From positions 67,122,140 to 67,186,139 of the forward strand of contig CM075858.1 of the NCBI GenBank assembly GCA_037975125.1: a stretch of DNA of 64,000 bases, in the 5' to 3' direction. The notes under the pieces were generated by a model, which saw nothing but the letters and a program-made list of their open reading frames with translations, made no database searches and was not told the origin of the DNA. Numbering within the stretch: position 1 is the stretch's first letter; every line of letters starts with the position of its first letter. Both the position numbers and the translations under genes were made by a program. The stretch is from Latrodectus hesperus. Its lineage: Eukaryota > Arthropoda > Arachnida > Araneae > Theridiidae. Positions 1-64,000 of the stretch are shown here, in pieces.

Positions 1-872
1 GAATTTTTAAAATTTTAATTCACAAAAGAAACAATAATTAAATTTATCATACATTTTTACATTAATTTTAATTTGTATGCATTTACACTTCATTTCCATG
101 TATAAAATTTTATACATTGAGTAGTTGAATAAAAATAATATTAAATGTGTAATAATTTCTATTAAGTTTGTAATAAAACATTCTAAATTTTAGGAAGATG
201 AAGCAATTTTTATCACTTATTTTAATTTTAATTGAGATTTCTTTTTATATTCAGGTTTATATATTTTATTTTAAAAATTTATATATTTTATTTAAACCTT
301 TAAAAATTCTGTATTTTTTAATTCATCTTGTATTAATACGTAATCCTAGAATTGAAGATTAGGGGTTCATTAAATTCATTCAATCTCAATTAATAAATAT
401 CAGTGATTTCCTTTTTCATGTTAAACATAGCTCTAAATTTCAAATCTTAAGTAATCATATCCTCAGAAATATTTATCCGAATGTCTTGTACATGAGTAAA
501 AATGCAGTAAGAAAAAGAAAAGTCAACAAGAAAAAAATAATAAAAATAAAATTAAAATAAAAATAAGTAAATCTTCCCTAAAATTCTGAGAATGTTAATA
601 AAAATTAAAAATTCTAATCATTTTTTCAATAAAATTATAATTGGATTGAATTCCAATACAAATTTTCTTTTATGGATTTTCTAAGAAGTACAATAAAATT
701 TTTTCTCTAAATGTATTGAAAAAGTAATTACAAAAATCTGTAACATAAAAATACTATGTAACATAATTATAATATACCTTAACCTATATCTTTCTATATA
801 CATTTTTAACAATACATGTCAATATATTCAACATAATTTATGTTATATTATCTTATTCCACTTCATTTTCAG
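1..872. other. Upstream AT-rich region, no secure exon
   Basis: Very AT-rich sequence. It should contain or follow the 5' part of the micro-exon gene, because the exon at 873 starts in phase 1 and needs an upstream exon. Apart from the weak signal-peptide candidate at 198, I see no acceptor-donor pair with a compatible phase. Confidence 0.5.
194..254 (+). CDS. Candidate signal-peptide exon (weak)
   Basis: An AG at 192-193 is followed by ATG at 198, and the frame reads MKQFLSLILILIEISFYIQ: a basic residue then a Leu/Ile core, as in a secretion signal. A possible donor (CAG before GTTTAT) follows at 255. It would leave phase 0, which does not match the phase-1 acceptor at 873, so a missing exon or another donor would be needed. 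In such AT-rich DNA a hydrophobic ORF can arise by chance. Confidence 0.2.
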
Positions 873-890
873 ATGAAGCGCGACCACAGG
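873..890 (+). CDS. Micro-exon 1 in window (18 nt)
   Basis: Acceptor CATTTTCAG and donor GTAAGT are both strong. In phase 1 it reads (x)AT GAA GCG CGA CCA CAG G, giving E-A-R-P-Q and a Gly completed by the next exon. The in-exon ATG is in another phase and is not the start, since that phase hits a stop in the Gly-rich exon at 9976. Confidence 0.7.
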
Positions 891-1003
891 GTAAGTAAAA
901 TAGTTTAATAATTTAAAGTTGTTTATTGTAAAATTTTTATTCTGATCATATAATATTGATTTCTATTAGGATTATTAATATATCCTTTTCTATGAAACTC
1001 TAG

Positions 1004-1009
1004 GAGAGG
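1004..1009 (+). CDS. 6-nt micro-exon
   Basis: GAGAGG lies between the acceptor CTCTAG and donor GTGAGT. It supplies Gly-Glu and ends in G, so the next exon (AA CCT...) begins with Glu. The intron before it is only 113 nt. Such a small exon needs transcript support; skipping it leaves the frame intact. Confidence 0.5.
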
Positions 1010-4000
1010 GTGAGTAAAATCTCTTTTTGTATAGATATTTGATCATCTTCAATATAAATAATTTTAAATAACTTTATTCATAGATAAATTATTATTTGAT
1101 TTAATCTTATATTATTTTTACCTATTTGCTATTTGCAAAACGATTTATTCAAATGATATTTGCATAATGTATATTTTAGTAATTTTCAGTGATTATACAA
1201 CTTTATTAATTATTGTATATAAGGAATTTCAATACTTAAAATATCATTTTATATAAATAAAATTATGTACATTGTATTAATATATTCATATTTCTTACAA
1301 TTTAAATACTAACTTATTTATATTTATCATGAAAAATAATTTGTATTTTATTAAAAAAATATATGTTCGAAATTGTTGATAAACGCTTACGTCATTTTTT
1401 ATGATGCGCATATACGTATATATAACGAATTTATACTTTAAGTTTTTGTTTGGAATACATGAAATAACGATTCGTCATGAACAGAAAAATTATTATTCAT
1501 TAAAATTAATGATTTAACGTTATTTCACATTTCTTTATTCAATAACTTATAACACTTTTTCTTCTTTTAAAATTTATTTAAATATTTATTCTTGATTTCA
1601 TACTTTGTAACATTTGCTTTTGTTATCGAATCCATTTTATTTGTCAGACGACGAGTGAGTAGCTTAGGTGGGGAAGGAAGAAATTCTTAAATTTATATTT
1701 ATATATATATACTGATATTTAAAGATTTATTTACAAATTAGATTATTTACAGACATCTTTAAGGTAGCTCCTTCATAGTGAGCTCCTTCACACACCATCT
1801 CCCCTCTGAATTACTTGTACATCTCTCTCTGCATGACATATTAAGCACTGCCATCTAGTGGCCACTAATTTTTTGAAATAATATTACAGCTTGATGCTAA
1901 CACTTTATTATCAGAAAAAAATTTAATTCTTTTACTTTCACCCTACTTTTTTCATTCTTTTATTTATGATAAATTTATAAAATAGTCAAAAATTTATTTA
2001 TTTCTCGACAAAATAAAAACATCTCGAATTTTAACTAAGTTAAAATATATTATAATTAAAAATTGAATATTTAAAATGAAACAAAAATTCAGACTTAATC
2101 TTTTTTAGGTGATTTTAAGAAACTAATAAACTTTGCAGTGCACTATTTGATAAATAATAATGTATATGACTACATTCTTATTATATTTATCAAAAACACC
2201 TTGTTAAAGAAAATAAGCTTACTATATATTTAATTCACATATAAATCATTCTTATGGATCGAAAAGGGGAAAATACTACACATCTAAAAAGTAAACAGGA
2301 GAAAACTCTTTATTATAAGCAACAATAAAATTCATTACTGCAAGCAATAAAATTTGAGCTTTTCTTTTGATTGTAAAGGTAAACATGTTTTTGGTATGCA
2401 AAGTTTGGTGCATTAAATTTTAATACACATTTATTATATGTTGTTCATTTTCCCACTAGAATTTTCAAGAGAAAATTGGTATATTTATTGACAGGTGTAA
2501 ACCATTAAAAAGTTGATTATTTTCGGTGAAAATAAATGTATGTTTCATTTCTAAAAAAAATAGAAGTAGTAGTTGGAGAAACCTTAGTGCGATTATCCCA
2601 CAAAAACATGAAGTGAAGAATAAGTGACTAATAAAACACAGTATAAAAACATTAAGCAAAAACTTTAGTGGAAACTCTAGTTATTTAGAATATTAGAATA
2701 AGATATAATACTTCAAGAAAACAGTCTGATTTCATGGAAAGGAAAATAGTTTTTGATTGGAAATTATGTCATTTGTTTAGTCTCTCTAAACATTGAAAAA
2801 GTTGCATATTTGCTCTGCATGGATGCAACAAAATTATAAATAAGACTTAAGAGAATTTTTTTATTTATAGAAATGTAGGCACCTGTGCTATTCTGGTACA
2901 GGAGCCGTATAATTCAGGATGCCAAATTTTAATTTTGGCGATTTTTTGGTGGATTTTCTTATGTGTTTGGCAACCTCATTTTTATTATGTCATACATTTG
3001 GAGAATTATGCAGAAAATTCTATTTTGGTAACCTAGTATCTACGTCATCACACACGTCACGATACATCATCTTCTCAACAATTCTTCATCGCCAAAAAAA
3101 TTCTGAATTTGGAATCATGGATTATATGGCACCTGTGCTAAAATGTGTTCTCTAGATAATGCAAGTAAGGCAATGTTAGAGATAGCAAAAAGGAATTACT
3201 CTCACTACAGTCTATTGTCAGAGTATATATCATGCAGATTCCGTTATATTAATAGGATATCCTGCTAGGATTACATATTTTATATATCTAGATTAATATT
3301 TTCAACAAGACAAATTTCATGAAGTTGCTCACTATCAAGAAGTAAAAATATATGATCAGAAGTGGCAGAGGAATAAGCTACGACATAAATCCTCCTTTTT
3401 TCGACTAGATAACTTTGATTCAACGGCGTATCATTTTAAAGTATATGTAAATCTGTGCATCTAATCATACTGATTCACGTGTTTACATTTACAAATTACA
3501 TTTATTTTATTAAAGAAAAGACAATGGTTTTCGTGCCTATAAGCTTGTATGCAAAACTTCGTGCTCCAAAGAATTTTAATAATTCCATTATTCATCTATT
3601 GTTTGAATAAATTAATCTTTTTGCTTTTTTAACGTTATTTCTGCATTTTTCTACCTTTTATTCTTTTAAATAAGGAATGTCTGTTAAACTACATAAAGTT
3701 TATATATTCATGTAAAAAAATATTCTTAAAAAGTGTGTTAAGTTTACAATTTTTTTTCATCCCACGTCAATCCTCGGCATATCTACCATTAATCGACGAG
3801 CAGCCCAATAAAAAGATGAACAAGTATAAAAACTTGAATAAAGTCCTTTAGTAGCCTCAAAAGAGATGTCAGTCATAAACTTTAAAACTTCAGGGCAGTT
3901 CTTGAGGTCAGCAGCATCCATATCATCATGACTGCACAATGGACAACGAGCAGAGTCCGTTACTTCTATTGATGCTGATCCGATGCTGATGCCTTTGTAG

Positions 4001-4950
4001 ATAGTCATGTCCAGTTGTCACCCGGAAACAAGCGACACCAACAGCTCGTGGTAAGGAGCCAGGGATTTTATTGTTCCCATCAAGTAGAATTTTCTATTGC
4101 TTGTCCATAGCCGCATTAGCATAAAGAGAAACTCCTTCATACTTTATTTTACTAAAGATCACACTTTTGATGTTACGCAAAGGCAAAGGGGGATTTGGCT
4201 GGATCAAAAGGGAATCAGCTTTTGCAAGTTTGTCTGCCTGCTCATTTCCAAAAACATCGCAATGGCCCGGGATCCATTGAAGAGAACGCGGTCCTTGATT
4301 TCAATGAGTTCGTGAATAACTTCACTCTACAAGAGTGAACTAGTGCATTATTATTATAATTTAGATTAGTAAGCAAAAGAATAACAGCCTGTGAATCAAC
4401 AAGGAAAACAACTTTTTGATCATGGAGACTTATTCATTTTCTCAATTGCATGAGCTACAACAGCAAGCTCGCCATCGAAATTATTGCATATTTCCCTACA
4501 GGGCTGTTTATACTAAAATCTTTTGAATACACTCCAGCACCAACATTTTTATAGCATTCTCTCCAGAACCCTAAGCTTAAAACTGAAGTGTTAACCATTA
4601 GTGCAGTAGCTCATCATGAGCTAGATTCCCACTTCATTCACGATGCTAATAGTTTTGGATGCTAATAGTAATTTTAAATTGCTGATTGAATTTACCTAAA
4701 TACTCAAAAGATGATTCACTAGAGTAATTATCAAATCAAATCAAACTTTTAGCATCATGTACATTAGCAAGTACAATATATTAACAAATTAGAATTAAAA
4801 AATAACAGCGATTATGATATATGGGAATTAATTATCGTACATATATGCCATTAAATTGAATTTTTATGAAAAGGTTGTTTGTATATTTATTTTCATTTAC
4901 TTATATTTAATACTTCTTTTCTACACATATAAATTACTTCCTTTTCATAG
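1010..4950 (+). other. Intron (3.9 kb)
   Basis: AT-rich intron. It holds a decayed retrotransposon on the minus strand (3757-4620), a short GC-richer piece around 1640-1860 with a 'CCATCTAGTGGCCAC' element of repeat-like look, and two copies of 'GGCACCTGTGCTA' near 2878 and 3128. I see no convincing exon inside. Confidence 0.6.
3757..4620 (-). pseudogene. Decayed non-LTR retrotransposon 3' end (RNase H and Zn knuckle)
   Basis: The minus strand between about 4200 and 4300 reads WIPGHCDVFGNEQADKLAKA, the conserved C-terminal RNase H segment (W-I-P-x-H...G-N-E-x-A-D). Further on, at 4008-3757, an open stretch reads CPLCSHDDMDAADLKNCP, a C-x2-C...C zinc-knuckle-like end usual in such ORF2 proteins. 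Toward 4620, pieces such as FDGELAVVAHAIEK resemble the middle of RNase H. Frameshifts and stops break the frame. The reverse transcriptase part is missing, so it is a 5'-truncated inactive copy inside the intron. Confidence 0.65.
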
Positions 4951-4971
4951 AACCTCATCGTCACCACCATG
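4951..4971 (+). CDS. Micro-exon, His-rich (21 nt)
   Basis: Follows acceptor CTTTTCATAG; the donor is GTAATG. Encodes E-P-H-R-H-H-H and the first base of Val. Together with the next exon it builds a His cluster, the first metal-binding-like feature of the product. Confidence 0.75.
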
Positions 4972-6623
4972 GTAATGTTTAGCATTTGTTATTATTCTTA
5001 ACTTAAAAAGTATAAAAAATTTAATGTTGCTTTATTATTATAGATTACATAACTTGCAACTATCAAAAATAATATTTTATAAAATTATGTACAAAAGTTA
5101 AAATGAATCCTTAAGATATTTTATTTAATTTACATCAAAAGTTCCATATATTTTAATTATTAAATTTTAAATACAGAGATTATTACTAGCTATTTTTAAC
5201 CAAGTAGTTTTATGTGAAAAATAAACCTTTATTCTCTTTTTTTATTCATAAATTATTTTGATCAAATTCAGATGAGTATTAAAAATTATATTTTCTAAGA
5301 AAAATAAAAATAAAAAACGCATTAGTAGCTTGTCATTGTATATTTCTAATTAACGTTATGTTTGTAATTTATGAGCTACTTTTTTACTACCTCTGCAAAA
5401 TAAATTTACTTTCTTGATAATTCAGTTATAAAGAAATTGTTAATTAATAGTTTTTCAATCTTAAAGGAAATTAATAAAATTGAAAAAACATTTTTTATTA
5501 ATTTTTTGATCAGGAATAAGAATTGATCTATGAATCAATTTAAAAATTTTTAAATAACCTTTGATGTACTTTTGCTAGCTATTTTATATTATGGAACACC
5601 ATAAAATTATACATAAATATTGGAAAAAACATAAATATATATGTCATTGTGATATATTTAAAAACTTCACTCAGTGAGATGTAAATAATCCTGTGAAAAT
5701 AGCTATTTCATTTATGCATTTCGCAAATTTCTCTTAATACATTTGAAAATTAATTTAAAATGACATGCTAAATTTAATAAAATATCGTAATCAAATGAAT
5801 TTTGTGAAACCTATTAATTAGAAAAATACTGAATTCAGTTGTTGGTATGTTTATTATAAGATGGTATTTCTTCGAGAGAGAGAGAGAGAGAACGATTTCA
5901 ATTCTTATTAGAATGAATAAATTATATTTCAGAAGCTTTTATATTTATAAATTTTACTAAAAATAATAGCTTTTCATAGAATATATCTTTAAAATCAAGG
6001 ATAAATCTTATCCAATATATTCAGTTGTATTTTATAGCCTATCTGTAAAATCTTACGATATACAAACTTTAAGGAAAAAATGTTATACATTTTAATAATA
6101 TACAAAACTACTTTCTTTTAAGCCGTTGCATACATAAAATTGCAAAACAAAAAGAATAAAGATTCACTTTAAGAATATAGCTATAGACAGAATATATTAT
6201 GATTATGAAAAGTTATAATGTTCATACAAATTAAAAATAAATTTTATATTTTCCCTTCACTTTTAAGTATTAAAAAAAACAGATTAAAACTTTAATTTTT
6301 GTAAACAATAAAAAAAGTAATAATAATAGTTAATTTTAGAATAGCTAATATTAAAGTTTAAGGAACACAATTACCTGGAGAATTATATAGAAATAAAGAA
6401 TTGCGTCATGCTTTGTTTGTCGTTCAACGGTTACTTTCTGTAAACTAGAGCTAATTAAAGGGACCTATGGCTTAAAGTGAATTCCGAACCATTACAATCC
6501 TCAGAACTCAAAGTTGGTGGTTCGAACCCATTAACTAACATTAGAACCATAAACTGAAGGCAAAAGCTGTAACCACACATCTACAAATTAGAAGATAACG
6601 TTAAGAGAGTTATATTCAAGTGG

Positions 6624-6785
<162 letters not shown>

Positions 6786-6786
6786 A

Positions 6787-8400
6787 TACAGGATTAGCAA
6801 GAAATAAGTTTCCCACTTCAGAGGGCTGTAGAATACGTTCTATTTGTCCAAATGAGATAAAATTTGAACTACAGATAATTCAAATGATGCGCTTGACATT
6901 TATTTAAAAAAAATAGTACAAAATTTTGCCAATAGATGGCGCTGTAAGACACATAAAAACATTTGATATGCTTAATAAATGTTAAATAATAATAATAAAA
7001 AAGTAGCATTACAATTGTTCAATATGCCCCCCTTCATTTTCAACAATGTGCTCTAATCGCAGAACCATATTTTCGACAACAGACCGGAGTGAGTCTGTCG
7101 GAGTTTCAAGGATATGGTGCCGAATGCTGTCCTTCAGATCTGGTACAGATGCTGACCTTTTACGGTAGAAATTGTCCTTCAAAAAACCCCACAACCAAAA
7201 GTCGCAGGGGGTGCTATCCGGCAAACGAGGAGGCTATGCCGTAGGGAAATGACGGCTGATAACCCGTGTCCCAGTAAAATGCTGTGTTAGCAGTTGCTTT
7301 ACACAACGATCAATATGAGGAGGTGCGCCATCCTGCATGAAAATGATTTCCTGAAGGCATCCACGCTGCTGAAGTTGTGGGATTACAAAATCCCTCAGCA
7401 TATCTTGGTACCGTTGTCCTGTGATCGAACAGGTTTTGATTCCATTTGCTGTTATCTCTTCAAAAAATATGGTCCAATCACAAAAGTAGCCGTAAACCCA
7501 CACCATACTGTCACTTTTTCAGGATGTAAGGGTTTCTCCTGGATAGCGCGAGGGTTTTCCGCTGCTCAAATTCGACAATTGTGGATGTTGACTTACAACA
7601 ATTGTGGATGTTGAAAGTGGGCTTCATCAGTCCACAGAATATTCCATGGCTAAGTATCAACCCCATTCGAGCAAGGAACTGAAGTGCAAAAGTTTTACGA
7701 ACCTCTGAGTCCCCGTCCTGCAACAAATACAGAAGCTTGATTTTGTAGGGATAAAAATGCAAAATCCGCCGTAAGATTTTTCGTACAGTGGAATACGGGA
7801 TATCCAATACACGAGAAACAACTGGCACACTCACACTACCATCCGGCGACTAACTGCTGGCTTCAACGACCACAGTAGCCACATTTTTGACGCTAGAGGA
7901 CTGGATTGGCTTTCGTCCTTTACCGGGAAGAATTGCAAGTTGTCCAGTTCTTTCAAATTTCTACATCATCTTGCTTAACGCACATAGAGACATTGGACCT
8001 CTTGGTATCTGCTTCATACGGCGAAATTCTTTTACAGCTGCAACGGAGTTCTGCTGGTTCTGGTAGAACAATTTTACAAGTAGCGCTTTTTCTTGCAAAG
8101 AAGGCATGATGTGCAGAGAAGTAACTAATGCTCCTTCAGAATCCGCCTTCTTTTCACCCAAAGATAATGATAATAGGCATGCGCTGTAAAGCAAATGACT
8201 TTTAATATTTTCAGTATATGCAAATAAATACCATTAGTATTACAGCGTCATCTATCGGCGAAATTTTGTACTATTCTTTTTTTTAATAAATGTCAAGCGC
8301 ATTATTTAAATTATCTGTAGTTCAAATTTTATCTCATTTGAAAAAATAGAACGTATTCTACAGCCCTCTGAAGTGGGAAACTTATTTCTTGCTAACCCTG
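6787..8400 (-). mobile_element. Tc1/mariner-superfamily element with 160-bp terminal inverted repeats (inactive)
   Basis: The first 160 nt (6787-6946) match the reverse complement of the last 160 nt (8241-8400) with few differences, both ends starting CAGGRTTAGC. TA lies at both flanks (6785 and 8401), as expected of the TA target duplication. The inside encodes a degenerate transposase on the minus strand. A (TA)n tract lies on each side, so the element sits within or has split a TA microsatellite. Confidence 0.9.
7009..8107 (-). pseudogene. Degenerate DUF4817/DDE_3-type transposase
   Basis: Starts at an ATG (8107) with MPSLQEKALLVKLFYQNQQN, an N-terminal helix-turn-helix of the DUF4817 type. 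Later segments include FMQDGAPPHIDRCVKQLL, the second catalytic-Asp region, and PDSTPCDFWLWGFLKDNFY near the third catalytic site; the protein ends HIVENEGGHIEQL. In-frame stops near 7961, 7852 and 7234, and a frameshift close to a 23-bp tandem duplication (around 7575-7614), disable it. The family is frequent in spider genomes, which supports the host assignment. Confidence 0.85.
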
Positions 8401-8558
<158 letters not shown>

Positions 8559-8893
8559 TAATTATTTCAATTTTTCTTAATAGTAAATAATGAGTTTATT
8601 TTTTATAATTTGAATGTATCTCCTTGTAAATTAAACTATTTAATTATGTTCCTTAAAATATTGTACATTTCTTTATAAAATATACATTTTGTAATAAAAT
8701 GAAGTAAAGGAACTATATTATAATGTATAAAATAATCATATTAAAATGAATAATAAATGACATCACATAATATTTTTGATAAATACTCAAATAAACAATA
8801 CTGAATTAAATTAAGATAATGAGATTATTTGAATATTTTATTTTCGTAATTCCTGACTAATATCAACACTAATGAATGATAATTTTATTACAG

Positions 8894-8911
8894 TTCATCA
8901 CCACCATCATG
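8894..8911 (+). CDS. Micro-exon, His-rich (18 nt)
   Basis: Acceptor TTATTACAG, donor GTATGT. In phase 1 it gives Val then five His and the first base of Gly. With the exon at 4951 this makes a run of H-H-H-V-H-H-H-H-H. Confidence 0.8.
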
Positions 8912-9975
8912 GTATGTTTTATTTTAAGTTATGTATTAACATCGAATAATCCTTTTTTGCAGTATTATACGAAGTTTAATCATGGAATATTTAAATATTT
9001 AATTTATCAGAGGTAATCAATTTATTAAATAAACTCAAGAGTGTCATTGCAAAATTGTCGTAAATATATTTATATAAAAATTATTGTACACTATTCTAAA
9101 CTTTTCATCTTCATATAATTTTACATTGAATTTCATATTTAAAATTGCTAAATTTCAAAAATGGAACAAAAATTACCCTAAGCAATATTAGAAAAATAAC
9201 TGTTGTGAAGGGAATATTTTTCATCAGAGAAAAAATATAGAAATTCGTTGAAGTGACCAACATAAGGCTCAGGAAAATATTTTGACTTCGAGTTACGCCA
9301 TCAGATTCATTCAATATACCTGCATTTAAAGTCTACTATTTAATCATGCATTTATCAGGGTTCAGTAATGTTGTCGTCATCACCTTCCATAACAGTTGAA
9401 GGACTCATTTTGCTTTCAAAACTCAAGTTAAAATTAAGACTAAAATATACTTGATTTATGTTTTTAAAAATGATTGACATAATTTTAATTCTCTCTTTTA
9501 TTTTCTGTATATCGTTTGTAAATAATTTCTTTTGGTGTTGTGTATGTTACATTTTTTTAAATCATCTAAGTTAAAAAATATTTTTATATAATATTTTTAT
9601 GTCATTCAGTAAAACAATTTAAGAATATATATTTTTATACAATAAGAACCATATATCATTCATAATTAAAAAAGTTCATATGCATAAATTTTTTATAAGA
9701 TATAAAAATTTATATTTTTAATTGCAAGTTTCAAAGTTCATATAGCATGTTTCTAAATAGTTTAGTGGGTATGTATATGTTGTAAAACTGTTTGTGTTTA
9801 ATTTAACGTGCTTGAATCAATTGAATGATAGTTAACATAAAACCTAAATAAGATCCTCATTTTTCATTTCAGTTACAATAGTTGTCTTAATATCCTGTTT
9901 AACACACTGAATTTAAGTATTGTTATTTAAAAATTCAATTTCAAAATAATGTAATGTTTGTTATTTTTACATTAG

Positions 9976-10317
9976 GTCATCCTGGTGGAGAAATAAAAAT
10001 TCCCGGCGGTAGTGGAAAGGTTGAAATACCAGGTGCTGGAGGAGAAGTTAAAATTCCAGGTGGTGGAGGAGAAGTTAAAATTCCAGGTGGTGGAGGAGAA
10101 GTTAAAATACCCGGTGGTGGTGGAGAAGTTAAAATCCCTGGAGGTGGTGAAAAAATTACAATTCCCGGTGCTAGTGGAGGGAAAGTTGAAATTCCCGGTG
10201 GTGGCGGTGAAGTTAAAATTCCTGGAGGAGGAGGAGAAGTTACAGTCCATGGAGGCGGTGGTGGTGGAGGAGGAGGAGGTGGTGAGGGTGGAAGACATAT
10301 ACATCATCATCATCACA
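9976..10317 (+). CDS. Gly-rich exon with 9-residue EVKIPGGGG repeats (342 nt)
   Basis: The only exon of ordinary size. It reads GHPGGEIKIPGG, then about ten near-copies of a 27-bp, 9-codon unit (E-V-K-I-P-G-G-G-G; variants KVEIPG, KITIPG, EVTVHG), a run of eleven Gly, and GRHIHHHHH. The final codon is split A|GT before the donor GTAAGT. Codon third positions vary between units while residues stay fixed, which points to selection on protein. The alternating charged/hydrophobic EVKI beside Gly-rich turns suggests short beta strands. The two His clusters flank it. I know no named family with this exact repeat; a structural or metal-binding role is inference. Confidence 0.85.
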
Positions 10318-11039
10318 GTAAGTTATTAATTTATTGATAAATATTCAGTTAATTATTTTTATTTTAAAACTTACTCTTGAAAGTTACTTTAATTTTTTTT
10401 TCAAAATTTGTACTAGAGTATTCAGAAGAAAGTTTTCCTGCGAAATATGAAATTTTTAATGAAAAGACATTTACAATTAAGGTTTTTCGAGTGGAAGACA
10501 CTAAATTTAATTTCACATGAAAACTCTGTAATTTTAGCTATTATTTGGTAAACATTACGAAGATTTTACAAGATTCTTTTTCATTGTTTCTACTCTCTTG
10601 AGCACGAAAAGCAAAATTCAAGCTCTCTACATTTTTTACACGTATTATACAGATACTCGCTCACATATCCTTCTCAAATATTTTCTCTTAAAGCAATCCA
10701 TTTCTAGCAGCAATGTCAAAAGCAGGTTCATTTCTTTCAGTGAATTCCAAAACCAACATTTCAGTGTTTTTATTCTTATTTCAAAGATAAATGTGTATAA
10801 TATTTTCTGTTTTCAATTTTACTAAGGCCAGCATGGTGTTTTTCTAGTTTTGCCAATTCAAGTGAAAAATGCCTTTTCAAGTTTCAAAGGAGAACATCGA
10901 AACTGGTCTTATAAGACTTGTTTCCATATTGTGTGATTGAGAACGATAAAGCTCTCATTGTCGATCAGTAAAATTTCAGATAAATCCGGTTTCGAACAAT
11001 CATTTAACTAAAGGTGTTGCCAGAAAATGACGTTACTCT

Positions 11040-12060
11040 GCAAACAGAGAGAGAGAGAGAGCAACGAGCAATAAGTGATCTGCATTCCGAAATAATATGC
11101 ATAATACAGAGCGAGAACAGGGTAAGCCCAATTGGTAGTAAGACCACCCTGAACGGCTATACATCAAGCAACACGTCTAGGCAGAGAGTTAATGGTAGTA
11201 AGGATGGCATCCAGAGGAATTGTTTTCCATTCCTTAACAAACATTTTCTAAAGTGCGTCTTATAAAGGAGGCAATGGCAGGGTCTGCAAATGGCGTTCAA
11301 TCATATTCCAAACATGTCCGATTGGTGAGAGATTTGACGAGCACGGTGACTGGGAAACCAGCTGTACACTTTGCAGGGCATGTTGTCTGATGCAGTCAAT
11401 GTGATCTCGAGCAATATCTTAATTATAAAAGTCACTGGGTACCTTCAGAAGATAGGGAAGTGCCAAAAGCTGCAGCATATCATCCATGTAACGTTAGACT
11501 ATCATACTGCCGTGAATACGAACTAGAGATGACCTGGAATCATACGCAATGGCTCCCCAAACCATGATACCGCTTTTCCGCACAATGGAATGTTCCGCAA
11601 TTGCTGCAAGAATGGGACTCTGTCTCCCTGTCAACGCCACACTCGTACGCGGCAACTATCACTGAAGAAACAGAAGTGAGACTCATCTCAAAAGACGATC
11701 CTGGGACTCTCTGTCGTCCACATCACTTTAATCTAGCAAGAAGGCAGTCTTGTTAACAGATGCCATGAGCGCAGGTTGCTATCAACCAATCGACCAACAA
11801 ATGGTTATGCCCGATATGGGAGAGTGTCTTGCACATGCTGCTATTCCCGCGGGCTGAAGTCATTTTGGCTACACCAATACCTCGCAAACGTTGCAGAGTC
11901 TCTTCTTCCAGCCATATTCACCATAGCCGGTGCACTGTGGACGCGTCCAGGTATCTGACAGCAGTGATTTGCTGTAAGGAACAACTTGCCCTTCTCAGTC
12001 AGACTACCATGCCCCTCATAAACACGTCTGTCTGCTGGAACTAACTCTGTCAACGATAGC
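11040..12060 (-). pseudogene. Decayed Tc1-like transposase
   Basis: Reverse-strand fragments in several frames match Tc1 transposase order. Near 12050-11840 there is a DNA-binding-side fragment, near 11690 the reading DESHFCFF...RVRVWR (first catalytic Asp region), and near 11330 SPIGHVWNMIERHLQ (the SPxxxPIxxxW signature before the last acid). Many stops and frameshifts. Terminal repeats could not be defined. Confidence 0.7.
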
Positions 12061-13699
12061 CTGGTATTCTCTACAATTAGAACAAACTTTCAACGATTTA
12101 TTTTCCAAGCAGCAATAACGAGGCGAATATTGCCCATTATACCGGTTCCTTTCCTAATATCTCATCCTACGAACGCTGAATTTCTTATTTTTTCACATCA
12201 TTTGCATAATTCGGTAAGGTGCGCCTTCCCGGAAATTTGCATGATTTTCTGGCATTTTGCATTTTTAATTTCGGGCAGTATATTATTGAATGCAGGTAAA
12301 TTTTACATTTAATAAAAAAATTTAAGACAATTTTTAGTTAAAATTTTATTTTTTGAAAATTTTTAAAAGGTAAGAAACCGTTTCCAGGAACAACAAGAGG
12401 CATCCCTCAAAATGTACTTTTGAATTTTTGTTACATTTATAATTTTGTATACTTATCAGTCTTCATTTAAATTCAATAAATCTTTCATTGTTATTTCTAT
12501 CAAGAGACATTTCTATTATTATAAAGCTTCAGTATTAAGAACATAATGCATCTTGTAAAATAATACAATTAATTACAGTAAAGATTAAAAGAAAGAAAAA
12601 CATTTTTTGTAAAAATGATCATATTTATTTAGTACGCCCTCCAGAGAATGTCCCTGTATATAAAAATTCAATTTCTGATTAAAATAACAAGTCATTTTTT
12701 ATAAAACTTTAAAAAAAATTATAAAAAAATAGATTTATTCCCAAAGCTTTCTGATTTAAGTAACAAACTAACAAAAATCAATAAGTATATTATTACTTAA
12801 ATGAATATAATAATTCACAATACAATTAGAAATTATAATATTCTCCTTTCTATATACAAGGGTTGAATTAAGCATTACTAAGCATAATAAATGTCCTTTT
12901 AAATGTAATTCATGCATTTTTGACAAATTAAATAATTAAAAATCAGTGTTAAATATTTTACATTAAAAAATTATACTAATAAAATAATTACATTTTATAT
13001 TACTTTCTGTGTATTTGAATTTTTGTTCGCATTTATATAGAACTATAAATTTTGTTTTCTAACTCGACAGTTAGATACCTATTGCTGTTTTTTTTAATAT
13101 TTATTTTTTTATATCCTCTATCATTTTATGCTGTCAAATTCTCTACAATTATGAAATAAACTAACATGAATTTTGCTGTTCTGTCGAAAAGCAATCAATA
13201 TTTACTATTTCGCAAATTCCCCATGTTTTTCTTTCTTTCATGTATAATAATTGAAGAATTAAATAGATTTATCCACTTGAATTTTACAAAAAGATATATA
13301 AATGTTAAATGAACTGAAAATATAAGTAGTGATTTTATAAGTTTCTCAAAAGATTGTTTATTTTCCTTAGCAGAATGTTTCCATTTATTTTTCTATTGAT
13401 AAAGTTTTTGGTATTTATGCATTCTAAAACTTAGTTGTTGAAATTTATATCAATACATATAATCAGTGTAAGTTAAAATTAATGAACATGTTTTGTATGC
13501 ATTTTGCTCTGAAGCAGCTTTCCGAAATTGGAAAGAAGAGGGAAGTATGAGGTTGATCTTCCAAATGCAACCTGGCTCACATTTTGATCCTGCGTCAGGA
13601 AATATTTTCTTTCAAAACCTTCTGTATGTTGTAACATGGAAAAGCAAAACCTGTTTTTATATGTTTTAGCATTATACGATGGAAGAATCCCTCTAAAAA

Positions 13700-14760
13700 C
13701 TATATACGATTAAATTTTGCATGCTTCTCTTGAAGAATGTGACAGAAACATACTAGAGGCTTCAAACACACCAAGAAGATTGTTTGTTACAATGTAAGTC
13801 TGGAAATGCAAAGAATTTTTAAGGAAAGTAAAGATGACGGTGACGATCAGCTTTATTCTGCACTTCCAACAACAGACACCTGTTCGAAATACAGAACAGG
13901 TGCATGTTAATGGCAACATAAAGATTGTGCGCTATATTTTGAAATCAAATATTTATTTAAGCACTCAATAAATTGCTCACATTCTGAACATTTTAACATT
14001 TGGGATAGTGACTGAGGATTTGCAAATAAGACAGCTCAATACGAAAGTCATAGTAAAAGTGTTAACAAATGAATAAAATCAACTTCGATATTTGCGATTT
14101 GAAGAACTGTTGGAATTGAATAAAAATGATTAGCACTTCTTTGATTCTATCGTAATTGTAGATGAATTATGAATATCCGAATATGATCCAATTTCAAAAA
14201 GCCAGAGCTTTGAGTGGAACGCCAAACCCACTTCCTATCCAGCAAAAGCCCACGTTAGCATGTCGCGCATCAATGCAATTACTAATCGTTTCTCTGAGAT
14301 TAGAATAATTGTCCATTTCGTGATTGTTCCACCAGGATAGATTGTAAAATCACTATTTTGTGTAGAATTGTTCAAAATATCAAAACGCAGGGTCTCCCAG
14401 GTGAATAGCGACAAAAATTTGAGGAAATTTTACTGCAATAATACACCCAATCACAAGGCTTTCACCGACGTCGATTACTTGATCGCGAGCAAGAGCACAA
14501 AGTTTTTTAGCCTCCCTACAGTACCTATTCGGTTTTCTCGTGACTCTTATTTTGTTTCCTGACTGAAGAAAGATCTCAAAAAAAAATTAAAAGTGTATTG
14601 GAAACATTTAAACCCATTGTTCGTGCATGCGTGCACGTCACGTGATGTTGTTTAGAACATAGCAAATGAAGTTTGTAAATTGAGGAGAACGGATATGTTC
14701 TCGAGTGGCAATTAATCCCTATATCCTTTGTTACGTATGTTCGTGTCTGTAATAAATAAT
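13700..14760 (+). pseudogene. Decayed mariner (SETMAR-like) transposase
   Basis: Plus-strand fragments follow mariner transposase order: IKFCMLLLKNVTETY (helix-turn-helix end), SEYDPISKSQSFEWNAKP, RIIVHFVIVPPG, CNNTPNHKAF (catalytic DNAPxH changed to NNTPNH) and a C-terminal LKKDLKKKLKV-like piece. The catalytic Asp is lost and stops interrupt it. Confidence 0.7.
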
Positions 14761-15242
14761 TTAAAAAGACACTGGCCCGTCTTATGAGTTAATAATTATT
14801 ACATAATTTACTCATTTCTAAAATCATAACAGCACCCATGTTTCAAAGTTCCTTTAGAATATCCCGGCCAAGGATTTAAAGGGGGCGTTCTAGGCATGAA
14901 AATCGCGACTGTTAATGGTATTTATTCAGGAGATTCGTATTTTTAAGAGTTTTGATCATATGTAAAGATTAGATCAATAAATTAGTTTTTTAAAACAAGT
15001 ATATTTTAATATATACGCTGTACATGTATTTATATAAGTGTCTGGGGGCGTGTTTATGTATATTTTAACAGATTTTAGAAATAATTTCTATACTTAGAAA
15101 TTTAAAATTCGGTACTTTCGTTTATAAGTGAAACAAAATTAGATTAATTCAAAATATTACACAAACTATCAACTGAAATTTTTACCAATGACTTATAAAA
15201 ACATTTGAATTAAATATCTTAATGACAATTTTACTTTTTTAG

Positions 15243-15278
15243 GGCATAGAATTGAAGAACCAGGCAGACATGTTCACG
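15243..15278 (+). CDS. 12-residue module exon (36 nt)
   Basis: Acceptor CTTTTTTAG, donor GTGAGT. Encodes R-H-R-I-E-E-P-G-R-H-V-H in phase 1, first of the HVH modules. Its closest relative is the next exon 123 nt downstream, indicating local tandem duplication. Confidence 0.85.
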
Positions 15279-15401
15279 GTGAGTAAATATTTTATTTGTG
15301 GCATTGGGTTACCTTTATAAATCAGGAAAATATTTTGAAACTTTTAAAAACACTATCTGACTTTATTTTTAAAAAATACTATAAAAACATGTTTTTTATA
15401 G

Positions 15402-15437
15402 AACATAAAATTGAAGAACCTGGTAAACATGTACACA
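15402..15437 (+). CDS. 12-residue module exon (36 nt)
   Basis: Acceptor GTTTTTTATAG, donor GTAAGT. Encodes E-H-K-I-E-E-P-G-K-H-V-H. Against the preceding exon there are three synonymous changes and conservative Arg/Lys exchanges, as expected for selected coding sequence. Confidence 0.88.
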
Positions 15438-15569
15438 GTAAGTAAACATTCAATTTTTGCTATTACGGTGATTTTATTAGCCAGAAATAATGTAAGGGTG
15501 TTAAGGAAATCAGAGATTAACTTTATTTTATATAAATGATTAAAGTTGTTATACACTAATTTTTGTTGG

Positions 15570-15607
15570 AGCATAAATTTGAAGAACCAGGTTAAAAACA
15601 TCTATGG
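15570..15607 (+). pseudogene. Dead copy of the 12-residue module exon
   Basis: Clearly homologous to the exon at 15402 (CATAAA.TTGAAGAACC core) but the acceptor AG is absent, an extra T breaks the frame (GGT TAA), and the HVH end is lost. Lies 133 nt after the live copy. Confidence 0.75.
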
Positions 15608-16160
15608 TAGTTAAGTGTCTTTGAAAATATACTTAATGTATATAAAAGAGAAAAGTATGAAAATGAATCCAATTATTTGGGAGAAAATCCCTTAATCGAT
15701 AATAGATTTTTAATATTCTAAATCATAGCAAAATTATCTCATTGAAAAAGAGATTTAACGGATAAAAATTTGCAAAATTAGTTATGTATTATTGTAAGCA
15801 ACCATACATATATACTAAACAAAGTATTATAAATGTTTCATTTAACTTGAAATGATTCTTTCTTGCAAAATATTTCAATCAATATTATCTGTCATATTAC
15901 AGCTAATGAAAGTCCAGTATAACAATTGCTCAGATAACATCCTAGCAAAACTTTTTTTAATTAAAATATTAATATTAAAATGAGTCATGTCTTTAAATCA
16001 TGTTTTGAGTCATGTCATTAAAATGAGTCTGCATCATATTTTTAAAATATCATGAAAGTATATTTATGTCCTTGAAATACAGTGTAGACAGTTTAAGGAG
16101 TTTACATAAATACATTAGAAACGTTTAAAAGAAATTGCATTATACCGATTTTTCTTGCAG

Positions 16161-16178
16161 AAACTCAGTCTATTGTAT
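16161..16178 (+). CDS. Possible extra 18-nt micro-exon
   Basis: A strong acceptor (TTTTTCTTGCAG) is followed 18 nt later by GTGAGG. The insert is phase-1 symmetric and open, reading K-T-Q-S-I-V. It does not resemble the surrounding HVH modules, so it may be a chance match. Confidence 0.3.
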
Positions 16179-18098
16179 GTGAGGCATTTTTTGTCTTGTA
16201 GTTAAAAAATGCCAAAACCCAATATTAATTTCTAATTAAACATTAATTTACATTTGGAAAATATTTTGGATTTTTGAGGTTTTTGCATTTTAAAAAAGTG
16301 AATTGCTCACTGTCATTTTGAATGATAAAATTTCGATACATAGGAGCTTCTTATGAAAACATTTTCTTACATTTTAATGAAATTTATAATGTGAATTATT
16401 TTCAATGTTTGCACAAGCAAAGTAGCTTATAGAAACCGATCAAAAATATCTAATTTGAAAGTTTTACATTTAAATAAAAAAATGCACTAGTTTAATACAA
16501 ACCAGCTCATTACTTGATACAAAATTTAATTTACAATTGTTTATCTTAATAACTTTTTTTATTTGTTTGATGATTTTTCACTAGCTGAAAACTCTAATAG
16601 TTAAAATTATTATTAAATAAATTTAAAAATAAATAAATAAATAAAATTAAAAACTAAAATATCCACTATGTCATTATTTCCTTAGAGGAATTTTCCTTAA
16701 TAGTGAACTCAATTCGTTATATAATCCTCAGGATAAAAAAAAACAAAAATCTAAATATCTACTTTATAACAGACATGTGAGCAAAGTACAATCTTCATTA
16801 GAACTATGATGTACGGATGATGCATGCTCTTCAAATTAGAAGGTGCTGGGTTTTGAGTACTTTTGATGATAAGAGGTTGCTGCGTTTCTATATTATGCAC
16901 TCTTATGTTGGGGTACTTGTTTAAAAGTGGCACTTGAATCACCTCATTTGCGATACTAGAATTCAAATCTCTATCTATGAAACATTCTCCGTGGATACCG
17001 CAAAATCTTACAAAATCCTATGGTCTTTTTAACAGTTCACTATTCAGATTTAAATATCTATTTACAAACTTACAGACCCTTCTCTTCAGAGCAGAAAGAC
17101 ATGTATTCGAGCACAAAATTTATTGAAAGCACACAATAGATGGGACACTTATTCTCCCTACATTGGAATAGGTTCTAGGGAGTTTTATAGGGTTTCATTC
17201 CTTGAAACATCAGTATTGTCCAAAATATATGTAAAGTTCTTTTGGAATGTAATAAGCAGAAAGTATACGAAATGTCTTAGAATGACTTTCGGATATTGAG
17301 ATACCCGTTTCTAAGTGGGAATGTTTTCAAACATCAACTCCATTTTTGAACAACAGCTAGGATTGAACCCAATACTCTATTTTGTAAAGGTTGACTCTTA
17401 CACGAAGCCTCTGTGATTCTAAAATGTGCTACATATTATAATATTTCTAAATTAAGAAATATTACCATTTGACATTTTGTAATTAAGATTTAAAAAATTA
17501 TAATTTCTCTTACGCCTTTGATTATACATCGTCAAATATCTGACAGTTTTAAGTTTTCTAGCTGTATGATAACAAAAAGAAATGAAAAAAAAAATCCTCT
17601 TGGAAAATTTTATATAAAACTTTAATTTTATCTTCTCCATAGTGACTTCTATATTAATAAAAAATAATTCAATTCTACTTAGAAAAATCAAAAATATTGT
17701 GATGATTTCAAGAAAATTTCTTTAATACCTCTAATTAAACATCAAAAGGAAATTATTTTAGAAAGTAAGATAAGGGGAGTAAAATAATAATTAGATTTAC
17801 TGTATTACACAAATTGGATTCTTTTTTTTTAATTCAATAATCTTGAAAACTTTAGAAATCATTATTTTCCTATTTAAAGTAGTTTTGTATATTTCTGAGG
17901 AATAGTTGATTTTAAAATCATAGAATTAGAGAGGAATATTTTATAGGAAGTAGTTAATGTAGTAAATATTAAAAGTATGTTAATTTTTCATAAGTTTCAC
18001 TTCCCCAAAGAAATAGTTTTAAAATATGCTTATGACATTGATTAATTTTTTTTTTTTTTTGCTTAAAAAATACAAAAAATCTTTAAATTATTTTACTG

Positions 18099-18134
18099 AG
18101 TGCAAAATTGAAGTGCCAAGCAAACATGTTCATA
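18099..18134 (+). pseudogene. Dead copy of the 12-residue module exon
   Basis: Reads C-K-I-E-V-P-S-K-H-V-H in the module frame, but the acceptor has become CTG and the donor GT has become TA. The reading frame is still intact, suggesting loss of splicing came first. Confidence 0.75.
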
Positions 18135-18269
18135 TAGACTAAAAAGTTAATCTTGATACTTAATGATTTTCATTAAAATTATATATTTTGTATAAAAGTT
18201 TAATTATCCTATTTTTTTACAAAAATAAATTTTTAAAAGATGTCCTCATGCATGCATTTATTTTTATAG

Positions 18270-18305
18270 CATACAAAACAGGAGAACCCGGCGTGCATGT
18301 TCACA
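18270..18305 (+). CDS. 12-residue module exon (36 nt)
   Basis: Acceptor TTTTTATAG, donor GTAAGT. Encodes T-Y-K-T-G-E-P-G-V-H-V-H. It lies 135 nt after the dead copy at 18099, the same spacing scale as the other recent duplicates. Confidence 0.88.
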
Positions 18306-19081
18306 GTAAGTATATATATGTCTTCTAAAAATCACAAATAAGTAAAAAAATAAAAGGATAAAGTAAAAGCATTATTATCTTTTTTTGGTAAAAGTAAATA
18401 AATTATATCTCTAAGTATCAATCTAAATTATTCTTTCTTACAAATTGTTTCAAAGGTGTACAAAGTGTTTATTCTTTAGTCCTTTATTAAAAAAAACAAG
18501 CTGTTTTTGTTTCAATATCCATTAAATTGAAAAACAACTACGTTTAAATCTATTTTATATAAAATTATACTTAATATAAATCAATTTCTATTCAGTGCAG
18601 AGAAATATTAATCACCAATAAGACGAAAGAATTAATGACATTTTTTAATTTTTTAAATCTTTAAATCTGTCTTTGTAATCTACAAATAAAAAATATAAAT
18701 AGACAATGAATTTTTAATTTATAAGGAAAAACACAATCTATTCCTATATGAAAATATTTATTGAAATACGAGTATACACACATTTATTTTTCATTAAAAT
18801 TTTGAAAGTGCGCTGAAAAGTTTGTACAAATATAATACTAACAAATGGAGTTTTATCCGAGACTGGAGCATTTACATAAAATACCTATGCAAATATAGAT
18901 TCGCATTTAAAATTTTTTATCAAAAGTAAAATATATCCACTATTGTTTTATTGTTATTTGTCAGATTTTCAACTCTTACAACTGCATTCGATAACGCTTA
19001 ATTGATAAATGTTGACTTACTTAAACCTTTTTGTTGAGATATTGAAGTCATATTTATAAAGAATATCTTTTATTTCCATTG

Positions 19082-19135
19082 AACACAAAACTGAAGAGCC
19101 CATTGTACGCGAGCATGGCAAAAATTATGTGTATC
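19082..19135 (+). pseudogene. Longer module exon with lost acceptor (54 nt)
   Basis: Reads E-H-K-T-E-E-P-I-V-R-E-H-G-K-N-Y-V-Y in phase 1 with a good donor GTAAGC and an open frame of 54 nt. The acceptor dinucleotide is TG instead of AG (TTTCCATTG). Either a recently disabled exon or a rare non-canonical acceptor. Confidence 0.6.
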
Positions 19136-21561
19136 GTAAGCAGGAATTCTAGATTTTTACTTAGTAATGCAGAAATAAAAAAGAAGTAGATATATTTATA
19201 TGATATCAATTTAAATGGTAAAATTTTCAAATATTGGTGAACTTTTTTTTTCTTTGTAAACTTTTATAAACAAAATATATTCCATTTTAAAACTTTAGGA
19301 TATCATAAAACGTACTATTTCATTATTTATTTCAAGTTCAAATAAAACTATCTTGAAAACCATTTTGAGCGGAACTTAGAACTCTTATACATCTTAAAGA
19401 AAGCAATAAAAATCATAATAATAAATCTAAATTAAAGTTGGAAATTTCATGCAATAATTATATTCTTTAGTGTTATTAAACTTTCGTTGTAAATTACTAG
19501 AAAAATTAATCAAAATATTTCAAACAGTTAAAATGAGAAGTAATTTAATCCAAAAATTTTTATTTGAGTAATGTTATTAATGACTTACTTCAATAATTAT
19601 CATTATATTGAATTGATAGTTATTTCATAATTACTTAAATGCTCTCTGCTAAGATATTGAAAATTTATTGGTCGAGTAGCATGTGGTTATTTTTAACAAA
19701 TTACATATATTCACCTACTAAAATTAATGTATCAATATTAATATTAACATTTTTTTAATATTAGATTGAGAAAACAATGAATTTATTACCTTTCTCACTC
19801 AAAAACTTAAATGTTTACGCATTTTATAGAATATGTGCTATTTGTCAAAAATTCTAAATAAGTATATGGTTTACAAAAATTTTTAAAAAATATCAATTAA
19901 TTTTGATAAAACAGTTATAGTTTTTCTTTTTATTAAGTTTTGATAATTTTATATAATACATGAGTAAATAAAAACTAAAGTGAATAATGTGTTATTGAAA
20001 TAAAAAAATAAAACATAGTCGTTTCAGTTTTTTATTTCTATGTTAAACGATGAATATTATGAGACCATATTTTCGAACAATGTTATTTCGAGCTTGATTT
20101 CAGACGATTTTATCTTTCGTCCAATGATGAAATCTGTTTTTAAATATTCTAAAAAATAGGTTTTCACGAAATTTAAAAAAAGTTATTTTTAAATACAATA
20201 ATATCAGAACCTACAAGCAAAATTTAGCAAACATCAGTTAATTTATTTATTGTTAATTACGTTTTGTATTTATATTAGCACTTAATAAGTGATATAAAAT
20301 TAAAAAAAATCAAATATATTAAAATAGTCAAAGAACTGTAGTATTTCTGTTATAGTTGGTTAAATATTTCTCCCTCATTATATTTATAATATAATATATT
20401 TTCACTATGGAATAATTATCTTTTTCTTACAATACGAATGCATATCGGAAAGAATTTAGATACTTCATATATAAATAGCATAAAATCTAATAATTTGCAA
20501 TAAAAATTTAATCATAATAATCATTTAATCATAATAACTATAAAAATAAAATGAATCTATATCAGAAGAATTGAAAAATAAAGAATTTCGTTACCAAATA
20601 TTGATTTAGAAAATACAATAAATCACAATTTTGTAACCAATATGAGTTTAATAAATTTAATAATTGATAAAATTGACATAAGTTATTTCGCAACTCAATA
20701 TAAATATTTTGAAGAAAGAATGACATTTTGCTGGATGAAAATTTTAAATTTAACAAACATTTCAAAATTTCTTTTGCAAGAGCTGAAGTTAAAGTATCTG
20801 CGAATAGAGTGATATATTGAAAACTGACGTACAAGTTCATGTTGAATTTTATTCATTTAAAATGGTTATTGGAATTATTTCTATTTACTATTTAATGAAT
20901 GAGGGAAGATCTGCATACAAAACATTTCAAAATCTTTCATCTATAAATATGTTAGAAATCTGTTTCTACTGAGCAGAAATAGAATAAAATTTAGTTTTGA
21001 CGAATAAAATGAAATATCTTCTAGAAAAATACATAATAAATCATAAACTGCTACTGAAACTAACCATTATAAATTGCTCTTTAAATTTGCGTTAAAAATT
21101 ATTTTTAAAAAAATGCAATGAGATTTCCAATTAAAAATATTATCATGAAACCTTGAGTCAAGAAAGATTTTTGAATAGTTTGATTATTTTATTGAATTAT
21201 TAAAACAATTTACCTTGATAAATAAAGAATATTGTTCACCAGTTCTTATACTGAAGATCTGAAGATCTTTTGTAGTTCTTTTCTAATCCCGTTTCTCTTT
21301 TTTTGTTTCAAGAAAAAGTTTAAGTTTTTAATTTATAATTAAATATTATAAAATATAAGTTGTATATAATATTTGATATTTAAGAACTGAAATCTTTTAA
21401 ATTTTGTGTTTAATTTATAATCCGCAATATGATGTCGCTTGCAAGTAGGATTTAATATTTGTTTAAAATAATAATATTACAATTTTTTTCTATTTATTTA
21501 ACAACTTTCATGAATTTTAATTACACTAGCAAATTAAGGAATTATATGTTTACTATTTTAA

Positions 21562-21597
21562 AATACAAAACAGGAAGACCAAATAAACACGTTCACA
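21562..21597 (+). pseudogene. Dead copy of the 12-residue module exon
   Basis: Reads x-Y-K-T-G-R-P-N-K-H-V-H with intact frame, but both the acceptor (TTTAAA) and the donor (GAAAGT) are gone. Confidence 0.75.
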
Positions 21598-21830
21598 GAA
21601 AGTAAATAATCTTTTTTAATCAAAAATACATGTGTGATCCAAATGTTTCCGATAAATATTACAATATAGATTTCAATTTAAAAATTTCATAAAATAACTT
21701 GAAATTAAGATTTAATATTTGCTTGAAAGGAAGTCATTGTATTATTGTATTTATTAAATTATTTACATAATTTTTGCTTGTAATGGTAAATCAAGAGAAA
21801 ACTATTTTAATATATGGTTTATTATTTTAG

Positions 21831-21863
21831 CATATGGAACAGGAGGTGGTAAACACGTTCACA
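21831..21863 (+). CDS. Short module exon (33 nt)
   Basis: Acceptor ATTATTTTAG, donor GTAAGT. Encodes [11 protein letters not shown], one residue shorter than the usual module. Confidence 0.85.
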
Positions 21864-21938
21864 GTAAGTAAAAATTCAATTTTTGAACTTAAAAATAGAT
21901 GTGTTAATCATGAGAATTTGTATAGTTTATGTTCTATA

Positions 21939-22101
<163 letters not shown>

Positions 22102-22147
22102 TTGACAATTATAAACACTCAAAATTACTTTTTACATATTTTTATAG

Positions 22148-22186
22148 CTTACAAAACTGGAGGACCACCTAATGTAAACGTATATA
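22148..22186 (+). CDS. Variant module exon (39 nt)
   Basis: Acceptor TTTTTATAG, donor GTAAGC. Encodes [13 protein letters not shown]: the HVH end is replaced by N-V-N-V-Y. Confidence 0.85.
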
Positions 22187-22321
22187 GTAAGCAAATATAT
22201 ACATAAATACTTATTATCTTTGTGTACATTTGTGGAAAAATGCATCAAAATGTTTAAAGATAACTTCACATTTATAATTATCTGTACAAAATGTTTCAAT
22301 CGTTATTTTTTCTTTTTGTAG

Positions 22322-22357
22322 AATACAAAACTGGTGAACCTGATGTACATGTTCACA
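22322..22357 (+). CDS. 12-residue module exon (36 nt)
   Basis: Acceptor TTTTTGTAG, donor GTAAGT. Encodes K-Y-K-T-G-E-P-D-V-H-V-H, close to the consensus of the series. Confidence 0.9.
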
Positions 22358-22575
22358 GTAAGTAAATATTTAAATTAAGATTATTTAAAAACTTAATGAA
22401 AAAACGCATAACACAATTTGTTTCATTATACTCCTGACCCTAAAAAAATAGATTTTTTCTAAATTAAGTATTTACAAAGCATATAAACTATATAATCACT
22501 TAAAGATCACTTTTTGAAATTATGATTTAAAAAATGTTATATAAAATGTTTTAATTCTCATTGGTATTTTTATAG

Positions 22576-22611
22576 AATACGAAACTAAAGAACCTGATGT
22601 ACATGTTCACA
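22576..22611 (+). CDS. 12-residue module exon (36 nt)
   Basis: Acceptor TTTTTATAG, donor GTAAGT. Encodes K-Y-E-T-K-E-P-D-V-H-V-H. The last 22 nt of the exon and the start of the intron match the exon at 22322, so the two arose by recent tandem duplication of about 250 bp. Confidence 0.9.
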
Positions 22612-22963
22612 GTAAGTAACTATTTCATTGAAGATTCTAAAACATTTTAATGAAAAAATAGCTATTGTACTGGAGAAAGCTTATTTTACGAGGACTATAA
22701 AAATTTTCATTTGTAATAAGCATAAAATTCAGATTTATAATAAGCATTTTTTTTCAAAAAGTATTAAAAATGTGTGTAATTTTGCATTTATCTAAAAATT
22801 AAACTTTGATAAAAAAAAAAATATTAAAATTTGGAATTCTTGTATTCCTTATACTTCATTGCATTATCTATTTTTTATTTTAAAGTTTATAGTATTTAAA
22901 TATGAATACTAAAAGGGACAATTAGATGCATTATTTCATTGCAAATAATTGTTTTATTTCCAG

Positions 22964-22996
22964 AATACAAAACTGGTGGTGATCTAAATGTTCATA
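22964..22996 (+). pseudogene. Module exon with mutated donor (33 nt)
   Basis: Good acceptor TTTATTTCCAG and open frame K-Y-K-T-G-G-D-L-N-V-H, but the donor reads ATAAGG where GTAAGG is expected: a single G-to-A change at the first intron base. Probably skipped in this allele. Confidence 0.65.
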
Positions 22997-23180
22997 ATAA
23001 GGAAATATTTTATATTCGTTCTTTTAATAAAATAATAATCATTGACTAAAATATATTTCATTAGTGAAATAAATATTTGTTATTTTGATTTAATTTTATA
23101 TTTTCGAATATTATTATTAAATCATAATAATCACATAAATTATGTTAAATAATGTTTGAAAATGATTACTTTGCTTGCAG

Positions 23181-23228
23181 AATACAAAACCGGCAAAGAT
23201 GTAGATGTAAAAGATGTAGATGTTAAAA
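23181..23228 (+). CDS. Extended module exon (48 nt)
   Basis: Acceptor TTTGCTTGCAG, donor GTAAGC. Encodes K-Y-K-T-G then K-D-V-D-V-K-D-V-D-V-K: the HVH core is replaced by an internally duplicated acidic DVDVK. Confidence 0.85.
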
Positions 23229-25721
23229 GTAAGCAAATATTTTATAAGTATATTTTAAAACGTAAAAACAGATAAATGCTTAAATATGTTAAATCAATAT
23301 TAAACCAATTCTATGATATATTTTCTGCAATGTAAATTTGTAATTGTTAGCAAACATAAGATGATTCAAATTTATAAAAATACAGAAATTTATTTAATAA
23401 TCAAACATGAATTTTAAATTTGAATAATAATAGTGGGAGTATACTTATTGATATTCACCGTAACATTCTTTTCACTGTCTTTTTTATTAGATCTAAAATT
23501 TTATTTTTCCATAACTATTAATATTTAAACTTGAAATCACCAATTAATGCACATTATGATATCTTAACTGCGTTTTCCAATGAAAACTTAATTTTATTCT
23601 CAAAATTAGATTTTATTCAACATTTTTTAATTTCATTTAATAATAAAATACGAATTTTCTTTTTATGAAATATTTCATAAAAATGCTTAATCAGTAAAGT
23701 TTTAAATCAAAGCTTCCTATATCCAAGAGATAAGAAGCTTGATAAGAAGGTAGCAAAACTACTAGGTTCCAGACACTAAAAGGAAAATCTTCTCCTATTC
23801 TAGAAATTCTATTCAAAGTAAAAAATTTAATCATTGTAGTCTGAATCCTAAATAAATAGGAATGTTTGATGAATGTTATCCTTCAAAAAAGGTTAATATT
23901 TTTTAAACAGTAATTTCCAACAGATTCCAGATAAATCTCGTTAAAAGTAGATTGAAGTTTAAAAGGTTCTCTATATTATAGTATGCATTTATCAATGGTC
24001 AATGGTAAAATTAAGAAAAAGTACGAACAAGAATAGTTCAAACTGAAAAAAAAACATAAATGTTATTTTTCTTCTAGGTATATTACATTCTATCAAATTT
24101 TAAGTGTTTTATATGAAACTAATAGTGTAATGATTATATTGTATGCTACATATTATAAGAAATAAATGCAAAAGAAAGTTCGTTAAAAAATCTTTCCAAA
24201 AGAGAACTACATAAAAAAAATATTGGGAACACCAGTTTTCCTGAAGACATATCTTAAACATTCTTTTGTGCTTCGAATTTATGTAGATGCTTTCTAAATA
24301 AATTTCATTCATATTTGCTCAGAATTCATGACAGTTTTGCTAACATTTCCTTTAAGCAAAATAACAATGCAGAAATTGAATGGAAGAAGCTAATGATCTT
24401 TTCCCTAGTCCCAAAATAAATATAGAGGTCCACTTTGAAACAATATTATAGTATATTGTTTAATATAGAGAACCTTAAAAATAATACTTTTTTTACTATT
24501 AAAATATTTTTAAATATTCTAATCTTAAATCAAGTTTTTAGATAACGCAAATCAAATGATCCAGACAATGCAAATAGTTTTAGAAACGTATCACTGTGAT
24601 TCTAAATAAACAACACAACATAACGTTTATATTGTGTTTACTATGACACTTAGACAAGCCAAGCTCACTTTACCGACGGATAAGGGAATTTAGGTCAGTA
24701 AGGTGCATCTTTTGTTTAACCAGAGCATCACGAAAGTGAAAGTACTACTTTGTTCTAAGTACTCCACAACCAGAGCACCACCAGAGGATTCCCTCCCTAT
24801 ATTTTGACATTTTTCTGGAAGGGGTGACTTTCTCCAGACCATTACAACCATGGTAACTGCTCCATGACCGACCACAGGACTTTCGATTCCACAGATTAAA
24901 CGAGCGAGTATATCTCATGTACTCGTTTGGTCTTTGGCGGGATTGGGAATCAAACCCTACCCTATCGGACGGAAGGTCAATACATAGCATTTATAATTAC
25001 TTATAGGACAAATATGAATGAGCTACGAAACCCTCACTAAAGATCAATGTTTTTCTTCTAATCTAATGGTATTTGTATTAATTTTTAGTCTATGAATATT
25101 TGTTTTGATATAGTATTCCACAAGCTTCAACAAGAAAATAACTTAAATATACAATTTCTTATTTAAAATAATCAAGTCAATATTTTCCTAAGAATTCATA
25201 TAGTAACTTTAGTTGAAAAATTACAGGAGAAAATAATATCTGAATATAAATAAATGGCATAAAATGTAGCAACAAATTCCACATTTTAGACTTTTTTCAA
25301 TTTTGACTAAATCAAGCAAAAGATACATATAATTTTCATACTTATATTAGAATTTCAATATTCTTCTAACAAAAAAATGTGTCTAAAAACTTAAGAATAA
25401 TTTTTTTACATTTAATAGAAATTTTTGTGATGATATAAATTGTTATTTAATTGATAGTTTGAATCGATTAAAATACTATAAACGAAATTTTATATATTAA
25501 GATCCCTTCATATAATCAATAAATTCAATTTAACTGCTAGTATTGTGATGTATACAATAAAAAAGATTTAAAATAAAAATGCATTTTATCATAATAAAAT
25601 GCTGACACTTTTGATGTTATATACATCCAGGTTTTTTATAAATGGTTTATCTAATGTATTGCAAAGTATAGTAAATTGATGTCCCAATTATTAATATAAA
25701 TATGCATTTTTTTCTTTTTAG
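23229..25721 (+). other. Intron (2.5 kb)
   Basis: Contains a minus-strand SINE-like repeat at 24600-24990. At 24077 a good pyrimidine tract with AG is directly followed by GTATAT, a possible zero-length recursive splice site. Otherwise AT-rich without signals. Confidence 0.6.
24600..24990 (-). repeat. SINE-like dispersed repeat, minus strand
   Basis: The reverse complement of 24600-24750 resembles 47130-47265 (both carry the order: TACTTTCAC, GGTGCTCTG-like, GAGCTTGG, TGTCCAAGTGTCAT, then an AACAACA-rich tail). GC content is well above its surroundings. Same family in opposite orientation. Confidence 0.65.
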
Positions 25722-25766
25722 AAGAGAATAAGGGACCAGAACTCCCCAAATTTAAAAGACTACGAG
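25722..25766 (+). CDS. Linker micro-exon (45 nt)
   Basis: Acceptor TTTCTTTTTAG, donor GTAAGT. Encodes K-E-N-K-G-P-E-L-P-K-F-K-R-L-R, a strongly basic stretch that closes the HVH module zone. Whether KRLR serves as a protease site is unknown. Confidence 0.82.
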
Positions 25767-26383
25767 GTAAGTTTAATTAATGATTTAAAACTATACAAAC
25801 ATTCTAATTTTTATAATAGCTCTGTCGTGAAGCTAAATTAAAGTTGTACTTTTTACAGTTTTTTGTTGATTATTTCTATATTAAATTAGAGACACTTGAA
25901 GTTTATTATTCATTATAAAATGCAGATATTGAAAGAATAAAAACACTTTATATTTTCTTCATTCAACTAAATTATTCGGAAACCAAATATCTTCAGAAGA
26001 TATATAGTTTTTTACATTTCTTTAATTACTATCCTTTGATTTTTGATATCAAATTATAGCTGAAAATTCATTTCAATATTATTTTTTCAAGAATCGTTCA
26101 AACTGAGGTTGTTGAATACAGTTATAGATATATAACGGCATATTACAATAGATATCATTTTTCATTGTTTTCAATACAAATACAAAACTTTAAATTTTAT
26201 ACATGCTTTTTTGCTGCTTCTACTTTCTTCAGACTTTTAAAATGCTCATTTATTCAAATTCAATATTTAATATATGGGCTTCTATGGCATAAAATAATGA
26301 AAGACTAATTTTCTAATACATTGAAGAAATTAAAAATTAGAATAAAATAAATACAAGTAGACTAATATCTACTCAAATTGCAG

Positions 26384-26419
26384 CGTACGCAATCATGGCA
26401 ATTTGCGCAATTTCAATCA
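26384..26419 (+). CDS. Candidate 36-nt hydrophobic module exon
   Basis: Acceptor AAATTGCAG, donor GTAAAT, 36 nt, phase-1 symmetric and open: A-Y-A-I-M-A-I-C-A-I-S-I. The size equals the 12-residue modules but the sequence is hydrophobic. The pyrimidine tract is weak and the donor only fair, so it may be an alternative or decayed exon. Confidence 0.45.
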
Positions 26420-26713
26420 GTAAATATATTTCTTTAATTATTTTGAGCATATTTTCTTTAATTATTTTGAGCAACATTTTAGCAACATTCAACATTTAGT
26501 TATATTCAAAATTTTTCATTTCAACTTAAAATTTTTATATCTAAATATATGCTTGACAACATTGAGTGAATATTTAATAATTTTGCTGTAGCTGAGTTAC
26601 TTTTATTTTAAAATTAATGGGAAAAAAATTTGCATGTAGAAACCTAAACATGAAAAGATCCCTAGTAAAAACGTAGGTGCGTTAGAAAATGAATATATAT
26701 GCATTTGTATATA

Positions 26714-27042
<329 letters not shown>

Positions 27043-27217
27043 GACATCATTCCCAATGAAATTTTGCATATGAGAAAGGAAAAAATATAAAACTTTAACA
27101 TTTGCTGTTGCAATAATAAATTCGATGGATACTGATCATAAGAAGTTAGTTAATTGATTAAGTCTTTATTTTTCAACTATGAAATTTTTTTAAAAAATAC
27201 TTTTTTATTTATTATAG

Positions 27218-27232
27218 GCGAAGACTGTAACA
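27218..27232 (+). CDS. 15-nt micro-exon
   Basis: Acceptor TTATTATAG, donor GTAAGT. Encodes G-E-D-C-N; one of only two Cys seen in the supported exons. Confidence 0.7.
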
Positions 27233-27339
27233 GTAAGTAATATATTTAATGTATAGTTTATATATAAGTTAATTTAATGTATAGTTTTTCATGATAAGTA
27301 TGATTTTTGACATTTAAATTTCAATATTTAATATTTTAG

Positions 27340-27354
27340 GAGGCTTGATCGACA
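27340..27354 (+). CDS. 15-nt micro-exon
   Basis: Acceptor AATATTTTAG, donor GTAAGT, after an intron of 107 nt. Encodes R-G-L-I-D. Confidence 0.75.
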
Positions 27355-29185
27355 GTAAGTATCATTTTATTTCATTTTTATGACATATACGAGTCATTAC
27401 TAAGTCTATTACTTTTATATGGCTGTTACTAAGTCAATGCATATAAAACTTGAAAGGATTGTAAACGTTTGTATGAGTTAAACATGTTAAAATATTTTAT
27501 TATAAAAATTCCATTTCGTGAAATTTACCAAGAAAGATCATAAAGATTAATGTTAATTGGTATCGAACTTTTTAATGCCTAGCTATGTTATAAAGCCTAA
27601 ATAAAATAAATATAATGAATAATATAATCTTTCAACTAATACTTTAAAAAAATTGTGTAGCATAGACAAGCATCACAGTCAAACAATAATAAATATTTCA
27701 TCAATTGTTCAAACTGCGTGTTTGTGATGATATGTCATGGGTAATGCTACTCGCCTCATTGACTTGATTCACGTGTGCCCACTGGGTAACGATAAATGAG
27801 TAACTGTTTCCAGCTTTGTTGTGGTGAAGGGTCAGTCCCTCAATGCCCGCCGTTGTTAAAAAAAATTGTTCAAACCAATTCATAGTTTGTGCAAGTTGAA
27901 TTTGGTGAGGCTTTTTGAAGCATAAAATGTTAACTTTAAAACAAACTATTAAATGGAATTCATTTGTAAAAATTATAACAATTTTATCCCCAAATCATTG
28001 ATTCTTTGGGGAAAAATTCCTCCACATCATTTACTTTATTAGAGAAGAATTCTGTAAAATATAAATATAACATAAAGAAATTTTTACTTTATAACTTAAA
28101 CTCCATAAATTTATAGATACTATGTAGGAAAAATATTTCTAGAATCTGATAATGTGATTTGAAAGAAATACGTCTCTTTCTAACCAATTCTATATTTTTT
28201 GGATATTTACCGAATTTATTCTTTTTATAATTAGAACACTATCAAGAAGAATCTGATAATGTAATGCATTTGAAAAAAATACGCCTCTTTCTTATTCTCT
28301 ATTTTTTTAACATTTATGGAATTTATTCTTTGAATAATTGAAACACTATTAAGAATCTGAATTGTTAGTTATTGACTATTATAGGATTGTTATAGATGGA
28401 ATTTTTAATTATAAATTATTTTATGACTGAGAAATTTAAATTTAATCAACCTTTTTTAATGCATTTTATTTTTAAACATTTTGGTATCTACTTTCTTCAA
28501 TGCAATTTATTATATGAATTCCCAAATTTTATTCCTAGTGGGTTGCGCAAACTATATTGGAAGTGATTCCAAATATGAAAATAATTTATCAGCATAGCTA
28601 TCAGAATGCATGATAAAACGATAATTTAAAGTGTATTTGAATTCTTAAAAAGCAAAATAAAAAACAAATCTTAAGCTCATAAACTTAAGAGTTGTTTCTT
28701 AGGAATTATATATTTCACTCTTTCAATGTAATAATAAAATGAAACTAGAGTATCCTTATGGTTTATATAATAGCTTATATAATTTGTAAATTATAGAAAT
28801 ATTAATTCTTTCTTCAATTTAGCAGTCTATATTGAAGATTATAGATTGTTAGATTTGAAAAAGAAATTAATTTTAATCCTTTTGTTTGTTTTAGCTATTA
28901 GTTTTAGTTTAAAAAGTATAATTTTTAAAAGTAAACCAGAATGTAACCTTGAAAAAGTTTTCTGTTCATCTCGCTGTAAATAAATTTATTTTACAGTGCA
29001 ATTATATACCATTTAAATGTGAGTTTAGTGAAATCATGTATATTTAATAGTCAATTATATTAAACAATATACGTTTTCTTTAAGAAAAAATGATACTTCA
29101 GTAATTAAGATATTATGAAAACTATTCATTAAAAATATGAAAATTTCAATAAGCATAAATCTAACTTAAAAATTTAAATTTTCAG
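27355..29185 (+). other. Intron (1.8 kb)
   Basis: Mostly AT-rich. A GC-richer block at about 27700-27890 with an unbroken minus-strand frame of 60 codons looks like an inserted repeat fragment, but I cannot name it. Confidence 0.5.
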
Positions 29186-29200
29186 AGGCTGCTCGTTTTG
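29186..29200 (+). CDS. 15-nt micro-exon
   Basis: Acceptor AATTTTCAG, donor GTAAGT. Encodes K-A-A-R-F. Perhaps the second half of a first, irregular 11-residue repeat with the preceding exon. Confidence 0.78.
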
Positions 29201-30253
29201 GTAAGTAATGATTTTTAAAGTGTAACACTGTAAATAAATATGAGTACTAATCAAACACAAACTTTACTATGTTATTCATTTTATCTTTAACTACCAAGCA
29301 TGCAGAAATTTTTAATGTACATGATTTACATAAAAAAGTAACTTTTCAATTTAAACATTCCATTCAAATACATGCTTTAAATATACAATAGTAGAGGATA
29401 AATGTAGTTTAAGAATGCATCTTATTTTTTGTTAGATAAAGTTTGGCTTTTAATAAAACTTTAAATCTTGAAGTTACAATATTGTTCACAGTTGATTAAT
29501 CAGTAACTTCTTGTGTTAACAAGAATTTGTAAGAAAGCTTTAGCTAGTTTTATGCCAAATGTAGCTAAAAGGTGTGGCAGTTAAGCTTTCTTTTATAAAA
29601 TATAAGTTTACTGCATTTGTTGTACATTTAATCTTTAATATATATAAACATACTGTTTCAAATTTTAATAATATTGTTAATATTTTGAAATAACTATTTT
29701 CGTTTCCATAATTTTACTTTTTATATATGTTTTTACATTTTATTTTTGAAAACATGTAGTTACATTTAGTAGGTAATTCCACATCTACTTATGGTTCTTT
29801 GCAAATTATGAAAAAATTGCTGTGAGAATCTCTTTAGCTTCAAATATATTTAATGCTTGTTTATAATAAAAAGGAAAATTAAAATGAGCATTATGTGTAA
29901 AATATATTTAACTAATTAAGGTAGATTATTTTGTAGGAAATGTATTTTAAAATGTATTAAACTGTGATGCACTTAATCATAAAAACATTAAAAAGAAATA
30001 CTGTCTACAGAAATGCTAATATCAAGCAATTAACGTTAATATCTGTAAAAGTGGTATGAAAATTAAACGCTTTATTCTTTTCAGTAATATATTTAAAATA
30101 TAATATAAATTTAACAATAAGTGATAATGAAAACAAACAATACCTTGAATTAATATTAAAAACCATGCTATTAAGTATATTTTTACTATTTATTTTTGAA
30201 CATGATAATTTTTTAACAATTCTGATACAATCAGTATATTATACATGAAACTA

Positions 30254-31662
30254 CACTACTGGTCATTAAATTTGCTACACCAAGAAGGAATGAAAATAAC
30301 AGAACGATATTTATTGGACACATACATTATAGTGGAAAGAACAAGTGATTAGATTTACAGGAAATTAGGGTGTATAGATCTTGATAAATCAGTACCCAGA
30401 AAAGCCACCTCTGGCTGCAATAACAGCATTTATCCGCCTTGGCATGGAGTCAAACAGAGATTGTATGGCATAAACGGGGATCTCAGTCCATGCAGCTTCA
30501 ACACTATGCCACAGTTCATCGACAGTAGTGGATGGAGTGTGATGGCGTGCCAATCGCTCGGCAACCAATGACCACACGTTCTCAATTGGTGACAGATCAG
30601 GAGAACGTGCTGGCCAGGGTAACAGTCGAACCTGTTCTGTAACAAGGAAGTTCAGAACAGTATGGGCAACATGCGGTTGTGCATTATCCTGTTGAAACAA
30701 AGCATTAGTTGGGCCTCAATAATAAGGCAGAGCCACGGGCCTTAACACATCGGAAATGAAACGGTTGCTGTTCAAAGTGCCGGTAATGCGAACAAGAGGT
30801 GATCGAGACGTGTATCCAATGGCACCCCATACCATCACTCCAGCAGATGGGCCAGTATGGCGATGTCCAATGCAAGCTGGCAATGCGCGTTCTCCACGAT
30901 GCCTCCAAACACGGATGCGGCCATCATGGTCCTCTATACAGAACCGAGATTCATCTGTAAAGATGACGTGATGCCATTCCCGCGTCCAAGTTCGTCGCTG
31001 ATCACACCATTGAAGGCGTTCTTGTCTGTGACGCAGCGTCAATGGTAGCCGAAGCCATGGTCACCGTGCAGACAATCCATGCTGCTGCAAACGTCGTCGA
31101 ACTATTCGAGCAGAAACTTGTAGCCTTGTAAATGACTCCATTTCTCGACTCAGGGTTCGTGACGTGGATGTACGATCCCTTGTGACCATGCGGATAAGAT
31201 GTCTGTCTTCTCTGCTGTTAGTGATGGGGGGTTCACTGAGATCCTGCATAACGTTCCGTATGATTGTCCTGAACCCATCGATTCCATATTCTGCCAACAG
31301 TCATGGGGTCTCGACCGACGCGAGCAGCAATATTGCGGTACGATAAACCGCAATCCCGGTAGGCTATAATCCTTCCTCGGTCAAAGTCAGACACGTGCTG
31401 ATAGGCATTTCTTCTTCTTACACGAGGCATTACAACAACTTTCTTTGCCGAAAGCAACGTTGAAACGGAAATTGAGTATGAGAAAACTGCTGTCAAATCT
31501 CTGGTTTTATACACATTATAGATGTCACTACTGTCGCCTGCTTTGTATGAATGCGTTGAAAATCTAATCATTTGCACATCACAGCAATTTCTACCTGTCA
31601 TGCAAATTTCACGTGTGTGGTGTGCCACTTTCCTGGTGTAGTAATTCTAATGGCCAGTAGTG
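30254..31662 (-). mobile_element. Tc1-like transposon, 1409 bp, inactive
   Basis: Ends are inverted repeats of about 35 bp (CACTACTGGYCATTA...CTACACCA) and TA lies at both flanks (30252 and 31663). The inside encodes a broken Tc1 transposase on the minus strand. Inserted in the intron between the exons at 29186 and 31843. Confidence 0.92.
30389..31430 (-). pseudogene. Tc1-like transposase, frameshifted
   Basis: Begins MPRVRRRNAYQHVSDFDRGR (helix-turn-helix), continues through IFTDESRF (first Asp), GVMVWGAIGY, FQQDNAQPHVAH (second Asp) and SPDLSPIENVW (acidic residue after PI), and ends ARGGFSGY. A frameshift lies between 31297 and 31233 and in-frame stops at about 31061 and 30716, so no active enzyme is expected. 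Confidence 0.92.
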
Positions 31663-31842
31663 TATATTTTCACGTTATAATATCCTCAAAAAATGGAAAT
31701 TATAATAAAACATACACAAACACACACACAACAAAAATATATATTTACTATTTCGTTTGAATATATGTAAATTAACATATATTATGGTATGTACCATTAA
31801 TTAATTGATCATTTTATCTTAACATATTTCGCTTTTATACAG

Positions 31843-31860
31843 CTGGACATACGCTTAATG
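31843..31860 (+). CDS. 18-nt micro-exon, hendecad first half
   Basis: Acceptor TTTTATACAG, donor GTAAGC. Encodes A-G-H-T-L-N. From here 18- and 15-nt exons alternate to the end of the gene. Confidence 0.8.
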
Positions 31861-32670
31861 GTAAGCATGTTTTTTTTAAATAATATAAGCTAATACTTAA
31901 AAATATTCTTAGACTTGAATTTAAAATAATTTTTATATTTTATTAGATATTTAGTAAATTTATTACAAAGTATTTATAACTATTGGATTGTTTATCGATT
32001 CTTGGGCTATATTTTGCTGATAAAGGACTGATTTGACAAAGGAATGAATTTAACATAGATTCTAAACTCCTAAAAATAAATACATTTCGAATAGGAATTG
32101 AGCAAATAAATTGTTAAACTGAATGCCAGAGAAATAAACATAAAGCAGCAAGCTCAATGTAACAGAGATATAAATTGATAATATAATACGAGATCTTTGT
32201 ACATGTAATTTCTTCATATGAGGAATGTTTATGATATTTTAAAAATGCACTAAGATAAAAAATGTACTACCATAATTTTAAATTGTACATGTTAAGATAA
32301 TTATCAAAAGAAGTTAAAATTTTATTTTCCAATAAATATTGATATGAAGTTCACCTAAGTAGTTTTTTATATTTCATTTCAATAATATAATTCCCACAGC
32401 ATGTTTTAAGACATATTTCACACCACAAACAGCTGCATGCTTAAAAACATTTAACATACACTTGTCACGTCAATACATCTATTAGATTTGTGAAATTGTA
32501 AATGTTGAACGTATCAAAAACTAAACTTTATTAAATGCTTTTTAATTTTTAACATTTAAATGTAAGTTTAAAATATTAGCAATTTTAGGAAAAACTTTAT
32601 TAATTTACATTTTACTAATAATAAAATGTGGGCTTTTAAAAATAGGTAATAATGTTTAAAAATGTATACG

Positions 32671-33994
32671 GACTGTCTCTTGATAAACACCCAAAATATT
32701 TGGGTTTTGTGTTAGACTCTGAAATACTGGGAAATAAACATATCGATCATCTCGTGCTGAAGGCGAGAAAACGACTCAGCATCTTACTGTATACTTCTGA
32801 GCGAGATTGGGGCGCTGACGCTGGGACCCTTAGAAACACGTATATCTCATTAATCAGACCAATCTTGGAGTATGGCCTTCCAATTTACTGTAGTGCCTCA
32901 GATACAAATCTTCAGAAACTTGAAAAGGTCCAGCTGAGCTCGGACCATCACTGGGCTTAGAAACTCATGTCCCAGGGAAATTGTGCTTTTTGAAGCAGAC
33001 TTACAGCCCTTAAGTCATAGGAAACGTGCTTGCCTAACAAAATACTACAACAAACTTAGCGCTCTAGGCTCACAAAATCGCACCTCTAACTACTTTAAAA
33101 ACTGGTGTAACAATCAGAGGCTTAAGAGAAACAGTCCCTTCAGCCAAGTGGCTTTCTTTAATCTTGTCGATGATACAGTGGAACCACATCACATATCACA
33201 GTGTCTTAGCCCGGTGGACGATTTGGACGGTGTCTTCTTTCATTTCGAATTACCAGTACATGTGAATAAACAAACAGACCTTCCTGTCTATTTGAGAAAA
33301 TTGGCCCTTGAGAAAATTGGAGAGATTCCACTTGATGCTGTTCAAGTCTACACAGACGGCAGTAGAGATGACTTTTTCCGGTCCAGCAGTGGTATTTTCG
33401 TCAAATTTCAAGACCATGACTTAAAGCTTCAGAGGAGAAATCCCGATCACTGCTCGGTTTTTCGCAGTGAACTTATAGCCATTGATAAGGCCCTTGAGGT
33501 TTTTTCATCTCTTCCTTATGAAAAGGAGGTTTGGATTCTGTGCAATTGGCAATGTATTAGAGACAATGTGACAATAGTTAACAAGTTAAAACGGCTTTCC
33601 CTATCTCATCAGATTCATCTGCAGTGGATTCCTTCCCACGTCGATATTGAGGGAAATGAAATTGCGGATGCTCTAGCGAAAACTGGTGCTGGCGAGGCCT
33701 CCGATAATTTAGCTCCTCTCACTTTCACGAAGATTCACTCCAGATAAAAAATTAAGAACAGGATGACTTGGATTGTCCCTCCGGTACATCGCCCGATTTC
33801 GAAGTGGACATCTTAAAACCCTAAAATTTTCTGAAGGTTCCGGAACCTTTGAAACATGTACCAACTGCTCTACCGAGCAGGCTTCACCTGAACATGTCCT
33901 TGAGTGCCTGGGGCTCTCCAGGCAGGACTTGGTTGACGACCCTCTTCTGGTTTTGGATTATTGTAGAGTGTACAACGTCATGGACCTGGTCTAG
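32671..33994 (+). pseudogene. Retrotransposon ORF2 C-terminal region with RNase H
   Basis: Reads LDKHPKYLGFVLD and YGLPIYCSAS (reverse transcriptase thumb region), then an RNase H domain with YTDGSR (Asp), SELIAIDKAL (Glu), and WIPSHVDIEGNEIADALAK, followed by a cysteine-rich end CTNCSTEQASPEHVLEC. The expected third acidic site (SDS-like) reads CNW, so the catalytic Asp appears lost. One frameshift near 32940, a stop at 33745 and a further shift near 33770 break the frame. Confidence 0.88.
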
Positions 33995-34036
33995 CACTGC
34001 TGGCTTTTGGAGGCATGCAACAACAACAACAAAAAG
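32671..34036 (+). mobile_element. 5'-truncated non-LTR retrotransposon insertion
   Basis: A 7-bp direct repeat GTATACG (32664-32670 and 34037-34043) brackets the insert, and the 3' end is a CAACAACAAC-A tail. The content is the C-terminal part of ORF2 with RNase H, so it is a target-primed copy truncated at its 5' end. It lies in the intron between micro-exons at 31843 and 34460. Confidence 0.85.
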
Positions 34037-34182
34037 GTATACGTATTACATGGATATTTAAATAAGCATCAAACATTCCTTATTAGATTCTAACTAATGA
34101 ATGGAATTTCTATTTTATCTTTATGATGATTGTTGAGCAATTTGAATCATTAAAGTTTAGCAAATTTTGATGCTCAAATATA

Positions 34183-34417
<235 letters not shown>

Positions 34418-34459
34418 TGTTTTTTTTGATACTCTCATGATTTTTCTAATTCTTTTTAG

Positions 34460-34474
34460 ATGCTGCTAGCGGAC
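34460..34474 (+). CDS. 15-nt micro-exon, hendecad second half
   Basis: Acceptor TTCTTTTTAG, donor GTAAGT. Encodes D-A-A-S-G. Twelve of 15 bases equal the exon at 45562 (D-A-A-C-G), showing duplication across 11 kb. Confidence 0.85.
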
Positions 34475-35009
34475 GTAAGTATTTTATTGTATTATGATTA
34501 ATAAATTTACTTAAAATTTATATTTTTATTTCCTTAAACTAATCAACTAATCTATGTTTCTCAAAAGCTGTTACAATTTTTTACTTAGGAATGGCATCTT
34601 GTTTGAAACACAGAACTTATAAAAATTTATTGAGAAAATTTTAATATTTAAATTCGTTTATTAAATAACAATATATCATCAGATTAAGGAATTTAATATA
34701 ATATATGACTTTCATATATATTATTTACATAAACATTTTAAATCTCATATTATTATTTCATATACATATAATCGGAGAAAAAAAGTATTATCTTAAAAGA
34801 AATTTGAGTCTCTTTAGCAGAAACAAAATCACAGATAAAATTTAAGATAATTTAAAAGAAAATAAACTAACAAAGAATAACTTTCATTTAAAAATATATA
34901 TTTAATAATAAATGGAAATAAAAGCAAGATGAAAATTTTGAAACTATCGGAACTGTAATATCTTTGGTTCTATCATGTAATATACAATTTATTAATTTAA
35001 AATTTAATA

Positions 35010-35148
<139 letters not shown>

Positions 35149-35799
35149 ATATGGAACACTTCGACACTTAAAAATTAGATAAAAATATAAGCAAGGCTAA
35201 GACATATGTGCAGAGAGAGGATTTGTTTTTCTAGTTTCATTCGAATGGGGGCAATGTTTTTCTTTCCTAATTATATTATTACACATCGGAAATTTTCCAC
35301 ACAGTTTAAATGCCTTTTCTTTGTCATCTGCGTTGATAATTTACAAGAAAGGTATTGTAACTAAGAAAGGTAAGGAAGAACTATTGTATTAATATGTAAA
35401 AAAATCTATGGATTTGATTTTGAAAGTGCTAATACTCATCTTATTAACAATGAAAAATGCTCACTTATTAAAATGATAATAATGTCTTTACCATTGAATG
35501 CGACTATTATGAATCACTTTCAACTATAAGAATTAGGAATACATACTCTCCTGAAGTTCAATATTTATTAAATATAATCAAAAATTGCTTAAATACTTGC
35601 CTAATGTGTCTTGTATTTTCGTGAATTAAGACAGTCGATAATATGTAAATATTTGCAGTATCTAAAATTGCTGGTTGATTTGACAACTTTTTTTGACACA
35701 ATTATAAAAAAATTATTACTTTTCTTCTTGTTTAAGTATATATACTAGTAATTTAAACAATCTTATAACAAAAATACATAATTTAAAGTGACTTCTCCA

Positions 35800-36085
35800 A
35801 GCTGCTGTTGTTGTCGTGTGCCAGCTAGGCTGGCATTATGGGTTGCGCTGCTCCATTTTTCCAACTGAACCATATTTAGGTGTGGAGTCTGACTTCCTCA
35901 GTACACACATGCCATAGGTACCCGTTTATAGGGTATGCCACCGTTCACAACCTATTTATACAAGGAAAGGACAAAGACCGGATAGATAAAGTTGATCCAT
36001 ACCTGAACCAGGATTCGAACTCAGGACCTCCCTATTCTCTGTCAGGCATGCTGGCCGCCAGGCAAGTTGGGTGGCACTTCTACAT
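35800..36085 (-). repeat. tRNA-derived SINE-like repeat
   Basis: GC-richer block. The minus strand contains GAGTTCGAATCCTGG, matching the tRNA/Pol III box B, with a box A-like GGCGGCCAGCATGCC upstream. A CAACAACAGCAG-like tail at the far end fits a SINE. Confidence 0.65.
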
Positions 36086-36931
36086 GTTATATAGTTTATA
36101 TGAATTCTTATTTCCTAATCCAATTATAAAAATTTTAGTTTATCAACTTAGTAAATTATTAGTTTATTAATTTGCAGTTTCAAATATGGGTTTAAGAAGC
36201 AATGAGTTGAAATAAAATTTGAAATTAATATTATAATGTGCAAATTGTTACATTGCGGTTTTTCAAGTTCCTGTCATTTGGTTCAAACATAAGGATTTGA
36301 ATTTATGAATTTGGAAAACATTTCAAAATGCAGCAATATTATTTATTATTTAAAACTTCGAATTATTTAAAACTTCGAAACTTCGAATATAATTTATAAA
36401 TCTGTGCTTCTTACTATGCAGCTTGCATCAAAAAAATTCTTTTTATACAATTTTTACATAAGTTTTGTTGTTGATAATATTTATTAAAAAAGTGAAACGA
36501 ATAAGAATTTCTTTAAGAACCACTACAAATTTAAATATATTTTTAAAAAATTGAATTTCATTTTCAGAAATTATGCAACTTCCTTCTACATTTTAAAAAT
36601 AATTAATAATTTTTTAATAAATATTTAATCTATTTGCTATCACTACATGATGCAATTGTTAGAATATAATAAAATCTCTAATATGTGTTTATGTTTGAAT
36701 GTATATATATTTATGTAATATGTTTGGAAAGTCAGGAAAACTAATCACACAATAATTGTTTATGATTATAAACAAATATCTTCTATAAATTTTAATTATC
36801 ATCATTTTTTTATTAAATTGAATTATTTTCTTTCAAACTTTTTGTATTCACATGTTCTAATAATTTTGCATTTTGTAAGTATTTGATTTTCAGTATTAAA
36901 TAACATCTTTCGTTTCTTGTTTTATATTTAG

Positions 36932-36949
36932 TTGAAAACCTTGTTAGTC
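36932..36949 (+). CDS. 18-nt micro-exon, hendecad first half
   Basis: Acceptor TATATTTAG, donor GTAAGT. Encodes L-E-N-L-V-S; the Leu codon is completed by the C from the exon at 34460. Confidence 0.85.
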
Positions 36950-39612
36950 GTAAGTATAAAATCTTTATTTTTACGGATGCATTAATACTAAAAGCATAAT
37001 TATATAATAAATTAATTTTAAATTTTATTTTTTATTTTATTTATTGTAAAATATAAAAATCTTACATAAAAAATTAATAAAAAATATAACATAAAAATCT
37101 TTCAAAATTTTTGATTTTCCTTGAATAAATTATTTTGCTCTATTTATGGTAATTCTGAGCGTAGTTTTAAATGATATTTTGATGATATTACCTTTAAATG
37201 ATATTACCTTAAAATGATAAAAAAACATAAAAATTATTCACTGTTTTAAAATTTTATAAGCCATACTTTTTGTCTCTCGCAATGTTATGAATATGAATCA
37301 ACTAAATATTAATGAACTAAAAATCAAAAATGTATTATATTTTACTTAATTAAAAATAATTCTTATAACAAAAATGTTTTTATCGCTCAATGCACTATGA
37401 AATAGCTTATATGATTTAGAGAGGTAAAACTAAATAAAAAAATTAAAAAACACATAAGTATTAAAAAAAATTTAAAAATTCAATTCAATACAATATAATT
37501 AGTTGAGAATTAGTAAATTAATTGCTTAGAATTTTCAGCGTTACATCCATATACGTGATCAAGTATTGTTGCAATTGGGGGGAGTAGGGAATTTTTTTAA
37601 ATAATACTTCGTGTCACGTTTGAAATGTTTTAAGATGGCATAGAGTTTGCTTTAGGTTGGATAATAGCGGAGCCCACACCCTTGGCGAGAAGGATTTTGC
37701 TTGGCGATAATTGTGGCTTGCACTAATCTTGATAATCCTACTTAGATATGGTAAATGAACCTATTTCTGAAATTTCGTTCTGACTTGGCTCTTCATTTTT
37801 CCGGTTTGTAGCTAAGGTGTGGGTTTTCCTAGGATTTTACCTTTGTTTTAGAATATCAGTTTAGTACAGTAAGCATCCATATAGAAAGGATATTTTCTTA
37901 ATTCTGAATTTAATTAAAATTATTTCTGTGAAGATATTTAAGATAGGTTATATAAGGTTTTAAATATTGCATTAAGTTAAATATTCTCTTTGGATGAAAA
38001 TCAACTATTTTTTAGCAATTTATTTCATAATGTTTCTTGATTTGAGAAACATTAATTGTAATGCCTTATCCTGTTTATATAAGTAAATTGTATCTCGATA
38101 ATAACTTTTTCACAGTTGCTAAAATTTTATAAACATAAAGTAAAAAAATGAACAGATCAGAATTCTCCACTGCATATTTTTTATTGCCCTGTTTACTACA
38201 GAGCTCATAAGCAGAAATTAATTTTGGAAAAGGGCGAATTAGTTATTGATTTTAAAGTGTTAAACTCATAATATCTCTTCTTATGATTTTGGAGTTTTAA
38301 GTTTTACTCCAAAATTATAAGTTAAGGTATACTTTTGGTATATTTTATTTATAAGTTTAAAATTAATATTTTTCCTCAAAATTTTTCTCAGATTTATTAT
38401 TGCATAGGAATGAAATGCTTATTTATAAATCTTTAGTATACTTCACTATATTTAGTTTTAAATGGGAAGTTTCTACCATTTGAGGTTATTAATACTTAAA
38501 GTTTGAAACGAAAATTATTGTTTTCCAATATTTGAAATATTAATAATCACATATTTGGATTTTTTTTTTCAAAAAATGAAGCAAATTATTTTTTCTGATT
38601 TCTCACATATTATAATATTAATAATTTATTCATTTTCATTTAAAACATTGGCAAATCTTTATCAACATAATTTTAACCATTGAGCTAGGCTAAATCTTAT
38701 TTAGAAAAATAAAACAAAAGTTTAGAACTTATTTTTTGCTGATATTAAGTAATGTTTATCAATCATTTGAACAATATCAATTAAAAAAATTATCATTTTT
38801 TAAATCTTCCCTCGTTGAAATTTCATAGGATTATAGATTGGAATTTTTCGGAGAGTGGGTATTATAGATTTATATTTACTGCAGCTTATATTATATATTT
38901 GTTGCAGCATCATAATCTAATTGATCATTTCGTCTACACTAACAATTTAATAGTATTCATTGTTAACTATATTTTGTTTCACAGTATTTGCAGTAGTTGG
39001 CGCCCTAGACTATTAAATATTTAAATTTTAAGCATTTTCAAAACCTAGTGACTATTTTCAAATTTTGATTTTTTTTTTTCAAAATAAGAATAGAGTTTTA
39101 ACTGACTTAGGTGATATTTAAAAATCCCTTTTTTTAACTGTTGTTTTGCATTTAGTATTCAAAGAGGGAGTAATTTCTGCTACTTTAAATGTATTTTCAC
39201 ATCAAGAAATTTCGAACTAAACCTTCATGAAAATAATCAATATCATTAGAGATGAGCAAATATTTCAATTTCAAAATAATATTTTATTGAATCACTAATT
39301 TAACTTTTAATAGTTATGTTATGCTTGTACATAAATTTTTAATATAAAATTGTCACTGATAGCATTTGCTTAACATTATAAACTTATTTAAATTTTAATG
39401 TAGGAAAACCCAATTATTAATAAATATAAACAACCTTTATGTTTAACATGTTTTAAAAAAATTTCTTTCATGTAAGTAAATAATATTTCAAACTTTATAA
39501 GTAGCTCAAAGCATATGATAAAATTTTATCATCATGTTTTTATTCAGCTTTATTGATAACAATTTTATATTGAATTTATATTTATTTATAATGTATTCCC
39601 TTTTGCTTATAG
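36950..39612 (+). other. Intron (2.7 kb)
   Basis: AT-rich. A GC-richer block near 37550-37850 may be an old repeat, but neither strand gives a recognisable protein. I see no exon candidate that stays open in phase 1. Confidence 0.5.
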
Positions 39613-39624
39613 GAATCGCACCTG
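39613..39624 (+). CDS. 12-nt micro-exon, hendecad second half
   Basis: Acceptor TTTTGCTTATAG, donor GTAAGA. Encodes R-I-A-P, one residue short of the usual five. Confidence 0.75.
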
Positions 39625-40636
39625 GTAAGAAATTATTTTTACTATTGTATTTTATAAGCTTTTTAGTTTTTTAACGTTTAATGGTATATTTATAAGACGT
39701 TTTATTACAAATAAATAGGGTAATAATAAATATAAATAAATATATTTCTATCACATATATTTACAGACAATCTAATTTAAATAAAATTAATATAGCTTAA
39801 TTCTGATAAGAAGTTATATTTTGTATTTTACATTGATATTTTATGACAAAATATTATTCACATATAAGTTGACAAAATAAACTTTAAGTTGAAATCATTT
39901 ATTTTTCAAATGATAGATATTACGACTTTAGCTAATACGCCAAGAATATAGTAACAATAACATACATTTTTGTTCTTAAAAATAGTATATAAATATATTG
40001 TTTTTTATTCTGTTTGCAAAGAGTTTATATTAATATTCAACTTACAATTATTTAAAAATTAACACATTTTATTGAGAATTTATAGATTGATTGAAATGTT
40101 AATCTGAGAAATTAAAGCAAATGAAAATGTATGAAATAAAAAAGTTACAAGAGCAAAGGTACATAGTAGAATGTAAAAAAAAGGTTTTTCAATAATATTG
40201 TTTCAAATAAATTATTATTTGTTGCTAATTTCACCATTTGAAATAACAAATTAACAATATTTATCATTAATGTCCCTTTTATAAAATATAAATATTTAAG
40301 TTTTAATTGAGAAGTTATTAATCAGAAAAAAATTTTTTCGTAAACTAATGATAAAGTTTGAACAGTAACAATGCAAAATCATGCAGAAACAGAAAAAATA
40401 TTATACATATTTTATAATAAATATTAAGTATATTTTTAAAATATTAATCGTTAAAAGCGATGTTTATAAGTAATTACAAATATTACTTTTGATTACTAAA
40501 CTTATAAGTAATTAAAGATTTGTGAGTATAATAAATAGTTATGTAATAATTTTTCAAAACACAATTATCTGATAAAATTCTAAATGACTTTCTAAACGTT
40601 AGGTATAAACTTATTTCATATTTTTTTGCATCATGC

Positions 40637-40997
<361 letters not shown>

Positions 40998-41083
40998 TCT
41001 AGTTCTACAATAAATACCTAATAATGTAATATCGTGTTTATTTTCACTTTTGATATTTCATAAATATTTTATGTGTATTGCAG

Positions 41084-41101
41084 AACATGGGCTAGTGAAC
41101 A
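41084..41101 (+). CDS. 18-nt micro-exon, hendecad first half
   Basis: Acceptor GTGTATTGCAG, donor GTAAGT. Encodes E-H-G-L-V-N; Glu replaces the usual first hydrophobic residue. Confidence 0.82.
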
Positions 41102-41670
41102 GTAAGTACCTTTTAAGTTTTTAAAGTTTCAATAAACATTTATATAAATATATGTATATCCATAAACAGAGAATATTTTCACAAATTAGATCTAAATTGT
41201 TTTGAAATTAATATAAAATCTTATTAATCTTATAAGAAAATGAATGTAATTTTAGTTAAAAAATATTATACTGCCAAACTATTTTTTTCATCTAACTGAT
41301 TTATGTTTGGATTTTAGATCATTTATTTAAATTTATAAAATATTTAAGGTTTAAAATGGGAAAATTTAAACCCATTAAAAATGGGAGTTTTAATTTCACT
41401 TTATTTTATATAATTGATGTTATACACATTTTTTTCTAAGCATTAAACAATTTGTATCTTTTTTTAACAATTGATATCGATATGGTCTTATAGATTTCTT
41501 TTTAATAAATATAGTTCTTTATTATTTGCATGTGAAATAAGTTTCATAAATCAGGAAAATTTACAAGTTTCTAGCATATTTCCCATTATACTAAGTATAT
41601 CTTTTTAGATTATTGTTCAAAATCAAATATGTCATAAAAAGTAAATAAAAACTGTCATTTCTCATTTCAG

Positions 41671-41685
41671 ATGTTGGAAAAGGAT
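41671..41685 (+). CDS. 15-nt micro-exon, hendecad second half
   Basis: Acceptor TCTCATTTCAG, donor GTAAGA. Encodes N-V-G-K-G. Confidence 0.83.
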
Positions 41686-42600
41686 GTAAGATGTTTTATT
41701 TTCTTAAATTATAACTTTTATGACAACAGTTTATAAGCTATATCATATTTCGCGCATAAAATAAAAGAAAATCACTAAAACAATAAAACTGTTATTGACT
41801 AATAATAAGTGTTTTTGATAAATTATAGAGTGCACGTTTAAAATAACTCATTCAATTTTTAACCTTAAAGAACTTTTCATTAGAAAACATGCTTGACAAT
41901 TTATTGAAATATAAAGAACTGTATAAATATTTTCTTTAAAATTTATTAAAACATAAAAAGGATGTTATAATATATTAGTGTAAAATAAAAACGTTTCATG
42001 AAATTGTAAATTACATACGACAGTAAATTGTTTTACGCAGCCAACTTTTTTACCTGTAATATTTGTATAGTTTATACAATATTACACATGCTTACTAAGT
42101 TCCTAAGCCTGCCTTAAATTTATAAAATTAATTAATTTAGTTCACAATAAATAGTTAATTTTTAAATAATACAATATAATTTTATAATTATGCAGAAAAC
42201 TAAAAACACTTAAAATAAAATTAAATTAAAAAATATAATTAAATAAAATTAATATAAAATTAAAAAATTAACACTAATTAAAATAAATTAAGTATAAAAT
42301 ATAATAAAGTATAAAAAACCTATTTATTATTATTAGATATTATTTAGATAATTTTCCTTTATTGTTTGAACTTATGTGTGTTAAATCAAGGCAATTTCAT
42401 TAAAACAGTGTTTTTATAAATAGTTCATATATAAAAAATGTTTATAATTATTAAATATTTTACTATATCTATTTATATTATTTTATTTAATGTCTTAACC
42501 TATTATATTTCCTTTTAATTTTTATTTAATGATATAAAGCAAAATTTTATTTTCATTTCGGTATGATAGTAAAAGTTTTTTTTTCCTTACTTACTTTTAG

Positions 42601-42618
42601 TGGATGCACTGTTTGAAT
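42601..42618 (+). CDS. 18-nt micro-exon, hendecad first half
   Basis: Acceptor TTACTTTTAG, donor GTAAGT. Encodes L-D-A-L-F-E. Confidence 0.85.
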
Positions 42619-43001
42619 GTAAGTAGAAAATGAAAATTATTTACTTCAAAAACATAAACTTTAAAAAATCTGCTATAATCTCCAATAAACAATTGCTTTA
42701 ATTTACTCATTAATTTATTTAGTATATTATTTAATTATGGTAATTAAAATTATATATTTAAAATAGAAGGGAAAACTAGTATTTTTAATAAGTGTATAAT
42801 TTAAAATACCTACTATCAAAAAATATATTCTATGAGTTAAAAATAAAGAAAATTTCTATTTTTAAATAAAATGTACAGCATAATTTTTTTTATTTTCTTT
42901 AATTGATAATTTTAATTTCTTTATCTTAATCAAAAAATACAATTTCTATTAATTTTCATAATTATTGATTCTCCCGTTATATGTATTTCTTTTGTTTCCA
43001 G

Positions 43002-43016
43002 ACGGCATCAGGGGAA
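43002..43016 (+). CDS. 15-nt micro-exon, hendecad second half
   Basis: Acceptor TTTTGTTTCCAG, donor GTAAGT. Encodes Y-G-I-R-G. Confidence 0.83.
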
Positions 43017-43691
43017 GTAAGTATTTATGTTATTATAAATTTTAAATAAAATACTAATTTTAAGTTCAATTATGATTATTAAGAGAAAGACTTTATAATA
43101 AAACACAAGAAATTTATTCCAAACCTAATACTAAAAATTTTTCAGTATTTATATTTACTAATCAATGTCATCAAAGATTAAAAGTTTATTAATTAATATA
43201 AAAATACGTGATTATTTTTACAAATATTATATTATATAGACAATTATTTGTGTGGCGTTCTTAGAGTATTGAATTTTTCGTATTCAATAAATTTACTTAT
43301 TAAAATTGTTAGAGGAAATTTTACTCTTTATTTAATCACACAAACAATTTTGCCTAGTAATTACTTTATTTTCTTTCTAGTAATTACTTTATTCAATTAC
43401 TTTATTTTGCATAAGGAAACATTTCATTGATGGAACAATTTAGTATTATAGAGAAATCATTTTGAATATTTTGTTTCAAGCTAAATTATATAATTTTACT
43501 TATTTATTTCAAGTTATGTTAAATTTAAGAAGTTTTTCTTACATTTTAATCTGTATAAAAATATTAGCAATTGTTCTCCCGTGGAGAGAGATATCATGTA
43601 ATATAATTACGTACATCTTAAAATTAAGAATTTTTTTATCATTATCATTAATTTATCATTATTAAAATTTTATCATTTATCTTTTTTATAG

Positions 43692-43709
43692 TAAAGAGAG
43701 GATTAGATG
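43692..43709 (+). CDS. 18-nt micro-exon, hendecad first half
   Basis: Acceptor CTTTTTTATAG, donor GTAAGT. Encodes I-K-R-G-L-D. Read alone the exon begins TAA, but the split codon gives ATA (Ile). Confidence 0.82.
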
Positions 43710-45561
43710 GTAAGTATACAATATGTATTTATGTTATCTATTTGATTATATATAAGGAAATTACTTACACAAAAATAATCAGTTGTGTAAGTTTTTATAA
43801 TTTGTTATATTTATGTAATTTTTTTGAATTTGGAAATTATTAACGGTAGGAATTTCTCTCTCATATACAAAAAATAACAATTTACTCAACACGAGGTCAA
43901 GTCTCATGAATAAAATTCTTTATTAATAATAATACTGTGATAAAATTCTGAAACTAAAACAAATTGAAGTTTATTGAAACATTTATTCGATGTAAAATAA
44001 TGATAGATATAATTCTAAAGTTATCCTAAGCTGTGAATTGATTTTCAGACCTTCCATCAACACAGCTTTCAATTAAACAATGAGCCTTAATTTTATACGG
44101 TGACAAATTAATTTTATAATGACAAAACCCTTAATTTTATACGGTTAAGTCAATTAAACAAATTATTCTCTATTAAATAAAGAAAGATTATGGTATCATT
44201 TGAACATTGAAAATCATTACACACGAAATGTTGAATTCACGTTTTGTGTTTGAGAATACAGTGTTTCTTGAGAATTTTCCTCTAGTGAGTTTTGCTTTTC
44301 TGGAATAGTCTTTTTAATGTTAAACTGGTTCAATTGAATTGGCAAATATTTCTTGACAAATTTGATCAAATACACTAAACCGCTTATTTATGGAAAATAA
44401 AAAGTGTCTTGTAAATGTTTTACCACTTTCAACCCTCTTATGAGAGTAATTTTCTTAAAAAGTGAGTGTTTTTAACATTCAAGGTTTTTACTCATGATTA
44501 TGAGTATTGCTCGATATGCTTTTTTTTTATTTAAAAAACAATTTAGAATTTTTTTATTTTGTTACATTGTTTTATAAATGTAAACATTGAAATCACTTTT
44601 TTTAATTTTTATGCACTTAGTTAAACATACAAGTTGTAATATGTTTCCTGGTAGCTTTGTTTGTAACTTAATTGCTTAATATCTAAAATTGTTACCAGTT
44701 TCATTACAAGAAATAGTCTTAACATTATAGAAATTACACATTTTATGCTTATAGTGTCTTTAAAGTATTATTTTCAAAGAAATATAAAGGCAAGAAATGT
44801 AATTAAAATTTTAAAATAAGAAAATATGATTTAAATTTGTAAATTACTGTTGAAAATTTAATATTTATTAGGAAATGAATTATGATATTTTCATTGTATT
44901 AGTAAATATAATTTATTTATGTCAACATAACCATATGAAAAACATATTTTCGAAATTTCTAAAAAGTTAACGTAAAGGTAAAAAGAAATTTTGATTAAAT
45001 GAGAAATAGATAAATAGTATTCTTCTAGAAGAAACAACATTTCTGTGTGCAAGGTAAAACTTAAAGTCCTACTCATTGCGTGTATCAATTAATGTATTTT
45101 AAAAAAATATACATTAATTTATTTATAAAAGGGTGCTCTTAAAACATATAATAGGTTCTTCAAGCAAAATCATTATCTTGGAATATAATATTTTCAACTA
45201 GTTTTTATTTTTCTCAAAATTTAAAAGAAATTGTTCATAGTATCATGTATTTATAAATAATAATTGAAAATTATTACAAATTATTAAAATTTTTATTTTT
45301 ATTTGCATATTTCTTTATATTTTGTTTGTTTTATTTTATATCTTTACTCTTTAATTTCGTTATTAATAATATAATAAAATATAAAATAAAAGCCTTTAAA
45401 AATAACAGTTAAAAATTATTTCTTAAAAAGTATTTGATTACTTTAAAATACGTCACTAAGCATTCAAATCATTATTAAATAATAATATTAATATTAAATA
45501 AATTTTAAAAATATTCGCTTTTATTATATACTTCTTATTATCATAATTTATTCTTTTAAAG
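43710..45561 (+). other. Intron (1.9 kb)
   Basis: AT-rich with no transposon protein and no phase-compatible exon that I can support. Confidence 0.5.
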
Positions 45562-45576
45562 ATGCTGCTTGTGGAT
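45562..45576 (+). CDS. 15-nt micro-exon, hendecad second half
   Basis: Acceptor TTCTTTTAAAG, donor GTAAGT. Encodes D-A-A-C-G, a near-copy of the exon at 34460, and carries the second Cys of the product. Confidence 0.82.
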
Positions 45577-45956
45577 GTAAGTAGACCTTTGAAAACTTAA
45601 AAATTATTTTCCTTTACTGATAGTGTATTTTGCTTTAATTTACTTATATACAAGATATAATGTATCAAATTCTGTAATATATTTAAGCAAAATATTGTCT
45701 TTTAAACTGTTATCTACTGAAGTTAAATGTTTCTTAAAAACACATTTTCAATTTTGATAGCAAAAAAACTGTTGAAAATATATTGAAACTGTTGAAAATA
45801 TGAAAACTGTTGAAAAACTAGAACAAATTTCTAAGGAAATGGTTGATAACTATAAAGTCAATATTAAAATGTGTTTATTTAAGGAATTAAAATAAAGTTT
45901 TTGTTCGTATTCATGCTATAAGGTGCATTATGTTTCATATCATATCTTTGTATGAG

Positions 45957-46052
45957 TCAAAGCTTTGTCTGATTCCCTTTTAGTGTGTTATATTAATATT
46001 TTAAAAATTAGTGTAAAGTCTGTGGAAACAAATAAATCAGACAAAGCTTTGA
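45957..46052. repeat. Inverted repeat, 18-bp arms
   Basis: TCAAAGCTTTGTCTGATT at 45957-45974 is matched by its exact reverse complement at 46035-46052, with a 60-nt spacer. Confidence 0.85.
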
Positions 46053-46845
46053 TTTATGCACTTTATGTGAGTATATAAGTTTAATAATTGATTAAATTAA
46101 ATTTGAATTTTTTATTAAATAGAACAATTAATTAATTGGATACGTAATCATTATTAATTAATATATACTTGTCCAAAATGGTGAATATGAAAAAATTAAT
46201 TTATATTATTTATTTATAATTTTATTTTTAATGATATAAATATATCTTTATATTCACAAAATGAAATGAAAACCTTTTTCGATGAACTTTTGCGGCTGAT
46301 TAGACACATGTTTGGCAATTCTTTTCACTTAAAATACTGATGTAAAAATGAGCATATAAATGCTTATATTTTTATTAATTAAAATAATTAATGTCAGCTG
46401 TTATTTATAGTAAATTATTTTGTATAGCTTAAGTTTACAATATTATTAGAAGCACAGACATTCTTCAAGATATTCAATTTATACAGTATTAGACATGTTA
46501 TCTTCAAAAACTGAGTCATGTATATTAGAATTTATTGAAGTTTTTTTTAGTTTGATAGAGCTCTATTTTTAAATTAGATCATGTTGTAATTTCATGCAGT
46601 ATCATTCAAAATAAAGAAAATAACATCAGATATCTTATTAAATTTCTTATCATTAGGAAGTTTAATATTCTCTTCCTTTTCAATTTATTATTTTGATAAT
46701 GGTATGTTTGTCAATCTACGGTTGATTTTAGATCAAAAAATTCTATTTTGACCAACATACAGATTAAAAAGATTCCAAACCATACCAAGTATAGGCACTC
46801 AAAGTGGGAATCAAACCAAAGAGTTGAAAGCCACACACACAGATC

Positions 46846-47265
46846 ACTATTTGGGTGAGCTCCAGTGGCTCAGTAGCTTCACTCCGCTTCCCGTAAGCTC
46901 AGCAAAGTGAAGCATCATTTGCCGCGGGCAGTGGTTGAGAGAGTGACCACGGTGTACTCTCCTTCACTGGGTTGCTGGAACTCCGTGGGTTGGGGATATG
47001 TTAACGTTAATATGTGACGTCCAATGTCCTTCCGCTAGTGTGGCATGGATGTGGAGAGGAGGGTGTCAGCTCAGGTGTGGCCTCGTCACCTGACCGTGGT
47101 TCAAAATTACGAGGCACCTTAAAAAGAGCAAAGTCGTACTTTCACCTTCGTGGTGCTCTGATCCAAACGAAAGACGCTCTCTATTGACTTATTTCGCACA
47201 GCCAAAGGCATAGCGAGCTTGGTTTGTCCAAGTGTCATAAGCAACAACAACACAACACACTATTT
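46846..47265 (+). repeat. SINE-like dispersed repeat, plus strand
   Basis: GC-rich block starting with a box A-like TGGCTCAGTAGCTTCACTC and ending in an AACAACAACAC tail, with GGTTCAAAATTACGAGG resembling a box B further in. Its 3' part recurs inverted at 24600-24750. Confidence 0.65.
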
Positions 47266-47585
47266 CGGTTTTTAATTTTTCTAATTTTTTCACTTAAATT
47301 TTATTTAAACATATTTTATCATATTTTCCAAAATGAAAGTGAGGATGATAGCTGATGATATATTTTATAAAGAATTATTAAGCTATTCTTTTACGTCTAT
47401 GAGATGGATGCTTCGTCTTTTTCCAGGTGTTCTCCATTTAGTTAAATGAATACTGAACAATCGAAAAAAAGTTTTTTCGAAATGCGATTCGTATAGTGGA
47501 TAGTAAAATTATTTGCAGCAGTTTTATTACACTGCACATAAGTATTCCACTACTTGTTGTCAAATATACCATTAGGGTTTGTGGC

Positions 47586-47777
47586 CTAAACATAGGATAT
47601 ACGTTTTTCAGAGCGAGAGTCTATTGTTCGGTACCAGTCATGATTGAACAATGATTGAGGAATATTGCTCTTCTGTATGTAATTTGTCGGTGTAGGTACA
47701 GTGCATCTTTCTGGGTTTTCTCCCTTGAAGTACATAAATACGTCACACTGTTGAAGATAATTCTTCTCCGGAGGCAA
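47586..47777 (-). other. Unrecognised minus-strand open frame, possibly repeat-derived
   Basis: 63 codons beginning MPPEKNYLQQCDVFMYFKGE. The GC content is higher than the surroundings, which suggests an inserted element, but I do not recognise the protein and there are no splice or promoter signals to support a gene. Confidence 0.2.
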
Positions 47778-50149
47778 TTTACGCCTTGAAAATTAAAATA
47801 CCTTATAATAATCTAAACCTAGTCTGCAAACTGTTTCGTTTCGTTGTTAATCAGTGTCTAATGTTTAATTTATAAAATATATTTGTGCTATGAATACGAG
47901 GCTTGAAAAAATTTATTGTTTATTTATTTATAGTTATTAAAAAATTGTTTATTTATTATAAATTACTGAGTTCTGATTACATATTTTTATCTGTAAATTG
48001 AAATTTTATTTTGATTATAAAAAGAAAATTTCAAACAAATACATTTTACATTACTTCATTTAATCTGTTTACAAAAATTATTCATTTATATTTTGAAATA
48101 TTTTAAGTATTCAATTGTAATACGTATTTTTGCTTTAACATTTTATAGAGATATTAAAAATAAATTTAAGTTGTGCTTCTCAATATTTTTGATGACGCCA
48201 CCATTTTATAGCTTTGTTTTGAAAAACGTGGAAGGTTCTGAAGTTGAATAAGTTTCTGATTTTTCTTTTATTATTTAATAACTTCGTTTTAAAAATTATT
48301 GCTTGTTTCTTCCATGTCAGTCACAGTATTTTGAAACTCTTTGATAATGCTATTAAGAGAAACCAAATAAAAAAATAAATCTAAAATAATAATCACCTGT
48401 AGAAAAATATTTTCAAGTTTCTGCGTTTTTCTTTAAATTAAATATATCAAGAAAAATAACTGTAAGAAAGTTAAAATAATATGTATTATAAAAAACCACT
48501 TTCGAATGTAATTTTTCATTAGACCACATGAATGAAAATGTTATTGAAATAACAAGTCATGCAATTATATGTACTTTTTAAAATAAATTTAAGCTGAGTA
48601 AAATATATAACATTTGTCATTATTTTTCAATAAACAATTTTAGGAAAATTTTAGCTCATTCCTATGTATTAAAAACAATAAGTTCATTAATTTATGAAAG
48701 CTGTTATTTAAATCTAAGGGATTAAGCTCATAAAAGTCCCACATTTATAAGATACGAATGCAGATTACTTCATAAAAATATTTAATACTCTGGAGTACAC
48801 TAACTTAATTTGATAAGACATTGCATGTTTTGCATTTTAAAAAATATATACGCTAATGTAGTTTATGCACTAGATTAAATTCGTTGAAAATTGGGTGTTA
48901 GCATCGTAAGAAGATATTAATTGTTCTTAAGTAAAAATATCGCAGATTAATTTAGTTGAACACTGGTACTTCAATCTTACTTTTATGTTTACTCTAAATC
49001 AATGGAAACTACTTACAGTTTTTGCCTAAATCAGTTACATAGATACTTTTTAGTACATACTTATACATGAAAAATTACATTTTTTATTCAATGTGCATAT
49101 GATGCATTAAATTTTAAAAATGATGCCGTTACAAAAATTTAAAACCATATATTATTTGTGGAATAAAATCCAATAAATCATAGAAATAGTTTCTAAACTT
49201 GCTACATATTTGTCTTAAAAAATAATTTTATTAAAGTTTTTAATTATAATAATTAAAATCGATTAGTTTGAGTACCCTAATTTTTCATTGTAATTTAACA
49301 AACGTTTCTGAAACAATATTATGCTGATAGATATTTTTTGCTGTTAACCATTAATAAATATGTTTCTTTTTTTTTTTTTTTTTTTTTACTTTTCTGAATT
49401 AAAGCATGCATATTTTCTTGGGTATCAGGAAATAAAAAGTGATGATATCGACAGAGTGAGAAACTTTTAAGAATTAAGTGTTCAAATGAGACAATTGCTT
49501 ATATACGGTAATGACAAGAAATTTCGTAACAGAACTAAATATATTTATATATCAGACATTTAGAGTATAGAATAAATTATCTGTTCATAGAATAAATCGG
49601 AAACATTTTATTTAAACATACACCGAACGTCAAAATCACAAATAAAATGTTTCCCATTGAGAACCTAGATTCAAAACATTTAAACGTAGGTATTTCTTAG
49701 AATATTTTGAATGGTTTCGAATCTCAATCCAATCAAAAATACATCGTATTCGCTAATGGTGTCTGGAGCACACGAAATATTTCGTGGTCACAATATCCTT
49801 TACGTGAAATAATACTTCAGGGGGTGACAGACCAAACCAGGGGATTTTCTGCTTGGTGGTGTCTCCACAGTACGAAGACCCACTTTGTGTACGATGGTAC
49901 ATCATCTACTTTGTGTTCCACTAGATAAAATGCCATCAATTTCACCCCTTGCAGTGCTGAAAGGTAAAAATTTTAGTAACCGGGCAATATTTAACAAAAC
50001 ATATATACGCACATATTTATATTTATTTAAGTATATCTCCGGGTTCTATCTCAGAAGAAGAACTTTATTCATAAGTTTACGAATTTTATTTATTGGTTTA
50101 GTACTTTTGAGTTTTATAGACATATGAACAAAACATGTGCAAACTATAT

Positions 50150-50950
50150 GACACTTAAATAGATCCATTATCCGTGAAAGATCTTCCTGGGTCAACCTAG
50201 GAAGGATAACCTCTATACAGTAATGATCTCTGGTTACAGAAACTATATAGAAAACGAAGATCTCAGTTCACCTTTTCATAATATTTTCTTCCCTGATGAG
50301 AATTCCAGTATCATTGTAACGTTCTTTTTCCATGATTTAACTGGGATGAAGTCATGTCTTGACCACAATCTCCAGATTAACTTTCGTTGAGTATCGCTTT
50401 TTGTATTGAAATAACTCTAATCAGAAAGATGACACGACTCATTTAATGAGATGACCTGTTTTTTGTTTTTTGCACTACTCTGAGCAGTAGCGCCGATGGC
50501 CAGCTTTCAAAGGGAAATAGCGTTTAAGACAACGAATAAATATCCCACCTTTGAGGACATACCTGGATACAATAAGCCATGACATTTGTCTTTCTATTGC
50601 TGTACACAGCTTAGAGAAATGGTGCTTGAGGACTGGTTACGGATTATTTACACCTGTAGAGTGATATATTAATTATATACCGCAGTTGTTTTCCTGGGAT
50701 TATCACCACCAACATTTCTAACTGCTGTATCTATGTTTCGAAAGATTTTCCAAGTGCACAGAAAGGCACTTCATTGACTCAGATTTCTTTAGCTATATCG
50801 GTTACACTACACCCCACCTCTAACTTTCCAATTATAATTCAATAAGGTATGAAGTTGCCCAAGTACTTTCTAGTCATATTTCACGACAGAACTCACTTGA
50901 GCTTTCAGCAAATGTCTTTAATTGTGTCTCCCTCCTTCTTTTTACAGTAA
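50150..50950 (-). pseudogene. Strongly decayed Tc1-like transposase
   Basis: Minus-strand fragments in broken frames recall Tc1 order: GKLEVGCSVTDIAKEI near 50800 (helix-turn-helix), then SRVIFLIRVISIQ near 50430, resembling the first catalytic region with the DESRF motif lost. No ends can be defined. The block at 49700-49930 may belong to it but is not identifiable. Confidence 0.5.
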
Positions 50951-51240
50951 TCTTGAATTTCGTACACCAACCACAAATGTTTTGCCTATGCTTATATCTC
51001 CTGTTACGTTTTGTTCCCGATATTTACATGCGCTTGACTTTTCTACTTAATTGCATATTAATTATATTGAAATCTAGAGTCTTGGTTCTGCAACTTCTCT
51101 GCTATCAATTTAAAACTAAGCTCTACAAAATTAAAAAGAAAGCTAATATTTATATTTTTAATATAATGTAATAATAAAATAATTTCCTGGTATGAGAGAA
51201 TTTTATTTTATGTAACAATAAAATGCATTTACACTAGAAT

Positions 51241-51561
<321 letters not shown>

Positions 51562-51740
51562 GAAACAATATTTTAATATAAGAGATAGCAAGAATATAAT
51601 ATACTGCAACTTTATTAACCATTTTAGTCTCTTAAATAATGAATACATTTATAAGATTATATTTTTATGAGATATATATTTCGATATACATTATATATTA
51701 ATATATTTATGAGCTTATTTTATATTTTTTCTATTTTCAG

Positions 51741-51758
51741 TGGGCAGTATTGCAAATG
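51741..51758 (+). CDS. 18-nt micro-exon, hendecad first half
   Basis: Acceptor CTATTTTCAG, donor GTAAGG. Encodes L-G-S-I-A-N, near the consensus and similar to L-G-N-I-G-R at 58277. Confidence 0.85.
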
Positions 51759-52571
51759 GTAAGGATTTTATTTGAAACACACAAAATATATATTATATAT
51801 GGATATATAAGTATATACTTATTGTACAAATGCTTTTAAATCTTAAATAATAATTGGTTTCATTAGTAATGAATTCTGAAATTCAAAATTTATAAAAAGT
51901 GATGTAAAGTCCTATTTCAAACCTGTTTTATCTATTATAACCATTAACTAGATTACTTCTAGTTGCATTATATAATTAAATATTTATCAAACTCATTACA
52001 ATTCATTTATTTAAACATCAGTAATATACGTTACAGTATGGATTCATATTTTGCTGAAAAATTATTAAACGAACCTCAAATTTATAAAAGAAAATTTTAT
52101 AATTAAATCTAGGTTCCTATAATTCACTTAAATTAACAATCTTTATACAGTGTTTCATCCATTTTCATTAAAATCACTTAGTTAATAAAATCTGATGTTA
52201 TCAAATAGTTAGAATTCAGTGTAAGTTATTTAGCTTGCATTAAAAGTTTGAAGCTTAAGAAAAATTTTACATAACTGATCTGAGAATATAACTAATTTTT
52301 TGCTTAATTAATTTAATTTTATCAATTATTAAATCTAAAATAAATTTGGTGTCAGGTAATCTAGAGTAAAATGGCTTAAATTACATGATTTCTATTAAAT
52401 ATATGTATATAATTTTTATTGCTGCTTTTATAATTATTTTTAAATATTTAAAGTTTTTTTTATTTCATTATATGGTACACTTTTTTCAAAAAAAAATCGT
52501 GTTACATTTCTTGTGAATCTTTTAAGGATTTTAATTATTTGATTATTCTAACAAAAAATTTTTATTTGCAG

Positions 52572-52586
52572 CAATTGCTAGTGGAA
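52572..52586 (+). CDS. 15-nt micro-exon, hendecad second half
   Basis: Acceptor TTTATTTGCAG, donor GTAGGT. Encodes A-I-A-S-G, similar to S-I-A-S-D at 60227. Confidence 0.82.
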
Positions 52587-53243
52587 GTAGGTTTTTTTAT
52601 GTGATCATTATTTTTCAAATAAAATTTCTTTAATTAATGACTGTATAATTTCTGAATTGATTCTGTTATTCATATTATTGCATTTACATCTTAATGTAAA
52701 TTTTTTAATGAAATATATTTTAATATCATTTTGTAAGTGGCACATTACTGAAGTTTAAAATTAATATTTTAAAAAAATCCTTTCTTGAATTTTAAGTTTC
52801 ATAAATATACTTTACGAACTTGCAGAAACATTCCTGTTTCATAAATGTTAATATAAACTTCTAAAATTTTGTTTAATTTGTTTTCTTTAATTTGTTTAAT
52901 TAAAATTTAATTAATATTTTATTAAAATGAAAATAGATTTTTTAGCTATATAAAAGCAATTTTTTAAACTTAATAAAGCAAAATTTATATTTATGTAATA
53001 TGCCATATTACAAAACTGTTATTTTAATCTAATATTTATTTAACTCTTTGTGAGAATGAGCAATAATTTACTTTTTCTTATAATTAATGAATATACATTT
53101 CAATTTAATAATTTTTAATAAAAGAAGCTAGGAATACATTAAGCTTAAAAATGTATTATTACAATGGTTGGGATCATAACATTTCTGCTATCTTAATATA
53201 TTTTTACTTATAACGTTAAAAATTATATCTTCTTTACTTATAG

Positions 53244-53252
53244 TTGATGAGG
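53244..53252 (+). CDS. 9-nt micro-exon
   Basis: Acceptor TTTACTTATAG, donor GTAAGT. Encodes I-D-E. It stands where an 18-nt exon is expected and, with the 3-nt exon at 55369, gives four of the six residues. Confidence 0.68.
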
Positions 53253-55368
53253 GTAAGTTTATTCATTCTATCGGAAATATACTTAAAAAATAATCATACT
53301 ATGTTTAAGTTAAAGTATTTTTACCTAAATTATATTTAACTAATATGATTTAGGACAAATGTATTAATAAGTTTTATAATAAATATGGTTTGCATTCTAT
53401 TTTTATATTTTTTATTTTGATCCTTTTCTAAACATTATTCAAAAATTAATGGTTTACAAGAAAATATTAATTTATTTCAATGATATATTTTTGAAATGTT
53501 TTATTTAATATATATTTCTAATGTAAACAATAAAGACAATATAAAATCTATTATAGAAAAATCTCATATTAGATGCACAAAGCGTATAGTTTATTTAAAA
53601 ATATTCTACTTTTATGAAATTCTTCTCTAATCAAATTAAGTGACTAATACAAATTTGCGTGAGTTATTTAAAATTAATATCTATTTCTTAACAAAACAAT
53701 TTCATTTCAAATCAGACTAAAATAAGCAGCTTAAAAAGGAAGCGAGTTGTTATCGGACAAATTTACATTCTCCGTAGGGTAGCTCATAGAAATAATTATC
53801 ATTCTCATTCATCATCACTCATCTTTATCAGTAGGATCAGTGCATGAACAATAGTGAAATGGGCATGTATATCATATTTCATTCACTTAAAATCTCTTTT
53901 TCATTGTTAAGATGGAGAATATTTATTAAAAATCTGCCAAAAGAACAACTATGGATTGTTTGAAAAGTGAAATCCTTGAAAATTTCGCAAAAAGAATCAT
54001 GTATGGTTAACTTTTAGAATGTCGAAAACCAGTCCTTAATCCTCATTACTGAATGAAGAATAGAACTGAATCACTATAGATTTTTTCATGTTAATGAACG
54101 TTAATGACCACAATATTTGTTTCACTTTCTCAATAAGCTTTAAAAAGTCTTAAATTAAGAAAATAATTGAATTTAAAAGTATTTAAATTATACGTAATGG
54201 CTCACCATAGGCTTTTGGTTGTGAGCACTAGGATACTTCCCTGTACCTAATTGGTATAGCACAGAATCGGGCTATACAAATTAGATGGAAACTTCTGAGT
54301 GGGGTCCATCTAACTGGTAGAATCCAAGTCTAGATACAGGGAAGTATACCGGTGCTCACAATGTTCCACCTTAATGGTAAAGGCTAACTTTTGGCTAAGT
54401 ATGGAGTTCTATCAACAGGCAATGGTGAGCCATTCCACTGGTGCACACTATCAACAGGATATGGATAGTGTGCACCGGAACTCCATATGATTCAAATATA
54501 TATTTATTTATATATTTGATTAAATGGAACATCATAATTCAAATAGCCATTCCATATAATTCAAATATTTTTAATGCCAAGTACTTGGTCGTACATTGAA
54601 ATGGAATGTTCTAGATTCAACTCAGTCTTTACTCAATAAAAAAGGTATGTTTCTGCTTTTGTTGTAGTCACAGATATATTATTTCGAATGGGTATCAGGG
54701 GAGATTCCGGCTTCTTCTCTTGCAGCACGTGAATACAGCTATGAATCTCTGAAAAACTTTTAGAAAAGTAATAATACCCAGTGAATATTAAGCCACTTCA
54801 CAACAGTTTTCGGTCCACTACTCAGTCTCAATGGATAATATATAATATTGTAAGCAAACCAAACGTAGTAGTAAAATACCGAAATAAACTAACAGAAATT
54901 CGTGCAATTCTTCTTCACCATCTAATATTATCGTTTTGTTTTTTTACTGTAATTCAGAAACACGAATATGTTTTACTTTAAAAAGGAAAATGTTTGTAAT
55001 TCTCTATAATATTTTAAATAAGCCAACAATATTGCATTATTAAATAATATGAAATTTGATAAAAACTTGCAAGAGTTAAAAAACATTTTTAATTATTTTA
55101 ATTCTATGATTAAGAAGCAAATTTTTAAAAAATATTTAAGACGTAAATATTATGCAAAGGATACTATAATTGTTATACCCAAAATACGTAAGTACTAATT
55201 AGTATACAAAATTACTTTTTGAAACTTAGAAGTGGTTTTAAAAGAAAATTAATTTAAAAATAAAATTAAAGTTATGTGTAAAACCTTTTATAAATTAATA
55301 TTATTTCTTACAATAAATGTTTCTTAATTTAAAAATTACTATTTTAATTTTTTTCATTTTCAATTCAG
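53253..55368 (+). other. Intron (2.1 kb)
   Basis: AT-rich, with the nested palindrome block at 54197-54490. A GTAAGT at 55190 has no usable acceptor before it in phase. Confidence 0.55.
54197..54490. repeat. Cluster of nested palindromes (MITE-like)
   Basis: Several inverted matches lie within 300 nt. AATGGCTCACCAT near 54197 pairs with ATGGTGAGCCATT near 54422, ATACTTCCCTGTA near 54233 with TACAGGGAAGTAT near 54337, and GTGAGCAC near 54221 with GTGCTCAC near 54352. GTGCACACTATC near 54443 pairs with GATAGTGTGCAC near 54465. The block could fold into one branched structure. Confidence 0.8.
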
Positions 55369-55371
55369 GAG
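55369..55371 (+). CDS. Putative 3-nt micro-exon
   Basis: A strong pyrimidine tract and acceptor (TTTTTTTCATTTTCAATTCAG) is followed by GAG and then donor GTAAGC. Spliced in, it adds exactly one Gly and keeps phase 1. It could instead be a recursive splice site that leaves nothing in the mRNA. Confidence 0.5.
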
Positions 55372-55845
55372 GTAAGCAATTTTTAATATTGAATTATTCT
55401 TATCAAAATTTACAGTATTTAATTAGAAATTTATTAATGTATAAACATACCAAGAGTAATATTAATTATTTCCTATAAGATCTTTCACTATATTTTGATA
55501 AACTGTAGAATAAAAACAAATTCTTTAACTACACTGTGTTACAACTAATACAATTCATGGTGACTAGAAATTATTTACAAAATTTCGTAAATTTATTATT
55601 ATTGTTTAAAATGTTACTTTTTGATGTGTGTGTGTGTCTGTGTCTGTGTGTGTGTTTGAAAATAGGTGTAAAATAGTTTAAATAACCTGTATAAGTTTTT
55701 ATTAATTTAGTGAAAATTAACATGTATTTGAATAATATATTTTCTCCAATAACATTCTTTTTCTTATAAAACAATTCATTATTATTAAATTTCTTATACA
55801 ATTTTTAGTAACGTTTGTTTTTATTTCCTTTTTCATCATACATAG

Positions 55846-55860
55846 ATTTGACTGGAGGAG
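55846..55860 (+). CDS. 15-nt micro-exon, hendecad second half
   Basis: Acceptor ATCATACATAG, donor GTAAGT. Encodes D-L-T-G-G. Confidence 0.82.
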
Positions 55861-56110
55861 GTAAGTTTACATTAAACATATATTTGTATAAATAATACAA
55901 AATATAATTTAAAAGGTATACAATTTTGCATCAAGTTTCTTTTGTTAGAGCTCAATTTAATTTATCATCTTAATACAATTAAGCTATTATATTAACTTTA
56001 ATTAGTTCTATCAAGCCTGTTGTATTTATTTAAAAGTAAATTTAGAAGCAATAAATAAATTTTTTCTATATATGTATTTAATCAATTTTTAATTTATTTC
56101 ATTCTTTCAG

Positions 56111-56128
56111 TTAAAGAAGTTGCTCATG
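56111..56128 (+). CDS. 18-nt micro-exon, hendecad first half
   Basis: Acceptor CATTCTTTCAG, donor GTGAGT. Encodes V-K-E-V-A-H. Confidence 0.85.
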
Positions 56129-56204
56129 GTGAGTAATTTTTTTTAATTACAGTTTAACAAAAATTCTATTTATTTAAGTTTAATACAAAATTGACACAAC
56201 AATC

Positions 56205-56267
56205 ATTGCTTTTCTATACATAAATCATTGCTTTTCTATACATTGCTTTTCTAACATTGCTTTTCTA
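56205..56267. repeat. Short tandem repeat of CATTGCTTTTCTA units
   Basis: Four imperfect copies of a CATTGCTTTTCTAtA unit lie next to each other, directly before the hairpin at 56268. Confidence 0.85.
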
Positions 56268-56378
56268 TTTATAAAGTAGAGAAGTTTATAGAGGTATAAA
56301 GTCATTATTTTCAACAAAATGTTAAACTTTGTTTAAAATAATGACTTTATACCTCTATAAACTTCTCTACTTTATAAA
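56268..56378. repeat. Perfect 44-bp inverted repeat (hairpin)
   Basis: Arm 56268-56311 and arm 56335-56378 are exact reverse complements, with a 23-nt spacer. After one mismatch a further 6 bp of the spacer (AACAAA/TTTGTT) can pair. In the transcript it would form a long hairpin within the intron. Confidence 0.93.
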
Positions 56379-56692
56379 ATTTTCAAAATTCAAATTCAAT
56401 TTTCATATAATATGCTGAAAAATATTTATTTTAGATCATTTTCATGAATATTTTCCAATTAATGTAAATTATATGGATCTGATCCTTAAACACATCACCA
56501 CTGTAACTTAAAGTATATTTACAAACACAACATTTCTTGTAAATGAGTTGAAATTACTTTTAAAAAATATCGTTAAATCTAATTTTAATTTAACATAAAT
56601 AGTTGATTTGTTTTATTAATTGAATTCAAATGTTTTACGAAAATGTTACTGAAATTTATGAACTATGTATAACAATATTTTAATTCCTTTAG

Positions 56693-56707
56693 AATTCTTT
56701 GGTGGCC
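56693..56707 (+). CDS. 15-nt micro-exon, hendecad second half
   Basis: Acceptor TTCCTTTAG, donor GTAAGT. Encodes E-F-F-G-G. Confidence 0.84.
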
Positions 56708-58276
56708 GTAAGTAGAATTTCTTTCATTATATTCTTTAGAAGTCATTTTTAAATGCATTTTCAACTTCAAGCATGCTTTTCAAAATATTGTTTATAATGT
56801 CAACTCTTTTTTCAAACTAATACATACTACCACTCAAATAAACAAAATAGGATTGTAAAAAAGTTTTCTGAAAATCTATATGCGTGCAGTTAAAGAGATA
56901 TTTGAATAAATTATTGAAATTAGTTGTTCATAATTAAAAATAGTTTTATAGTTTCGTCAAGTCATATTTTCTCATTATTAAAATGAATGTACATACAATG
57001 ATATATTAAAAATATTTTCTATTTTCTCTAATTTATCATATTTTATAAGTTAAATATATGTTTAATTCTGTAAGAATATTCATATTTAAAAACAATATAT
57101 CATATAGTGGTAAATATTATCATATTTTTATATTTACAAATTTTTTAAAAAGTAGCATATTTGTTTTATCATACATAGTTTCAAATGAAGTTTATTATCT
57201 AAAATAAATTTGATATTTGTTTTGTAAATACTCAGTGAGTTAACGAGAATTGAATCCACGCATTAATAGTTCGTTTGTTGAAACAACACAATACAAATTC
57301 CCTTCTTTTTTTCAATTTTAAATAAATAAAATATTTAGATTTTATTTTCTTGTTATCCCAAAACTAAATTATAACAAGAGGTTACTAATTTAAAAGGCTA
57401 TTTATATAAGTGTCACTAAAAAGTAAACTAGTTAATATAAATCCCTCTCAGATTTCATAGACAGCACACGAATAAATACAAAATCAAAATATTTGTAGAA
57501 ATATCATATTCTTGGCTAGTTGATTACCATTCACAAGTATAATTATCAAGATCTTATTTTTATTAGAGGGCACAAATTATAATTCTAACTAGATGACATA
57601 CATTAACAAGCCTTAAAGAAAAATTGATTTTCATAAACATTTTTAGTTATACTAGTGTAGAGAAACTACTATCACTTCTTTGTATTCAGTATTTCTTTCA
57701 ATACCAATTCCTATTTGTACAGTTTAAATTATATAATAAATTTCTTAAACTTAAATTTTTATAAATCGCATTATCATGCATTATATTTATATTAGGTATG
57801 ATGGATATAATGTAAAATATTATGCATAATATAACCTTTGTATTATAATATCCATTGTATTTTACAATTTCATGCTTATTATAAAAATTATATGTTTCTT
57901 AATCAGAATCAGTACTTTAATAACATTATGCAAATTTGGATGTTCATGATATGTTTTATAAATTGAAATGTTATGAAATCTTAATATAAATATAAATTTT
58001 GCATTTACATTGGTCCTAAGCTTCAGAAGTATAGAATCATTTTAGAAATTGTCTGTCTCTGAAAATAAAGCTTAATGAAATGTCTGACTTCAAAAAAATA
58101 TTGTTAAAATAAAAATATTAAATTTATTTCTTATTATGATATGAATGAGATGATATGTATTATACATTTATACATGATAATAGTATTAAATCAAAACAAA
58201 TATTGAATTAAATAGATAACATTACATATATACATACTAATAATTTTTTAATCTCTGAAAACTTTTCCAATTTCAG
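56708..58276 (+). other. Intron (1.6 kb)
   Basis: AT-rich; nothing recognised. Confidence 0.5.
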
Positions 58277-58294
58277 TTGGAAATATTGGAAGAG
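58277..58294 (+). CDS. 18-nt micro-exon, hendecad first half
   Basis: Acceptor CCAATTTCAG, donor GTAAGT. Encodes L-G-N-I-G-R. Confidence 0.85.
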
Positions 58295-59042
58295 GTAAGT
58301 ACAGATTTTATGATGTTCTAAATTTTTAAACATTCCCTATATATTTTTTTAAAAAATGTGTATAAAAATATTGATTGAACAAATGGAAATAAATTATAAA
58401 AGTATATTTTGAATTTTAAGTAATAAATTTCACTTCAGAAAGAAATCAAGGATATATATAATATCAGACAAAATTCAAAGGAAAACTATCAAAATTAAAA
58501 AGTATTTTTTTCAATTTTCTAGCAATTCATATTTATTGTAGTAGATATATTCCTATTTCTTTTTTTTTTATTAAAACATTAACTCCTCTAAAAATGAAAT
58601 CCACGTAATTTCTTTGAATTATTCTTGATTTAGAACTAATAGTTTCATTGGAAATTTCAAAAATCATGATATATAATAAAAATATATCATGAGATTTAAA
58701 ACTTTTAGTGATTATATTATAAAGCTATTTTGGAAATTTATAATTAAAATACTTTGATAATTATATAAATTCAAAGAATATATGATAAGAAAATTTTTAA
58801 TATCTCTTAAATGTAAAGTTGTTTGACGAAAATGTCTCTTTCCATAATTTAAAATAAATAAAATAATTTTTAAAAAGTTGAAAAGTATATAATTTATAAT
58901 ATTTTTAATAGAAAAGTTAAAAATGTTTTAGAAAGATTTTACACGTTTATTTTTTCATTATTATTTCTATTAGGCAGTTAAATTATATTGTATGCCAAAT
59001 CTGTGAAGCATGTTTTTATTGAATCTTTTTATTCTATTATAG

Positions 59043-59057
59043 ACGTTGCCTCAGCAT
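59043..59057 (+). CDS. 15-nt micro-exon, hendecad second half
   Basis: Acceptor TATTCTATTATAG, donor GTAAGA. Encodes D-V-A-S-A, with Ala in place of the usual final Gly. Confidence 0.83.
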
Positions 59058-59911
59058 GTAAGACAATTTTCTTCTTTATATTAAAAATATAAGTAACCTA
59101 TTTTTATTGTTCAAAATCAATTAATAGCTTTTGTCGTTTTTATTTCCTTAATTACTCTAATTTTATTTTTAAAAAATTATTTAATTCAACGAAATGCTTA
59201 GATAATTTGATTGCTTTACACATCATATGGGTAATTTATAATTAATGTTTTCATTTGAAAGTAAGTGACAGAAATTAATTTTTTATACATTTTAATATCA
59301 GTAATTTGCTAGTAGAACAAAATTTCAATTTTTATTAAAAAATGGATAAGACTGTCAATAATTTGTAGTCTATTTATATCTAATCATACAGGTAATTGTG
59401 ATACACATTGGTATAGGAGAATAAATCTAATCAAAAAATTGTTTTAAAAGATTATTTTCTATCAAAAGCTTGCATTATATAAAATCTAATTAGAATAACA
59501 AAATAAAATCCTTATGAGTAACTGCTAAACTAGTAAATTTGATTCTTTTGAAAATATTTTTAAAAAAAATTCTAATTTAACATAAAATTATAATTTTGTA
59601 GACTAAAGTAGCACAATAAGAATTTAAATTACAATTTTTATCACAAATTAGTAAGTTAAATATTTAAAATCAACCGTCTGAATAATATTGACAAATATCC
59701 ATTCTAAATGAAATAAAACATAATTAATTGAAAAAATATTATATTTACATAATTTTTGATTTGATATTTTAAATTCTCATAAAAATACATATTATTTATT
59801 AGACTTTATATCTATTATTAAGATTTATGCCATGCATACATTATAAGCTCTATTGCTGAGATTTATTAAGAGAAACACTTATATTTTATATACTTCTCTT
59901 TATTTTTCCAG

Positions 59912-59929
59912 TTTCAAATGCAGCAGAAA
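59912..59929 (+). CDS. 18-nt micro-exon, hendecad first half
   Basis: Acceptor TATTTTTCCAG, donor GTAAGT. Encodes F-S-N-A-A-E. Confidence 0.84.
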
Positions 59930-60226
59930 GTAAGTTCTCCCATTAATTTATTTTACTTTAAATTTAGTTTATGAAAAGTTATTTAAGAAATTATAAATAA
60001 AAAAAATTATTATCGCATACTCTCAACCAATAAACATTTTGATATTTTTATAAACAAGCTTATTTATGTATAATTTAAAATAAATATTTTAACGCTTTTT
60101 AGAAGTAAGATTAAAGTGATAAGTATATAAATGGAATTACTACAATGTTTTAAAAAGAAATTCCAAGTTGTAGAATTATTTAATATAGTTTAATAATTGA
60201 TATTACAATGCTTTATATTTTTTCAG

Positions 60227-60241
60227 GCATTGCAAGTGATT
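60227..60241 (+). CDS. 15-nt micro-exon, hendecad second half
   Basis: Acceptor ATTTTTTCAG, donor GTAAGT. Encodes S-I-A-S-D. It ends in T, so joining directly to the exon at 62093 (GA...) would create TGA at once. Confidence 0.84.
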
Positions 60242-60873
60242 GTAAGTAGTTTTAAATAATACAAAGATATACTATTTTGTTAATGTTTGGTTATTTAGTT
60301 TATTTTAAATTTTAATTCAGCAAAATGATGAACAATTAAATTTTTTGAATAGTTGAATAGTTTTTGAATATTTTTTGAACTAGTTAAAACCAACATTTGA
60401 AAAAGAATATTTATGCTATCCACAAATGCAGGATGAATATCATAGATATCTAATTTAAGTAAAAGAAAATAAAATTTTCAATTTTTATTATAATATTTTG
60501 ATAATTTTAAAAATATCTGAAATGATTTAAAATTATAAATTCATTCTATTTTGTAATTTCAATTTTCCAACGTAATTAAATTTAAATGTTATATATTTAG
60601 ATTCAAATTTGTTTATTTATTCCTTAACATATTAAAAAATATACAAATAAAATTGCTTTTAATATTATAAGAGGAAAAAATGCCTTTCATGTAAATATTA
60701 TATTTACATAGTAAACATTTTAAGAGAAAGCTATAAATAGACTAAGACTTCGATCATAATAGCTTGAACTCAAATCATAACCAAGGTTCATGTTAAAATT
60801 TCATCATATTTCACTGTAAAATTTCAATAAAGTACTAAAATAAATTTTAGCTAACAATTTTTCTTATTTTTAG

Positions 60874-60923
60874 TCCAAAATCTAGGATAACTGCAGAAAA
60901 TATTTAACCAAATATTCATATCT
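60874..60923 (+). CDS. Stop-containing exon (50 nt)
   Basis: Acceptor TTATTTTTAG. Reads F-Q-N-L-G then TAA at 60888-60890. The F-Q-N-L-G matches the first half of the 11-residue repeat, and the stop falls exactly at the sixth position, so it looks like a former 18-nt exon. Untranslated sequence follows to a strong donor GTAAGT at 60924. Confidence 0.8.
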
Positions 60924-62092
60924 GTAAGTATATTTTCCCAGTGTATTATTTAAAATTGATTAAAATAATTAAATTAATTATTTTTAAATCTCTGAAGTAT
61001 TGTCTTAATTCAAGAATTCTTAGTGACTAATTTCTTGTCTTAGTAATAATATTTAAACGAAAAATGATCATAATAATAGATTGATTTTTAATAAGCTCTT
61101 AAATATTTCACCTTGATTTTTCTAGAAATTTATCAGTAAAAAATATTTCACTCTTAAATACGGCCAAAAAATCAAGTAATGCAACAAATTAATGGCAATA
61201 AAAACATCAGATAATGTTAAGAATCAAAAATAATTTTAAAACAATTGAAATTTAAAATATAGGAATATTTGTTTTTATTGTCATTTTAAAAGTACAATCT
61301 TTGTAAAACTTGAAAGATTTGTAGAGAATTAAATATGCAAGGTACATTTCAAGTCACATTTACGATAAGTCTCCAAGCCTTTAAATATATTTTCGAAAAC
61401 CCAATTAAAATAGTCTTCAATCATTTAAATGAACTAACTTTGAAAATTTACAAATGATAAGCATTCTAAAAAATTCTTGATATCTTTCTAGAAAGTAATT
61501 AATAACTTCAATAATAAATTGGTTCTATGTATCCAAACTTTAATAATAAATTAATTCTTTGTTCAAATTAAAATAAAATAATATATTTTGCATGTAATCA
61601 ATTATTTATAAATTACTTTTTGTTGCACCATTAGTAGGTATATCTTTTTAGCGATACAATTTCATTACAACCAATTTTCAAATAACTTGATTGCTGATTA
61701 CATAAATCTAAATATTTGTCAGCAAATCGACTTGATCGTTTTGCCACATAATATAAGCAAATGTAGAGAATGAATAGCTTTAAAAATATTATATCGATAA
61801 AATTTTAAATATTTCACTGACGTAAATTTGCTATGTAAAGTTTTTTTTACTGTAGCATTAAATAGAGCATAATAAAAAGTTATAATGTATAAAAGTCTGA
61901 TATTGTATTGAAATATGAAGATGTATATATCATGTATAATCCCAATAAATAGTATGTATCAAATATTTGCAATGTATTTACCACCATATATATCTCAATA
62001 AAAATTCCTTAAATATCATAATTTAATTTCATTTCATTTTTTTATGAACAAAATTGTGAATTTAAATGTACCTTTTTATATTTTGCTTTCAG
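60924..62092 (+). other. Intron in the 3' untranslated region (1.2 kb)
   Basis: Lies between the donor GTAAGT and the acceptor TTTTGCTTTCAG. AT-rich; nothing else seen. If real it places an exon junction 33 nt after the stop codon. Confidence 0.6.
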
Positions 62093-62245
62093 GAATAGAT
62101 GGAACTGCAAAAAACGATGAAATTATTGAAGAATACTCCATTATATATTTTACTTACTAGTCTTCAATGAAATTTTATAGATAAATTCTTGTATTATACT
62201 GTAGAAACATTAATTTGTGAAATAAAGTGAAGCAATTACTGCTTA
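62093..62245 (+). other. Terminal exon, mainly 3' untranslated
   Basis: Acceptor CTTTCAG, with an AATAAA at 62221. In phase 1 it is open for 22 codons (I-D-G-T-A-K-N-D-E-I-I-E-E-Y-S-I-I-Y-F-T-Y, TAG at 62158), so an alternative C terminus is possible if both exons 60227 and 60874 are skipped. The 3' end is estimated from the signal. Confidence 0.6.
62221..62226 (+). terminator. Polyadenylation signal AATAAA
   Basis: Canonical hexamer about 60 nt after the end of the open part of the last exon and 128 nt after its acceptor; the best candidate 3' end of the micro-exon gene. Confidence 0.7.
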
Positions 62246-63708
62246 ATATCGTTCTGTCATTTTTGAGGAAGAACTCTTTCAATTTGGAAATGTACAAAAA
62301 TTACTATGAAATTTTTTGACAGCTCTTTAAGATCTTTTTTAAATCATAATATAACAAAGTACAAAATAGTTTCCCATTTCTTTTATTTATTCCGAAAGCA
62401 TATGAATTAATAGACATTTCTTCTTGAGTAATTGAAAACTTTATGCAAATAAATCTACTGAATTTACAAAAAGTTATTTATTTGTTGATACTATATTTAT
62501 GCTTTGAACAAATAACTTGGCAAGCTGTAACAGCTTGAAAATCAATCACATCAAGTTTACTATAATGTTTTTTGTTTTCTTTGTTGACAATGTTACATAC
62601 CTTTTTCTTTAAACAAGGAAAATTAGAACTATTCTCTTTCTATTGAGGATTTAAATATCGTGTAGAAAGTCTTTGGGAATGATTATAGGAAAAGGATTTA
62701 TTTCAATAGGATGGTATAACCAGCATATATGTGATACATTTACTAGAGACCAAGAGTAAACCTGCGACAATCTTCAGATCAAGTGAATTTGTGAACATAG
62801 AGTCATAAGTACCACATGTTCAGTTTTTAAGGGTAGTACCTCAATACCAACATTGAAACACCTGAATATTAAGTGAACTTTTCATTAACAATATGCCTAG
62901 TTGTAGTGCAATTGCAAATGCAAATCCTTCAATAGTAGCCCCTCAAATAAAAAAATTTCTGCCAGTGATCCTGTTACGAATGAAGCCTTATAATTTGAGA
63001 TTGGTCCAATGTTCTGACTACTTATAGATTCTTTTCTACAAAATGACAAATGTCATAAATTTTAAAAATTGAAAAAAATTATTTAATCTGATTTTCAGAA
63101 AGAAGCTATACTGGTTACGTTATTTTGAAAAAAAAAACTTTAAAATACATTGGAAAATTTTATTTTCGTCCGCATTATGTGAATACCTTTATTATTTAGC
63201 TTTAAGAAGGAAGCTTTATCTGTATCTATTCGTAACGGGTTATTGTACTCCTTCACTACTAATTATTTAGAAATTAATTATTTGGAAGATAACTATTTAC
63301 AACAAAAAATGCACATCATTCCGTATTAGTAAAATCCTGAAAATATAGAACACAATTGTTTTTTATTCAGCAAGATATCCATCATAAAGTTAGTCTAAAA
63401 TTAACACATAACTACAATTAATACTAAAATATAATATATAGTTGATTAATACATAATTAAAAAATGAATTAGAATTAAAGTGATACACTTAATCATAATG
63501 CTTATATATGCAGATGATATAAAACCAATTACAATGCTATTTACAATTTGATTACATGTTATCGATGATGGTATGTTCCACTGTGTCACTTATATAGAAT
63601 CACGGTTATAGCTGTTACATGAAATACGATTACGGAAATAAAAAATAAATCTACTGTAAGATAACACTGTAATACATAATTTTGAAACTCTTCGTTGTTT
63701 GCAATTTA
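62246..63708. other. Downstream intergenic region
   Basis: AT-rich, no long frames, no transposon protein and no repeat that I recognise. Confidence 0.5.
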
Positions 63709-63776
63709 TTAAGATTTTTTATGATCTCTGACTCCCATAATTTTGACGTTTCCAAATCTGCCGTTAGCACTCTCTT
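63709..63776 (-). CDS. Possible terminal exon of a minus-strand gene
   Basis: On the minus strand a strong acceptor (GATTTTTGTTTGCAG) is followed by an open frame reading E-S-A-N-G-R-F-G-N-V-K-I-M-G-V-R-D-H-K-K-S and TAA. It has higher GC than its surroundings. The gene is not recognised; upstream exons would lie beyond 64000. Confidence 0.3.
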
Positions 63777-64000
63777 CTGCAAACAAAAATCAATCCAATC
63801 CGGTCAAAAAAGAAATTAAAAAGTGACAATGAAGCAGGTTCATTTGATGCGGTAATATTTATTGAATTATAACCAGGTTTTTAAATTTCATAATAATGCA
63901 AATTTCAAAGCCTCATGTCACATGAAGTGAACTAAACATGGAAGTGCTCATCTCCAAATATTAATTTTTTACAGTAAAATAAATACCTAGAATAGCTCTA

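Follow-up and report, generated by a model that had tools for sequence, protein, structure and literature searches.

A predicted gene built mostly of micro-exons, probably from an araneoid spider

A chain of 39 coding exons is found on the plus strand of the window, the 64,000-nt stretch of spider DNA analysed here. As recovered by a splice-site scan, the chain runs from 873 to a TAA within exon 60874-60923, is spread over about 61 kb, and is followed by a terminal 3' UTR exon at 62093 (Table 1). The joined frame is open for 377 codons, with no stop inside exons or at joints. The first-pass annotation had described these 39 coding exons, the 3' UTR exon, and a frame of about this length closing in the same exon series, and all of them lie where it placed them. 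Its further statement, that the gene consists almost entirely of 3- to 48-nt exons, holds for 37 of the 38 complete coding exons, the exception being one repeat exon of 342 nt (9976-10317). Every one of the 38 complete coding exons has a length divisible by three, and all share one phase, which is partly by construction because the frame guides the chain. Each begins with the second base of a codon and ends with the first base of another, and is therefore a phase-neutral cassette. Donors are GTAAG or GTGAG (GTRAG) at 36 of the 39 exons, and the longest intron is 6.2 kb. Weak sites are found at exons 1004, 4951, 55846, 41671, and 59043. The chain initially had 41 exons. Exon 198-254 (donor -4.9 bits) and a 7-nt exon, 1648-1654, were removed once the remaining exons gave 377 codons in one phase, and the subsequent frame test backs both removals.

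Table 1. Exons of the predicted gene and decayed exon copies (coordinates in the window)
Feature	Position	Strand	Evidence and remarks
First coding exon found, 18 nt (xEARPQ)	873..890	+	acceptor 10.4, donor 12.2 bits; frame test; entered in phase 1, not start exon
Coding exon, 6 nt (GE), tentative	1004..1009	+	acceptor -1.8 (weak), donor 9.9 bits
Coding exon, 21 nt (EPHRHHH)	4951..4971	+	acceptor 6.5, donor 1.0 bits (weak); frame test
Coding exon, 18 nt (VHHHHH)	8894..8911	+	acceptor 8.0, donor 5.5 bits; frame test
Sole long coding exon, 342 nt	9976..10317	+	27-nt tandem repeat: GGEVKIPGG-like units, poly-Gly, poly-His
36-nt class exon (RHRIEEPGRHVH)	15243..15278	+	splice-site scan, chain, nhmmer
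36-nt class exon (EHKIEEPGKHVH)	15402..15437	+	splice-site scan, chain, nhmmer
Weak match, probable decayed 36-nt class copy	18091..18133	+	nhmmer E 0.041; border acceptors/donors none above 0 bits
36-nt class exon (TYKTGEPGVHVH)	18270..18305	+	splice-site scan, chain, nhmmer
Weak match, probable decayed 36-nt class copy	19068..19147	+	nhmmer E 0.016; acceptor lost, 9.4-bit donor at 19135
Clear decayed 36-nt class copy	21546..21612	+	nhmmer E 3.2e-9; acceptor lost, 4.8-bit donor a few bases off
36-nt class exon, 33 nt (11 residues)	21831..21863	+	splice-site scan, chain, nhmmer
36-nt class exon, 39 nt (13 residues)	22148..22186	+	splice-site scan, chain, nhmmer
36-nt class exon (KYKTGEPDVHVH)	22322..22357	+	splice-site scan, chain, nhmmer
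36-nt class exon (KYETKEPDVHVH)	22576..22611	+	splice-site scan, chain, nhmmer
Clear decayed 36-nt class copy	22950..23013	+	nhmmer E 7.1e-9; acceptor kept (10.9 bits), donor lost
36-nt class exon, 48 nt (KYKTGKDVDVKDVDVK)	23181..23228	+	splice-site scan, chain, nhmmer
Linker exon, 45 nt (KENKGPELPKFKRLR)	25722..25766	+	splice-site scan, chain
Array exon, 15 nt (GEDCN)	27218..27232	+	splice-site scan, chain
Array exon, 15 nt (RGLID)	27340..27354	+	splice-site scan, chain
Array exon, 15 nt (KAARF)	29186..29200	+	splice-site scan, chain
Array exon, 18 nt (AGHTLN)	31843..31860	+	splice-site scan, chain
Array exon, 15 nt (DAASG)	34460..34474	+	splice-site scan, chain, repeat register test
Array exon, 18 nt (LENLVS)	36932..36949	+	splice-site scan, chain, repeat register test
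Array exon, 12 nt (RIAP)	39613..39624	+	splice-site scan, chain, repeat register test
Array exon, 18 nt (EHGLVN)	41084..41101	+	splice-site scan, chain, repeat register test
Array exon, 15 nt (NVGKG)	41671..41685	+	donor 5.9 bits (weak spot); chain, repeat register test
Array exon, 18 nt (LDALFE)	42601..42618	+	splice-site scan, chain, repeat register test
Array exon, 15 nt (YGIRG)	43002..43016	+	splice-site scan, chain, repeat register test
Array exon, 18 nt (IKRGLD)	43692..43709	+	splice-site scan, chain, repeat register test
Array exon, 15 nt (DAACG)	45562..45576	+	splice-site scan, chain, repeat register test
Array exon, 18 nt (LGSIAN)	51741..51758	+	splice-site scan, chain, repeat register test
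Array exon, 15 nt (AIASG)	52572..52586	+	splice-site scan, chain, repeat register test
Array exon, 9 nt (IDE)	53244..53252	+	splice-site scan, chain, repeat register test
Array exon, 3 nt (one Gly added)	55369..55371	+	acceptor 7.5, donor 11.7 bits
Array exon, 15 nt (DLTGG)	55846..55860	+	acceptor 2.9 bits (weak spot); chain, repeat register test
Array exon, 18 nt (VKEVAH)	56111..56128	+	splice-site scan, chain, repeat register test
Array exon, 15 nt (EFFGG)	56693..56707	+	splice-site scan, chain, repeat register test
Array exon, 18 nt (LGNIGR)	58277..58294	+	splice-site scan, chain, repeat register test
Array exon, 15 nt (DVASA)	59043..59057	+	donor 4.8 bits (weak spot); chain, repeat register test
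Array exon, 18 nt (FSNAAE)	59912..59929	+	splice-site scan, chain, repeat register test
Array exon, 15 nt (SIASD)	60227..60241	+	splice-site scan, chain, repeat register test
Stop exon, 50 nt (FQNLG, TAA, remainder 3' UTR)	60874..60923	+	acceptor 12.0, donor 11.9 bits
Terminal 3' UTR exon, 3' end approximate	62093..62245	+	acceptor 10.1 bits; AATAAA 62221-62226

The encoded protein consists of three modules. The first, in the 5' part, is His- and Gly-rich and includes the long GGEVKIPGG repeat exon. The second is made of eight exons of about 36 nt coding for Y-K-T-G-E-P-x-V-H-V-H-like units. The third has 24 exons of 3-18 nt, which code mostly for 11-residue amphipathic units.

Short exons are easily found by eye, and in AT-rich DNA splice-like motifs could be paired by chance. 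This explanation is contradicted by both-strand and shuffle controls, the frame test, and the repeat register test, and is extremely improbable. The generic-pair and chain-finder controls are independent of the hand choice of exons. Generic consensus splice pairs spaced 6-60 nt apart occur 49 times on the plus strand and 19 times on the minus strand; multiples of 3 make up 34 of the former and 5 of the latter, and 29 and 3 of these, respectively, are open in phase 1. In 200 dinucleotide shuffles 16.2 +/- 4.5 such pairs are found (maximum 29), with multiples of 3 averaging 5.7 (maximum 13). The chain finder, whose scores were set by hand, was run with penalties of 5.5, 6.0, and 6.5. It scores 59.5 on the plus strand vs 4.6 on the minus strand at penalty 6.0 (40 shuffles: mean 7.2, maximum 14.5), and 43.2 vs 1.8 at penalty 6.5. 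The exons it returns belong to the chain in 26 of 28 cases at 6.5, 28 of 36 at 6.0, and 31 of 50 at 5.5. GTAAGTA occurs 23 times on the plus strand, 20 of them as chain donors, and four times on the minus strand. A site pair like that of the 3-nt exon 55369 is found once on the plus strand and never on the minus strand, with about 7e-5 expected by chance within its intron.

The reading frame can also be recognized from base composition. In a leave-one-out test of positional base composition, 36 of the 39 exons individually prefer the chain frame and three prefer a different one, while random pieces pick the chain frame in 680 of 1965 cases. GC content by codon position is 67/44/20% (exons from 4951 on, including the long exon); the window mean is 25%. 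Array exons have 44% GC vs 16% in their intron flanks. The joined array has no stop in the chain frame and 7 and 15 in the other two, and when window pieces matched in length are joined at random, none of 20000 trials is open. The best reading, supported by the chain and by the both-strand and shuffle controls, is the one that the first-pass annotation had put forward, one micro-exon gene with a single frame. We consider it likely that the locus is a functional protein-coding gene, probably of an araneoid spider, with 39 coding exons over about 61 kb predicted to be spliced into one 377-codon frame.

Sequence comparison indicates that the ~36-nt class is expanded by duplication of the exon together with flanking intron. 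Exon and flanks are duplicated in 22285-22404 and 22540-22658 (120 bp at 80%), and again in 21438-21635 and 21698-21904, a 211-bp match at 70% in which the decayed copy 21546..21612 sits in a second version of the sequence around live exon 21831. Among five exons of equal length (36 nt), 99 of 360 compared sites differ, and ungapped flanks differ at 56%. The differences at the three codon positions are 24, 36, and 39 of 120 each. Since this rise is only mild, there is little evidence of purifying selection on the class. Decayed copies, two clear and two weak, are found among the live exons. These copies and several weak splice sites are what a decaying relic without transcription would leave, yet 377 codons are free of stops, every joint is open, and most exons have strong sites, so that a relic is very unlikely.

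Exons 873 and 1004 fit phase 1 better than phase 0 by 6.4 nats in the frame test, and therefore exon 873 is not opened by the ATG of the gene. The gene start probably lies upstream of 873. Within 1-872 no start exon is found that has a usable donor, and the hydrophobic ATG ORF located at 198 has only a -4.9-bit donor. No start or signal-peptide exon is found in the window, so secretion of the product is a guess.

Exon class and protein character switch between 25766 and 27218, as they would if a His/Gly-rich gene ended after 25766 and an adjacent helical micro-exon gene started before 27218. The intron 25767-27217 has a 9.8-bit acceptor at 25859 with A[AT]TAAA words and an in-phase stop downstream of it, and the frame opened by the ATG at 26395 runs in the right phase to a 6.2-bit donor at 26419. 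However, no donor of at least 8 bits lies between 25766 and 27218, the start-like exon codes for eight residues (MAICAISI), below signal-peptide length, and exon phase is identical on either side of the intron. Of the 38 introns, 12 contain terminal-like sites and three contain both kinds in this order, so the pair seen here is not rare. Two genes are quite improbable, and less likely than a single gene.

In the 3' half, each pair of a 15-nt and an 18-nt exon corresponds to one 11-residue amphipathic repeat unit. It had been suggested that nearly every 18-nt exon opens with L, I, V, or F after joining; this applies to seven of the nine in the 3' array and fails in two. When 10 rows set by exon borders are aligned, with hand-placed gaps in two rows, the between-column share of hydrophobicity variance is 0.599. 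This share has a mean of 0.095 (maximum 0.333) in 5000 global shuffles and of 0.100 (maximum 0.301) in 5000 within-exon shuffles. Four tests detect helical periodicity at 3.5 and 3.6 residues, with p values between 0.0004 and 0.007. The signal at exactly 11/3 residues is weak, with p 0.037 over the whole tail and 0.34 over its core, and none is seen at periods of 11 or 5.5. Two units are shorter than 11 residues, and the register would shift there. Gly accounts for 21 of the 127 tail residues, which is unusual for a stable helix and counts against the helical reading.

In the N-terminal segment 9 of 20 residues are His, and in the HVH segment 14 of 100 are. The 377 residues include two isolated Cys and no CYC motif. 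No Pfam family matches the joined protein, the N-terminus of which is incomplete, at E <= 1. Protein database searches, which require shared 5-residue words, found no homologous protein: one gave a single match at E 0.34, taken as chance, and another none at E <= 10. Spider proteins are contained in this database, and the gene is therefore either unannotated there or too diverged. A LINE RNase H ORF in an intron (32938-33744) has its best match in Trichonephila clavipes, at 66% identity and 95% query coverage; Araneus ventricosus, Parasteatoda tepidariorum, and Uloborus diversus rank lower among the best 120 of 305 matches. These matches support a spider as the host and make an araneoid likely.

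The gene would lengthen or shorten its protein through gain and loss of in-frame cassettes. Near-consensus donors (GTAAGT) and T-rich acceptors would offset exons too short for ordinary exon definition. More speculatively, the protein may be secreted and structural, with HVH and poly-His segments putatively binding a metal such as zinc or copper, Gly-rich segments predicted to form beta-type repeats, and a C-terminal amphipathic helix that might serve self-assembly or membrane contact. An exon pair equal to one helical repeat unit offers a clean test case for whether exon borders track protein repeats, and exons of 3, 6, and 9 nt next to kilobase introns are a demanding test of tiny-exon recognition. 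Automatic annotation has difficulty with micro-exon genes, so a class of proteins is probably missing from spider gene sets.

Spidroins have characteristic terminal domains and long repetitive exons, a gene layout opposite to a micro-exon chain. The spider gene shares spider origin and internal Gly-rich tandem repeats with spidroins and other repetitive silk proteins, but its joined protein, incomplete at the N-terminus, has no Pfam match at E <= 1. Fangs and jaws are hardened by metal and contain proteins rich in His and Gly, to which the likeness is in His/Gly composition only.

In the literature searched, the micro-exon layout is described from flatworms and from the aphid group, with no spider report found; the first-pass annotation likewise knew of no described spider family. 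Flatworm micro-exon genes (MEGs) seemed, according to PMC4350168, to be confined to platyhelminths, and the layout was later reported from aphids and relatives (PMC9168663). In MEGs, very small symmetrical exons separated by long introns make up most of the coding sequence, as is also the case in the spider gene. MEG exons are mostly 15 bp (PMC10526429), and 15 nt is one of the two main sizes here. The spider gene has 39 coding exons over 61 kb and introns of up to 6.2 kb, whereas MEGs have 10-20 exons and introns of up to about 5 kb. Its product, unlike MEGs, is Gly/His-rich with an 11-residue amphipathic repeat, and no sequence match was found. The host is a spider instead of a flatworm, and the intronic retroelement is of spider type.

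MEGs are said to generate variants via small symmetrical exons (PMC4350168). Alternative splicing of central exons and an N-terminal signal-peptide exon are marks of MEGs. The spider cassettes may similarly be alternatively spliced into many in-frame isoforms rather than forming a constitutive scaffold: all complete coding exons are phase-neutral, and therefore any subset joins in frame. However, donors are near consensus in most exons (36/39 GTRAG), so inclusion is favoured, and loss of one pair member would break the 11-residue register. Such a generator of variation is possible but unlikely.

Schistosome MEGs, named earlier as the known parallel, do have a similar layout, but they are not alone: bicycle genes of aphids are equally among the closest, also in exon phase. 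Bicycle genes (aphids, phylloxerans, scale insects) have many micro-exons, and nearly all their internal exons begin at codon position 2 (PMC9168663), as do all complete spider exons in the chain frame (frame test 36/39). Their proteins are characterized by a saposin-like all-helical fold. Megacycle genes, reported there from aphids only, have more than 100 micro-exons over about 100 kb and expanded by internal duplication, a mode of growth common to the spider gene. The bicycle structural classifier (coefficients from PMC9168663 used literally, first exon incomplete) gives a logit of +21.95, which is probably outside the training range and speaks of layout only. Identical phase and this logit would suit a divergent member of the aphid family, acquired by deep homology or transfer. 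This is highly improbable, as the intronic retroelement is spider-type, CYC is absent with two Cys in 377 residues, sequence searches gave no match, and the authors of the bicycle study detected no homologs in three outgroups (PMC9168663). CYC is also missing from some bicycle proteins (PMC13041983). The spider gene, without CYC and non-hemipteran, further differs from bicycle genes in having an 11-residue unit on two exons.

Both flatworm (PMC4350168) and aphid-group (PMC9168663) micro-exon genes encode secreted proteins at the host interface. A spider gene of this layout, with no parasitic life behind it, would mean that the layout arises in animals for other reasons. Tentatively, and with some doubt prevailing, micro-exon genes may have arisen independently a third time among animals, in spiders, and this one would be the first known from an animal that is neither parasite nor plant manipulator. 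Here each exon would contribute five or six residues, one 15-nt and one 18-nt cassette together would make one 11-residue helix unit, and cassette gain, loss, and optional splicing would tune the length and metal binding of a secreted structural protein. As judged from layout and sequence, the spider gene appears to resemble schistosome MEGs and aphid bicycle genes without a sequence match to either, in what seems to be a new animal group for this layout.

Thirty-nine coding exons on the forward strand (873 to 60923; each named by its first coordinate) probably belong to one working gene, whose predicted splicing joins them in a single frame of 377 codons. Acceptor-donor pairs were first scanned with a hand-set consensus; weight matrices built from 34 of the exons followed, and the pairs were chained by frame. 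The initial chain had 41 exons and was reduced to 39 by removing 198-254 and 1648-1654. The first-pass annotation had claimed the same exon count and frame length, a TAA stop and a 3' UTR exon. The scan recovers the 39 exons and 377 codons, and the TAA lies in exon 60874-60923; the 3' UTR exon that follows begins at 62093 and carries AATAAA at 62221-62226. From 5' to 3' the coding exons measure 18, 6, 21, 18, 342, 36, 36, 36, 33, 39, 36, 36, 48, and 45 nt. Then come 24 exons of 3-18 nt (the 3' array) and the 50-nt stop exon. Intron length (39 introns) has a median of 915 nt, the shortest being 107 nt and the longest 6164 nt.

The splice pattern as drawn is a prediction from the DNA. Donors of at least 9.9 bits number 41 on the forward strand, 33 of them within the chain (a proportion that is partly circular, as the matrix was trained on 34 chain exons), and five on the reverse strand. 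The eight orphan donors of this strength (37868, 55187, 39471, 36874, 35369, 12369, 506, and 4368) were inspected and none was taken into the chain. Word counts around 34 exons gave no clear splicing enhancer, T-rich words ranking highest. The heptamer GTAAGTA is found 23 times on the forward strand, where 20 are chain donors, and four times on the reverse strand; for the shorter GTAAG the counts are 72 (33 in the chain) and 32. Consensus pairs 6-60 nt apart, which count generic sites only, number 49 on the forward and 19 on the reverse strand, while 200 shuffles give a mean of 16.2 and a maximum of 29. When the length is a multiple of three, these counts become 34 and 5, against a shuffle mean of 5.7 (maximum 13). 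A chain finder with hand-set scores and a penalty of 6.0 reaches 59.5 on the forward strand and 4.6 on the reverse, while none of 40 shuffles exceeds 14.5. At a penalty of 6.5, 26 of its 28 exons belong to the chain; at laxer penalties the non-chain picks are 8 of 36 (6.0) and 19 of 50 (5.5).

A coding signal is also found. From exon 4951 on, GC makes up 67% of bases at codon position 1, 44% at position 2, and 20% at position 3 (25% in the window as a whole). A leave-one-out test, in which positional base frequencies come from the other exons, assigns 36 of the 39 to the chain frame; 27340, 41084, and 42601 favour another. Training never included the 342-nt exon, and the whole 36-nt class was left out when any of its members was tested. 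Random pieces pick the chain frame 680 times in 1965. The joined 3' array has 7 and 15 stops in its two other frames.

The gene most likely begins upstream of the window, and any signal peptide would lie there too; positions 1-872 yielded no start exon that has a usable donor. The ATG at 198 was rejected as the source of a signal peptide because its donor scores -4.9 bits. A strong acceptor (10.4 bits) at 255 has a GT directly after it, and the orphan donor at 506 also scores 10.4 bits; these sites are possibly a 5' UTR exon or a recursive splice site. The first letters of exon 873 are ATG, yet phase 1 (xEARPQ) fits it better, as it does exon 1004. The 7-nt exon 1648-1654 (acceptor 4.6, donor 8.7 bits) was dropped because it forces these two exons into phase 0, which is disfavoured by 6.4 nats for the two jointly. 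Against this, it is the sole 7-nt pair so strong on the forward strand, and the reverse strand has none. It is perhaps an alternative 5' exon.

The eight live exons of the 36-nt class (33-48 nt, 15243 to 23228) encode units resembling Y-K-T-G-E-P-x-V-H-V-H. A profile built from them recovers all eight, followed by four lower matches, two clear and two weak (see table); the next match has E 0.84. Copies also have flanking intron in common: 22285-22404 aligns with 22540-22658 (120 bp, 80%) and 21438-21635 with 21698-21904 (211 bp, 70%). Duplication therefore took in the exon along with flanking intron, the copies lying some 255-269 bp apart. Such a cassette, an in-frame exon, would drop out without disturbing the frame if a splice site were lost.

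Decayed copies of the 36-nt class and repeat units of the 3' array
Feature	Positions	Strand	Unit, by exon	Evidence
Decayed copy, clear	21546-21612	+		profile E 3e-9; no acceptor, donor weak
Decayed copy, clear	22950-23013	+		profile E 7e-9; acceptor retained, no donor
Decayed copy, weak	19068-19147	+		profile E 0.016; no acceptor, 9.4-bit donor nearby
Decayed copy, weak	18091-18133	+		profile E 0.041; no acceptor, no donor
Array unit			DAASG-LENLVS
Array unit			RIAP-EHGLVN
Array unit			NVGKG-LDALFE
Array unit			YGIRG-IKRGLD
Array unit			DAACG-LGSIAN
Array unit			AIASG-IDEG
Array unit			DLTGG-VKEVAH
Array unit			EFFGG-LGNIGR
Array unit			DVASA-FSNAAE
Array unit			SIASD-FQNLG

In the 3' array, a 15-nt exon and the following 18-nt exon make one repeat unit of 11 residues. 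The register layout omits the first four exons (27218-31860), which do not fit the unit, and the gaps in RIAP and IDEG were placed by hand. Averaged by column, hydrophobicity is high in 2, 6, 9, and 10 (0.80 to 1.03) and lower in 3 (0.67) and 5 (0.34; 7 of its 9 residues are Gly); columns 1, 4, 7, 8, and 11 have negative means. Differences between columns account for 0.599 of the variance; the highest value is 0.333 among 5000 global shuffles and 0.301 among 5000 shuffles within exons. Such a register of exon pairs would not arise from the choice of splice sites. The spacing of columns 6, 9, 10, and 2 is that of the core residues in a hendecad coiled coil. Helical periods of 3.5 and 3.6 residues are prominent (p 0.0004 to 0.007). 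The 11/3 period is weak (p 0.037 for the whole array, 0.34 for its core) and periods 11 and 5.5 give no signal in the array, because short units shift the register. In blastn of array flanks against each other, matches (e.g., 34460 with 45562) are no better than other AT-rich ones in the output; origin of the array by duplication is thus suggested by the protein register only.

Exon class and protein character shift between 25766, the end of the linker exon, and 27218, as would be expected of two neighbouring micro-exon genes split there. Intron 25767-27217 holds a terminal-like site (acceptor 25859, in-phase stop, A[AT]TAAA words) and a start-like site at 26395-26419 (eight codons, 6.2-bit donor, correct phase). 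However, a terminal-like site followed by a start-like one is found in 3 of 38 introns, which makes it weak evidence, and there is no donor of at least 8 bits between 25766 and 27218. This comparison of introns raised the two-gene reading slightly, although it is still unlikely, and lowered the single gene by even less.

Introns of the gene also carry mobile elements. At 32646-33747 lies the 3' part of a LINE that includes an RNase H domain; its RNase H part (32938-33744) has 305 protein matches, the best in Trichonephila clavipes (66% identity over 95%), and the best 120 include, at lower ranks, others from Araneus ventricosus, Parasteatoda tepidariorum, Uloborus diversus, and one pseudoscorpion. 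These matches point indirectly, by way of a mobile element, to an araneoid spider as the likely host. A Tc1/mariner-like element (6709-8480) has long inverted ends and adjoins (TA)n tracts; its HTH match is below the cut-off and its reverse-strand frames are split into several ORFs. A second transposon, at 30389-31646 on the reverse strand, likewise has several ORFs; a scan of ORF 30389-30715 gave a match to DDE_3. Microsatellites of (TA)n and (TG)n, up to 355 bp long, also lie in introns, at 40640-40994, 51243-51561, and 26693-27039.

The locus contains phase-neutral cassettes, mostly strong donors, duplicated flanks, decayed copies, and a repeat register. Gain and loss of cassettes would be how the length of the protein changes. 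Long exon 9976 holds a 27-nt tandem repeat (9983-10242, 9.5 copies), so the gene seems to grow by in-exon repeats as well as by exon cassettes. At a guess, the product would be a secreted structural protein whose His segments would bind metal and whose amphipathic helix would assemble. The predicted composition fits this guess: His makes up 9 of 20 residues in the N-terminal segment and 14 of 100 in the HVH segment, and Gly 48 of 114 in the long exon.

No Pfam family matches the joined protein; the best NCBIfam match has E 0.036, under the NCBIfam cut-off, and the best solved structure E 0.53. No homologous protein was found: a 398-residue query, for which scoring was confined to the 7991 candidates with the most words in common, gave one match at E 0.34, and a 242-residue query gave none at E <= 10 among 538 candidates. 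Among the paper titles listed, none concerned a spider micro-exon gene. In flatworm MEGs, exons are 3-81 nt, mostly multiples of three and mostly of 15 nt (PMC10526429), and MEGs are described as apparently confined to platyhelminths (PMC4350168). Aphids, phylloxerans, and scale insects have bicycle genes, whose internal exons almost all begin with codon position 2 (PMC9168663). Used literally, the bicycle classifier gives the chain +22, driven by 37 exons starting at codon position 2, a score which speaks for layout only. Sequence, host, and motif set the chain apart, and say that it is not a bicycle gene. In layout, flatworm MEGs and bicycle genes are its nearest counterparts.
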